A stretch of DNA of 64,000 bases from Lepidurus packardi (Eukaryota > Arthropoda > Branchiopoda > Notostraca > Triopsidae), in assembly GCA_023053545.1 (NCBI GenBank), contig JAKZAN010000249.1:1-64000 (forward strand), written 5' to 3'. This document shows positions 1-64,000 of the stretch, piece after piece. The position numbers were made by a program, and so were the translations under genes. Below the pieces are notes generated by a model. It was not told where the DNA came from, ran no database searches, and was given only the letters and a program-made list of their open reading frames with translations. The number at the start of each line of letters is the position of its first letter. Positions within the stretch are counted from its first letter, which is position 1.

Positions 1-20
1 ACGGACTGAATTAATTCCTT
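1..20 (+). repeat. Consensus monomer (first copy in window)
   Basis: Bases 1-20 are a perfect consensus unit, ACGGACTGAATTAATTCCTT. Positions 8-17 (GAATTAATTC) are a perfect 10-bp palindrome. The full 20-mer is also an imperfect dyad about positions 10/11: pairs 1-20, 3-18, 4-17, 5-16, 7-14, 9-12 and 10-11 match, while 2-19, 6-15 and 8-13 do not (7 of 10). An AT-rich half (AATTAATT) and a GC-richer half (CCTTACGGAC) alternate every 20 bp, close to two turns of B-DNA. Commonly varied sites are position 7-8 (ACTT for ACTG), 15-18 (TTCATT, TTTCAT, TACCTT, AATCCTT) and 19-20/1-3. Confidence 0.97.
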
Positions 21-240
21 ACGGACTGAAATAATTCCTTACGGACTGAATTAATTCCTTACGGACTGAATTAATTCCTTACGGACTGTATTAATTCCTT
101 TCTTACTGAATTAATTCCTTACGGACTGAATTAATTTCATACGGACTGAATTAATTCCTTATGGACTGAATTAATTCCTTACGGACTGAATTAATTCCTT
201 ACGGACTGAATTAATTCCTTACGGACTGAAATAATTCTTT

Positions 241-279
241 AGGATTGATTGAATTCCTTTCTTACCGAATTAATTCCTT
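241..279 (+). repeat. 39-bp marker, C-type (prototype)
   Basis: This is a two-monomer variant, AGGATTGATTGAATTCCTTT then the 19-bp CTTACCGAATTAATTCCTT. The missing base shifts the 20-bp register by one at each occurrence. The first half carries an EcoRI site (GAATTC), which the consensus monomer lacks. It is preceded by a monomer ending TTCTTT. Early C-type copies begin at 241, 480, 719, 1,995, 2,234, 2,473, 3,501, 3,740, 4,219 and 4,618. The copy at 5,587 has lost one further T, and the copy at 13,492 reads AAAATTGATT. Confidence 0.95.
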
Positions 280-718
280 ACGGACTGAATTAATTCCTTA
301 CGGACTGAATTAATTCCTTACGGACTGAATTAATTCCTTACGGACTGAATTAATACCTTACGGACTGAATTAAATCCTTACGGACTGAATTAATTCCTTA
401 CGGACTGAATTAATTCCTTACGGACTGAATTAATTCCTTACGGACTGAATTAATTCCTTACGGACTGAATTAATTCTTTAGGATTGATTGAATTCCTTTC
501 TTACCGAATTAATTCCTTACGGACTGAATTAATTCCTTACGGACTGAATTAATTCCTTACGGACTGAATTAATTCCTTACGGACTGAATTAATACCTTAC
601 GGACTGAATTAAATCCTTACGGACTGAATTAATTCCTTACGGACTGAATTAATTCCTTACGGACTGAATTAATTCCTTACGGACTGAATTATTTCCTTAC
701 GGACTGAATTAATTCTTT
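241..718 (+). repeat. 239-bp basal higher-order unit, two tandem copies
   Basis: One unit is 12 monomers: the 39-bp marker, three consensus monomers, one ending TAATACCTT, one ending TAAATCCTT, four consensus or near-consensus monomers, and one ending TTCTTT (11 x 20 + 19 = 239). Copies begin at 241 and 480. In the second copy one late monomer has ATTATTTCC. The same pair recurs at 1,995-2,472, 13,492-13,969 and 18,062-18,539, each followed by a shortened 119-bp unit. Confidence 0.93.
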
Positions 719-837
719 AGGATTGATTGAATTCCTTTCTTACCGAATTAATTCCTTACGGACTGAATTAATTCCTTACGGACTGAATTAATTCCTTACG
801 GACTTAATTATTTCCTTACGGACTGAATTAATTCTTT

Positions 838-876
838 AGGATTGATTGAATTCCTTTCTTACTGAATTAATTCCTT
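838..876 (+). repeat. 39-bp marker, T-type (prototype)
   Basis: Same element as the C-type but with CTTACTGAATTAATTCCTT in the 19-bp half. T-type and C-type copies occupy fixed places within the HORs: in the left domain a marker 119 bp after a C-type copy is T-type (838, 2,592, 4,737, 7,849, 9,257, 10,745, 12,973, 14,089, 15,936, 17,543, 18,659, 23,718, 25,146, 28,172, 29,600, 30,529). This shows that the single C/T difference is copied with the block. Confidence 0.92.
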
Positions 877-916
877 ACGGACTGAATTAATTCCTTACGG
901 ACTGAATTAATTCATT

Positions 917-1016
917 ACCGACATAATTAAATCCTTACAGACTGAAATTATTCCTTATGGACTTAACTAATTCCGTAAGGAATGAATTAATTAATTACGG
1001 ACTGAAATAATTCCTT
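917..1016 (+). repeat. Five-monomer cassette, left-domain form
   Basis: Ordered variants are ACCGACATAATTAAATCCTT, ACAGACTGAAATTATTCCTT, ATGGACTTAACTAATTCCGT, AAGGAATGAATTAATTAATT and ACGGACTGAAATAATTCCTT. Two monomers carry the products expected from CpG deamination at the single consensus CpG (ACAG and ATGG). The cassette recurs in fixed order throughout the left domain (near 2,671, 4,796, 6,075, 7,928, 9,346 and onward). In many later copies the fourth monomer reads AAGGAATGAATGAATTAATT. Confidence 0.9.
963..990 (+). repeat. Inverted repeat with GTAA loop, left-domain form
   Basis: Left arm 963-974 (TTAACTAATTCC), loop 975-978 (GTAA) and right arm 979-990 (GGAATGAATTAA). Ten of 12 positions pair, including five unbroken pairs next to the loop (ATTCC with GGAAT). 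In RNA the loop would be GUAA, which fits the GNRA tetraloop pattern. Three substitutions against the consensus (T to G at monomer position 19, then C to A at positions 2 and 6 of the next monomer) create the dyad. Confidence 0.75.
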
Positions 1017-1754
1017 ACGGACTGAATTAATTCCTTACGGACTGAATTAATTCCTTACGGACTGAATTAATTCCTTACGGACTGAATTAATTCCTTACGG
1101 ACTGTATTAATTCCTTTCTTACTGAATTAATTCCTTAAGGACTGAATTAATTTCATACGGACTGAATTAATTCATTACATACTTAATTAATCCAATACGT
1201 ACTGAACTTATTCATTACGGACTGAATTATTTCCTTACGGACTGAATTAATTCTTTAGGATTGATTGAATTCCTTTCTTACTGAATTAATTCCTTACGGA
1301 CTGAATTAATTCCTTACGGACTTAATTAATTCCGTAAGGAATGAATTAATTAATTACGGACTGAAATAATTCCTTACGGAATGAATTAATTCCTTACGGA
1401 CTTCATTATATCCTTTCGGACTGAATTAATACCTTACGGACTTAATTAATTCACTACGGACTGAATTAATACCTTACGGACTGAATTAAATCCTTACGGA
1501 CAGAATTAATTCCTTACGGACTGAATTAATTCCTTACGGACTTAATTATTTCCTTACGGACTGAATTAATTCTTTAGGATTGATTGAATTCCTTTCTTAC
1601 TGAATTAATTCCTTACGGACTGAATTAATTCCTTACGGACTGAATTAATTCATTACCGACATAATTAAATCCTTACAGACTGAAATTATTCCTTATGGAC
1701 TTAACTAATTCCGTAAGGAATGAATGAATTAATTACGGACTGAAATAATTCCTT

Positions 1755-3405
1755 ACGGACTGAATTAATTCCTTACGGACTGAAATAATTCCTTACGGAC
1801 TGAATTAATTCCTTACGGACTGAATTAATTCCTTACGGACTGTATTAATTCCTTTCTTACTGAATTAATTCCTTACGGACTGAATTAATTTCATACGGAC
1901 TGAATTAATTCCTTATGGACTGAATTAATTCCTTACGGACTGAATTAATTCCTTACGGACTGAATTAATTCCTTACGGACTGAAATAATTCTTTAGGATT
2001 GATTGAATTCCTTTCTTACCGAATTAATTCCTTACGGACTGAATTAATTCCTTACGGACTGAATTAATTCCTTACGGACTGAATTAATTCCTTACGGACT
2101 GAATTAATACCTTACGGACTGAATTAAATCCTTACGGACTGAATTAATTCCTTACGGACTGAATTAATTCCTTACGGACTGAATTAATTCCTTACGGACT
2201 GAATTAATTCCTTACGGACTGAATTAATTCTTTAGGATTGATTGAATTCCTTTCTTACCGAATTAATTCCTTACGGACTGAATTAATTCCTTACGGACTG
2301 AATTAATTCCTTACGGACTGAATTAATTCCTTACGGACTGAATTAATACCTTACGGACTGAATTAAATCCTTACGGACTGAATTAATTCCTTACGGACTG
2401 AATTAATTCCTTACGGACTGAATTAATTCCTTACGGACTGAATTATTTCCTTACGGACTGAATTAATTCTTTAGGATTGATTGAATTCCTTTCTTACCGA
2501 ATTAATTCCTTACGGACTGAATTAATTCCTTACGGACTGAATTAATTCCTTACGGACTTAATTATTTCCTTACGGACTGAATTAATTCTTTAGGATTGAT
2601 TGAATTCCTTTCTTACTGAATTAATTCCTTACGGACTGAATTAATTCCTTACGGACTGAATTAATTCATTACCGACATAATTAAATCCTTACAGACTGAA
2701 ATTATTCCTTATGGACTTAACTAATTCCGTAAGGAATGAATTAATTAATTACGGACTGAAATAATTCCTTACGGACTGAATTAATTCCTTACGGACTGAA
2801 TTAATTCCTTACGGACTGAATTAATTCCTTACGGACTGAATTAATTCCTTACGGACTGTATTAATTCCTTTCTTACTGAATTAATTCCTTAAGGACTGAA
2901 TTAATTTCATACGGACTGAATTAATTCATTACATACTTAATTAATCCAATACGTACTGAACTTATTCATTACGGACTGAATTATTTCCTTACGGACTGAA
3001 TTAATTCTTTAGGATTGATTGAATTCCTTTCTTACTGAATTAATTCCTTACGGACTGAATTAATTCCTTACGGACTTAATTAATTCCGTAAGGAATGAAT
3101 TAATTAATTACGGACTGAAATAATTCCTTACGGAATGAATTAATTCCTTACGGACTTCATTCTATCCTTTCGGACTGAATTAATACCTTACGGACTTAAT
3201 TAATTCACTACGGACTGAATTAATACCTTACGGACTGAATTAAATCCTTACGGACAGAATTAATTCCTTACGGACTGAATTAATTCCTTACGGACTTAAT
3301 TATTTCCTTACGGACTGAATTAATTCTTTAGGATTGATTGAATTCCTTTCTTACTGAATTAATTCCTTACGGACTGAATTAATTCCTTACGGACTGAATT
3401 AATTC
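1755..3405 (+). repeat. 1,754-bp HOR, copy 2 (truncated at ~1,651 bp)
   Basis: This matches copy 1 almost base for base. The one substitution I found is A at 1,408 against C at 3,162. The match ends near 3,405, where copy 1 goes on with CATTACCGACATAATT and copy 2 goes on with consensus monomers and a truncated monomer at 3,429. Confidence 0.9.
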
Positions 3406-3428
3406 CTTACGGACTGAATTAATTCCTT

Positions 3429-3440
3429 AATTAATTCCTT
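3429..3440 (+). repeat. Truncated 12-bp monomer (8-bp deletion)
   Basis: AATTAATTCCTT follows a complete monomer directly, so ACGGACTG is missing. The junction CCTTAATTAATTCC contains a PacI site (TTAATTAA). The same junction recurs near 5,034, 6,323, 6,933, 7,026, 7,534, 8,942, 10,430, 11,580 and on through all domains, becoming very frequent after 50 kb. A copy at 30,868-30,879 reads ACTTAATTCCTT. Confidence 0.9.
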
Positions 3441-4038
3441 ACGGACTGAATTAATTTCATACGGACTGAATTATTTCCTTACGGACTGAATTAATTCTTT
3501 AGGATTGATTGAATTCCTTTCTTACCGAATTAATTCCTTACGGACTGAATTAATTCCTTACGTACTTATGTAATTCCTTACGGTCTGAATTAATTCCGTA
3601 CGGATTTTATTAATTACTTACGGACTGAATTAATTCCTTACGGATTTAATTAATTCCTTACGGACTGAATTAATTCCTTACGGACTGAATTAATTCCTTA
3701 CGGACTGAATTATTTCCTTACGGACTGAATTAATTCTTTAGGATTGATTGAATTCCTTTCTTACCGAATTAATTCCTTACGGACTGAATTAATTCCTTAC
3801 GGACTGAATTAATTCCTTACGGACTGAATTAATTCCTTACGGACTGAATTAATTCCTTACGGACTGAATTAATACCTTACGGACTGAATTAAATCCTTAC
3901 GGACTGAATTAATTCCTTACGGACTGAATTAATTCCTTACGGACTGAAATAATTCCTTACTGACTGAATTAATTCCTTACGGACTGAATTAATTCCTTAC
4001 GGACTGAATTAATTCCTTACGGACTTAATTAATTCCTT

Positions 4039-4138
4039 ACGTACTTAATTAATTCCTTACGGTCTGAATTAATTCCGTACGGATTTTATTAATTACTTAC
4101 GGACTGAATTAATTCCTTACGGATTTAATTAATTCCTT
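4039..4138 (+). repeat. GTAC module (five variant monomers)
   Basis: Ordered monomers are ACGTACTTAATTAATTCCTT, ACGGTCTGAATTAATTCCGT, ACGGATTTTATTAATTACTT, a consensus copy, and ACGGATTTAATTAATTCCTT. It recurs from 7,039, 7,550, 8,958 and 10,446, whose spacing (511, 1,408, 1,488) matches the marker spacing of the 1,448-bp HOR. A diverged copy lies near 3,559, where one monomer reads ACGTACTTATGTAATTCCTT. Confidence 0.88.
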
Positions 4139-4218
4139 ACGGACTGAATTAATTCCTTACGGACTGAATTAATTCCTTACGGACTGAATTATTTCCTTAC
4201 GGACTGAATTAATTCTTT

Positions 4219-5984
4219 AGGATTGATTGAATTCCTTTCTTACCGAATTAATTCCTTACGGACTGAATTAATACCTTACGGACTGAATTAAATCCTTACG
4301 GACTGAATTAATTCCTTACGGACTGAATTAATTCCTTACGGACTGAAATAATTCCTTACTGACTGAATTAATTCCTTACGGACTGAATTAATTCCTTACG
4401 GACTGAATTAATTCTTTACGGACTTAATTAATTCCTTACGTACTTAATTAATTCCTTACGGTCTGAATTAATTCCGTACGGATTTTATTAACTACTTACG
4501 GACTGAATTAATTCCTTACGGACTTAATTAATTCCTTACGGACTGAATTAATTCCTTACGGACTGAATTAATACCTTACGGACTGAATTATTTCCATACG
4601 GACTGAATTAATTCTTTAGGATTGATTGAATTCCTTTCTTACCGAATTAAATCCTTACGGACTGAATTAATTCCTTATGGACTGAATTAATTCCTTACGG
4701 ACTTAATTATTTCCTTACGGACTGAATTAATTCTTTAGGATTGATTGAATTCCTTTCTTACTGATTTAATTCCTTACGGACTGAATTAATTCATTACCGA
4801 CATAATTAAATCCTTACAGACTGAAATTATTCCTTATGGACTTAACTAATTCCGTAAGGAATGAATTAATTAATTGCGGACTGAAATAATTCCTTACGGA
4901 CTGAATTAATTCCTTACGGACTGAATTAATTCCTTACGGACTGAATTAATTCCTTACGGACTGAATTAATTCCTTACGGACTGTATTAATTCCTTTCTTA
5001 CTGAATTAATTCCTTACGGACTGAATTAATTCCTTAATTAATTCCTTACGGACTGAATTAATTTCATACGGACTGAATTAATTCATTACGGACTTAATTA
5101 ATCCAATACGTACTGAACTTATTCATTACGGACTGAATTAATTCCTTACGGACTGAATTAATTCCTTACGGACTGAACTAATACCTAACGGACTGAATTA
5201 ATACCTTACGGACTGAATTAATTCCTTACGGACTGAATTAATACGTTACGGACTGAATTAATTCCTTACGGACAGAATTAATTCTTTACGGACTGAATTA
5301 ATTACTTACGGACTTAATTAATTCCTCACGGACTGAATTAATTCCTTACGGACTGAATTAATTCCTTACGGACTGAATTATTTCCTTTCGGACTGAATTA
5401 ATTCTTTAGGATTGATTGAATTCCTTTCTTACTGAATTAATTTCATACGGACTGAATTAACTCATTACGGACTTAATTAATCCATTACGGACTGAATTAA
5501 TTTCTTACGGACTGAATCAATTTCTTACGGACTGAATTAAATCCTTACGGACAGAATTATTTCCTTACGGACTGAATTAATTCTTTAGGATTGATTGAAT
5601 TCCTTCTTACCGAATTAATTCCTTACGGACTGAATTAATACCTTACGGACTGAATTAAATCCTTACGGACTGAATTAATTCCTTACGGACTGAATTAATT
5701 CCTTACGGACTGAAATAATTCCTTACTGACTGAATTAATTCCTTACGGACTGAATTAATTCCATACGGACTGAATTAATTCTTTACGGACTTAATTAATT
5801 CCTTACGTACTTAATTAATTCCTTACGGTCTGAATTAATTCCGTACGGATTTTATTAACTACTTACGGACTGAATTAATTCCTTACGGACTTAATTAATT
5901 CCTTACGGACTGAATTAATTCCTTACGGACTGAATTAATTCCTTACGGACTGAATTATTTCCATACGGACTGAATTAATTCTTT
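4219..5984 (+). repeat. Related blocks with paired TTTCCATACGG monomers
   Basis: The interval 4,219-4,617 (399 bp) and the interval 5,587-5,984 (398 bp) share an ordered set: marker, TAATACC, TAAATCC, ATAATTCCTTACTGACTG, ACGTACTT, ACGGTCTG, GATTTTATTAACTACTT and TTTCCATACGG. The one-base difference is explained by the extra T lost in the marker at 5,587. The 671 bp from 4,737 and the 711 bp from 5,985 also correspond. Confidence 0.75.
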
Positions 5985-7218
5985 AGGATTGATTGAATTC
6001 CTTTCTTACCGAATTAATTCCTTACGGACTGAATTAATTCCTTATGGACTGAATTAATTCCTTACGGACTGAATTAATTCATTACCAACATAATTAAATC
6101 CTTACAGACTGAAATTATTCCTTATGGACTTAACTAATTCCGTAAGGAATGAATTAATTAATTACGGACTGAAATAATTCCTTACGGACTGAATTAATTC
6201 CTTACGGACTGAATTAATTCCTTACGGACTGAATTAATTCCTTACGGACTGAATTAATTCCTTACGGACTGTATTAATTCCTTTCTTACTGAATTAATTC
6301 CTTACGGACTGAATTAATTCCTTAATTAATTCCTTACGGACTGAATTAATTTCATACGGACTGAATTAATTCATTACGGACTTAATTAATCCAATACGTA
6401 CTGAACTTATTCATTACGGACTGAATTAATTCCTTACGGACTGAATTAATTAATTACGGACTGAACTAATACCTAACGGACTGAATTAATACCTTACGGA
6501 CTGAATTAATTCCTTACGGACTGAATTAATACGTTACGGACTGAATTAATTCCTTACGGACAGAATTAATTCTTTACGGACTGAATTAATTCCTTACGGA
6601 CTTAATTAATTCCTCACGGACTGAATTAATTCCTTACGGACTGAATTAATTCCTTACGGACTGAATTATTTCCTTTCGGACTGAATTAATTCTTTAGGAT
6701 TGATTGAATTCCTTTCTTACTGAATTAATTTCATACGGACTGAATTAACTCATTACGGACTTAATTAATCCATTACGGACTGAATTAATTTCTTACGGAC
6801 TGAATCAATTTCTTACGGACTGAATTAAATCCTTACGGACAGAATTAATTCCTTACGGACTGAATTAATTCCTTACGCACTGAATTAATTCTTTACTTAC
6901 TGAATTAATTCCTTACGGACTGAATCAATTCCTTAATTAATTCCTTACGGACTGTATTAATTCCTTTCTTACTGAATTAATTCCTTAAGGACTGAATTAA
7001 TTCCTTAAGGACTGAATTAATTCCTTAATTAATTCCTTACGTACTTAATTAATTCCTTACGGTCTGAATTAATTCCGTACGGATTTTATTAATTACTTAC
7101 GGACTGAATTAATTCCTTACGGATTTAATTAATTCCTTACGGACTGAATTAATTCCTTACGGACTGAATTAATTCCTTACGGACTGAATTATTTCCTTAC
7201 GGACTGAATTAATTCTTT

Positions 7219-8666
7219 AGGATTGATTGAATTCCTTTCTTACCGAATTAATTCCTTACGGACTGAATTAATACCTTACGGACTGAATTAAATCCTTACG
7301 GACTGAATTAATTCCTTACGGACTGACTTAATTCCTTACGGACTGAAATAATTCCTTACTGACTGAATTAATTCCTTACGGACTGAATTAATTCCTTACG
7401 TACTTAATTAATTCCTTACGGACTGAATTAATTCCGTACGGATTTTAGTAACTACTTACGGACTGAATTAATTCCTTACGGACTTAATTAATTCCTTTCT
7501 TACTGAATTAATTCCTTAAGGACTGAATTAATTCCTTAATTAATTCCTTACGTACTTAATTAATTCCTTACGGTCTGAATTAATTCCGTACGGATTTTAT
7601 TAATTACTTACGGACTGAATTAATTCCTTACGGATTTAATTAATTCCTTACGGACTGAATTAATTCCTTACGGACTGAATTAATTCCTTACGGACTGAAT
7701 TATTTCCTTACGGACTGAATTAATTCTTTAGGATTGATTGAATTCCTTTCTTACCGAATTAATTCCTTACGGACTGAATTAATACCTTACGGACTGAATT
7801 AATTCCTTACGGACTTAATTATTTCCTTACGGACTGAATTAATTCTTTAGGATTGATTGAATTCCTTTCTTACTGAATTAATTCCTTACGGACTGAATTA
7901 ATTCCTTACGGACTGAATTAATTCATTACCGACATAATTAAATCCTTACAGACTGAAATTATTCCTTATGGACTTAACTAATTCCGTAAGGAATGAATGA
8001 ATTAATTACGGACTGAAATAATTCCTTACGGACTGAATTAATTCCTTACGGACTGAATTAATTCCTTACGGACTGAATTAATTCCTTACGGACTGAATTA
8101 ATTCCTTACGGACTGTATTAATTCCTTTCTTACTGAATTAATTCCTTACGGACTGAATTAATTTCATACGGACTGAATTAATTCATTACGGACTTAATTA
8201 ATCCAATACGTACTGAACTTATTCATTACGGACTGAATTAATTCCTTACGGACTGAATTAATTCCTTACGGACTGAATTAATACGTTACGGACTGAATTA
8301 ATTCCTTACGGACAGAATTAATTCTTTACGGACTGAATTAATTCCTTACGGACTTAATTAATTCCTCACGGACTGAATTAATTCCTTACGGACTGAATTA
8401 ATTCCTTACGGACTGAATTATTTCCTTTCGGACTGAATTAATTCTTTAGGATTGATTGAATTCCTTTCTTACTGAATTAATTTCATACGGACTGAATTAA
8501 CTCATTACGGACTTAATTAATCCATTACGGACTGAATTAATTTCTTACGGACTGAATCAATTTCTTACGGACTGAATTAAATCCTTACGGACAGAATTAA
8601 TTCCTTACGGACTGAATTAATTCCTTACGGACTGAATTATTTCCTTACGGACTGAATTAATTCTTT
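7219..8666 (+). repeat. 1,448-bp HOR, copy 1
   Basis: Markers at 7,219, 7,730, 7,849 and 8,448 divide this copy into 511, 119, 599 and 219 bp. Diagnostic monomers are ACTTAATTCC near 7,326, GATTTTAGTAACTACTT near 7,440, CCTCACGG near 8,364 and GAATCAATTTC near 8,564. Confidence 0.87.
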
Positions 8667-10114
8667 AGGATTGATTGAATTCCTTTCTTACCGAATTAAT
8701 TCCTTACGGACTGAATTAATTCCTTACGGACTGACTTAATTCCTTACGGACTGAAATAATTCCTTACTGACTGAATTAATTCCTTACGGACTGAATTAAT
8801 TCCTTACGTACTTAATTAATTCCTTACGGACTGAATTAATTCCGTACGGATTTTAGTAACTACTTACGGACTGAATTAATTCCTTACGGACTTAATTAAT
8901 TCCTTTCTTACTGAATTAATTCCTTAAGGACTGAATTAATTCCTTAATTAATTCCTTACGTACTTAATTAATTCCTTACGGTCTGAATTAATTCCGTACG
9001 GATTTTATTAATTACTTACGGACTGAATTAATTCCTTACGGATTTAATTAATTCCTTACGGACTGAATTAATTCCTTACGGACTGAATTAATTCCTTACG
9101 GACTGAATTATTTCCTTACGGACTGAATTAATTCTTTAGGATTGATTGAATTCCTTTCTTACCGAATTAATTCCTTACGGACTGAATTAATACCTTACGG
9201 ACTGAATTAATTCCTTACGGACTTAATTATTTCCTTACGGACTGAATTAATTCTTTAGGATTGATTGAATTCCTTTCTTACTGAATTAATTCCTTACGGA
9301 CTGAATTAATTCCTTACGGACTGAATTAATTCATTACCGACATAATTAAATCCTTACAGACTGAAATTATTCCTTATGGACTTAACTAATTCCGTAAGGA
9401 ATGAATGAATTAATTACGGACTGAAATAATTCCTTACGGACTGAATTAATTCCTTACGGACTGAATTAATTCCTTACGGACTGAATTAATTCCTTACGGA
9501 CTGAATTAATTCCTTACGGACTGTATTAATTCCTTTCTTACTGAATTAATTCCTTACGGACTGAATTAATTTCATACGGACTGAATTAATTCATTACGGA
9601 CTTAATTAATCCAATACGTACCGAACTTATTCATTACGGACTGAATTAATTCCTTACGGACTGAATTAATTCCTTACGGACTGAATTAATACGTTACGGA
9701 CTGAATTAATTCCTTACGGACAGAATTAATTCTTTACGGACTGAATTAATTCCTTACGGACTTAATTAATTCCTCACGGACTGAATTAATTCCTTACGGA
9801 CTTAATTAATTCCTCACGGACTGAATTAATTCCTTACGGACTGAATTAATTCCTTACGGACTGAATTATTTCCTTTCGGACTGAATTAATTCTTTAGGAT
9901 TGATTGAATTCCTTTCTTACTGAATTAATTTCATACGGACTGAATTAACTCATTACGGACTTAATTAATCCATTACGGACTGAATTAATTTCTTACGGAC
10001 TGAATCAATTTCTTACGGACTGAATTAAATCCTTACGGACAGAATTAATTCCTTACGGACTGAATTAATTCCTTACGGACTGAATTATTTCCTTACGGAC
10101 TGAATTAATTCTTT
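8667..10114 (+). repeat. 1,448-bp HOR, copy 2
   Basis: The length is again 1,448 bp, but as 471, 119, 639 and 219 bp. The first interval lacks the 40-bp monomer pair TAATACC/TAAATCC that copy 1 has after its first marker. The third has gained a 40-bp two-monomer duplication at 9,796-9,835. The two changes cancel exactly in length. Confidence 0.87.
9756..9835 (+). repeat. 40-bp local two-monomer duplication
   Basis: The pair ACGGACTTAATTAATTCCTC + consensus at 9,756-9,795 is repeated at 9,796-9,835. Copies 1 and 3 of the 1,448-bp HOR have the pair only once, so this is a single-step gain confined to copy 2. Confidence 0.88.
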
Positions 10115-11523
10115 AGGATTGATTGAATTCCTTTCTTACCGAATTAATTCCTTACGGACTGAATTAATACCTTACGGACTGAATTAAATCCTTACGGACT
10201 GAATTAATTCCTTACGGACTGACTTAATTCCTTACGGACTGAAATAATTCCTTACTGACTGAATTAATTCCTTACGGACTGAATTAATTCCTTACGTACT
10301 TAATTAATTCCTTACGGACTGAATTAATTCCGTACGGATTTTAGTAACTACTTACGGACTGAATTAATTCCTTACGGACTTAATTAATTCCTTTCTTACT
10401 GAATTAATTCCTTAAGGACTGAATTAATTCCTTAATTAATTCCTTACGTACTTAATTAATTCCTTACGGTCTGAATTAATTCCGTACGGATTTTATTAAT
10501 TACTTACGGACTGAATTAATTCCTTACGGATTTAATTAATTCCTTACGGACTGAATTAATTCCTTACGGACTGAATTAATTCCTTACGGACTGAATTATT
10601 TCCTTACGGACTGAATTAATTCTTTAGGATTGATTGAATTCCTTTCTTACCGAATTAATTCCTTACGGACTGAATTAATACCTTACGGACTGAATTAATT
10701 CCTTACGGACTTAATTATTTCCTTACGGACTGAATTAATTCTTTAGGATTGATTGAATTCCTTTCTTACTGAATTAATTCCTTACGGACTGAATTAATTC
10801 CTTACGGACTGAATTAATTCATTACCGACATAATTAAATCCTTACAGACTGAAATTATTCCTTATGGACTTAACTAATTCCGTAAGGAATGAATGAATTA
10901 ATTACGGACTGAAATAATTCCTTACGGACTGAATTAATTCCTTACGGACTGAATTAATTCCTTACGGACTGAATTAATTCCTTACGGACTGAATTAATTC
11001 CTTACGGACTGTATTAATTCCTTTCTTACTGAATTAATTCCTTACGGACTGAATTAATTTCATACGGACTGAATTAATTCATTACGGACTTAATTAATCC
11101 AATACGTACCGAACTTATTCATTACGGACTGAATTAATTCCTTACGGACTGAATTAATTCCTTACGGACTGAATTAATACGTTACGGACTGAATTAATTC
11201 CTTACGGACAGAATTAATTCTTTACGGACTGAATTAATTCCTTACGGACTTAATTAATTCCTCACGGACTGAATTAATTCCTTACGGACTGAATTAATTC
11301 CTTACGGACTGAATTATTTCCTTTCGGACTGAATTAATTCTTTAGGATTGATTGAATTCCTTTCTTACTGAATTAATTTCATACGGACTGAATTAACTCA
11401 TTACGGACTTAATTAATCCATTACGGACTGAATTAATTTCTTACGGACTGAATCAATTTCTTACGGACTGAATTAAATCCTTACGGACAGAATTAATTCC
11501 TTACGGACTGAATTAATTCCTTA
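10115..11523 (+). repeat. 1,448-bp HOR, copy 3 (incomplete)
   Basis: Intervals of 511 and 119 bp, then 599 bp to the marker at 11,344, repeat copy 1. The TAATACC/TAAATCC pair is present. It leaves the pattern near 11,524, where ACGCACTGAATTAATTCTTT and CTTACTG monomers appear instead of the closing ATTATTTCC monomer. Confidence 0.82.
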
Positions 11524-12415
11524 CGCACTGAATTAATTCTTTACTTACTGAATTAATTCCTTACGGACTGAATCAATTCCTTAATTAATTCCTTACGGAC
11601 TGTATTAATTCCTTTCTTACTGAATTAATTCCTTAAGGACTGAATTAATTCCTTAATTAATTCCTTACGGACTGAATTAATTTCATACGGACTGAATTAA
11701 TTCATTAGGACTTAATTAATCCAATACGTACTGAACTTATTCATTACGGACTGAATTATTTCCTTACGGACTGAATTAATTCTTTAGGATTGATTGAATT
11801 CCTTTCTTACTGAATTAATTCCTTACGGACTGAATTAATTCCTTACGGACTTAATTAATTCCGTAAGGAATGAATTAGTTCATTACGGACTGAAATAATT
11901 CCTTACGGAATGAATTAATTCCTTACGGACTTCATTAATTCCTTTCGGACTGAATTAATACCTTACGGACTTAATTAATTCACTACGGACTGAATTAATA
12001 CCTTACGGACTGAATTAAATCCTTACGGACAGAATTAATTCCTTACGGACTGAATTAATTCCTTACGGACTTAATTATTTCCTTACGGACTGAATTAATT
12101 CTTTAGGATTGATTGAATTCCTTTCTTACTGAATTAATTCCTTACGTACTGAATTAATTCCCTACGGACTGAATTAATTCCTTACGGACTTAAATAATTC
12201 CGTAAGGAATGAATTAATTAATTACGGACTGAAATAATTCCTTACGGACTGAATTAATTACTTACGGACTGAATTAATTCCTTAATTAATTCCTTACGGA
12301 CTGAATTAATTTCATACGGACTGAATTAATTCCTTATGGACTGAATTAATTCCTTACGGACTGAATTAATTCCTTACGGACTGAATTAATTCCTTACGGA
12401 CTGAAATAATTCTTT
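11344..12415 (+). repeat. Block 442/319/311, copy 1
   Basis: Marker intervals 442, 319 and 311 bp starting at 11,344 recur from 21,016 to 22,087 (offset 9,672), and a shorter relative (430, 319, 291) lies at 19,258-20,297. The 319-bp segment has GAATTAGTTCATTACGG and ACTTCATTAATTCCTTTCGG, and recurs at 12,105, 20,007, 21,777, 23,009, 26,554 and 27,463 as the interval ending there. Confidence 0.82.
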
Positions 12416-14930
12416 AGGATTGATTGAATTCCTTTCTTACCGAATTAATTCCTTACGGACTGAATTAATTCCTTACGGACTGAATTAATTCCTTACGGAC
12501 TGAATTAATTCCTTACGGACTGAATTAATACCTTACGGACTGAATTAAATCCTTACGGACTGAATTAATTCCTTACGGACTGAATTAATTCCTTACGGAC
12601 TGAATTAATTCCTTACGGACTGAATTAATTCCTTACGGACTGAATTAATTCCTTACGGACTGAATTATTTCCTTACGGACTGAATTAATTCTTTAGGATT
12701 GATTGAATTCCTTTCTTACCGAATTAATTCCTTACGGACTGAATTAATTCCTTACGGACTGAATTAATTCCTTACGGACTGAATTAATTCCTTACGGACT
12801 GAATTAATTCCTTACGGACTGAATTATTTCCTTACGGACTGAATTAATTCTTTAGGATTGATTGAATTCCTTTCTTACCGAATTAATTCCTTACGGACTG
12901 AATTAATTCCTTACGGACTGAATTAATTCCTTACGGACTTAATTATTTCCTTACGGACTGAATTAATTCTTTAGGATTGATTGAATTCCTTTCTTACTGA
13001 ATTAATTCCTTACGGACTGAATTAATTCCTTACGGACTGAATTAATTCATTACCGACATAATTAAATCCTTACAGACTGAAATTATTCCTTATGGACTTA
13101 ACTAATTCCGTAAGGAATGAATGAATTAATTACGGACTGAAATAATTCCTTACGGACTGAATTAATTCCTTACGGACTGAATTAATTCCTTACGGACTGA
13201 ATTAATTCCTTACGGACTGAATTAATTCCTTACGGACTGTATTAATTCCTTTCTTACTGAATTAATTCCTTACGGACTGAATTAATTTCATACGGACTGA
13301 ATTAATTCATTACGGACTTAATTAATCCAATACGTACTGAACTTATTCATTACGGACTGAATTAATTCCTTACGGACTGAATTAATTTCATACGGACTGA
13401 ATTAATTCCTTATGGACTGAATTAATTCCTTACGGACTGAATTAATTCCTTACGGACTGAATTAATTCCTTACGGACTGAAATAATTCTTTAAAATTGAT
13501 TGAATTCCTTTCTTACCGAATTAATTCCTTACGGACTGAATTAATTCCTTACGGACTGAATTAATTCCTTACGGACTGAATTAATTCCTTACGGACTGAA
13601 TTAATACCTTACGGACTGAATTAAATCCTTACGGACTGAATTAATTCCTTACGGACTGAATTAATTCCTTACGGACTGAATTAATTCCTTACGGACTGAA
13701 TTAATTCCTTACGGACTGAATTAATTCTTTAGGATTGATTGAATTCCTTTCTTACCGAATTAATTCCTTACGGACTGAATTAATTCCTTACGGACTGAAT
13801 TAATTCCTTACGGACTGAATTAATTCCTTACGGACTGAATTAATACCTTACGGACTGAATTAAATCCTTACGGACTGAATTAATTCCTTACGGACTGAAT
13901 TAATTCCTTACGGACTGAATTAATTCCTTACGGACTGAATTATTTCCTTACGGACTGAATTAATTCTTTAGGATTGATTGAATTCCTTTCTTACCGAATT
14001 AATTCCTTACGGACTGAATTAATTCCTTACGGACTGGATTAATTCCTTACGGACTTAATTATTTCCTTACGGACTGAATTAATTCTTTAGGATTGATTGA
14101 ATTCCTTTCTTACTGAATTAATTCCTTACGGACTGAATTTATTCCTTACGGACTGAATTAATTCATTACCGACATAATTAAATCCTTACAGACTGAAATT
14201 ATTCCTTATGGACTTAACTAATTCCGTAAGGAATGAATGAATTAATTACGGACTGAAATAATTCCTTACGGACTGAATTAATTCCTTACGGACTGAATTA
14301 ATTCCTTACGGACTGAATTAATTCCTTACGGACTGAATTAATTCCTTACGGACTGAATTAATTCCTTACGGACTGTATTAATTCCTTTCTTACTGAATTA
14401 ATTCCTTACGGACTGAATTAATTTCATACGGACTGAATTAATTCATTACGGACTTAATTAATCCAATACGTACTGAACTTATTCATTACGGACTGAATTA
14501 ATTCCTTACGGACTGAATTAATTCCTTACGGACTGAATTAATACGTTACGGACTGAATTAATTCCTTACGGACAGAATTAATTCATTACGGACTGAATTA
14601 ATTCCTTACGGACTTAATTAATTCCTCACGGACTGAATTAATTCCTTACGGACTGAATTAATTCCTTACGGACTGAATTATTTCCTTTCGGACTGAATTA
14701 ATTCTTTAGGATTGATTGAATTCCTTTCTTACTGAATTAATTTCATACGGACTGTATTAACTCATTACGGACTTAATTAATCCATTACGGACTGAATTAA
14801 TTTCTTACGGACTGAATCAATTTCTTACGGACTGAATTAAATCCTTACGGACAGAATTAATTCCTTACGGACTGAATTAATTCCTTACGCACTGAATTAA
14901 TTCTTTACTTACTGAATTAATTCCTTACGG
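12185..14930 (+). repeat. ~2.7-kb duplicated segment, copy 1
   Basis: Markers at 12,695, 12,854, 12,973, 13,492, 13,731, 13,970 and 14,089 correspond to 17,265, 17,424, 17,543, 18,062, 18,301, 18,540 and 18,659 at a constant 4,570-bp offset. Outside that run the offset shifts by single 20-bp monomers (279 against 259 bp after 12,416; 619 against 599 bp after 14,089). The marker at 13,492 reads AAAATTGATT here but is normal at 18,062. Confidence 0.85.
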
Positions 14931-15178
14931 ACTGAATTAATTCCTTACGGACTTAAATAATTCCGTAAGGAATGAATTAATTAATTACGGACTGAAATAA
15001 TTCCTTACGGACTGAATTAATTACTTACGGACTGAATTAATTCCTTAATTAATTCCTTACGGACTGAATTAATTTCATACGGACTGAATTAATTCCTTAT
15101 GGACTGAATTAATTCCTTACGGACTGAATTAATTCCTTACGGACTGAATTAATTCCTTACGGACTGAAATAATTCTTT

Positions 15179-15577
15179 AGGATTGATTGAATTCCTTTCT
15201 TACCGAATTAATTCCTTACGGACTGAATTAATTCCTTACGGACTGAATTAATTCCTTACGGACTGAATTAATTCCTTACGGACTGAATTAATACCTTACG
15301 GACTGAATTAAATCCTTACGGACTGAATTAATTCCTTACGGACTGAATTAATTCCTTACGGACTGAATTAATTCCTTACGGACTGAATTAATTCCTTACG
15401 GACTGAATTAATTCCTTACGGACTGAATTAATTCCTTACGGACTGAATTAATACCTTACGGACTGAATTAAATCCTTACGGACTGAATTAATTCCTTACG
15501 GACTGAATTAATTCCTTACGGACTGAATTAATTCCTTACGGACTGAATTAATTCCTTACGGACTGAATTAATTCTTT
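15179..15577 (+). repeat. Fused double 239-bp unit lacking its internal marker
   Basis: This 399-bp interval holds the TAATACC/TAAATCC pair twice (near 15,290 and 15,450) but has only one marker, at its start. Two 239-bp units would total 478 bp, so about 79 bp (four monomers less one base), including one marker, is missing. It is followed by a normal 239-bp unit at 15,578 and a 119-bp unit at 15,817. This is the expected product of unequal pairing between neighbouring 239-bp units. Confidence 0.8.
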
Positions 15578-16774
15578 AGGATTGATTGAATTCCTTTCTT
15601 ACCGAATTAATTCCTTACGGACTGAATTAATTCCTTACGGACTGAATTAATTCCTTACGGACTGAATTAATTCCTTACGGACTGAATTAATACCTTACGG
15701 ACTGAATTAAATCCTTACGGACTGAATTAATTCCTTACGGACTGAATTAATTCCTTACGGACTGAATTAATTCCTTACGGACTGAATTATTTCCTTACGG
15801 ACTGAATTAATTCTTTAGGATTGATTGAATTCCTTTCTTACCGAATTAATTCCTTACGGACTGAATTAATTCCTTACGGACTGAATTAATTCCTTACGGA
15901 CTTAATTATTTCCTTACGGACTGAATTAATTCTTTAGGATTGATTGAATTCCTTTCTTACTGAATTAATTCCTTACGGACTGAATTAATTCCTTACGGAC
16001 TGAATTAATTCATTACCGACATAATTAAATCCTTACAGACTGAAATTATTCCTTATGGACTTAACTAATTCCGTAAGGAATGAATGAATTAATTACGGAC
16101 TGAAATAATTCCTTACGGACTGAATTAATTCCTTACGGACTGAATTAATTCCTTACGGACTGAATTAATTCCTTACGGACTGAATTAATTCCTTACGGAC
16201 TGTATTAATTCCTTTCTTACTGAATTAATTCCTTACGGACTGAATTAATTTCATACGGACTGAATTAATTCATTACGGACTTAATTAATCCAATACGTAC
16301 TGAACTTATTCATTACGGACTGAATTAATTCCTTACGGACTGAATTAATTCCTTACGGACTGAATTAATACGTTACGGAATGAATTAATTCCTTACGGAC
16401 AGAATTAATTCATTACGGACTGAATTAATTCCTTACGGACTTAATTAATTCCTCATGGACTGAATTAATTCCTTACGGACTGAATTAATTCCTTACGGAC
16501 TGAATTATTTCCTTTCGGACTGAATTAATTCTTTAGGATTGATTGAATTCCTTTCTTACTGAATTAATTTCATACGGACTGTATTAACTCATTACGGACT
16601 TAATTAATCCATTACGGACTGAATTAATTTCTTACGGACTGAATCAATTTCTTACGGACTGAATTAAATCCTTACGGACAGAATTAATTCCTTACGGACT
16701 GAATTAATTCCTTACGCACTGAATTAATTCTTTACTTACTGAATTAATTCCTTACGGACTGAATTAATTCCTTA

Positions 16775-19480
16775 CGGACTTAAATAATTCCGTAAGGAAT
16801 GAATTAATTAATTACGGACTGAAATAATTCCTTACGGACTGAATTAATTACTTACGGACTGAATTAATTCCTTAATTAATTCCTTACGGACTGAATTAAT
16901 TTCATACGGACTGAATTAATTCCTTATGGACTGAATTAATTCCTTACGGACTGAATTAATTCCTTACGGACTGAATTAATTCCTTACGGACTGAAATAAT
17001 TCTTTAGGATTGATTGAATTCCTTTCTTACCGAATTAATTCCTTACGGACTGAATTAATTCCTTACGGACTGAATTAATTCCTTACGGACTGAATTAATA
17101 CCTTACGGACTGAATTAAATCCTTACGGACTGAATTAATTCCTTACGGACTGAATTAATTCCTTACGGACTGAATTAATTCCTTACGGACTGAATTAATT
17201 CCTTACGGACTGAATTAATTCCTTACGGACTGAATTATTTCCTTACGGACTGAATTAATTCTTTAGGATTGATTGAATTCCTTTCTTACCGAATTAATTC
17301 CTTACGGACTGAATTAATTCCTTACGGACTGAATTAATTCCTTACGGACTGAATTAATTCCTTACGGACTGAATTAATTCCTTACGGATTGTATTATTTC
17401 CTTACGGACTGAATTAATTCTTTAGGATTGATTGAATTCCTTTCTTACCGAATTAATTCCTTACGGACTGAATTAATTCCTTACGGACTGAATTAATTCC
17501 TTACGGACTTAATTATTTCCTTACGGACTGAATTAATTCTTTAGGATTGATTGAATTCCTTTCTTACTGAATTAATTCCTTACGGACTGAATTAATTCCT
17601 TACGGACTGAATTAATTCATTACCGACATAATTAAATCCTTACAGACTGAAATTATTCCTTATGGACTTAACTAATTCCGTAAGGAATGAATGAATTAAT
17701 TACGGACTGAAATAATTCCTTACGGACTGAATTAATTCCTTACGGACTGAATTAATTCCTTACGGACTGAATTAATTCCTTACGGACTGAATTAATTCCT
17801 TACGGACTGTATTAATTCCTTTCTTACTGAATTAATTCCTTACGGACTGAATTAATTTCATACGGACTGAATTAATTCATTACGGACTTAATTAATCCAA
17901 TACGTACTGAACTTATTCATTACGGACTGAATTAATTCCTTACGGACTGAATTAATTTCATACGGACTGAATTAATTCCTTATGGACTGAATTAATTCCT
18001 TACGGACTGAATTAATTCCTTACGGACTGAATTAATTCCTTACGGACTGAAATAATTCTTTAGGATTGATTGAATTCCTTTCTTACCGAATTAATTCCTT
18101 ACGGACTGAATTAATTCCTTACGGACTGAATTAATTCCTTACGGACTGAATTAATTCCTTACGGACTGAATTAATACCTTACGGACTGAATTAAATCCTT
18201 ACGGACTGAATTAATTCCTTACGGACTGAATTAATTCCTTACGGACTGAATTAATTCCTTACGGACTGAATTAATTCCTTACGGACTGAATTAATTCTTT
18301 AGGATTGATTGAATTCCTTTCTTACCGAATTAATTCCTTACGGACTGAATTAATTCCTTACGTACTGAATTAATTCCTTACGGACTGAATTAATTCCTTA
18401 CGGACTGAATTAATACCTTACGGACTGAATTAAATCCTTACGGACTGAATTAATTCCTTACGGACTGAATTAATTCCTTACGGACTGAATTAATTCCTTA
18501 CGGACTGAATTATTTCCTTACGGACTGAATTAATTCTTTAGGATTGATTGAATTCCTTTCTTACCGAATTAATTCCTTACGGACTGAATTAATTCCTTAC
18601 GGACTGAATTAATTCCTTACGGACTTAATTATTTCCTTAGGGACTGAATTAATTCTTTAGGATTGATTGAATTCCTTTCTTACTGAATTAATTCCTTACG
18701 GACTGAATTAATTCCTTACGGACTGAATTAATTCATTACCGACATAATTAAATCCTTACAGACTGAAATTATTCCTTATGGACTTAACTAATTCCGTAAG
18801 GAATGAATGAATTAATTACGGACTGAAATAATTCCTTACGGACTGAATTAATTCCTTACGGACTGAATTAATTCCTTACGGACTGAATTAATTCCTTACG
18901 GACTGAATTAATTCCTTACGGACTGTATTAATTCCTTTCTTACTGAATTAATTCCTTACGGACTGAATTAATTTCATACGGACTGAATTAATTCATTACG
19001 GACTTAATTAATCCAATACGTACTGAACTTATTCATTACGGACTGAATTAATTCCTTACGGACTGAATTAATTCCTTACGGACTGAATTAATACGTTACG
19101 GACTGAATTAATTCCTTACGGACAGAATTAATTCATTACGGACTGAATTAATTCCTTACGGACTTAATTAATTCCTCACGGACTGAATTAATTCCTTACG
19201 GACTGAATTAATTCCTTACGGACTGAATTATTTCCTTTCGGACTGAATTAATTCTTTAGGATTGATTGAATTCCTTTCTTACTGAATTAATTTCATACGG
19301 ACTGTATTAACTCATTACGGACTTAATTAATCCATTACGGACTGAATTAATTTCTTACGGACTGAATCAATTTCTTACGGACTGAATTAAATCCTTACGG
19401 ACAGAATTAATTCCTTACGGACTGAATTAATTCCTTACGCACTGAATTAATTCTTTACTTACTGAATTAATTCCTTACGG
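16775..19480 (+). repeat. ~2.7-kb duplicated segment, copy 2
   Basis: Counterpart of 12,185-14,930. It begins around the AATAATTCCGTAAGG monomer near 16,785 and diverges near 19,480, where GAATCAATTCC appears. Private changes include a T in GGATTGTATTATTTCC near 17,387, ACGTACTG at 18,360 and TTAGGGAC near 18,639. Confidence 0.83.
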
Positions 19481-22400
19481 ACTGAATCAATTCCTTACGG
19501 ACTGTATTAATTCCTTTCTTACTGAATTAATTCCTTAAGGACTGAATTAATTCCTTAATTAATTCCTTACGGACTGAATTAATTTCATACGGACTGAATT
19601 AATTCATTAGGACTTAATTAATCCAATACGTACTGAACTTATTCATTACGGACTGAATTATTTCCTTACGGACTGAATTAATTCTTTAGGATTGATTGAA
19701 TTCCTTTCTTACTGAATTAATTCCTTACGGACTGAATTAATTCCTTACGGACTTAATTAATTCCGTAAGGAATGAATTAGTTCATTACGGACTGAAATAA
19801 TTCCTTACGGAATGAATTAATTCCTTACGGACTTCATTAATTCCTTTCGGACTGAATTAATACCTTACGGACTTAATTAATTCACTACGGACTGAATTAA
19901 TACCTTACGGACTGAATTAAATCCTTACGGACAGAATTAATTCCTTACGGACTGAATTAATTCCTTACGGACTTAATTATTTCCTTACGGACTGAATTAA
20001 TTCTTTAGGATTGATTGAATTCCTTTCTTACTGAATTAATTCCTTACGGACTGAATTAATTCCCTACGGACTGAATTAATTCCTTACGGACTTAATTAAT
20101 TCCGTAAGGAATGAATTAATTAATTACGGACTGAAATAATTCCTTACGGACTGAATTAATTACTTACGGACTGAATTAATTCCTTAATTAATTCCTTACG
20201 GACTGAATTAATTTCATACGGACTGAATTAATTCCTTATGGACTGAATTAATTCCTTACGGACTGAATTAATTCCTTACGGACTGAAATAATTCTTTAGG
20301 ATTGATTGAATTCCTTTCTTACCGAATTAATTCCTTACGGACTGAATTAATTCCTTACGGACTGAATTAATTCCTTACGGACTGAATTAATTCCTTACGG
20401 ACTGAATTAATACCTTACGGACTGAATTAAATCCTTACGGACTGAATTAATTCCTTACGGACTGAATTAATTCCTTACGGACTGAATTAATTCCTTACGG
20501 ACTGAATTAATTCCTTACGGACTGAATTAATTCCTTACGGACTGAATTATTTCCTTACGGACTGAATTAATTCTTTAGGATTGATTGAATTCCTTTCTTA
20601 CCGAATTAATTCCTTACGGACTGAATTAATTCCTTACGGACTGAATTAATTCCTTACGGACTGAATTAATTCCTTGCGGACTGAATTAATTCATTACCGA
20701 CATAATTAAATCCTTACAGACTGAAATTATTCCTTATGGACTTAACTAATTCCGTAAGGAATGAATTAATTCATTACGGACTTAATTAATCGATTTCGGA
20801 CTGAATTAATTCATTACGGACTGAATTAATTCCTTACGGACTGAATTAATACGTTACGGACTGAATTAATTCCTTACGGACAGAATTAATTCTTTACGGA
20901 CTGAATTAATTCCTTACGGACTTAATTAATTCCTCACGGACTGAATTAATTCCTTACGGACTGAATTAATTCCTTACGGACTGAATTATTTCCTTTCGGA
21001 CTGAATTAATTCTTTAGGATTGATTGAATTCCTTTCTTACTGAATTAATTTCATACGGACTGAATTAACTCATTACGGACTTAATTAATCCATTACGGAC
21101 TGAATTAATTTCTTACGGACTGAATCAATTTCTTACGGACTGAATTAAATCCTTACGGACAGAATTAATTCCTTACGGACTGAATTAATTCCTTACGCAC
21201 TGAATTAATTCTTTACTTACTGAATTAATTCCTTACGGACTGAATCAATTCCTTAATTAATTCCTTACGGACTGTATTAATTCCTTTCTTACTGAATTAA
21301 TTCCTTAAGGACTGAATTAATTCCTTAATTAATTCCTTACGGACTGAATTAATTTCATACGGACTGAATTAATTCATTAGGACTTAATTAATCCAATACG
21401 TACTGAACTTATTCATTACGGACTGAATTATTTCCTTACGGACTGAATTAATTCTTTAGGATTGATTGAATTCCTTTCTTACTGAATTAATTCCTTACGG
21501 ACTGAATTAATTCCTTACGGACTTAATTAATTCCGTAAGGAATGAATTAGTTCATTACGGACTGAAATAATTCCTTACGGAATGAATTAATTCCTTACGG
21601 ACTTCATTAATTCCTTTCGGACTGAATTAATACCTTACGGACTTAATTAATTCACTACGGACTGAATTAATACCTTACGGACTGAATTAAATCCTTACGG
21701 ACAGAATTAATTCCTTACGGACTGAATTAATTCCTTACGGACTTAATTATTTCCTTACGGACTGAATTAATTCTTTAGGATTGATTGAATTCCTTTCTTA
21801 CTGAATTAATTCCTTACGGACTGAATTAATTCCCTACGGACTGAATTAATTCCTTACGGACTTAATTAATTCCGTAAGGAATGAATTAATTAATTACGGA
21901 CTGAAATAATTCCTTACGGACTGAATTAATTACTTACGGACTGAATTAATTCCTTAATTAATTCCTTACGGACTGAATTAATTTCATACGGACTGAATTA
22001 ATTCCTTATGGACTGAATTAATTCCTTACGGACTGAATTAATTCCTTACGGACTGAATTAATTCCTTACGGACTGAAATAATTCTTTAGGATTGATTGAA
22101 TTCCTTTCTTACCGAATTAATTCCTTACGGACTGAATTAATTCCTTACGGACTGAATTAATTCCTTACGGACTGAATTAATACGTTACGGACTGAATTAA
22201 ATCCTTACGGACTGAATTAATTCCTTACGGACTGAATTAATTCCTTACGGACTGAATTAATTCCTTACGGACTGAATTAATTCCTTACGGACTTAATTAA
22301 TTCACTACGGTCTGAATTAATACCTTACGGACTGAATTAAATCCTTACGGACTGAATCAATTTCTTACGGACTGAATTAAATCCTTACGGACAGAATTAA

Positions 22401-22689
22401 TTCCTTACGGACTGAATTAATTCCTTACGCACTGAATTAATTCTTTACTTACTGAATTAATTCCTTACGGACTGAATCAATTCCTTAATTAATTCCTTAC
22501 GGACTGTATTAATTCCTTTCTTACTGAATTAATTCCTTAAGGACTGAATTAATTCCTTAATTAATTCCTTACGGACTGAATTAATTTCATACGGACTGAA
22601 TTAATTCATTAGGACTTAATTAATCCAATACGTACTGAACTTATTCATTACGGACTGAATTATTTCCTTACGGACTGAATTAATTCTTT

Positions 22690-25600
22690 AGGATTGATTG
22701 AATTCCTTTCTTACTGAATTAATTCCTTACGGACTGAATTAATTCCTTACGGACTTAATTAATTCCGTAAGGAATGAATTAGTTCATTACGGACTGAAAT
22801 AATTCCTTACGGAATGAATTAATTCCTTACGGACTTCATTAATTCCTTTCGGACTGAATTAATACCTTACGGACTTAATTAATTCACTACGGACTGAATT
22901 AATACCTTACGGACTGAATTAAATCCTTACGGACAGAATTAATTCCTTACGGACTGAATTAATTCCTTACGGACTTAATTATTTCCTTACGGACTGAATT
23001 AATTCTTTAGGATTGATTGAATTCCTTTCTTACTGAATTAATTCCTTACGGACTGAATTAATTCCCTACGGACTGAATTAATTCCTTACGGACTTAATTA
23101 ATTCCGTAAGGAATGAATTAATTAATTACGGACTAAAATAATTCCTTACGGACTGAATTAATTACTTACGGACTGAATTAATTCCTTAATTAATTCCTTA
23201 CGGACTGAATTAATTTCATACGGACTGAATTAATTCCTTATGGACTGAATTAATTCCTTACGGACTGAATTAATTCCTTACGGACTGAATTAATTCCTTA
23301 CGGACTGAAATAATTCTTTAGGATTGATTGAATTCCTTTCTTACCGAATTAATTCCTTACGGACTGAATTAATTCCTTACGGACTGAATTAATTCCTTAC
23401 GGACTGAATTAATTCCTTACGGACTGAATTAATACCTTACGGACTGAATTAAATCCTTACGGACTGAATTAATTCCTTACGGACTGAATTAATTCCTTAC
23501 GGACTGAATTAATTCCTTACGGACTGAATTAATTCCTTACGGACTGAATTAATTCCTTACGGACTGAATTATTTCCTTACGGACTGAATTAATTCTTTAG
23601 GATTGATTGAATTCCTTTCTTACCGAATTAATTCCTTACGGACTGAATTAATTCCTTACGGACTGAATTAATTCCTTACGGACTTAATTATTTCCTTACG
23701 GACTGAATTAATTCTTTAGGATTGATTGAATTCCTTTCTTACTGAATTAATTCCTTACGGACTGAATTAATTCCTTGCGGACTGAATTAATTCATTACCG
23801 ACATAATTAAATCCTTACAGACTGAAATTATTCCTTATGGACTTAACTAATTCCGTAAGGAATGAATTAATTCATTACGGACTTAATTAATCGATTTCGG
23901 ACTGAATTAATTCATTACGGACTTAGTTAAATCCTTAAAGACTGAATTAATTCCTTATGGACTGAATTAATTCCGTAAGGAATGAATTAATTAATTACGG
24001 ACTGAAATAATACCTTACGGACTGAATTAATTCCTTACGGACTTCATTAATTCCTTTCGGACTGAATTAATACCTTACGGACTTAATTAATTCACTACGG
24101 ACTGAATTAATTCCTTACGGACTGAATTAATTCCTTACGGACTGAAATAATTCTTTAGGATTGATTGAATTCCTTTCTTACCGAATTAATTCCTTACGGA
24201 CTGAATTAATTCCTTACGGACTGAATTAATTCCTTACGGACTGAATTAATTCCTTACGGACTGAATTAATACCTTACGGACTGAATTAAATCCTTACGGA
24301 CTGAATTAATTCCTTACGGACTGAATTAATTCCTTGCGGACTGAATTAATTCATTACCGACATAATTAAATCCTTACAGACTGAAATTATTCCTTATGGA
24401 CTTAACTAATTCCGTAAGGAATGAATTAATTCATTACGGACTTAATTAATCGATTTCGGACTGAATTAATTCATTACGGACTTAGTTAAATCCTTAAAGA
24501 CTGAATTAATTCCTTATGGACTGAATTAATTCCGTAAGGAATGAATTAATTAATTACGGACTGAAATAATTCCTTACGGACTGAATTAATTACTTACGGA
24601 CTGAATTAATTCCTTAATTAATTCCTTACGGACTGAATTAATTTCATACGGACTGAATTAATTCCTTATGGACTGAATTAATTCCTTACGGACTGAATTA
24701 ATTCCTTACGGACTGAATTAATTCCTTACGGACTGAAATAATTCTTTAGGATTGATTGAATTCCTTTCTTACCGAATTAATTCCTTACGGACTGAATTAA
24801 TTCCTTACGGACTGAATTAATTCCTTACGGACTGAATTAATTCCTTACGGACTGAATTAATACCTTACGGACTGAATTAAATCCTTACGGACTGAATTAA
24901 TTCCTTACGGACTGAATTAATTCCTTACGGACTGAATTAATTCCTTACGGACTGAATTAATTCCTTACGGACTGAATTAATTCCTTACGGACTGAATTAT
25001 TTCCTTACGGACTGAATTAATTCTTTAGGATTGATTGAATTCCTTTCTTACCGAATTAATTCCTTACGGACTGAATTAATTCCTTACGGACTGAATTAAT
25101 TCCTTACGGACTTAATTATTTCCTTACGGACTGAATTAATTCTTTAGGATTGATTGAATTCCTTTCTTACTGAATTAATTCCTTACGGACTGAATTAATT
25201 CCTTGCGGACTGAATTAATTCATTACCGACATAATTAAATCCTTACAGACTGAAATTATTCCTTATGGACTTAACTAATTCCGTAAGGAATGAATTAATT
25301 CATTACGGACTTAATTAATCGATTTCGGACTGAATTAATTCATTACGGACTTAGTTAAATCCTTAAAGACTGAATTAATTCCTTATGGACTGAATTAATT
25401 CCGTAAGGAATGAATTAATTAATTACGGACTGAAATAATACCTTACGGACTGAATTAATTCCTTACGGACTTCATTAATTCCTTTCGGACTGAATTAATA
25501 CCTTACGGACTTAATTAATTCACTACGGACTGAATTAATACCTTACGGACTGAATTAAATCCTTAAGGACAGAATTAATTCCTTACGGACTGAATTAATT

Positions 25601-26040
25601 CCTTACGGACTTAATTATTTCCTTACGGACTGAATTAATTCTTTAGGATTGATTGAATTCCTTTCTTACTGAATTAATTCCTTACGGACTGAATTAATTC
25701 CCTACGGACTGAATTAATTCCTTACGGACTTAATTAATTCCGTAAGGAATGAATTAATTAATTACGGACTGAAATAATTCCTTACGGACTGAATTAATTA
25801 CTTACGGACTGAATTAATTCCTTAATTAATTCCTTACGGACTGAATTAATTTCATACGGACTGAATTAATTCCTTATGGACTGAATTAATTCCTTACGGA
25901 CTGAATTAATTCCTTACGGACTGAATTAATTCCTTACGGACTGAAATAATTCTTTAGGATTGATTGAATTCCTTTCTTACCGAATTAATTCCTTACGGAC
26001 TGAATTAATTCCTTACGGACTGAATTAATTCCTTACGGAC
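22690..26040 (+). repeat. 3.35-kb duplicated block, copy 1 (offset 4,454)
   Basis: Markers at 22,690, 23,009, 23,320, 23,599, 23,718, 24,157, 24,748, 25,027, 25,146, 25,645 and 25,956 all recur exactly 4,454 bp downstream. Substitutions found by eye are A at 23,135 (GACTAAAATA) against G at 27,589, and the first marker being T-type here but C-type at 27,144. Confidence 0.9.
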
Positions 26041-26553
26041 TGAATTAATTCCTTACGGACTGAATTAATACCTTACGGACTGAATTAAATCCTTACGGAC
26101 TGAATTAATTCCTTACGGACTGAATTAATTCCTTACGGACTGAATTAATTCCTTACGGACTGAATTAATTCCTTACGGACTGAATTAATTCCTTACGGAC
26201 TGAATTATTTCCTTACGGACTGAATTAATTCTTTAGGATTGATTGAATTCCTTTCTTACCGAATTAATTCCTTACGGACTGAATTAATTCCTTACGGACT
26301 TAATTAATTCCGTAAGGAATGAATTAGTTCATTACGGACTGAAATAATTCCTTACGGAATGAATTAATTCCTTACGGACTTCATTAATTCCTTTCGGACT
26401 GAATTAATACCTTACGGACTTAATTAATTCACTACGGACTGAATTAATACCTTACGGACTGAATTAAATCCTTACGGACAGAATTAATTCCTTACGGACT
26501 GAATTAATTCCTTACGGACTTAATTATTTCCTTACGGACTGAATTAATTCTTT
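25645..26553 (+). repeat. 909-bp HOR, copy 1
   Basis: Marker intervals 311, 279 and 319 bp. Internal landmarks are TTCCCTACGG after the first marker, the truncated monomer and TTTCAT, TAATACC/TAAATCC, GAATTAGTTCATT and ACTTCATTAATTCC. It sits between the two 3.35-kb blocks and overlaps the end of the first. Confidence 0.9.
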
Positions 26554-27462
26554 AGGATTGATTGAATTCCTTTCTTACTGAATTAATTCCTTACGGACTG
26601 AATTAATTCCCTACGGACTGAATTAATTCCTTACGGACTTAATTAATTCCGTAAGGAATGAATTAATTAATTACGGACTGAAATAATTCCTTACGGACTG
26701 AATTAATTACTTACGGACTGAATTAATTCCTTAATTAATTCCTTACGGACTGAATTAATTTCATACGGACTGAATTAATTCCTTATGGACTGAATTAATT
26801 CCTTACGGACTGAATTAATTCCTTACGGACTGAATTAATTCCTTACGGACTGAAATAATTCTTTAGGATTGATTGAATTCCTTTCTTACCGAATTAATTC
26901 CTTACGGACTGAATTAATTCCTTACGGACTGAATTAATTCCTTACGGACTGAATTAATTCCTTACGGACTGAATTAATACCTTACGGACTGAATTAAATC
27001 CTTACGGACTGAATTAATTCCTTACGGACTGAATTAATTCCTTACGGACTGAATTAATTCCTTACGGACTGAATTAATTCCTTACGGACTGAATTAATTC
27101 CTTACGGACTGAATTATTTCCTTACGGACTGAATTAATTCTTTAGGATTGATTGAATTCCTTTCTTACCGAATTAATTCCTTACGGACTGAATTAATTCC
27201 TTACGGACTTAATTAATTCCGTAAGGAATGAATTAGTTCATTACGGACTGAAATAATTCCTTACGGAATGAATTAATTCCTTACGGACTTCATTAATTCC
27301 TTTCGGACTGAATTAATACCTTACGGACTTAATTAATTCACTACGGACTGAATTAATACCTTACGGACTGAATTAAATCCTTACGGACAGAATTAATTCC
27401 TTACGGACTGAATTAATTCCTTACGGACTTAATTATTTCCTTACGGACTGAATTAATTCTTT
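26554..27462 (+). repeat. 909-bp HOR, copy 2
   Basis: The same 311, 279 and 319-bp intervals, and no difference from copy 1 in the stretches compared by eye. Confidence 0.9.
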
Positions 27463-30400
27463 AGGATTGATTGAATTCCTTTCTTACTGAATTAATTCCT
27501 TACGGACTGAATTAATTCCCTACGGACTGAATTAATTCCTTACGGACTTAATTAATTCCGTAAGGAATGAATTAATTAATTACGGACTGAAATAATTCCT
27601 TACGGACTGAATTAATTACTTACGGACTGAATTAATTCCTTAATTAATTCCTTACGGACTGAATTAATTTCATACGGACTGAATTAATTCCTTATGGACT
27701 GAATTAATTCCTTACGGACTGAATTAATTCCTTACGGACTGAATTAATTCCTTACGGACTGAAATAATTCTTTAGGATTGATTGAATTCCTTTCTTACCG
27801 AATTAATTCCTTACGGACTGAATTAATTCCTTACGGACTGAATTAATTCCTTACGGACTGAATTAATTCCTTACGGACTGAATTAATACCTTACGGACTG
27901 AATTAAATCCTTACGGACTGAATTAATTCCTTACGGACTGAATTAATTCCTTACGGACTGAATTAATTCCTTACGGACTGAATTAATTCCTTACGGACTG
28001 AATTAATTCCTTACGGACTGAATTATTTCCTTACGGACTGAATTAATTCTTTAGGATTGATTGAATTCCTTTCTTACCGAATTAATTCCTTACGGACTGA
28101 ATTAATTCCTTACGGACTGAATTAATTCCTTACGGACTTAATTATTTCCTTACGGACTGAATTAATTCTTTAGGATTGATTGAATTCCTTTCTTACTGAA
28201 TTAATTCCTTACGGACTGAATTAATTCCTTGCGGACTGAATTAATTCATTACCGACATAATTAAATCCTTACAGACTGAAATTATTCCTTATGGACTTAA
28301 CTAATTCCGTAAGGAATGAATTAATTCATTACGGACTTAATTAATCGATTTCGGACTGAATTAATTCATTACGGACTTAGTTAAATCCTTAAAGACTGAA
28401 TTAATTCCTTATGGACTGAATTAATTCCGTAAGGAATGAATTAATTAATTACGGACTGAAATAATACCTTACGGACTGAATTAATTCCTTACGGACTTCA
28501 TTAATTCCTTTCGGACTGAATTAATACCTTACGGACTTAATTAATTCACTACGGACTGAATTAATTCCTTACGGACTGAATTAATTCCTTACGGACTGAA
28601 ATAATTCTTTAGGATTGATTGAATTCCTTTCTTACCGAATTAATTCCTTACGGACTGAATTAATTCCTTACGGACTGAATTAATTCCTTACGGACTGAAT
28701 TAATTCCTTACGGACTGAATTAATACCTTACGGACTGAATTAAATCCTTACGGACTGAATTAATTCCTTACGGACTGAATTAATTCCTTGCGGACTGAAT
28801 TAATTCATTACCGACATAATTAAATCCTTACAGACTGAAATTATTCCTTATGGACTTAACTAATTCCGTAAGGAATGAATTAATTCATTACGGACTTAAT
28901 TAATCGATTTCGGACTGAATTAATTCATTACGGACTTAGTTAAATCCTTAAAGACTGAATTAATTCCTTATGGACTGAATTAATTCCGTAAGGAATGAAT
29001 TAATTAATTACGGACTGAAATAATTCCTTACGGACTGAATTAATTACTTACGGACTGAATTAATTCCTTAATTAATTCCTTACGGACTGAATTAATTTCA
29101 TACGGACTGAATTAATTCCTTATGGACTGAATTAATTCCTTACGGACTGAATTAATTCCTTACGGACTGAATTAATTCCTTACGGACTGAAATAATTCTT
29201 TAGGATTGATTGAATTCCTTTCTTACCGAATTAATTCCTTACGGACTGAATTAATTCCTTACGGACTGAATTAATTCCTTACGGACTGAATTAATTCCTT
29301 ACGGACTGAATTAATACCTTACGGACTGAATTAAATCCTTACGGACTGAATTAATTCCTTACGGACTGAATTAATTCCTTACGGACTGAATTAATTCCTT
29401 ACGGACTGAATTAATTCCTTACGGACTGAATTAATTCCTTACGGACTGAATTATTTCCTTACGGACTGAATTAATTCTTTAGGATTGATTGAATTCCTTT
29501 CTTACCGAATTAATTCCTTACGGACTGAATTAATTCCTTACGGACTGAATTAATTCCTTACGGACTTAATTATTTCCTTACGGACTGAATTAATTCTTTA
29601 GGATTGATTGAATTCCTTTCTTACTGAATTAATTCCTTACGGACTGAATTAATTCCTTGCGGACTGAATTAATTCATTACCGACATAATTAAATCCTTAC
29701 AGACTGAAATTATTCCTTATGGACTTAACTAATTCCGTAAGGAATGAATTAATTCATTACGGACTTAATTAATCGATTTCGGACTGAATTAATTCATTAC
29801 GGACTTAGTTAAATCCTTAAAGACTGAATTAATTCCTTATGGACTGAATTAATTCCGTAAGGAATGAATTAATTAATTACGGACTGAAATAATACCTTAC
29901 GGACTGAATTAATTCCTTACGGACTTCATTAATTCCTTTCGGACTGAATTAATACCTTACGGACTTAATTAATTCACTACGGACTGAATTAATACCTTAC
30001 GGACTGAATTAAATCCTTAAGGACAGAATTAATTCCTTACGGACTGAATTAATTCCTTACGGACTTAATTATTTCCTTACGGACTGAATTAATTCTTTAG
30101 GATTGATTGAATTCCTTTCTTACTGAATTAATTCCTTACGGACTGAATTAATTCCCTACGGACTGAATTAATTCCTTACGGACTTAATTAATTCCGTAAG
30201 GAATGAATTAATTAATTACGGACTGAAATAATTCCTTACGGACTGAATTAATTACTTACGGACTGAATTAATTCCTTAATTAATTCCTTACGGACTGAAT
30301 TAATTTCATACGGACTGAATTAATTCCTTATGGACTGAATTAATTCCTTACGGACTGAATTAATTCCTTACGGACTGAATTAATTCCTTACGGACTGAAA

Positions 30401-30494
30401 TAATTCTTTAGGATTGATTGAATTCCTTTCTTACCGAATTAATTCCTTACGGACTGAATTAATTCCTTACGGACTGAATTAATTCCTTACGGAC
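27144..30494 (+). repeat. 3.35-kb duplicated block, copy 2
   Basis: Marker series 27,144 to 30,410 repeats copy 1 at a constant 4,454 bp, with matching variants such as the CCTTGCGG monomer (23,777 and 28,231). The match ends near 30,494, where ACTTAATTATTTCC replaces a consensus monomer. Confidence 0.9.
27463..28125 (+). repeat. 909-bp HOR, copy 3 (partial, ~663 bp)
   Basis: Intervals of 311 and 279 bp repeat the unit. After the marker at 28,053 the sequence passes into ACTTAATTATTTCC and a 119-bp unit instead of the 319-bp segment, so the third copy is incomplete. The same bases belong to the second 3.35-kb block. Confidence 0.85.
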
Positions 30495-30999
30495 TTAATT
30501 ATTTCCTTACGGACTGAATTAATTCTTTAGGATTGATTGAATTCCTTTCTTACTGAATTAATTCCTTACGGACTGAATTAATTCCTTGCGGACTGAATTA
30601 ATTCATTACCGACATAATTAAATCCTTACAGACTGAAATTATTCCTTATGGACTTAACTAATTCCGTAAGGAATGAATTAATTCATTACGGACTTAATTA
30701 ATCGATTTCGGACTGAATTAATTCATTACGGACTTAGTTAAATCCTTAAAGACTGAATTAATTCCTTATGGACTGAATTAATTCCGTAAGGAATGAATTA
30801 ATTAATTACGGACTGAAATAATACCTTACGGACTGAATTAATTACTTACGGACTGAATTAATTCCTTACTTAATTCCTTACGGACTGAATTAATTTCATA
30901 CGGACTGAATTAATTCCTTATGGACTGAATTAATTCCTTACGGACTGAATTAATTCCTTACGGACTGAATTAATTCCTTACGGACTGAAATAATTCTTT

Positions 31000-31549
31000 A
31001 GGATTGATTGAATTCCTTTCTTACCGAATTAATTCCTTACGGAATGAATTAATTCCTTACGGACTGAATTAATTCCTTACGGACTGAATTAATTCCTTAC
31101 GGACTGAATTAATACCTTACGGACTGAATTAAATCCTTACGGACTGAATTAATTCCTTACGGACTGAATTAATTCCTTACGGACTGAATTAATTCTTTAG
31201 GATTGATTGAATTCCTTTCTTACTGAATTAATTCCTTACGGACTGAATTAATTCCTTGCGGACTGAATTAATTCATTACCGACATAATTAAATCCTTACA
31301 GACTGAAATTATTCCTTATGGACTTAACTAATTCCGTAAGGAATGAATTAATTAATTACGGACTGAAATAGTACCTTACGGACTGAATTAATTCCTTACG
31401 GACTGAATTAATTCCTTAATTAATTCCTTACGGACTGAATTAATTTCATACGGACTGAATTAATTCCTTATGGACTGAATTAATTCCTTACGGACTGAAT
31501 TAATTCCTTACGGACTGAATTAATTCCTTACGGACTGAAATAATTCTTT
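31000..31549 (+). repeat. 550-bp HOR, copy 1
   Basis: Markers at 31,000 and 31,199 repeat at 31,550 and 31,749 (199 then 351 bp). A private variant, ACGGAATGAATTAATT (31,041 and 31,591), and GAAATAGTACC (31,366 and 31,916) mark the unit. Confidence 0.9.
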
Positions 31550-31969
31550 AGGATTGATTGAATTCCTTTCTTACCGAATTAATTCCTTACGGAATGAATT
31601 AATTCCTTACGGACTGAATTAATTCCTTACGGACTGAATTAATTCCTTACGGACTGAATTAATACCTTACGGACTGAATTAAATCCTTACGGACTGAATT
31701 AATTCCTTACGGACTGAATTAATTCCTTACGGACTGAATTAATTCTTTAGGATTGATTGAATTCCTTTCTTACTGAATTAATTCCTTACGGACTGAATTA
31801 ATTCCTTGCGGACTGAATTAATTCATTACCGACATAATTAAATCCTTACAGACTGAAATTATTCCTTATGGACTTAACTAATTCCGTAAGGAATGAATTA
31901 ATTAATTACGGACTGAAATAGTACCTTACGGACTGAATTAATTCCTTACGGACTGAATTAATTCCTTAC
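31550..31969 (+). repeat. 550-bp HOR, copy 2 (partial) ending the left domain
   Basis: This follows copy 1 for about 420 bp. Where copy 1 has the truncated 12-bp monomer near 31,420, this copy continues with consensus monomers and then enters the middle-domain monomer ACTATTACGGTCTG. Confidence 0.87.
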
Positions 31970-32060
31970 GGACTGAATTAATTCCTTACGGACTGAATTA
32001 ATTCCTTACGGACTATTACGGTCTGAATTAATTCCGTACCGATTTTATTAATTCCTTACG
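31970..32060 (+). repeat. Left/middle domain junction
   Basis: Consensus monomers run to 32,022. Then GGACTATTACGGTCTG fuses part of one monomer to the start of another, giving an out-of-register unit, and CCGTACCGATTTTATT follows. This composite is the signature of the middle domain and is repeated at 35,274 and 36,594, so the junction may itself have been carried along by middle-domain amplification. Confidence 0.7.
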
Positions 32061-33596
32061 GACTGAATTAATTCATTATGGACTTAATTAATTCCGTAAG
32101 GAATGAATGAATTAATTACGGACTGAAATAATTCCTTACGGACTGAATTAATTCCTTACGGACTGAATTAATTCCTTACGGATTAAATTAATTCCTTACG
32201 GACTGAATTAATTCCTTACGGACTGAATTAATTCCTTACGGACTGAATTATTTCCTTACGGACTGAATTATTTCCTTACGGACTGAATTAATTCTTTAGG
32301 ATTGATTGAATTCCTTTCTTACTGAATAAATTCCTTACGGACTGAATTAATTCCTTAAATAATTCCTTACGGACTGAATTAAATGCATACGGACTGAATT
32401 AATTCATTACGGAATTAATTAATCCATTACGGACTTAATTAATTCCTTACGTACTGAACCTATTCCTTACGGACTGAATTAATTCCTTACGGACTGAATT
32501 AATTCCTTACGGACTGAATTAATTCCTTACGGACTGAATTAATTCCTTACGGACTTAATTAATTCCTTACGGACTGAATTAGTTCCTTACGGACTGAATT
32601 AATTCTTTAGGATTGATTGAATTCCTTTCTTACGGAATTAATTCCTTACGGACTGAATGAATTCCGTACGGACTGAATTAATTTCATACGGACTGAATTA
32701 ATTCATTACGGACTTAATTAATTTACTACGGACTGAATAATTCCTTACGTACTGAACTTATTCCTTACGGACTGAATAAATTCCTTACGGACTGAATTAA
32801 TTCCTTACGGACTGAATTAATTCCTTACAGACTGAATTAATACCTTACGGACTGAATTAAATCCTTACAGACTGAATTAATTCCTTACGGACTGAATTAT
32901 TTCCTTACGGACTGAATTAATTCTTTAGGATTGATTGAATTCCTTTCTTACTGAATAAATTCCTTACGGACTGAATTAATTCCTTAATTAATTCCTTACG
33001 GACTGAATTAAATTCATACGGACTGAATTAATTCATTACGGAATTAATTAATCCATTACGGACTTAATTAATTCCTTACGTACTGAACTTATTCCTTACG
33101 GACTGAATTAATTCCTTACGGACTGAATTAATTCCTTACGGACTGAATTAATTCCTTACGGACTGAATTAATTCCTTACGGACTGAATTAATTCCTTACG
33201 GACTTAATTAATTCCTTACGGACTGAATTAGTTCCTTACGGACTGAATTAATTCTTTAGGATTGATTGAATTCCTTTCTTACGGAATTAATTCCTTACGG
33301 ACTGAATGAATTCCTTACGGACTGAATTAATTTCATACGGACTGAATTAATTCATTACGGACTTAATTAATTTATTACGGACTGAATTAATTCCTTACGT
33401 ACTGAACTTATTCCTTACGGACTGAATTAATTCCTTACGGACTGAATTAATTCCTTACGGACTGAATTAATTCCTTACGGACTGAATTAATACCTTACGA
33501 ACTGAATTAATTCCTTACGGACTGAATTAATTCCTTACGGATTGAATTAATTCCTTACGGACTGAATTAATTCCTTACGGACTGAATTAATTCATT

Positions 33597-33696
33597 ACGG
33601 ACTTAATTAAATCCTTACAGACTGAGTTAATTCCTTATGGACTTAATTAATTCCGTAAGGAATGAATTAATTAATTACGGACTGAAATAATTCCTT
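33597..33696 (+). repeat. Five-monomer cassette, middle-domain form
   Basis: ACGGACTTAATTAAATCCTT, ACAGACTGAGTTAATTCCTT, ATGGACTTAATTAATTCCGT, AAGGAATGAATTAATTAATT, ACGGACTGAAATAATTCCTT. The order is the same as on the left, but the first three monomers differ in detail. It shows that the cassette predates separation of the domains. Confidence 0.87.
33643..33670 (+). repeat. Inverted repeat with GTAA loop, best form
   Basis: Left arm 33,643-33,654 (TTAATTAATTCC), loop 33,655-33,658 (GTAA), right arm 33,659-33,670 (GGAATGAATTAA). Eleven of 12 positions pair; the sole mismatch is A opposite G, six bases from the loop. Many middle and right copies share this sequence (for example near 34,954, 36,274 and 52,160). 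Cruciform extrusion or an RNA hairpin is possible in principle; nothing here shows it forms. Confidence 0.75.
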
Positions 33697-33940
33697 ACGG
33701 ACTGAATTAATTCCTTACGGACTGAATTAATTCCTTAATTAATTCCTTACGGACTGAATTAATTTCATACGGACTGAATTAATTCATTACGGACTTAATT
33801 AATCGATTTCGGACTGAATTAATTCATTACGGACTTAATTAAATCCTTAAAGACTGAATTAATTCCTTATGGACTGAATTAATTCCGTAAGGAATGAATT
33901 AATTAATTACTTACTGAAATAATTCCTTACGGACTGAATT

Positions 33941-35254
33941 AATTCCTTACGGACTGAATGAATTCCGTACGGACTGAATTAATTTCATACGGACTGAATT
34001 AATTCATTACGGACTTAATTAATTTACTACGGACTGAATAATTCCTTACGTACTGAACTTATTCCTTACGGACTGAATAAATTCCTTACGGACTGAATTA
34101 ATTCCTTACGGACTGAATTAATTCCTTACAGACTGAATTAATACCTTACGGACTGAATTAAATCCTTACAGACTGAATTAATTCCTTACGGACTGAATTA
34201 TTTCCTTACGGACTGAATTAATTCTTTAGGATTGATTGAATTCCTTTCTTACTGAATAAATTCCTTACGGACTGAATTAATTCCTTAATTAATTCCTTAC
34301 GGACTGAATTAAATTCATACGGACTGAATTAATTCATTACGGAATTAATTAATCCATTACGGACTTAATTAATTCCTTACGTACTGAACTTATTCCTTAC
34401 GGACTGAATTAATTCCTTACGGACTGAATTAATTCCTTACGGACTGAATTAATTCCTTACGGACTGAATTAATTCCTTACGGACTGAATTAATTCCTTAC
34501 GGACTTAATTAATTCCTTACGGACTGAATTAGTTCCTTACGGACTGAATTAATTCTTTAGGATTGATTGAATTCCTTTCTTACGGAATTAATTCCTTACG
34601 GACTGAATGAATTCCTTACGGACTGAATTAATTTCATACGGACTGAATTAATTCATTACGGACTTAATTAATTTATTACGGACTGAATTAATTCCTTACG
34701 TACTGAACTTATTCCTTACGGACTGAATTAATTCCTTACGGACTGAATTAATTCCTTACGGACTGAATTAATTCCTTACGGACTGAATTAATACCTTACG
34801 AACTGAATTAATTCCTTACGGACTGAATTAATTCCTTACGGATTGAATTAATTCCTTACGGACTGAATTAATTCCTTACGGACTGAATTAATTCATTACG
34901 GACTTAATTAAATCCTTACAGACTGAGTTAATTCCTTATGGACTTAATTAATTCCGTAAGGAATGAATTAATTAATTACGGACTGAAATAATTCCTTACG
35001 GACTGAATTAATTCCTTACGGACTGAATTAATTCCTTAATTAATTCCTTACGGACTGAATTAATTTCATACGGACTGAATTAATTCATTACGGACTTAAT
35101 TAATCGATTTCGGACTGAATTAATTCATTACGGACTTAATTAAATCCTTAAAGACTGAATTAATTCCTTATGGACTGAATTAATTCCGTAAGGAATGAAT
35201 TAATTAATTACTTACTGAAATAATTCCTTACGGACTGAATTAATTCCTTACGGA
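33941..35254 (+). repeat. ~1.3-kb middle HOR, copy 2
   Basis: It matches copy 1 in every stretch compared, at offset 1,301. It ends near 35,254, where the sequence enters the ACTATTACGGTCTG composite instead of GAATGAATTCCGTACGG. Confidence 0.88.
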
Positions 35255-36574
35255 CTGAATTAATTCCTTACGGACTATTACGGTCTGAATTAATTCCGTA
35301 CCGATTTTATTAATTCCTTACGGACTGAATTAATTCATTATGGACTTAATTAATTCCGTAAGGAATGAATGAATTAATTACGGACTGAAATAATTCCTTA
35401 CGGACTGAATTAATTCCTTACGGATTGAATTAATTCCTTACGGATTGAATTAATTCCTTACGGACTGAATTAATTCCTTACGGACTGAATTAATTCCTTA
35501 CGGACTGAATTAATTCCTTACGGACTGAATTATTTCCTTACGGACTGAATTAATTCTTTAGGATTGATTGAATTCCTTTCTTACTGAATAAATTCCTTAC
35601 GGACTGAATTAAATGCATACGGACTGAATTAATTCATTACGGAATTAATTAATCCATTACGGACTTAATTAATTCCTTACGTACTGAACTTATTCCTTAC
35701 GGACTGAATTAATTCCTTACGGACTGAATTAATTCCTTACGGACTGAATTAATTCCTTACGGACTGAATTAATTCCTTACGGACTTAATTAATTCCTTAC
35801 GGACTGAATTAGTTCCTTACGGACTGAATTAATTCTTTAGGATTGATTGAATTCCTTTCTTACGGAATTAATTCCTTACGGACTGAATGAATTCCTTACG
35901 GACTGAATTAATTTCATACGGACTGAATTAATTCATTACGGACTTAATTAATTTATTACGGACTGAATTAATTCCTTACGTACTGAACTTATTCCTTACG
36001 GACTGAATTAATTCCTTACGGACTGAATTAATTCCTTACGGATTGAATTAATTCCTTACGGACTGAATTAATTCCTTACGGACTGAATTAATTCCTTACG
36101 GACTGAATTAATACCTTACGAACTGAATTAATTCCTTACGGACTGAATTAATTCCTTACGGATTGAATTAATTCCTTACGGACTGAATTAATTCCTTACG
36201 GACTGAATTAATTCATTACGGACTTAATTAAATCCTTACAGACTGAGTTAATTCCTTATGGACTTAATTAATTCCGTAAGGAATGAATTAATTAATTACG
36301 GACTGAAATAATTCCTTACGGACTGAATTAATTCCTTACGGACTGAATTAATTCCTTAATTAATTCCTTACGGACTGAATTAATTTCATACGGACTGAAT
36401 TAATTCATTACGGACTTAATTAATCGATTTCGGACTGAATTAATTCATTACGGACTTAATTAAATCCTTAAAGACTGAATTAATTCCTTATGGACTGAAT
36501 TAATTCCGTAAGGAATGAATTAATTAATTACTTACTGAAATAATTCCTTACGGACTGAATTAATTCCTTACGGA
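35255..36574 (+). repeat. ~1.3-kb middle HOR, copy 3 (1,320 bp)
   Basis: ACTATTACGGTCTG near 35,274 repeats at 36,594 (offset 1,320). Markers at 35,560 and 35,839 correspond to 34,228/34,559 and 36,880/37,179 in neighbouring copies, with the gap varying (331, 279, 299 bp) by whole monomers, less register effects. Confidence 0.8.
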
Positions 36575-36879
36575 CTGAATTAATTCCTTACGGACTATTA
36601 CGGTCTGAATTAATTCCGTACCGATTTTATTAATTCCTTACGGACTGAATTAATTCATTATGGACTTAATTAATTCCGTAAGGAATGAATGAATTAATTA
36701 CGGACTGAAATAATTCCTTACGGACTGAATTAATTCCTTACGGATTGAATTAATTCCTTACGGATTGAATTAATTCCTTACGGACTGAATTAATTCCTTA
36801 CGGACTGAATTAATTCCTTACGGACTGAATTAATTCCTTACGGACTGAATTATTTCCTTACGGACTGAATTAATTCTTT

Positions 36880-39042
36880 AGGATTGATTGAATTCCTTTC
36901 TTACTGAATAAATTCCTTACGGACTGAATTAATTCCTTACGGACTGAATTAAATGCATACGGACTGAATTAATTCATTACGGAATTAATTAATCCATTAC
37001 GGACTTAATTAATTCCTTACGTACTGAACTTATTCCTTACGGACTGAATTAATTCCTTACGTACTGAACTTATTCCTTACGGACTGAATTAATTCCTTAC
37101 GGACTGAATTAATTCCTTACGGACTGAATTAATTCCTTACAGACTAAATTAATACCTTACGGACTGAATTAATTCTTTAGGATTGATTGAATTCCTTTCT
37201 TACGGAATTAATTCCTTACGGACTGAATGAATTCCTTACGGACTGAATTAATTTCATACGGACTGAATTAATTCATTACGGACTTAATTAATTTATTACG
37301 GACTGAATTAATTCCTTACGTACTGAACTTATTCCTTACGTACTGAATTAATTCCTTACGGACTGAATTAATTCCTTACGGACTGAATTAATTCCTTACA
37401 GACTGAATTAATACCTTACGGACTGAATTAAATCCTTACGGACTGAATTAATCCCTTACGGACTGAATTAATTCCTTACGGACTGAAGTAATTCCTTACT
37501 GACTGAATTAATTCCTTACGGACTGAATTAATTCCTTACGGACTGAATTAATTCATTATGGACTTAATTAATTCCTTACGGACTGAATTAATTCCTTACG
37601 GACTGAATTAATTCCTTACGGACTGAATTAGTTCCTTACGGACTGAATTAATTCTTTAGAATTGATTGAATTCCTTTCTTACTGAATTAATTCCTTACGG
37701 ACTGAATTAATTTTATACGGACTGAATTAATTCATTACGGACTTAATTAATTTATTACGGACTGAATTAATTCCTTACGTACTGAACTTATTCCTTACGG
37801 ACTGAATTAATACCTTACGGATTGAATTAATTCCTTACGGACTGAATTAATTCCTTACGGACTGAATTAATACCTTACGAACTGAATTAATTCCTTACGG
37901 ACTGAATTAATTCCTTACGGATTGAATTAATTCCTTCGGACTGAATTAATTCCTTACGGACTGAATTAATTCATTACGGACTTAATTAATCGATTTCGGA
38001 CTGAATTAATTCATTACGGACGTAATTAAATCCTTACAGACTGAATTAATTCCTTATGGACTTAATTAATTCAGTAAGGAATGAATTAATTAATTACGGA
38101 CTGAAATAATTCCTTACGGACTGAATTAATTCCTTACGGACTGAATTAATTCCTTACGGACTGAATGAATTCCTTACGGACTAAATTAATTTCATACGGA
38201 CTGAATTAATTCCTTACGGACTGAATTAATTCCTTACGGACTGAATTAATTCCTTACGGACTATTACGGTCTGAATTAATTCCGTTCCGATTTTATTAAT
38301 TCCTTACGGACTGAATTAATTCATTATGGACTTAATTAATTCCGTAAGGAATGAATGAATTAATTACGGACTGAAATAATTCCTTACGGACTGAAATAAT
38401 TCCTTACGGACTTAATTAATTCCTTACGGACTGAATTAATTCCTTACGGACTGAATTAATTCCTTACGGACTGAATTAGTTCCTTACGGACTGAATTAAT
38501 TCTTTAGAATTGATTGAATTCCTTTCTTACTGAATTAATTCCTTTCTTACTGAATTAATTCCTTACGGACTGAATTAATTTTATACGGACTGAATTAATT
38601 CATTACGGACTTAATTAATTTATTACGGACTGAATTAATTCCTTACGTACTGAACTTATTCCTTACGGACTGAATTAATTCCTTACGGACTGAATTAATT
38701 CCTTACGGACTGAACTAATTCCTTACGGACTGAATTAATACCTTACGAACTGAATTAATTCCTTACGGACTGAATTAATTCCTTACGGATTGAATTAATT
38801 CCTTCGGACTGAATTAATTCCTTACGGACTGAATTAATTCATTACGGACTTAATTAATCGATTTCGGACTGAATTAATTCATTACGGACGTAATTAAATC
38901 CTTACAGACTGAATTAATTCCTTATGGACTTAATTAATTCCGTAAGGAATGAATTAATTAATTACGGACTGAAATAATTCCTTACGGACTGAATTAATTC
39001 CTTACGGACTGAATGAATTCCTTACGGACTGAATGAATTCAT
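36880..39042 (+). repeat. 2,284-bp HOR, copy 1
   Basis: Markers at 36,880, 37,179, 37,658 and 38,506 repeat exactly 2,284 bp later at 39,164, 39,463, 39,942 and 40,790. Internal landmarks are ACAGACTAAATTAATACC, TAATCCCTTACGG, a 19-bp unit CCTTCGG and TTCAGTAAGG. The match ends near 39,042, where CATTATGG follows GAATGAATT. Confidence 0.9.
37658..37696 (+). repeat. 39-bp marker, AGAATTG form
   Basis: A middle-domain variant with AGAATTGATTGAATTCCTTT in the first half. Copies start at 37,658, 38,506, 39,942, 40,790, 41,718, 42,407 and 43,164, spaced 848, 1,436, 848, 928, 689 and 757 bp. The form was not seen in the left or right domains, so it arose and spread within this domain. Confidence 0.88.
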
Positions 39043-39163
39043 TATGGACTTAATTAATTCCGTAAGGAATGAATGAATTAATCACGGATTGAAATAATTC
39101 CTTACGGACTGAATTAATTCCTTACGGACTGAATTATTTCCTTACGGACTGAATTAATTCTTT

Positions 39164-41326
39164 AGGATTTATTGAATTCCTTTCTTACTGAATAAATTCC
39201 TTACGGACTGAATTAATTCCTTACGGACTGAATTAAATGCATACGGACTGAATTAATTCATTACGGAATTAATTAATCCATTACGGACTTAATTAATTCC
39301 TTACGTACTGAACTTATTCCTTACGGACTGAATTAATTCCTTACGTACTGAACTTATTCCTTACGGACTGAATTAATTCCTTACGGACTGAATTAATTCC
39401 TTACGGACTGAATTAATTCCTTACAGACTAAATTAATACCTTACGGACTGAATTAATTCTTTAGGATTGATTGAATTCCTTTCTTACGGAATTAATTCCT
39501 TACGGACTGAATGTATTCCTTACGGACTGAATTAATTTCATACGGACTGAATTAATTCATTACGGACTTAATTAATTTATTACGGACTGAATTAATTCCT
39601 TACGTACTGAACTTATTCCTTACGTACTGAATTAATTCCTTACGGACTGAATTAATTCCTTACGGACTGAATTAATTCCTTACAGACTGAATTAATACCT
39701 TACGGACTGAATTAAATCCTTACGGACTGAATTAATCCCTTACGGACTGAATTAATTCCTTACGGACTGAAGTAATTCCTTACTGACTGAATTAATTCCT
39801 TACGGACTGAATTAATTCCTTACGGACTGAATTAATTCATTATGGACTTAATTAATTCCTTACGGACTGAATTAATTCCTTACGGACTGAATTAATTCCT
39901 TACGGACTGAATTAGTTCCTTACGGACTGAATTAATTCTTTAGAATTGATTGAATTCCTTTCTTACTGAATTAATTCCTTACGGACTTAATTAATTTTAT
40001 ACGGACTGAATTAATTCATTACGGACTTAATTAATTTATTACGGACTGAATTAATTCCTTACGTACTGAACTTATTCCTTACGGACTGAATTAATACCTT
40101 ACGGATTGAATTAATTCCTTACGGACTGAATTAATTCCTTACGGACTGAATTAATACCTTACGAACTGAATTAATTCCTTACGGACTGAATTAATTCCTT
40201 ACGGATTGAATTAATTCCTTCGGACTGAATTAATTCCTTACGGACTGAATTAATTCATTACGGACTTAATTAATCGATTTCGGACTGAATTAATTCATTA
40301 CGGACGTAATTAAATCCTTACAGACTGAATTAATTCCTTATGGACTTAATTAATTCAGTAAGGAATGAATTAATTAATTACGGACTGAAATAATTCCTTA
40401 CGGACTGAATTAATTCCTTACGGACTGAATTAATTCCTTACGGACTGAATGAATTCCTTACGGACTAAATTAATTTCATACGGACTGAATTAATTCCTTA
40501 CGGACTGAATTAATTCCTTACGGACTGAATTAATTCCTTACGGACTATTACGGTCTGAATTAATTCCGTTCCGATTTTATTAATTCCTTACGGACTGAAT
40601 TAATTCATTATGGACTTAATTAATTCCGTAAGGAATGAATGAATTAATTACGGACTGAAATAATTCCTTACGGACTGAAATAATTCCTTACGGACTTAAT
40701 TAATTCCTTACGGACTGAATTAATTCCTTACGGACTGAATTAATTCCTTACGGACTGAATTAGTTCCTTACGGACTGAATTAATTCTTTAGAATTGATTG
40801 AATTCCTTTCTTACTGAATTAATTCCTTTCTTACTGAATTAATTCCTTACGGACTGAATTAATTTTATACGGACTGAATTAATTCATTACGGACTTAATT
40901 AATTTATTACGGACTGAATTAATTCCTTACGTACTGAACTTATTCCTTACGGACTGAATTAATTCCTTACGGACTGAATTAATTCCTTACGGACTGAACT
41001 AATTCCTTACGGACTGAATTAATACCTTACGAACTGAATTAATTCCTTACGGACTGAATTAATTCCTTACGGATTGAATTAATTCCTTCGGACTGAATTA
41101 ATTCCTTACGGACTGAATTAATTCATTACGGACTTAATTAATCGATTTCGGACTGAATTAATTCATTACGGACGTAATTAAATCCTTACAGACTGAATTA
41201 ATTCCTTATGGACTTAATTAATTCCGTAAGGAATGAATTAATTAATTACGGACTGAAATAATTCCTTACGGACTGAATTAATTCCTTACGGACTGAATGA
41301 ATTCCTTACGGACTGAATGAATTCCT
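39164..41326 (+). repeat. 2,284-bp HOR, copy 2
   Basis: Differences from copy 1 found by eye: AGGATTTATTG for AGGATTGATTG at the first marker, GAATGTATTCC near 39,512 for GAATGAATTCC, and GGACTTAATTAATTTTAT near 39,983 for GGACTGAATT. The marker change anticipates the form that dominates the right domain. Confidence 0.88.
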
Positions 41327-43735
41327 TACGGACTGAATTAATTTCATACGGACTGAATTAATTCCTTACGGACTGAATTAATTCCTTACGGACTGAATTA
41401 ATTCCTTACGGACTATTACGGTCTGAATTAATTCCGTAACGATTTTATTAATTCCTTACGGACTGAATTAATTCATTATGGACTTAATTAATTCCGTAAG
41501 GAATGAATGAATTAATTACGGACTGAAATAATTCCTTACGGACTGAATTAATTCCTTACGGACTGAATTAATTCCTTACGGACTGAATTAATTCCTTACG
41601 GACTGAAATAATTCCTTACGGACTGAATTAATTCCTTACGGACTGAATTTATTCCTTACGGACTGAATTAATTCCTTACGGACTGAATTAGTTCCTTACG
41701 GACTGAATTAATTCTTTAGAATTGATTGAATTCCTTTCTTACTGAATTAATTCCTTACGGACTGAATTAATTTTATACGGACTGAATTAATTCATTACGG
41801 ACTTAATTAATTTATTACGGACTGAATTAATTCCTTACGTACTGAACTTATTCCTTACGGACTTAATTAATTCCTTACGGACTGAATTAATTCCTTACGG
41901 ACTGAATTAATTCCTTACGGACTGAAATAATTCCTTACGGACTGAATTAATTCCTTACGGACTGAATTTATTCCTTACGGACTGAATTAATTCCTTACGG
42001 ACTGAATTAATTCCTTACGGACTGAATTAATTCATTACGGACTTAATTAATCGATTTCGGACTGAATTAATTCTTTACGGACTTAATTAAATCCTTACAG
42101 ACTGAATTAATTCCTTATGGACTGAATTAATTCCTTACGGACTGAATTAATTCCTTACGGACTATAACGGTCTGAATTAATTCCGTACCGATTTTATTAA
42201 TTCCTTACGGACTGAATTAATTCATTATGGACTTAATTAATTCCGTAAGGAATGAATGAATTAATTACGGACTGAAATAATTCCTTACGGACTGAAATAA
42301 TTCCTTACGGACTTAACTAATTCCTTACGGACTGAATTAATTCCTTACGGACTGAATTAATTCCTTACGGACTGAATTAGTTAATTACGGAGTGAATTAA
42401 TTCTTTAGAATTGATTGAATTCCTTTCTTACTGAATTAATTCCTTACGGACTGAATTAATTTTATACGGACTGAATTAATTCATTACGGACTTAATTAAT
42501 TTGTTACGGACTGAATTAATTCCTTACGTACTGAACTTATTCCTTACGGATTGAATTAATTCCTTACGGACTGAATTAATTCCTTACGGACTGAACTAAT
42601 TCCTTACGGACTGAATTAATACCTTACGAACTGAATTAATTCCTTACGGACTGAATTAATTCCTTACGGATTGAATTAATTCCTTCGGACTGAATTAATT
42701 CCTTACGGACTGAATTAATTCATTACGGACTTATTAATCGATTTCGGACTGAATTAATTCATTACGGACGTAATTAAATCCTTACAGACTGAATTAATTC
42801 CTTATGGACTTAATTAATTCCGTAAGGAATGAATTAATTAATTACGGACTGAAATAATTCCTTACGGACTGAATTAATTCCTTACGGACTGAATTAATTC
42901 CTTACGGACTGAATGAATTCCTTACGGACTGAATTAATTTCATACGGACTGAATTAATTCCTTACGGACTGAATTAATTCATTATGGACTTAATTAATTC
43001 CGTAAGGAATGAATGAATTAATTACGGACTGAAATAATTCCTTACGGACTGAATTAATTCCTTACGGACTTAATTAATTCCTTACGGACTGAATTAATTC
43101 CTTACGGACTGAATTAATTCCTTACGGACTGAATTAGTTCCTTACGGACTGAATTAATTCTTTAGAATTGATTGAATTCCTTTCTTACTGAATTAATTCC
43201 TTACGGACTGAATTAATTTTATACGGACTGAATTAATTTTATACGGACTGAATTAATTCATTACGGAATTAATTAATTTATTACGGACTGAATTAATTCC
43301 TTACGTACTGAACTTATTCCTTACGGACTGAATTAATTCCTTACGGACTGAATTAATTCCTTACGGACTGAATTAATTCCTTACGGACTGAATTAATACC
43401 TTACGAACTGAATTAATTCCTTACGGACTGAATTAATTCCTTACGGATTGAATTAATTCCTTCGGACTGAATTAATTCCTTACGGACTGAATTAATTCAT
43501 TACGGACTTAATTAATCGATTTCGGACTGAATTAATTCATTACGGACGTAATTAAATCCTTACAGACTGAATTAATTCCTTATGGACTTAATTAATTCCG
43601 TAAGGAATGAATTAATTAATTACGGACTGAAATAATTCCTTACGGACTGAATTAATTCCTTACGGACTGAATTAATTCCTTACGGACTGAATGAATTCCT
43701 TACGGACTGAATTAATTTCATACGGACTGAATTAA
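41327..43735 (+). repeat. Diverged 0.7-0.9-kb units of the AGAATTG sub-family
   Basis: Markers at 41,718, 42,407 and 43,164 delimit units of 928 (from 40,790), 689 and 757 bp, which share TTTTATACGG, TTTATTACGG or TTTGTTACGG, CGATTTCGG and the cassette, but differ by missing or added monomers. Private changes include ACTATAACGG near 42,162, GGAGTGAATT near 42,390, a 2-bp deletion (CTTATTAATCG) near 42,730, and a doubled TTTTATACGG monomer near 43,217-43,245. Confidence 0.72.
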
Positions 43736-44281
43736 TTCATTACGGATTTAATTAATTTATTACGGACTGAATTATTTCCTTACGGACTGAATTAATTCCT
43801 TACGGACTGAATTAATTCCTTACGGACTGAATTAATACCTTACGGACTGAATTAATTCCTTACGGACTGAATTAATTCCTTACGGACTGAATTAATTCCT
43901 TAATTAATTCCTTACGGACTGAATTAATTCATTAATTAATTCCTTACGGACTGAAGTAATTTCATACGGACTGAATTAATTCATTTCGGACTGAATTAGT
44001 CGATTACGGACTGAATTAATAACTTACGGACTGAATTAAATCCTTACGGACTGAATTAATTCCTTACGGACTGAATTAGTTCCTTACGGACTGAATTAAT
44101 TCCTTTCGGACTTAATTAGTTCCTTACGGACTGAATTAATTCCTTACGGACTGAATTAATTCCTTATGGACTTAATTAATTCCGTAAGGAATGAATTAAT
44201 TAATTAAGTACGGACTGAAATAATTCCTTACGGACTGAATTAATTCCTTACGGACTGAATTAATTCCTTACGGATTGAATT
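43736..44281 (+). repeat. Middle/right junction with irregular monomers
   Basis: Here the middle vocabulary gives way to TTAATTAATTCC truncated monomers (near 43,893 and 43,932), GAAGTAATTTCAT, and the first TAGTCGATTACGG (near 43,997). No non-satellite base is visible at the change. Confidence 0.65.
44206..44209 (+). repeat. 4-bp insertion in cassette
   Basis: After the monomer AAGGAATGAATTAATTAATT (44,186-44,205) four bases, AAGT, precede the next ACGGACTG. Alignment could shift by a base or two. All other cassettes I compared run directly into the next monomer, so this is a private event and a useful landmark. Confidence 0.8.
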
Positions 44282-44909
44282 AATACCTTACGGACTGAAT
44301 TAAATCCTTACGGACTTAACTAATTCCTTACGGACTTAATTATTTCCTTACGGACTTAATTAATTCCTTACGGACTTAATTAATTCCTTACGGACTAAAT
44401 TAATTCCTTACGGACTGAATTAATTCATTACGGACTGAATTAATTCCTTACGGACTGAATTAATTCCTTACGGACCTAATTAATTCCTTACGGACGGAAT
44501 TAATTCTTTACGGATTTAATTAATTCCTTACGGACTGAATTAATTCCTTACGGACTGAATTAATTCATTATGGACTTAATTAATTCCGTAAGGAATGAAT
44601 GAATTAATTACGGACTGAATTAATTCCTTACGGACTGAATTAATACCTTACGGACTGAATTAAATCCTTACGGACTGAATTAATTCCTTACGTACTTAAT
44701 TAATTCCTTACGGACTGAATTAATTCCGTACGGATTTAATTAATTCCTTACGGACTGAATTAATTCCTTACGGACTGAATTAATTCATTATGGACTTAAT
44801 TAATTCCGTAAGGAATGAATGAATTAATCACGGATTGAAATAATTCCTTACGGACTGAATTAATTCCTTACGGACTGAATTATTTCCTTACGGACTGAAT
44901 TAATTCTTT

Positions 44910-44948
44910 AGGATTTATTGAATTCCGTTCTTACTGAATGAATTCCTT
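44910..44948 (+). repeat. 39-bp marker, TTATTG/CCGTTC form
   Basis: A right-domain variant, AGGATTTATTGAATTCCGTT then CTTACTGAATG... Copies begin at 44,910, 46,433, 47,956, 50,330, 55,202, 56,351, 58,937, 60,044 and 61,406. A possible intermediate at 39,164 has TTATTG but retains CCTTTC. From 50.3 kb on, most CCGTTC copies are followed 238-239 bp later by an ordinary T-type marker (50,569, 55,441, 56,590, 59,175, 60,283, 61,645). Confidence 0.88.
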
Positions 44949-46130
44949 ACGGACTGAATTAATTTCATACGGACTGAATTAATTCATTTCGGACTTAATT
45001 AGTCGATTACGGACTGAATTAATACCTTACGGATTGAATTAATTCCTTACGGACTGAATTAGTTCCTTACGGACTGAATTAATTCCTTTCGGACTTAATT
45101 AGTTCCTTACGGACTGAATTAATTCCTTACGGACTGAATTATTTCCTTACGGACTGAATTAATTCCTTACCGACTAAATTAATTCCTTAATTAATTCCTT
45201 ACGGACTGAATTAATTTCATACGGACTGAATTAATTCATTTCGGACTTAATTAGTCGATTACGGACTGAATTAATTCCTTACGTAATGAACTTATTCCTT
45301 ACGGACTGCATTAATTAATTACGGACTGAATTAATTCCTTACGGACTGAATTAATTCCTTACGGACTGAATTAGTTCCTTACGTACTTAATTAATTCCTT
45401 ACGGACTGAATTTATTCCTTACGTACTTAATTAATTCCTTACGGTCTGAATTAATTCCGTAGTGATTTTATTAATTCCTTGCGGACTGAATTAATTCATT
45501 ACGGACTTAATTAATCCATTACGGACTGAATTATTTCCTTACGGACTGAATTAATTCCTTACGGACTGAATTATTTCATTAATTAATTCCTTACGGACTG
45601 AATTAGTTTCATACGGACTGAATTAATTACTTACGGACTGAATTATTTCCTTACGTACTGAATTATTTCCTTACGGACTGAATTAATTCCTTACGGATTG
45701 AATTAATACCTTACGGACTGAATTAAATCCTTACGGACTTAACTAATTCCTTACGGACTTAATTATTTCCTTACGGACTTAATTAATTCCTTACGGACTT
45801 AATTAATTCCTTACGGACTAAATTAATTCCTTACGGACTGAATTAATTCATTACGGACTGAATTAATTCCTTACGGACTGAATTAATTCCTTACGGACCT
45901 AATTAATTCCTTACGGACGGAATTAATTCTTTACGGATTTAATTAATTCCTTACGGACTGAATTAATTCCTTACGGACTGAATTAATTCATTATGGACTT
46001 AATTAATTCCGTAAGGAATGAATGAATTAATTACGGACTGAATTAATTCCTTACGGACTGAATTAATACCGTACGGATTTAATTAATTCCTTACGGACTG
46101 AATTAATTCCTTACGGACTGAATTAATTCA

Positions 46131-46380
46131 TTATGGACTTAATTAATTCCGTAAGGAATGAATGAATTAATCACGGATTGAAATAATTCCTTACGGACTG
46201 AATTAATTCCTTACGTACTTAATTAATTCCTTACGGACTGAATTAATTCCGTACGGATTTAATTAATTCCTTACGGACTGAATTAATTCCTTACGGACTG
46301 AATTAATTCATTATGGACTTAATTAATTCCGTAAGGAATGAATGAATTAATCACGGATTGAAATAATTCCTTACGGACTG
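46131..46380 (+). repeat. 180-bp local duplication (CATTATGG segment)
   Basis: The landmark TTATGGACTTAATTAATTCC at 46,131 is repeated at 46,311, with matching flanks (CCGTACGGATTTAATT before, AATCACGGATTGAAATAATT after). Nine monomers separate the copies. The corresponding place in the next HOR copy (about 47,696-47,880) does not have this extra segment. Confidence 0.8.
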
Positions 46381-46484
46381 AATTAATTCCTTACGGACTG
46401 AATTATTTCCTTACGGACTGAATTAATTCTTTAGGATTTATTGAATTCCGTTCTTACTGAATGAATTCCTTACGGACTGAATTA

Positions 46485-46844
46485 ATTTCATACGGACTGA
46501 ATTAATTCATTTCGGACTTAATTAGTCGATTACGGACTGAATTAATACCTTACGGATTGAATTAATTCCTTACGGACTGAATTAGTTCCTTACGGACTGA
46601 ATTAATTCCTTTCGGACTTAATTAGTTCCTTACGGACTGAATTAATTCCTTACGGACTGAATTAATTTCATACGGACTGAATTAATTCATTTCGGACTTA
46701 ATTAGTCGATTACGGACTGAATTAATACCTTACGGATTGAATTAATTCCTTACGGACTGAATTAGTTCCTTACGGACTGAATTAATTCCTTTCGGACTTA
46801 ATTAGTTCCTTACGGACTGAATTAATTCCTTACGGACTGAATTA
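46485..46844 (+). repeat. 180-bp local duplication (CATTTCGG segment)
   Basis: A nine-monomer run containing TTTCAT, CATTTCGGACTTAATTAGTC, TAATACC, CGGATTGAATT, TTAGTTCC and CCTTTCGG at 46,485-46,664 repeats directly at 46,665-46,844. The copies look identical. Confidence 0.82.
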
Positions 46845-49800
46845 TTTCCTTACGGACTGAATTAATTCCTTACCGACTAAATTAATTCCTTAATTAATTC
46901 CTTACGGACTGAATTAATTTCATACGGACTGAATTAATTCATTTCGGACTTAATTAGTCGATTACGGACTGAATTAATTCCTTACGTAATGAACTTATTC
47001 CTTACGGACTGCATTAATTAATTACGGACTGAATTAATTCCTTACGGACTGAATTAATTCCTTACGGACTGAATTAGTTCCTTACGTACTTAATTAATTC
47101 CTTACGGACTGAATTTATTCCTTACGTACTTAATTAATTCCTTACGGTCTGAATTAATTCCGTAGTGATTTTATTAATTCCTTGCGGACTGAATTAATTC
47201 ATTACGGACTTAATTAATCCATTACGGACTGAATTATTTCCTTACGGACTGAATTAATTCCTTACGGACTGAATTATTTCATTAATTAATTCCTTACGGA
47301 CTGAATTAATTTCATACGGACTGAATTAATTACTTACGGACTGAATTATTTCCTTACGTACTGAATTATTTCCTTACGGACTGAATTAATTCCTTACGGA
47401 TTGAATTAATACCTTACGGACTGAATTAAATCCTTACGGACTTAACTAATTCCTTACGGACTTAATTATTTCCTTACGGACTTAATTAATTCCTTACGGA
47501 CTTAATTAATTCCTTACGGACTAAATTAATTCCTTACGGACTGAATTAATTCATTACGGACTGAATTAATTCCTTACGGACTGAATTAATTCCTTACGGA
47601 CCTAATTAATTCCTTACGGACGGAATTAATTCTTTACGGATTTAATTAATTCCTTACGGACTGAATTAATTCCTTACGGACTGAATTAATTCATTATGGA
47701 CTTAATTAATTCCGTAAGGAATGAATGAATTAATTACGGACTGAATTAATTCCTTACGGACTGAATTAATACCGTACGGATTTAATTAATTCCTTACGGA
47801 CTGAATTAATTCCTTACGGACTGAATTAATTCATTATGGACTTAATTAATTCCGTAAGGAATGAATGAATTAATCACGGATTGAAATAATTCCTTACGGA
47901 CTGAATTAATTCCTTACGGACTGAATTATTTCCTTACGGACTGAATTAATTCTTTAGGATTTATTGAATTCCGTTCTTACTGAATGAATTCCTTACGGAC
48001 TGAATTAATTTCATACGGACTGAATTAATTCATTTCGGACTTAATTAGTCGATTACGGACTGAATTAATACCTTACGGACTGAATTAATTCCTTACGGAC
48101 TGAATTAGTTCCTTACGGACTGAATTAATTCCTTTCGGACTTAATTAGTTCCTTACGGACTGAATTAATTCCTTACGGACTGAATTAATTCCTTACGGAC
48201 TGAATTAATTCCTTACCGACTAAATTAATTCCTTAATTAATTCCTTACGGACTGAATTAATTTCATACGGACTGAATTAATTCATTTCGGACTTAATTAG
48301 TCGATTACGGACTGAATTAATTCCTTACGTAATGAACTTATTCCTTACGGACTGAATTAATTCCTTACGGACTGAATTAATTCCTTACGGACTGAATTAA
48401 TTCCTTACGGACTGAATTAGATCCTTACGTACTTAATTAATTCCTTACGGACTGAATTTATTCCTTTCGGACTTAATTAATTCCTTACGTACTTAATTAA
48501 TTCCTTACGGTCTGAATTAATTCCGTAGTGATTTTATTAATTCCTTGCGGACTAAATTAATTCATTACGGACTTAATTAATCCATTACGGACTGAATTAT
48601 TTCCTTACGAACTGAAGTTATTCCTTACGGACTGAATTAATTCCTTAATTAATTCCTTACGGACTGAATTAATTTCATACGGACTGAATTAATTACTTAC
48701 GGACTGAATTATTTCCTTACGTACTGAATTATTTCCTTACGGAATGAATTAATTCCTTACGGATTGAATTAATACCTTACGGACTGAATTAAATCCTTAC
48801 GGACTTAACTAATTCCTTACGGACTTAATTAATTCCTTCAGGAATTAATTAATTCCTTACGGACTTAATTAATTCCTTACATACTAAATTAATTCCTTAC
48901 GGACTGAATTAATTCATTACGGACTGAATTAATTCCTTACGGACTGAATTAATTCCTTACGGACCTAATTAATTCCTTACGGACGGAATTAATTCTTTAC
49001 GGATTTAATTAATTCCTTACGGACTGAATTAATTCCTTACGGACTGAATTAATTCATTATGGACTTAATTAATTCCGTATGGAATGAATGAATTAATTAC
49101 GGACTGAAATAATTCCTTACGGACTGAATTAATTTATTACTAATGAATTAATTCCGTACGGATTTTATTAATTCCTTACGGATTAAATTAATTCATTACG
49201 GACTTAATTAATAAATTACGGACTGAATTATTTCCTTACGTACTGAAGTTATTCCTTACGGACTGAATTAATTGCTTACGGACTGAATTAATTCCTTACG
49301 GACTGAATTAATACCTTACGGACTGAATTACATCCTTACGGACTGAATTAATTCCTTACGTACTTAATTAATTCCTTACGGACTGAATTAATTCCGTACG
49401 GATTTAATTAATTCCTTACGGACTGAATTAATTCCTTACGGACTGAATTAATTCATTATGGACTTAATTAATTCCGTAAGGAATGAATGAATTAATTACG
49501 GATTGAAATAATTCCTTACGGACTGAATTAATTCCTTACGGACTGAATTATTTCCTTACGGACTGAATTAATTCCTTACGGACTGAATTAATTCCTTACC
49601 GACTAAATTAATTCCTTAATTAATTCCTTACGGACTGAATTAATTTCATACGGACTGAATTAATTCATTTCGGACTTAATTAGTCGATTACGGACTGAAT
49701 TAATTCCTTACGTAATGAACTTATTCCTTACGGACTGAATTAATTCCTTACGGACTGAATTAATTCCTTACGGACTGAATTAATTCCTTACGGACTGAAT

Positions 49801-50706
49801 TAGATCCTTACGTACTTAATTAATTCCTTACGGACTGAATTTATTCCTTTCGGACTTAATTAATTCCTTACGTACTTAATTAATTCCTTACGGTCTGAAT
49901 TAATTCCGTAGTGATTTTATTAATTCCTTGCGGACTAAATTAATTCATTACGGACTTAATTAATAAATTACGGACTGAATTATTTCCTTACGTACTGAAG
50001 TTATTCCTTACGGACTGAATTAATTGCTTACGGACTGAATTAATTCCTTACGGACTGAATTAATACCTTACGGACTGAATTAAATCCTTACGGACTGAAT
50101 TAATTCCTTACGTACTTAATTAATTCCTTACGGACTGAATTAATTCCGTACGGATTTAATTAATTCCTTACGGACTGAATTAATTCCTTACGGACTGAAT
50201 TAATTCATTATGGACTTAATTAATTCCGTAAGGAATGAATGAATTAATTACGGATTGAAATAATTCCTTACGGACTTAATTAATTCCTTACGGACTGAAT
50301 TATTTCCTTACGGACTGAATTAATTCTTTAGGATTTATTGAATTCCGTTCTTACTGAATTAATTCCTTACGGGCTGAATTAAATCGTTACGGACTGAATT
50401 AATTCCTTACGGACTGAATTAATTCCTTACGGACTGAATTAATTCCTTACGGACTGAATTAATTCCATACGGACTTAATTAATTCCTTACGGACTGAATT
50501 AATTATTTACGGACTAAATTAATTCCTTACGGACTGAATTAGTTCCTTACGGACTAAATTAATTCTTTAGGATTGATTGAATTCCTTTCTTACTGAATTA
50601 ATTCATTACGGACTTAGTTAATTTATTACGGACTGAATTAATTCCTTACGTACTGAACTTATTCCTTACGGACTGAATTAATTCCTTACGGACTGAATTA
50701 ATTCCT

Positions 50707-52793
50707 TACGGACTGAATTAATTCCTTACGGACTGAATTAATACATTACTGACTGAATTAAATCCTTACGGACTGAATTAATTCCTTACGGACTGAATTT
50801 ATTCCTTACGGACTGAAATAATTCCTTACGGACTGAATTAATTCCTTACGGACTGAATTAATTCCTTACGGGCTGAATTAATTCCTTACGGACTGAATTA
50901 ATTCCTTAATTAACTCCTTACGGACTGAATTAATTTCATACGGACTGAATTAATTCCTTACGGACTGAATTAATACCTTACGGACTGAATTAAATCCTTA
51001 CGGACTGAATTAATTCCTTACGGATTGAATTTATTCCTTACGGACTGAAATAATTCCTTACGGACTGAAATAATTCCTTACTTACTGAATTAATTCCTTA
51101 CGGGCTGAATTAAATCCTTACAGACTGAATTAATTCCTTATGGACTTAATTAAACCCGTAAGGAATTAATTAATTAATTACGGACTGAATTAATTCCTTA
51201 CGGACTGAATTAATTCCTTACGGACTGAATTAATTCCTTACGGACTGAATTAATTCCTTACGGACTGTATTAATTCCTTAATTAATTCCTTACGGACTGA
51301 ATTAATTTCATACGGACTGAATTAATTTCACACGGACTGAATTAATTCATTTCGGACTTAATTAATCGATTACGGACTGAAATAATTCCTCACGTAATGA
51401 ACTTATTCCTTACGGACTGGATTAATTCCTTACGGACTGAATTAAATCCTTACGGACTGAATGAATTCCTTACGGACTGAATTAATTTCATACGGACTGA
51501 ATTAATTCATTACGGACTGAATTAATTCCTTACGTAATTAATTAATTCCTTACGGACTGAATTAATTCCGTACGGATTTAATTAATTCCTTACGGACTGA
51601 ATTAATTCCTTACGGACTGAATTAATTCATTATGGACTTAATTAATTCCGTAAGGAATGAATGAATTAATTACGGACTGAATTAATTCCTTACGGACTGA
51701 ATTAATTCCTTACGGACTGAATTAATTCCTTACGGACTGAATTAATTCCTTACGGACTGAATTAATTCCTTACGGACTGAATTAATTCCTTACGGACTGA
51801 ATTAATTCCTTACGGACTGAATTAATTCCTTAATTAATTCCTTACGGACTGAATTAATTTCATACGGACTGAATTAATTTCACACGGACTGAATTAATTC
51901 ATTTCGGACTTAATTAATCGATTACGGACTGAAATAATTCCTCACGTAATGAACTTATTCCTTACGGACTGGATTAATTCCTTACGGACTGAATTAAATC
52001 CTTACGGACTGAATTAATTCCTTACGGACTGAATTAATTTCATACGGACTGAATTAATTCATTACGGACCTAATTAATCGATTTCGGACTGAATTAATTC
52101 ATTACGGACTTAATTAAATCCTTACAGACTGAACTAATTCCTTATGGACTTAATTAATTCCGTAAGGAATGAATTAATTAATTACGGACTGAAATAATTC
52201 CTTACGGACTGAATTAATTCCTTACGGACTGAATTAATTCCTTACGGACTGAATTAATTCCTTACGGACTGAATTAATTCCTTACGGACTGAATTAATTC
52301 CTTACGGACTGAATTAATTCCTTACGGACTGAATTAATTCCTTAATTAATTTCATACTTACTGAATTAATTTCACACGGACTGAATTAATTCATTTCGGA
52401 CTTAATTAATCGATTACGGACTGAAATAATTCCTCACGTAATGAACTTATTCCTTACGGACTGGATTAATTCCTTACGGACTGAATTAATTCCTTACGGA
52501 CTGAATTAATTACTTACGGACTGAATTAGTTCCTTACGGACTGAATTAATTCTTTAGGATTGATTGAATTCCTTTCTTACTGAATTAATTCCTTACGAAA
52601 TGAATTAATTTCATACGGACTGAATTAATTCCTTACGGACTGAATTAATTCATTACGGACTTAATTAAATCCTTACAGACTGAATTAATTCCTTATGGAC
52701 TTAATTAATTCCGTAAGGAATGAATTAATTAATTACGGACTGAAATAATTCCTTACGGACTGAATTAATTCCTTACGGACTGAATTAATTCCT
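50707..52793 (+). repeat. 2,087-bp HOR, copy 1
   Basis: Landmarks repeat at offset 2,087: TACATTACTGACTG (50,744 and 52,831) and TAACTCCTTACGG (50,911 and 52,998). Other matched private monomers are TTAAACCCGTAAGG, CGTAATTAATTAATTCC, TTTCATACTTACTG and CCTTACGAAATG. Within it the CCTCACGTAATG...CGGACTGG block occurs three times at roughly half-kilobase intervals. Confidence 0.9.
52104..52203 (+). repeat. Five-monomer cassette, right-domain form
   Basis: ACGGACTTAATTAAATCCTT, ACAGACTGAACTAATTCCTT, ATGGACTTAATTAATTCCGT, AAGGAATGAATTAATTAATT, ACGGACTGAAATAATTCCTT. Only the second monomer differs from the middle form (GAACTAATT against GAGTTAATT). It contains the 11-of-12 GTAA inverted repeat. 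Nearby variants TTAAACCCGTAAGG (51,147, 53,234) and TTAATCCCGTAAGG (57,112, 60,805) alter the left arm. Confidence 0.85.
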
Positions 52794-54880
52794 TACGGGC
52801 TGAATTAATTCCTTACGGACTGAATTAATACATTACTGACTGAATTAAATCCTTACGGACTGAATTAATTCCTTACGGACTGAATTTATTCCTTACGGAC
52901 TGAAATAATTCCTTACGGACTGAATTAATTCCTTACGGACTGAATTAATTCCTTACGGGCTGAATTAATTCCTTACGGACTGAATTAATTCCTTAATTAA
53001 CTCCTTACGGACTGAATTAATTTCATACGGACTGAATTAATTCCTTACGGACTGAATTAATACCTTACGGACTGAATTAAATCCTTACGGACTGAATTAA
53101 TTCCTTACGGATTGAATTTATTCCTTACGGACTGAAATAATTCCTTACGGACTGAAATAATTCCTTACTTACTGAATTAATTCCTTACGGGCTGAATTAA
53201 ATCCTTACAGACTGAATTAATTCCTTATGGACTTAATTAAACCCGTAAGGAATTAATTAATTAATTACGGACTGAATTAATTCCTTACGGACTGAATTAA
53301 TTCCTTACGGACTGAATTAATTCCTTACGGACTGAATTAATTCCTTACGGACTGTATTAATTCCTTAATTAATTCCTTACGGACTGAATTAATTTCATAC
53401 GGACTGAATTAATTTCACACGGACTGAATTAATTCATTTCGGACTTAATTAATCGATTACGGACTGAAATAATTCCTCACGTAATGAACTTATTCCTTAC
53501 GGACTGGATTAATTCCTTACGGACTGAATTAAATCCTTACGGACTGAATGAATTCCTTACGGACTGAATTAATTTCATACGGACTGAATTAATTCATTAC
53601 GGACTGAATTAATTCCTTACGTAATTAATTAATTCCTTACGGACTGAATTAATTCCGTACGGATTTAATTAATTCCTTACGGACTGAATTAATTCCTTAC
53701 GGACTGAATTAATTCATTATGGACTTAATTAATTCCGTAAGGAATGAATGAATTAATTACGGACTGAATTAATTCCTTACGGACTGAATTAATTCCTTAC
53801 GGACTGAATTAATTCCTTACGGACTGAATTAATTCCTTACGGACTGAATTAATTCCTTACGGACTGAATTAATTCCTTACGGACTGAATTAATTCCTTAC
53901 GGACTGAATTAATTCCTTAATTAATTCCTTACGGACTGAATTAATTTCATACGGACTGAATTAATTTCACACGGACTGAATTAATTCATTTCGGACTTAA
54001 TTAATCGATTACGGACTGAAATAATTCCTCACGTAATGAACTTATTCCTTACGGACTGGATTAATTCCTTACGGACTGAATTAAATCCTTACGGACTGAA
54101 TTAATTCCTTACGGACTGAATTAATTTCATACGGACTGAATTAATTCATTACGGACCTAATTAATCGATTTCGGACTGAATTAATTCATTACGGACTTAA
54201 TTAAATCCTTACAGACTGAACTAATTCCTTATGGACTTAATTAATTCCGTAAGGAATGAATTAATTAATTACGGACTGAAATAATTCCTTACGGACTGAA
54301 TTAATTCCTTACGGACTGAATTAATTCCTTACGGACTGAATTAATTCCTTACGGACTGAATTAATTCCTTACGGACTGAATTAATTCCTTACGGACTGAA
54401 TTAATTCCTTACGGACTGAATTAATTCCTTAATTAATTTCATACTTACTGAATTAATTTCACACGGACTGAATTAATTCATTTCGGACTTAATTAATCGA
54501 TTACGGACTGAAATAATTCCTCACGTAATGAACTTATTCCTTACGGACTGGATTAATTCCTTACGGACTGAATTAATTCCTTACGGACTGAATTAATTAC
54601 TTACGGACTGAATTAGTTCCTTACGGACTGAATTAATTCTTTAGGATTGATTGAATTCCTTTCTTACTGAATTAATTCCTTACGAAATGAATTAATTTCA
54701 TACGGACTGAATTAATTCCTTACGGACTGAATTAATTCATTACGGACTTAATTAAATCCTTACAGACTGAATTAATTCCTTATGGACTTAATTAATTCCG
54801 TAAGGAATGAATTAATTAATTACGGACTGAAATAATTCCTTACGGACTGAATTAATTCCTTACGGACTGAATTAATTCCT
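52794..54880 (+). repeat. 2,087-bp HOR, copy 2
   Basis: Identical to copy 1 in every stretch compared, until about 54,897, where copy 1's continuation TTAATTCCTTACGG becomes TTAATTGCTTACGG and a different block begins. Confidence 0.9.
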
Positions 54881-57474
54881 TACGGGCTGAATTAATTGCT
54901 TACGGACTGAATTAATTCCTTACGGACTGAATTAATACCTTACGGACTGAATTAAATCCTTACGGACTGAATTAATTCCTTACGTACTTAATTAATTCCT
55001 TACGGACTGAATTAATTCCGTACGGATATAATTAATTCCTTACGGACTGAATTAATTCCTTACGGACTGAATTAATTCATTATGGACTTAATTAATTCCG
55101 TAAGGAATGAATGAATTAATTACGGATTGAAATAATTCCTTACGGACTGAATTAATTCCTTACGGACTGAATTATTTCCTTACGGACTGAATTAATTCTT
55201 TAGGATTTATTGAATTCCGTTCTTACTGAATTAATTCCTTACGGGCTGAATTAAATCGTTACGGACTGAATTAATTCCTTACGGACTGAATTAATTCCTT
55301 ACGGACTGAATTAATTCCTTACGGACTGAATTAATTCCATACGGACTTAATTAATTCCTTACGGACTGAATTAATTATTTACGGACTAAATTAATTCCTT
55401 ACGGACTGAATTAGTTCCTTACGGACTGAATTAATTCTTTAGGATTGATTGAATTCCTTTCTTACTGAATTAATTCATTACGGACTTAATTAATTTATTA
55501 CGGACTGAATTAATTCCTTACGTACTGAACTTATTCCTTACGGACTGAATTAATTCCTTACGGACTGAATTAATTCCTTACGGACTGAATTAATTCCTTA
55601 CGGACTGAATTAATACCTTACGGACTGAATTAAATCCTTACGGACTGAATTAATTCCTTACGGACTGAATTTATTCCTTACGGACTGAAATAATTCCTTA
55701 CGGACTGAATTAATTCCTTACGGACTGAATTAATTCCTTACGGGCTGAATTAATTCCTTACGGACTGAATTAATTCCTTAATTAATTCCTTACGGACTGA
55801 ATTAATTTCATACGGACTGAATTAATTCCTTACGGACTGAATTAATACCTTACGGACTGAATTAAATCCTTACGGACTGAATTAATTCCTTACGGACTGA
55901 ATTAATTTATTACGAATGAATTAATTCCGTACGGATTTTATTAATTCCTTACGGATTAAATTAATTCATTACGGACTTAATTAATAAATTACGGACTGAA
56001 TTATTTCCTTACGTACTGAAGTTATTCCTTACGGACTGAATTAATTGCTTACGGACTGAATTAATTCCTTACGGACTGAATTAATACCTTACGGACTGAA
56101 TTAAATCCTTACGGACTGAATTAATTCCTTACGTACTTAATTAATTCCTTACGGACTGAATTAATTCCGTACGGATTTAATTAATTCCTTACGGACTGAA
56201 TTAATTCCTTACGGACTGAATTAATTCATTATGGACTTAATTAATTCCGTAAGGAATGAATGAATTAATTACGGATTGAAATAATTCCTTACGGACTGAA
56301 TTAATTCCTTACGGACTGAATTATTTCCTTACGGACTGAATTAATTCTTTAGGATTTATTGAATTCCGTTCTTACTGAATTAATTCCTTACGGGCTGAAT
56401 TAAATCGTTACGGACTGAATTAATTCCTTACGGACTGAATTAATTCCTTACGGACTGAATTAATTCCTTACGGACTGAATTAATTCCATACGGACTTAAT
56501 TAATTCCTTACGGACTGAATTAATTATTTACGGACTAAATTAATTCCTTACGGACTGAATTAGTTCCTTACGGACTAAATTAATTCTTTAGGATTGATTG
56601 AATTCCTTTCTTACTGAATTAATTCATTACGGACTTAATTAATTTATTACGGACTGAATTAATTCCTTACGTACTGAACTTATTCCTTACGGACTGAATT
56701 AATTCCTTACGGACTGAATTAATTCCTTACGGACTGAATTAATTCCTTACGGACTGAATTAATACCTTACTGACTGAATTAAATCCTTACGGACTGAATT
56801 AATTCCTTACGGACTGAATTTATTCCTTACGGACTGAAATAATTCCTTACGGACTGAATTAATTCCTTACGGACTGAATTAATTCCTTACGGGCTGAATT
56901 AATTCCTTACGGACTGAATTAATTCCTTAATTAACTCCTTACGGACTGAATTAATTTCATACGGACTGAATTAATTCCTTACGGATTGAATTTATTCCTT
57001 ACGGACTGAAATAATTCCTTACGGACTGAAATAATTCCTTACTTACTGAATTAATTCCTTACGGGCTGAATTAAATCCTTACAGACTGAATTAATTCCTT
57101 ATGGACTTAATTAATCCCGTAAGGAATGAATTAATTAATTACGGACTGAATTAATTCCTTACGGACTGAATTAATTCCTTACGGACTGAATTAATTCCTT
57201 ACGGACTGAATTAATTCCTTACGGACTGTATTAATTCCTTAATTAATTCCTTACGGACTGAATTAATTTCATACGGACTGAATTAATTTCACACGGACTG
57301 AATTAATTCATTTCGGACTTAATTAATCGATTACGGACTGAAATAATTCCTCACGTAATGAACTTATTCCTTACGGACTGGATTAATTCCTTACGGACTG
57401 AATTAAATCCTTACGGACTGAATTAATTTCATACGGACTGAATTAATTCATTACGGACTGAATTAATTCCTTAC
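53621..57474 (+). repeat. ~3.7-3.85-kb HOR, copy 1
   Basis: Landmarks recur downstream at offsets that fall stepwise: 3,854 bp (CGTAATTAATT, 53,621 and 57,475), about 3,834 near 54.6 kb, 3,735 near 54.9-55.2 kb (CGGGCTGAATTAAATCG, 55,242 and 58,977), and 3,693 near 56.4-56.9 kb (TAACTCC, 56,932 and 60,625). It overlaps the end of the second 2,087-bp copy. This copy has a marker at 54,643. Confidence 0.82.
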
Positions 57475-60400
57475 GTAATTAATTAATTCCTTACGGACTG
57501 AATTAATTCCGTACGGATTTAATTAATTCCTTACGGACTGAATTAATTCCTTACGGACTGAATTAATTCATTATGGACTTAATTAATTCCGTAAGGAATG
57601 AATGAATTAATTACGGACTGAATTAATTCCTTACGGACTGAATTAATTCCTTACGGACTGAATTAATTCCTTACGGACTGAATTAATTCCTTACGGACTG
57701 AATTAATTCCTTACGGACTGAATTAATTCCTTACGGACTGAATTAATTCCTTACGGACTGAATTAATTCCTTAATTAATTCCTTACGGACTGAATTAATT
57801 TCATACGGACTGAATTAATTTCACACGGACTGAATTAATTCATTTCGGACTTAATTAATCGATTACGGACTGAAATAATTCCTCACGTAATGAACTTATT
57901 CCTTACGGACTGGATTAATTCCTTACGGACTGAATTAAATCCTTACGGACTGAATTAATTCCTTACGGACTGAATTAATTTCATACGGACTGAATTAATT
58001 CATTACGGACCTAATTAATCGATTTCGGACTGAATTAATTCATTACGGACTTAATTAAATCCTTACAGACTGAACTAATTCCTTATGGACTTAATTAATT
58101 CCGTAAGGAATGAATTAATTAATTACGGACTGAAATAATTCCTTACGGACTGAATTAATTCCTTACGGACTGAATTAATTCCTTACGGACTGAATTAATT
58201 CCTTACGGACTGAATTAATTCCTTACGGGCTGAATTAATTCCTTACGGACTGAATTAATTCCTTAATTAATTTCATACGGACTGAATTAATTTCACACGG
58301 ACTGAATTAATTCATTTCGGACTTAATTAATCGATTACGGACTGAAATAATTCCTCACGTAATGAACTTATTCCTTACGGACTGGATTAATTCCTTACGG
58401 ACTGAATTAATTCCTTACGGACTGAATTAATTACTTACGGACTGAATTAGTTCCTTACGGACTGAATTAATTCATTACGGACTTAATTAAATCCTTACAG
58501 ACTGAATTAATTCCTTATGGACTTAATTAATTCCGTAAGGAATGAATTAATTAATTACGGACTGAAATAATTCCTTACGGACTGAATTAATTCCTTACGG
58601 ACTGAATTAATTCCTTACGGGCTGAATTAATTGCTTACGGACTGAATTAATTCCTTACGGACTGAATTAATACCTTACGGACTGAATTAAATCCTTACGG
58701 ACTGAATTAATTCCTTACGTACTTAATTAATTCCTTACGGACTGAATTAATTCCGTACGGATATAATTAATTCCTTACGGACTGAATTAATTCCTTACGG
58801 ACTGAATTAATTCATTATGGACTTAATTAATTCCGTAAGGAATGAATGAATTAATTACGGATTGAAATAATTCCTTACGGACTGAATTAATTCCTTACGG
58901 ACTGAATTATTTCCTTACGGACTGAATTAATTCTTTAGGATTTATTGAATTCCGTTCTTACTGAATTAATTCCTTACGGGCTGAATTAAATCGTTACGGA
59001 CTGAATTAATTCCTTACGGACTGAATAATTCCTTACGGACTGAATTAATTCCTTACGGACTGAATTAATTCCATACGGACTTAATTAATTCCTTACGGAC
59101 TGAATTAATTATTTACGGACTAAATTAATTCCTTACGGACTGAATTAGTTCCTTACGGACTGAATTAATTCTTTAGGATTGATTGAATTCCTTTCTTACT
59201 GAATTAATTCATTACGGACTTAATTAATTTATTACGGACTGAATTAATTCCTTACGTACTGAACTTATTCCTTACGGACTGAATTAATTCCTTACGGACT
59301 GAATTAATTCCTTACGGACTGAATTAATTCCTTACGGACTGAATTAATACCTTACGGACTGAATTAAATCCTTACGGACTGAATTAATTCCTTACGGACT
59401 GAATTTATTCCTTACGGACTGAATTAATTCCTTACGGGCTGAATTAATTCCTTACGGACTGAATTAATTCCTTAATTAATTCCTTACGGACTGAATTAAT
59501 TTCATACGGACTGAATTAATTCCTTACGGACTGAATTAATACCTTACGGACTGAATTAAATCCTTACGGACTGAATTAATTCCTTACGGACTGAATTAAT
59601 TTATTACGAATGAATTAATTCCGTACGGATTTTATTAATTCCTTACGGATTAAATTAATTCATTAGGACTTAATTAATAAATTACGGACTGAATTATTTC
59701 CTTACGTACTGAAGTTATTCCTTACGGACTGAATTAATTGCTTACGGACTGAATTAATTCCTTACGGACTGAATTAATACCTTACGGACTGAATTAAATC
59801 CTTACGGACTGAATTAATTCCTTACGTACTTAATTAATTCCTTACGGACTGAATTAATTCCGTACGGATTTAATTAATTCCTTACGGACTGAATTAATTC
59901 CTTACGGACTGAATTAATTCATTATGGACTTAATTAATTCCGTAAGGAATGAATGAATTAATTACGGATTGAAATAATTCCTTACGGACTGAATTAATTC
60001 CTTACGGACTGAATTATTTCCTTACGGACTGAATTAATTCTTTAGGATTTATTGAATTCCGTTCTTACTGAATTAATTCCTTACGGGCTGAATTAAATCG
60101 TTACGGACTGAATTAATTCCTTACGGACTGAATTAATTCCTTACGGACTGAATTAATTCCTTACGGACTGAATTAATTCCATACGGACTTAATTAATTCC
60201 TTACGGACTGAATTAATTATTTACGGACTAAATTAATTCCTTACGGACTGAATTAGTTCCTTACGGACTAAATTAATTCTTTAGGATTGATTGAATTCCT
60301 TTCTTACTGAATTAATTCATTACGGACTTAATTAATTTATTACGGACTGAATTAATTCCTTACGTACTGAACTTATTCCTTACGGACTGAATTAATTCCT

Positions 60401-61190
60401 TACGGACTGAATTAATTCCTTACGGACTGAATTAATTCCTTACGGACTGAATTAATACCTTACTGACTGAATTAAATCCTTACGGACTGAATTAATTCCT
60501 TACGGACTGAATTTATTCCTTACGGACTGAAATAATTCCTTACGGACTGAATTAATTCCTTACGGACTGAATTAATTCCTTACGGGCTGAATTAATTCCT
60601 TACGGACTGAATTAATTCCTTAATTAACTCCTTACGGACTGAATTAATTTCATACGGACTGAATTAATTCCTTACGGATTGAATTTATTCCTTACGGACT
60701 GAAATAATTCCTTACGGACTGAAATAATTCCTTACTTACTGAATTAATTCCTTACGGGCTGAATTAAATCCTTACAGACTGAATTAATTCCTTATGGACT
60801 TAATTAATCCCGTAAGGAATGAATTAATTAATTACGGACTGAATTAATTCCTTACGGACTGAATTAATTCCTTACGGACTGAATTAATTCCTTACGGACT
60901 GAATTAATTCCTTACGGACTGTATTAATTCCTTAATTAATTCCTTACGGACTGAATTAATTTCATACGGACTGAATTAATTTCACACGGACTGAATTAAT
61001 TCATTTCGGACTTAATTAATCGATTACGGACTGAAATAATTCCTCACGTAATGAACTTATTCCTTACGGACTGGATTAATTCCTTACGGACTGAATTAAA
61101 TCCTTACGGACTGAATGAATTCCTTACGGACTGAATTAATTTCATACGGACTGAATTAATTCATTACGGACTGAATTAATTCCTTACGTA
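57475..61190 (+). repeat. ~3.7-3.85-kb HOR, copy 2
   Basis: Shorter than copy 1 by small losses. One of about 99 bp near 58,460 removed the equivalent of the marker at 54,643. About 40 bp was lost near 59,415 (the GAAATAATTCC pair), and single bases near 59,027 (GAATAATTCC) and 59,664 (CATTAGGAC). Near 61,190 the sequence jumps back to the CGTACTTAATTAATTCC block otherwise found at 54,984 and 58,719. Confidence 0.8.
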
Positions 61191-64000
61191 CTTAATTAAT
61201 TCCTTACGGACTGAATTAATTCCGTACGGATTTAATTAATTCCTTACGGACTGAATTAATTCCTTACGGACTGAATTAATTCATTATGGACTTAATTAAT
61301 TCCGTAAGGAATGAATGAATTAATTACGGATTGAAATAATTCCTTACGGACTGAATTAATTCCTTACGGACTGAATTATTTCCTTACGGACTGAATTAAT
61401 TCTTTAGGATTTATTGAATTCCGTTCTTACTGAATTAATTCCTTACGGGCTGAATTAAATCGTTACGGACTGAATTAATTCCTTACGGACTGAATTAATT
61501 CCTTACGGACTGAATTAATTCCTTACGGACTGAATTAATTCCATACGGACTTAATTAATTCCTTACGGACTGAATTAATTATTTACGGACTAAATTAATT
61601 CCTTACGGACTGAATTAGTTCCTTACGGACTGAATTAATTCTTTAGGATTGATTGAATTCCTTTCTTACTGAATTAATTCATTACGGACTTAATTCATTT
61701 ATTACGGACTGAATTAATTCCTTACGTACTGAACTTATTCCTTACGGACTGAATTAATTCCTTACGGACTGAATTAATTCCTTACGGACTGAATTAATTC
61801 CTTACGGACTGAATTAATACCTTACGGACTGAATTAAATCCTTACGGACTGAATTAATTCCTTACGGACTGAATTTATTCCTTACGGACTGAAATAATTC
61901 CTTACGGACTGAATTAATTCCTTACGGACTGAATTAATTCCTTACGGGCTGAATTAATTCCTTACGGACTGAATTAATTCCTTAATTAATTCCTTACGGA
62001 CTGAATTAATTTCATACGGACTGAATTAATTCCTTACGGACTGAATTAATACCTTACGGACTGAATTAAATCCTTACGGACTGAATTAATTCCTTACGGA
62101 TTGAATTTATTCCTTACGGACTGAAATAATTCCTTACGGACTGAAATAATTCCTTACGGACTGAATTAATTCCTTACGGGCTGAATTAAATCCTTACAGA
62201 CTGAATTAATTCCTTATGGACTTAATTAATCCCGTAAGGAATGAATGAATTAATTACGGACTGAATTAATTCCTTACGGACTGAATTAATTCCTTACGGA
62301 CTGAATTAATTCCTTACGGACTGAATTAATTCCTTACGGACTGAATTAATTCCTTACGGACTGAATTAATTCCTTAATTAATTCCTTACGGACTGAATTA
62401 ATTTCATACGGACTGAATTAATTTCACACGGACTGAATTAATTCATTTCGGACTTAATTAATCGATTACGGACTGAAATAATTCCTCACGTAATGAACTT
62501 ATTCCTTACGGACTGGATTAATTCCTTAGGGACTGAATTAAATCCTTACGGACTGAATGAATTCCTTACGGACTGAATTAATTTCATACGGACTGAATTA
62601 ATTCATTACGGACTTAATTAATTTATTACGGACTGAATTAATTCCTTACGTACTGAACTTATTCGTTACGGACTGAATTAATTCCTTATGGACTGAATTA
62701 ATTCCTTACGGACTGAATTAAATCCTTATGGACTTAATTTATTCTGTAAGGAATGAATTAATTAATTACGGACTGAAATAATTCCTTACGGACTGAATTA
62801 ATTCCTTACGGACTGAATTAATTCCTTACGGACTGAATTAATTCCTTACGGACTGAATTAATTCCTTAATTAATTCCTTACGGACTGAATTAATTTCAAA
62901 CGGACTGAATTAATTCCTTACGGATTGAATTAATTTCATACGGACTGAATTAATTCATTACGGACTGAATTAATTCTTACGGACTTAATTAGTTCCTTAA
63001 TTAATTCCTTACGGACTGAATTAATTCCTTACGGACTGAATTAATTCCTTAATTAATTCCTTACGGACTGAATTAATTTCATACGGACTGAATTAATTCA
63101 TTACGGACTTAATTAATCGATTTCGGACTGAATTAATTCATTACGGACTTAATTAAATCCTTACAGACTGAATTAATTCCTTATGGACTTAATTCCGTAA
63201 GGAATGAATTAATTAATTACGGACTGAATTAATTCCTTACGGACTGAATTAATTCCTTACGGACTGAATTAATTCCTTACGGACTGAATTAATTCCTTAC
63301 GGACTGAATTAATTCCTTACGGACTGAATTAATTCCTTACGGACTGAATTAATTCCTTACGGACTGAATTAATTCCTTACGGACTGAATTAATTCCTTAA
63401 TTAATTCCTTACGGACTGAATTAATTTCATACGGACTGAATTAATTTCACACGGACTGAATTAATTCATTACGGACTTAATTAATCGATTACGGACTGAA
63501 ATAATTCCTCACGTAATGAACTTATTCCTTACGGACTGGATTAATTCCTTACGGACTGAATTAAATCCTTACGGACTGAATTAATTCCTAACGGACTGAA
63601 TTAATTTCATACGGACTGAATTAATTCATTACGGACTTAATTAATCGATTTCGGACTGAATTAATTCATTACGGACTTAATTAAATCCTTACAGACTGAA
63701 CTAATTCCTTATGGACTTAATTAATTCCGTAAGGAATGAATTAATTAATTACGGACTGAAATAATTCCTTACGGACTGAATTAATTCCTTACGGACTGAA
63801 TTAATTCCTTACGGACTGAATTAATTCCTTACGGACTGAATTAATTCCTTAATTAATTCCTTACGGACTGAATTAATTTCATACGGACTGAATTAATTTC
63901 ACACGGACTGAATTAATTCATTTCGGACTTAATTAATCGATTACGGACTGAAATAATTCCTCACGTAATGAACTTATTCCTTACGGACTGGATTAATTCC
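61191..64000 (+). repeat. Right-end array, HOR relatives
   Basis: It contains another CCGTTC marker (61,406) and its T-type partner (61,645), then two or more CCTCACGTAATG blocks (near 62,483, 63,507 and 63,958). Small private deletions occur: CTTAATTCCGTAAGG near 63,188 (4 bp lost from the left arm of the inverted repeat) and TTAATTCTTACGG near 62,971. The repeat continues unbroken to the last base. Confidence 0.85.

Follow-up and report, generated by a model that had tools for sequence, protein, structure and literature searches.

A 20-bp satellite of Lepidurus packardi with local block duplication and a putative pericentromeric or centromeric role

The window, that is, the whole stretch of 64,000 nucleotides analysed here, is filled by one head-to-tail array of a 20-bp satellite, in which homogenisation is active but local, acting over short distances. 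On the basis of its position and abundance in the assembly, this satellite, a main one of the genome, probably forms pericentromeric or centromeric heterochromatin in a broad sense. That it also carries the kinetochore, and would thus serve as working centromere DNA in a crustacean lineage, is a more tentative suggestion.

Composition of the window array

The sequence-only reading had described some 3,200 copies of a 20-bp repeat occupying all 64 kb, and this description was borne out by two methods. TRF returned a single array from 1 to 64000 with a period of 20, 3,237.9 copies, 83% matches and 2% indels, and wrap-around alignment resolved 3,238 monomers, namely 2,944 of 20 bp, 214 of 19 bp, 62 of 13 bp and 18 of other lengths (the 63 further rows given by TRF are short overlapping periods within the same array). 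The forward strand of the window holds 936 exact monomer copies, and the other strand holds no exact 20-mer when all rotations are checked. The window is without an open reading frame of at least 100 amino acids and without an Rfam family at gathering score, and by these checks an RNA gene or coding content inside it was rejected. The window corresponds to positions 1 to 64000 of the unplaced contig C238 (66,961 bp), the final 2,961 bases of which are likewise satellite; therefore, the array runs past both ends of the contig.

The purity that had also been attributed to the array did not stand, as only 895 of the 3,238 aligned monomers are identical to the consensus, 227 distinct aligned forms are present and the mean match to the consensus per position is 0.913. 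One of these forms, the 19-bp variant AGGATTGATTGAATTCCTT, occurs in 114 copies in the window. Purity as a sign of homogenisation was hence rejected, given that 72% of the monomers deviate from the consensus, and it is the local duplication of blocks, described below, that is the true sign.

The 25 longest inverted-repeat pairs listed (for positions 1 to 20000) are 70 to 71% complementary, which reflects a partial symmetry of the monomer itself. A selected protein-binding palindrome was also considered, in which the dyad GAATTAATTC in each monomer would be constrained and would recruit a centromere or heterochromatin protein. The core AATTAATT is indeed more conserved than the remaining 12 positions pooled in seven of seven arrays, the single-stranded trimer folds better than 200 of 200 shuffles (z -4.04), and short centromeric monomers bearing dyads are reported from Chionographis (PMC10264360). 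However, an internal palindrome in any perfect repeat would fold well, and the seven arrays are related, so that they do not amount to seven independent tests. Moreover, when worked by hand from rounded per-position values, the A/T positions outside the core (0, 4, 6, 18 and 19) average above the core in five of the seven arrays and lie within 0.005 below it in the other two, with G/C positions lower on average. Since A/T positions outside the core are as conserved as the core, a G/C-to-A/T mutation bias explains the core pattern. A selected palindrome is thus unsupported once base type is allowed for, and we regard it as very unlikely.

Block duplication and the range of homogenisation

Active homogenisation, as the sequence-only reading had proposed, is supported by exact duplicated blocks of up to 2,906 bp rather than by purity, and it proved to be local rather than array-wide. 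In the window, 83.4% of 100-mers, 67.7% of 200-mers and 46.2% of 400-mers occur more than once, compared with mean recurrences of 0.6%, 0.0% and 0.0%, respectively, in five shuffles of monomer order; for the 200-mers, the difference between 67.7% and 0.0% excludes chance. The maximal exact repeat pairs include 193 of at least 300 bp and 12 of at least 1,000 bp, the longest of which, 2,906 bp at a distance of 4,454, is given in Table 1 together with two tandem blocks. Among the exact pairs of at least 300 bp, the median separation is 5.9 kb and 90% lie no more than 15.3 kb apart.

Blocks of several monomers recur with higher identity than the monomers themselves, which is what defines a higher-order organisation. 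The distances between repeats vary along the window (909, 1,301, 1,488, 2,087 and 2,284 bp, among others), the commonest lags range from about 0.9 to 4.5 kb, and 909 is one of the commonest spacings between repeated 60-mers. One dominant higher-order unit was considered and rejected, since the best lags shift along the window; the changing distances therefore speak for the absence of any single unit.

The range of the process can be read from what neighbouring and distant arrays have in common. The two 32-kb halves of the window share 0.00 of their 200-mers and 0.03 to 0.07 of their 100-mers. The window and the arrays sampled from the large scaffolds C1, C2, C3 and C4 likewise have 0.00 of 200-mers in common, and the fraction of common 100-mers is 0.02 for the C4 sample and 0.00 for the samples from C1, C2 and C3. 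Thus, homogenisation is short-range and proceeds largely array by array. The block pattern itself is observed, and from it we infer unequal exchange or slippage among neighbours as the mechanism.

Table 1. Coordinates of the satellite array, its variant monomer and the duplicated blocks in the window
Feature	Position	Strand	Basis
20-bp satellite tandem array, consensus ACGGACTGAATTAATTCCTT, about 3,238 monomers, single orientation	1..64000	+	TRF, wrap-around alignment, strand counts
19-bp variant monomer AGGATTGATTGAATTCCTT, first copy; adjoins a TCTTAC... variant; marks local higher-order blocks	241..259	+	
Longest duplicated block, copy 1, 2,906 bp exact, lag 4,454	23136..26041	+	Maximal exact repeat pairs
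Longest duplicated block, copy 2, 2,906 bp	27590..30495	+	Maximal exact repeat pairs
Tandem 909-bp higher-order block; 1,643 bp exact at lag 909	25567..28118	+	
Two tandem copies of a 2,087-bp higher-order block; 2,098 bp exact at lag 2,087	50713..54897	+	

Abundance and chromosomal position of the satellite

The assembly comprises 108,557,554 bases in 344 contigs, including six scaffolds of 10.7 to 14.0 Mb (C1 to C6), and contains 87,465 exact monomers (49,334 forward and 38,131 reverse); the reversed-monomer control occurs nowhere in it. At the exact-monomer density of the window, the satellite load would be about 6.0 Mb, and about 11.8 Mb if the 74 exact monomers per 10 kb found in the C2 sample applied throughout, the C1 density likewise giving a figure higher than the window-based one. 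Exact trimers number 10,930 in the assembly (6,199 and 4,731 on the two strands) and 191 in the window. They correspond to 3.7 Mb of window-like array, so the remaining satellite must be more diverged. A contaminant or prokaryotic origin was rejected, as viral and prokaryote contigs gave no exact 20-mer and the satellite is carried by the large scaffolds of the assembly. By its head-to-tail arrays of kilobases to megabases, its high copy number and its non-coding nature, the repeat belongs to satellite DNA as a class.

The structural chromosome region suggested by the sequence-only reading is supported indirectly, firstly by this abundance, which compares with 3,887 exact 20-mers for the one other satellite counted, and secondly by position, the satellite being found near one end of four of the six large scaffolds (C1, C2, C3 and C4) in an assembly whose ends break in satellite and whose satellite-bearing ends are unfinished, on which these positions depend. 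On C1, exact monomers are confined to the last 91 kb (the first in contig order at 13,957,360 of 14,048,370). Several retroelements interrupt the satellite at this margin: a LINE that encodes endonuclease and reverse-transcriptase domains, another reverse-transcriptase element, one element each of the Pao and Ty3 types, and two copia-type elements (one of them scanned) that look near-identical by eye and lie in opposite orientation. Between these opposite copia copies, the orientation of the satellite switches. On C2, exact trimers lie at 3 to 22 kb on the minus strand and at 165 kb on the plus strand and nowhere else, and probes at 50, 100 and 200 kb found no satellite. The first 8.4 kb or so of C3 are an AT-rich AAATTTC satellite, which directly abuts the 20-bp satellite; the latter extends from there to beyond 15 kb and is absent at 30 kb, and the opposite end of C3 terminates in TTAGG telomere repeats. 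On C4, the 20-bp satellite is present at 1 to 10, 30, 60 and 120 kb and absent at 240 kb. At the start of C5 there are 5,000 N, whereas C6 opens with the AT-rich AAATTTC satellite. No satellite was found in the last 1 kb of C2, C3, C4, C5 and C6 or in the first 10 kb of C1, and a search for diverged copies on C5 and C6, covering 10 kb at the start and 1 kb at the end of each as well as three 500-base probes on C6, likewise found none. Among 100 of the 180 places of a perfect seven-fold repeat (140 bp), which are listed in contig order and had already reached C30 to C50, none is on C2, C3, C5 or C6; the arrays of C2 and C3 are diverged.

Outside the window, the satellite reaches array lengths of hundreds of kilobases. 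In the contig C30 (799,521 bp), it was found at 13 of 15 probes spanning 50 to 700 kb, on the minus strand from 50 to 250 kb, on the plus strand from 300 to 550 kb and on the minus strand again from 650 to 700 kb, with other DNA at the start and at 600 kb. Single probes detected it in C35, C36 and C40, whereas those in C49 and C237 were negative, although C49 contains seven-fold repeats away from its probed site. The earlier statement that no transposon and no change of strand interrupts the repeat holds for the window but not for the satellite at large, given that retrotransposons break up its terminal blocks on C1 and that the orientation switches both within C1 and within C30. The first 100 TTAGG sites listed extend, by contig order, beyond C86 and include none in the large satellite contigs C30 and C35, and a four-fold TTAGGN repeat is absent from the assembly.

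The array or its block duplications might in part be an assembly artefact, namely satellite expanded or wrongly joined during the assembly of an unplaced contig. The contig C238 is indeed unplaced and entirely satellite, the assembly includes bacterial contigs as well as contigs of exactly 25,000 and 125,000 bases, and the strand flip on C1 between opposite copia copies may be a mis-join. We nevertheless consider such an origin improbable, as the duplications are of many different lengths and distances, unlike those expected from one duplicated contig end, as the ends of four scaffolds and the contigs C30, C35, C36 and C40 carry the same monomer, and as 87,465 exact monomers are far too many for a single error.

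Further observations concern the remainder of the genome. C6 carries a nuclear copy of mitochondrial DNA in which nad2 is followed by cox1 and then cox2, the latter two separated by a Leu(UUR)-like tRNA that was identified by eye, whereas a tRNA scan of this copy found none; this order is the pancrustacean arrangement. The gustatory family 7tm_7 has matches at 34 places in the assembly and the odorant receptors 7tm_6 have 0 matches (the controls were prokaryotic and none was positive), a contrast that argues against a winged insect. The gene order and the receptor families point to a probable non-insect pancrustacean such as a crustacean. Nematode SL1 RNA gave no match, and its control was likewise negative. 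For Triops cancriformis, 2n = 12 is reported (PMC4815504), a chromosome number that would suit a tadpole shrimp. Of four primers taken from PMC5429740, three match the mitochondrial copy on C6 no better than their shuffled versions do (7 to 9 mismatches), and the fourth (ATP8), located after cox2, has 5 mismatches in 20 positions against a best of 6 in 20 shuffles; primer matching lends no support to T. cancriformis, while leaving room for another tadpole shrimp.

Putative centromere role and relation to known satellites

We favour the reading as pericentromeric or centromeric heterochromatin because abundance, a position at one end, a margin invaded by retrotransposons and block duplication typify such satellites. 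The window lies inside an array of what is a main satellite in a small arthropod genome. Neighbouring copies, mostly those no more than about 15 kb apart, would be kept similar through unequal exchange, slippage or gene conversion, and the satellite, being non-coding, could provide heterochromatin or centromere chromatin with a substrate that is long and uniform. Against this reading, a centromeric satellite would be expected on every chromosome, and this one was located at one end of C1 to C4 and not on C5 or C6 in the stretches and listed places covered.

A block of non-centromeric heterochromatin, such as an acrocentric short arm, a knob or a subtelomeric satellite, spread by amplification and without a role in segregation, could likewise place the satellite at an end of four of the six large scaffolds. 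It would also agree with the AAATTTC satellite being distal to the 20-bp satellite on C3, and with the lack of a pure array on C5 and C6 among the 100 of 180 seven-fold places listed. Subtelomeric satellites, however, adjoin telomere repeats and usually occupy both chromosome ends, whereas on scaffolds sampled at both ends the 20-bp satellite appears at a single end (with none in the initial 10 kb of C1 or the final 1 kb of C2, C3 and C4), the telomere observed on C3 is at the end opposite the satellite, and neither C30 nor C35 has TTAGG among the first 100 places listed. The assumption that the most abundant tandem repeat is centromere DNA is described as true for most characterised species, the exceptions being the tammar wallaby and the maize knobs, the abundant repeats of which provide a precedent for a non-centromeric block (PMC4053949). 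Overall, we regard a non-centromeric block as rather unlikely.

Within the preferred pericentromeric or centromeric reading, the AAATTTC satellite, which lies outside the 20-bp satellite on C3, could be the centromere core instead. The search for a centromere-type histone gave a single candidate. The sequence at 36,711-36,953 of the contig C283 encodes an 81-residue piece that aligns with histone H3; its loop is longer by one residue, and tryptophan stands at the position of the H3 phenylalanine, as in yeast Cse4. A longer Pfam match on C283 (36,585-36,929) is interrupted by four stops in frame (TAG three times, TAA once), of which two fall in the histone-like part, and this sequence is the sole CENP-A-like histone among the candidates scored, 150 of 221 in one search and 50 in the other. 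Given its in-frame stops, the centromere-type H3 of C283 may be a relic.

Among known systems, human alpha satellite has a 171-bp monomer, regular higher-order units and margins invaded by retrotransposons. The window satellite resembles it in being homogenised, in its higher-order blocks and in its retrotransposon-invaded margins, but its block lengths vary over the 64 kb and no unit is dominant. The simple satellites of Drosophila, with units of about 5 to 12 bp in large amounts, are comparable in combining a short unit with large amounts in an arthropod, whereas the unit of the window satellite is longer and has many monomer variants. A 20-bp centromeric tandem repeat of Astragalus sinicus was reportedly described by Tek et al. 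in 2011, to judge by the title; the likeness in monomer length and tandem arrangement is one by title and not by sequence, and the repeat is that of a plant and centromeric by that title, whereas the centromere role of the window satellite is putative. Chio1 and Chio2 of Chionographis japonica have monomers of 23 and 28 bp with dyad symmetry, higher-order variants and mixed orientation, in a holocentric plant with 7 to 11 centromere units per chromosome by CENH3 ChIP (PMC10264360). The window satellite shares with them the short monomers, the dyads, the higher-order variants and the mixed-orientation arrays, but Chio1 and Chio2 occupy several units per chromosome, whereas the window satellite is near one scaffold end, at a putative centromere.

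The suggestion that the monomer is unpublished agrees with our searches, in that six 14-mers covering every rotation on both strands had no match in 5.39 million open papers, a search that spaced printing or supplements would escape, and in that the papers listed for satellites of this kind include no recognisable description of it. Novelty is nonetheless unproved, the scope being the literature and viral and prokaryote contigs, the latter without an exact monomer match. The satellite thus seems to be undescribed, yet of an ordinary kind. Among the papers listed for the group of the host, none showed a centromere sequence; one copepod study located centromeres by Hi-C and makes no use of the word satellite (PMC12639140).

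If the satellite is not centromeric, the finding would amount to routine repeat annotation. If, on the other hand, it marks centromeres, it would provide a probe for chromosome ends and meiosis in the group to which the host belongs. As true centromere DNA, it would be unusually short for an animal and renewed by block duplication at a scale of a few kilobases. The monomer variants also make the scale of exchange measurable, as in the 90% of exact pairs that fall within the 15.3-kb limit given above, and a true centromere of this kind would offer a compact system for watching the turnover of an array directly.

Tandem repeats beyond the 20-bp satellite

The genome of Lepidurus packardi carries a second, AT-rich satellite of AAATTTC-like units (see the table), which directly adjoins the 20-bp satellite on the large scaffold C3, is represented by 3,887 exact 20-mers genome-wide, and was resolved by TRF into periods of 11, 34, 45, 123 and 201. 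On scaffold C1, a satellite block lies between two copia-type elements in opposite orientation, near-identical as judged by eye, and the satellite strand flips within the block; the flip is a genuine inversion or else a mis-join. The telomere repeat TTAGG, with 155 exact (overlapping) 20-mers in the assembly, also forms short runs at many sites away from scaffold ends; of the first 100 matches listed, 10 lie at the C3 end and the others elsewhere.

Coordinates of repeats, histone-like sequences and a mitochondrial copy
Feature	Contig or scaffold	Position
AT-rich satellite	C3	1-8450
AT-rich satellite	C6	1-10000
AT-rich satellite	C4	519-524 kb
Copia-type pair around satellite block	C1	14009923-14020368
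Internal TTAGG run (example)	C1	3349115
Nuclear cox1 copy	C6	697216-698557
H3.3-like histone, altered tail	C76	103700-104140
H3.3-like histone, altered tail	C87	43900-44340
Candidate centromere-type H3	C283	36585-36953

Mitochondrial and probable bacterial sequence

Mitochondrial cox1 recurs many times in the nuclear genome, as copies or fragments that contain TGA codons and other stops, on C6, C4, C2, C38 and others. Three further contigs, C52, C43 and C214, are probably bacterial; their cytochrome oxidase genes read without stops in the standard code, with a nearby GC content of 41% on C52 and C43 and 66% on C214.

Histone H3-like sequences

Two contigs encode an H3.3-like histone in which ARTKQTARKSTAQKVPRKQLVAQKIARKSAP replaces the usual tail residues around K14-K23. 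Among the 49 H3 places listed, 48 (identity 46-52%) look like H3 proper or near variants. The remaining one, on C283, is the only centromere-type match, a putative divergent H3 with one extra loop residue, RW and DAYL; its frame is open from 36,711, but further upstream the Pfam match is interrupted by four in-frame stops.
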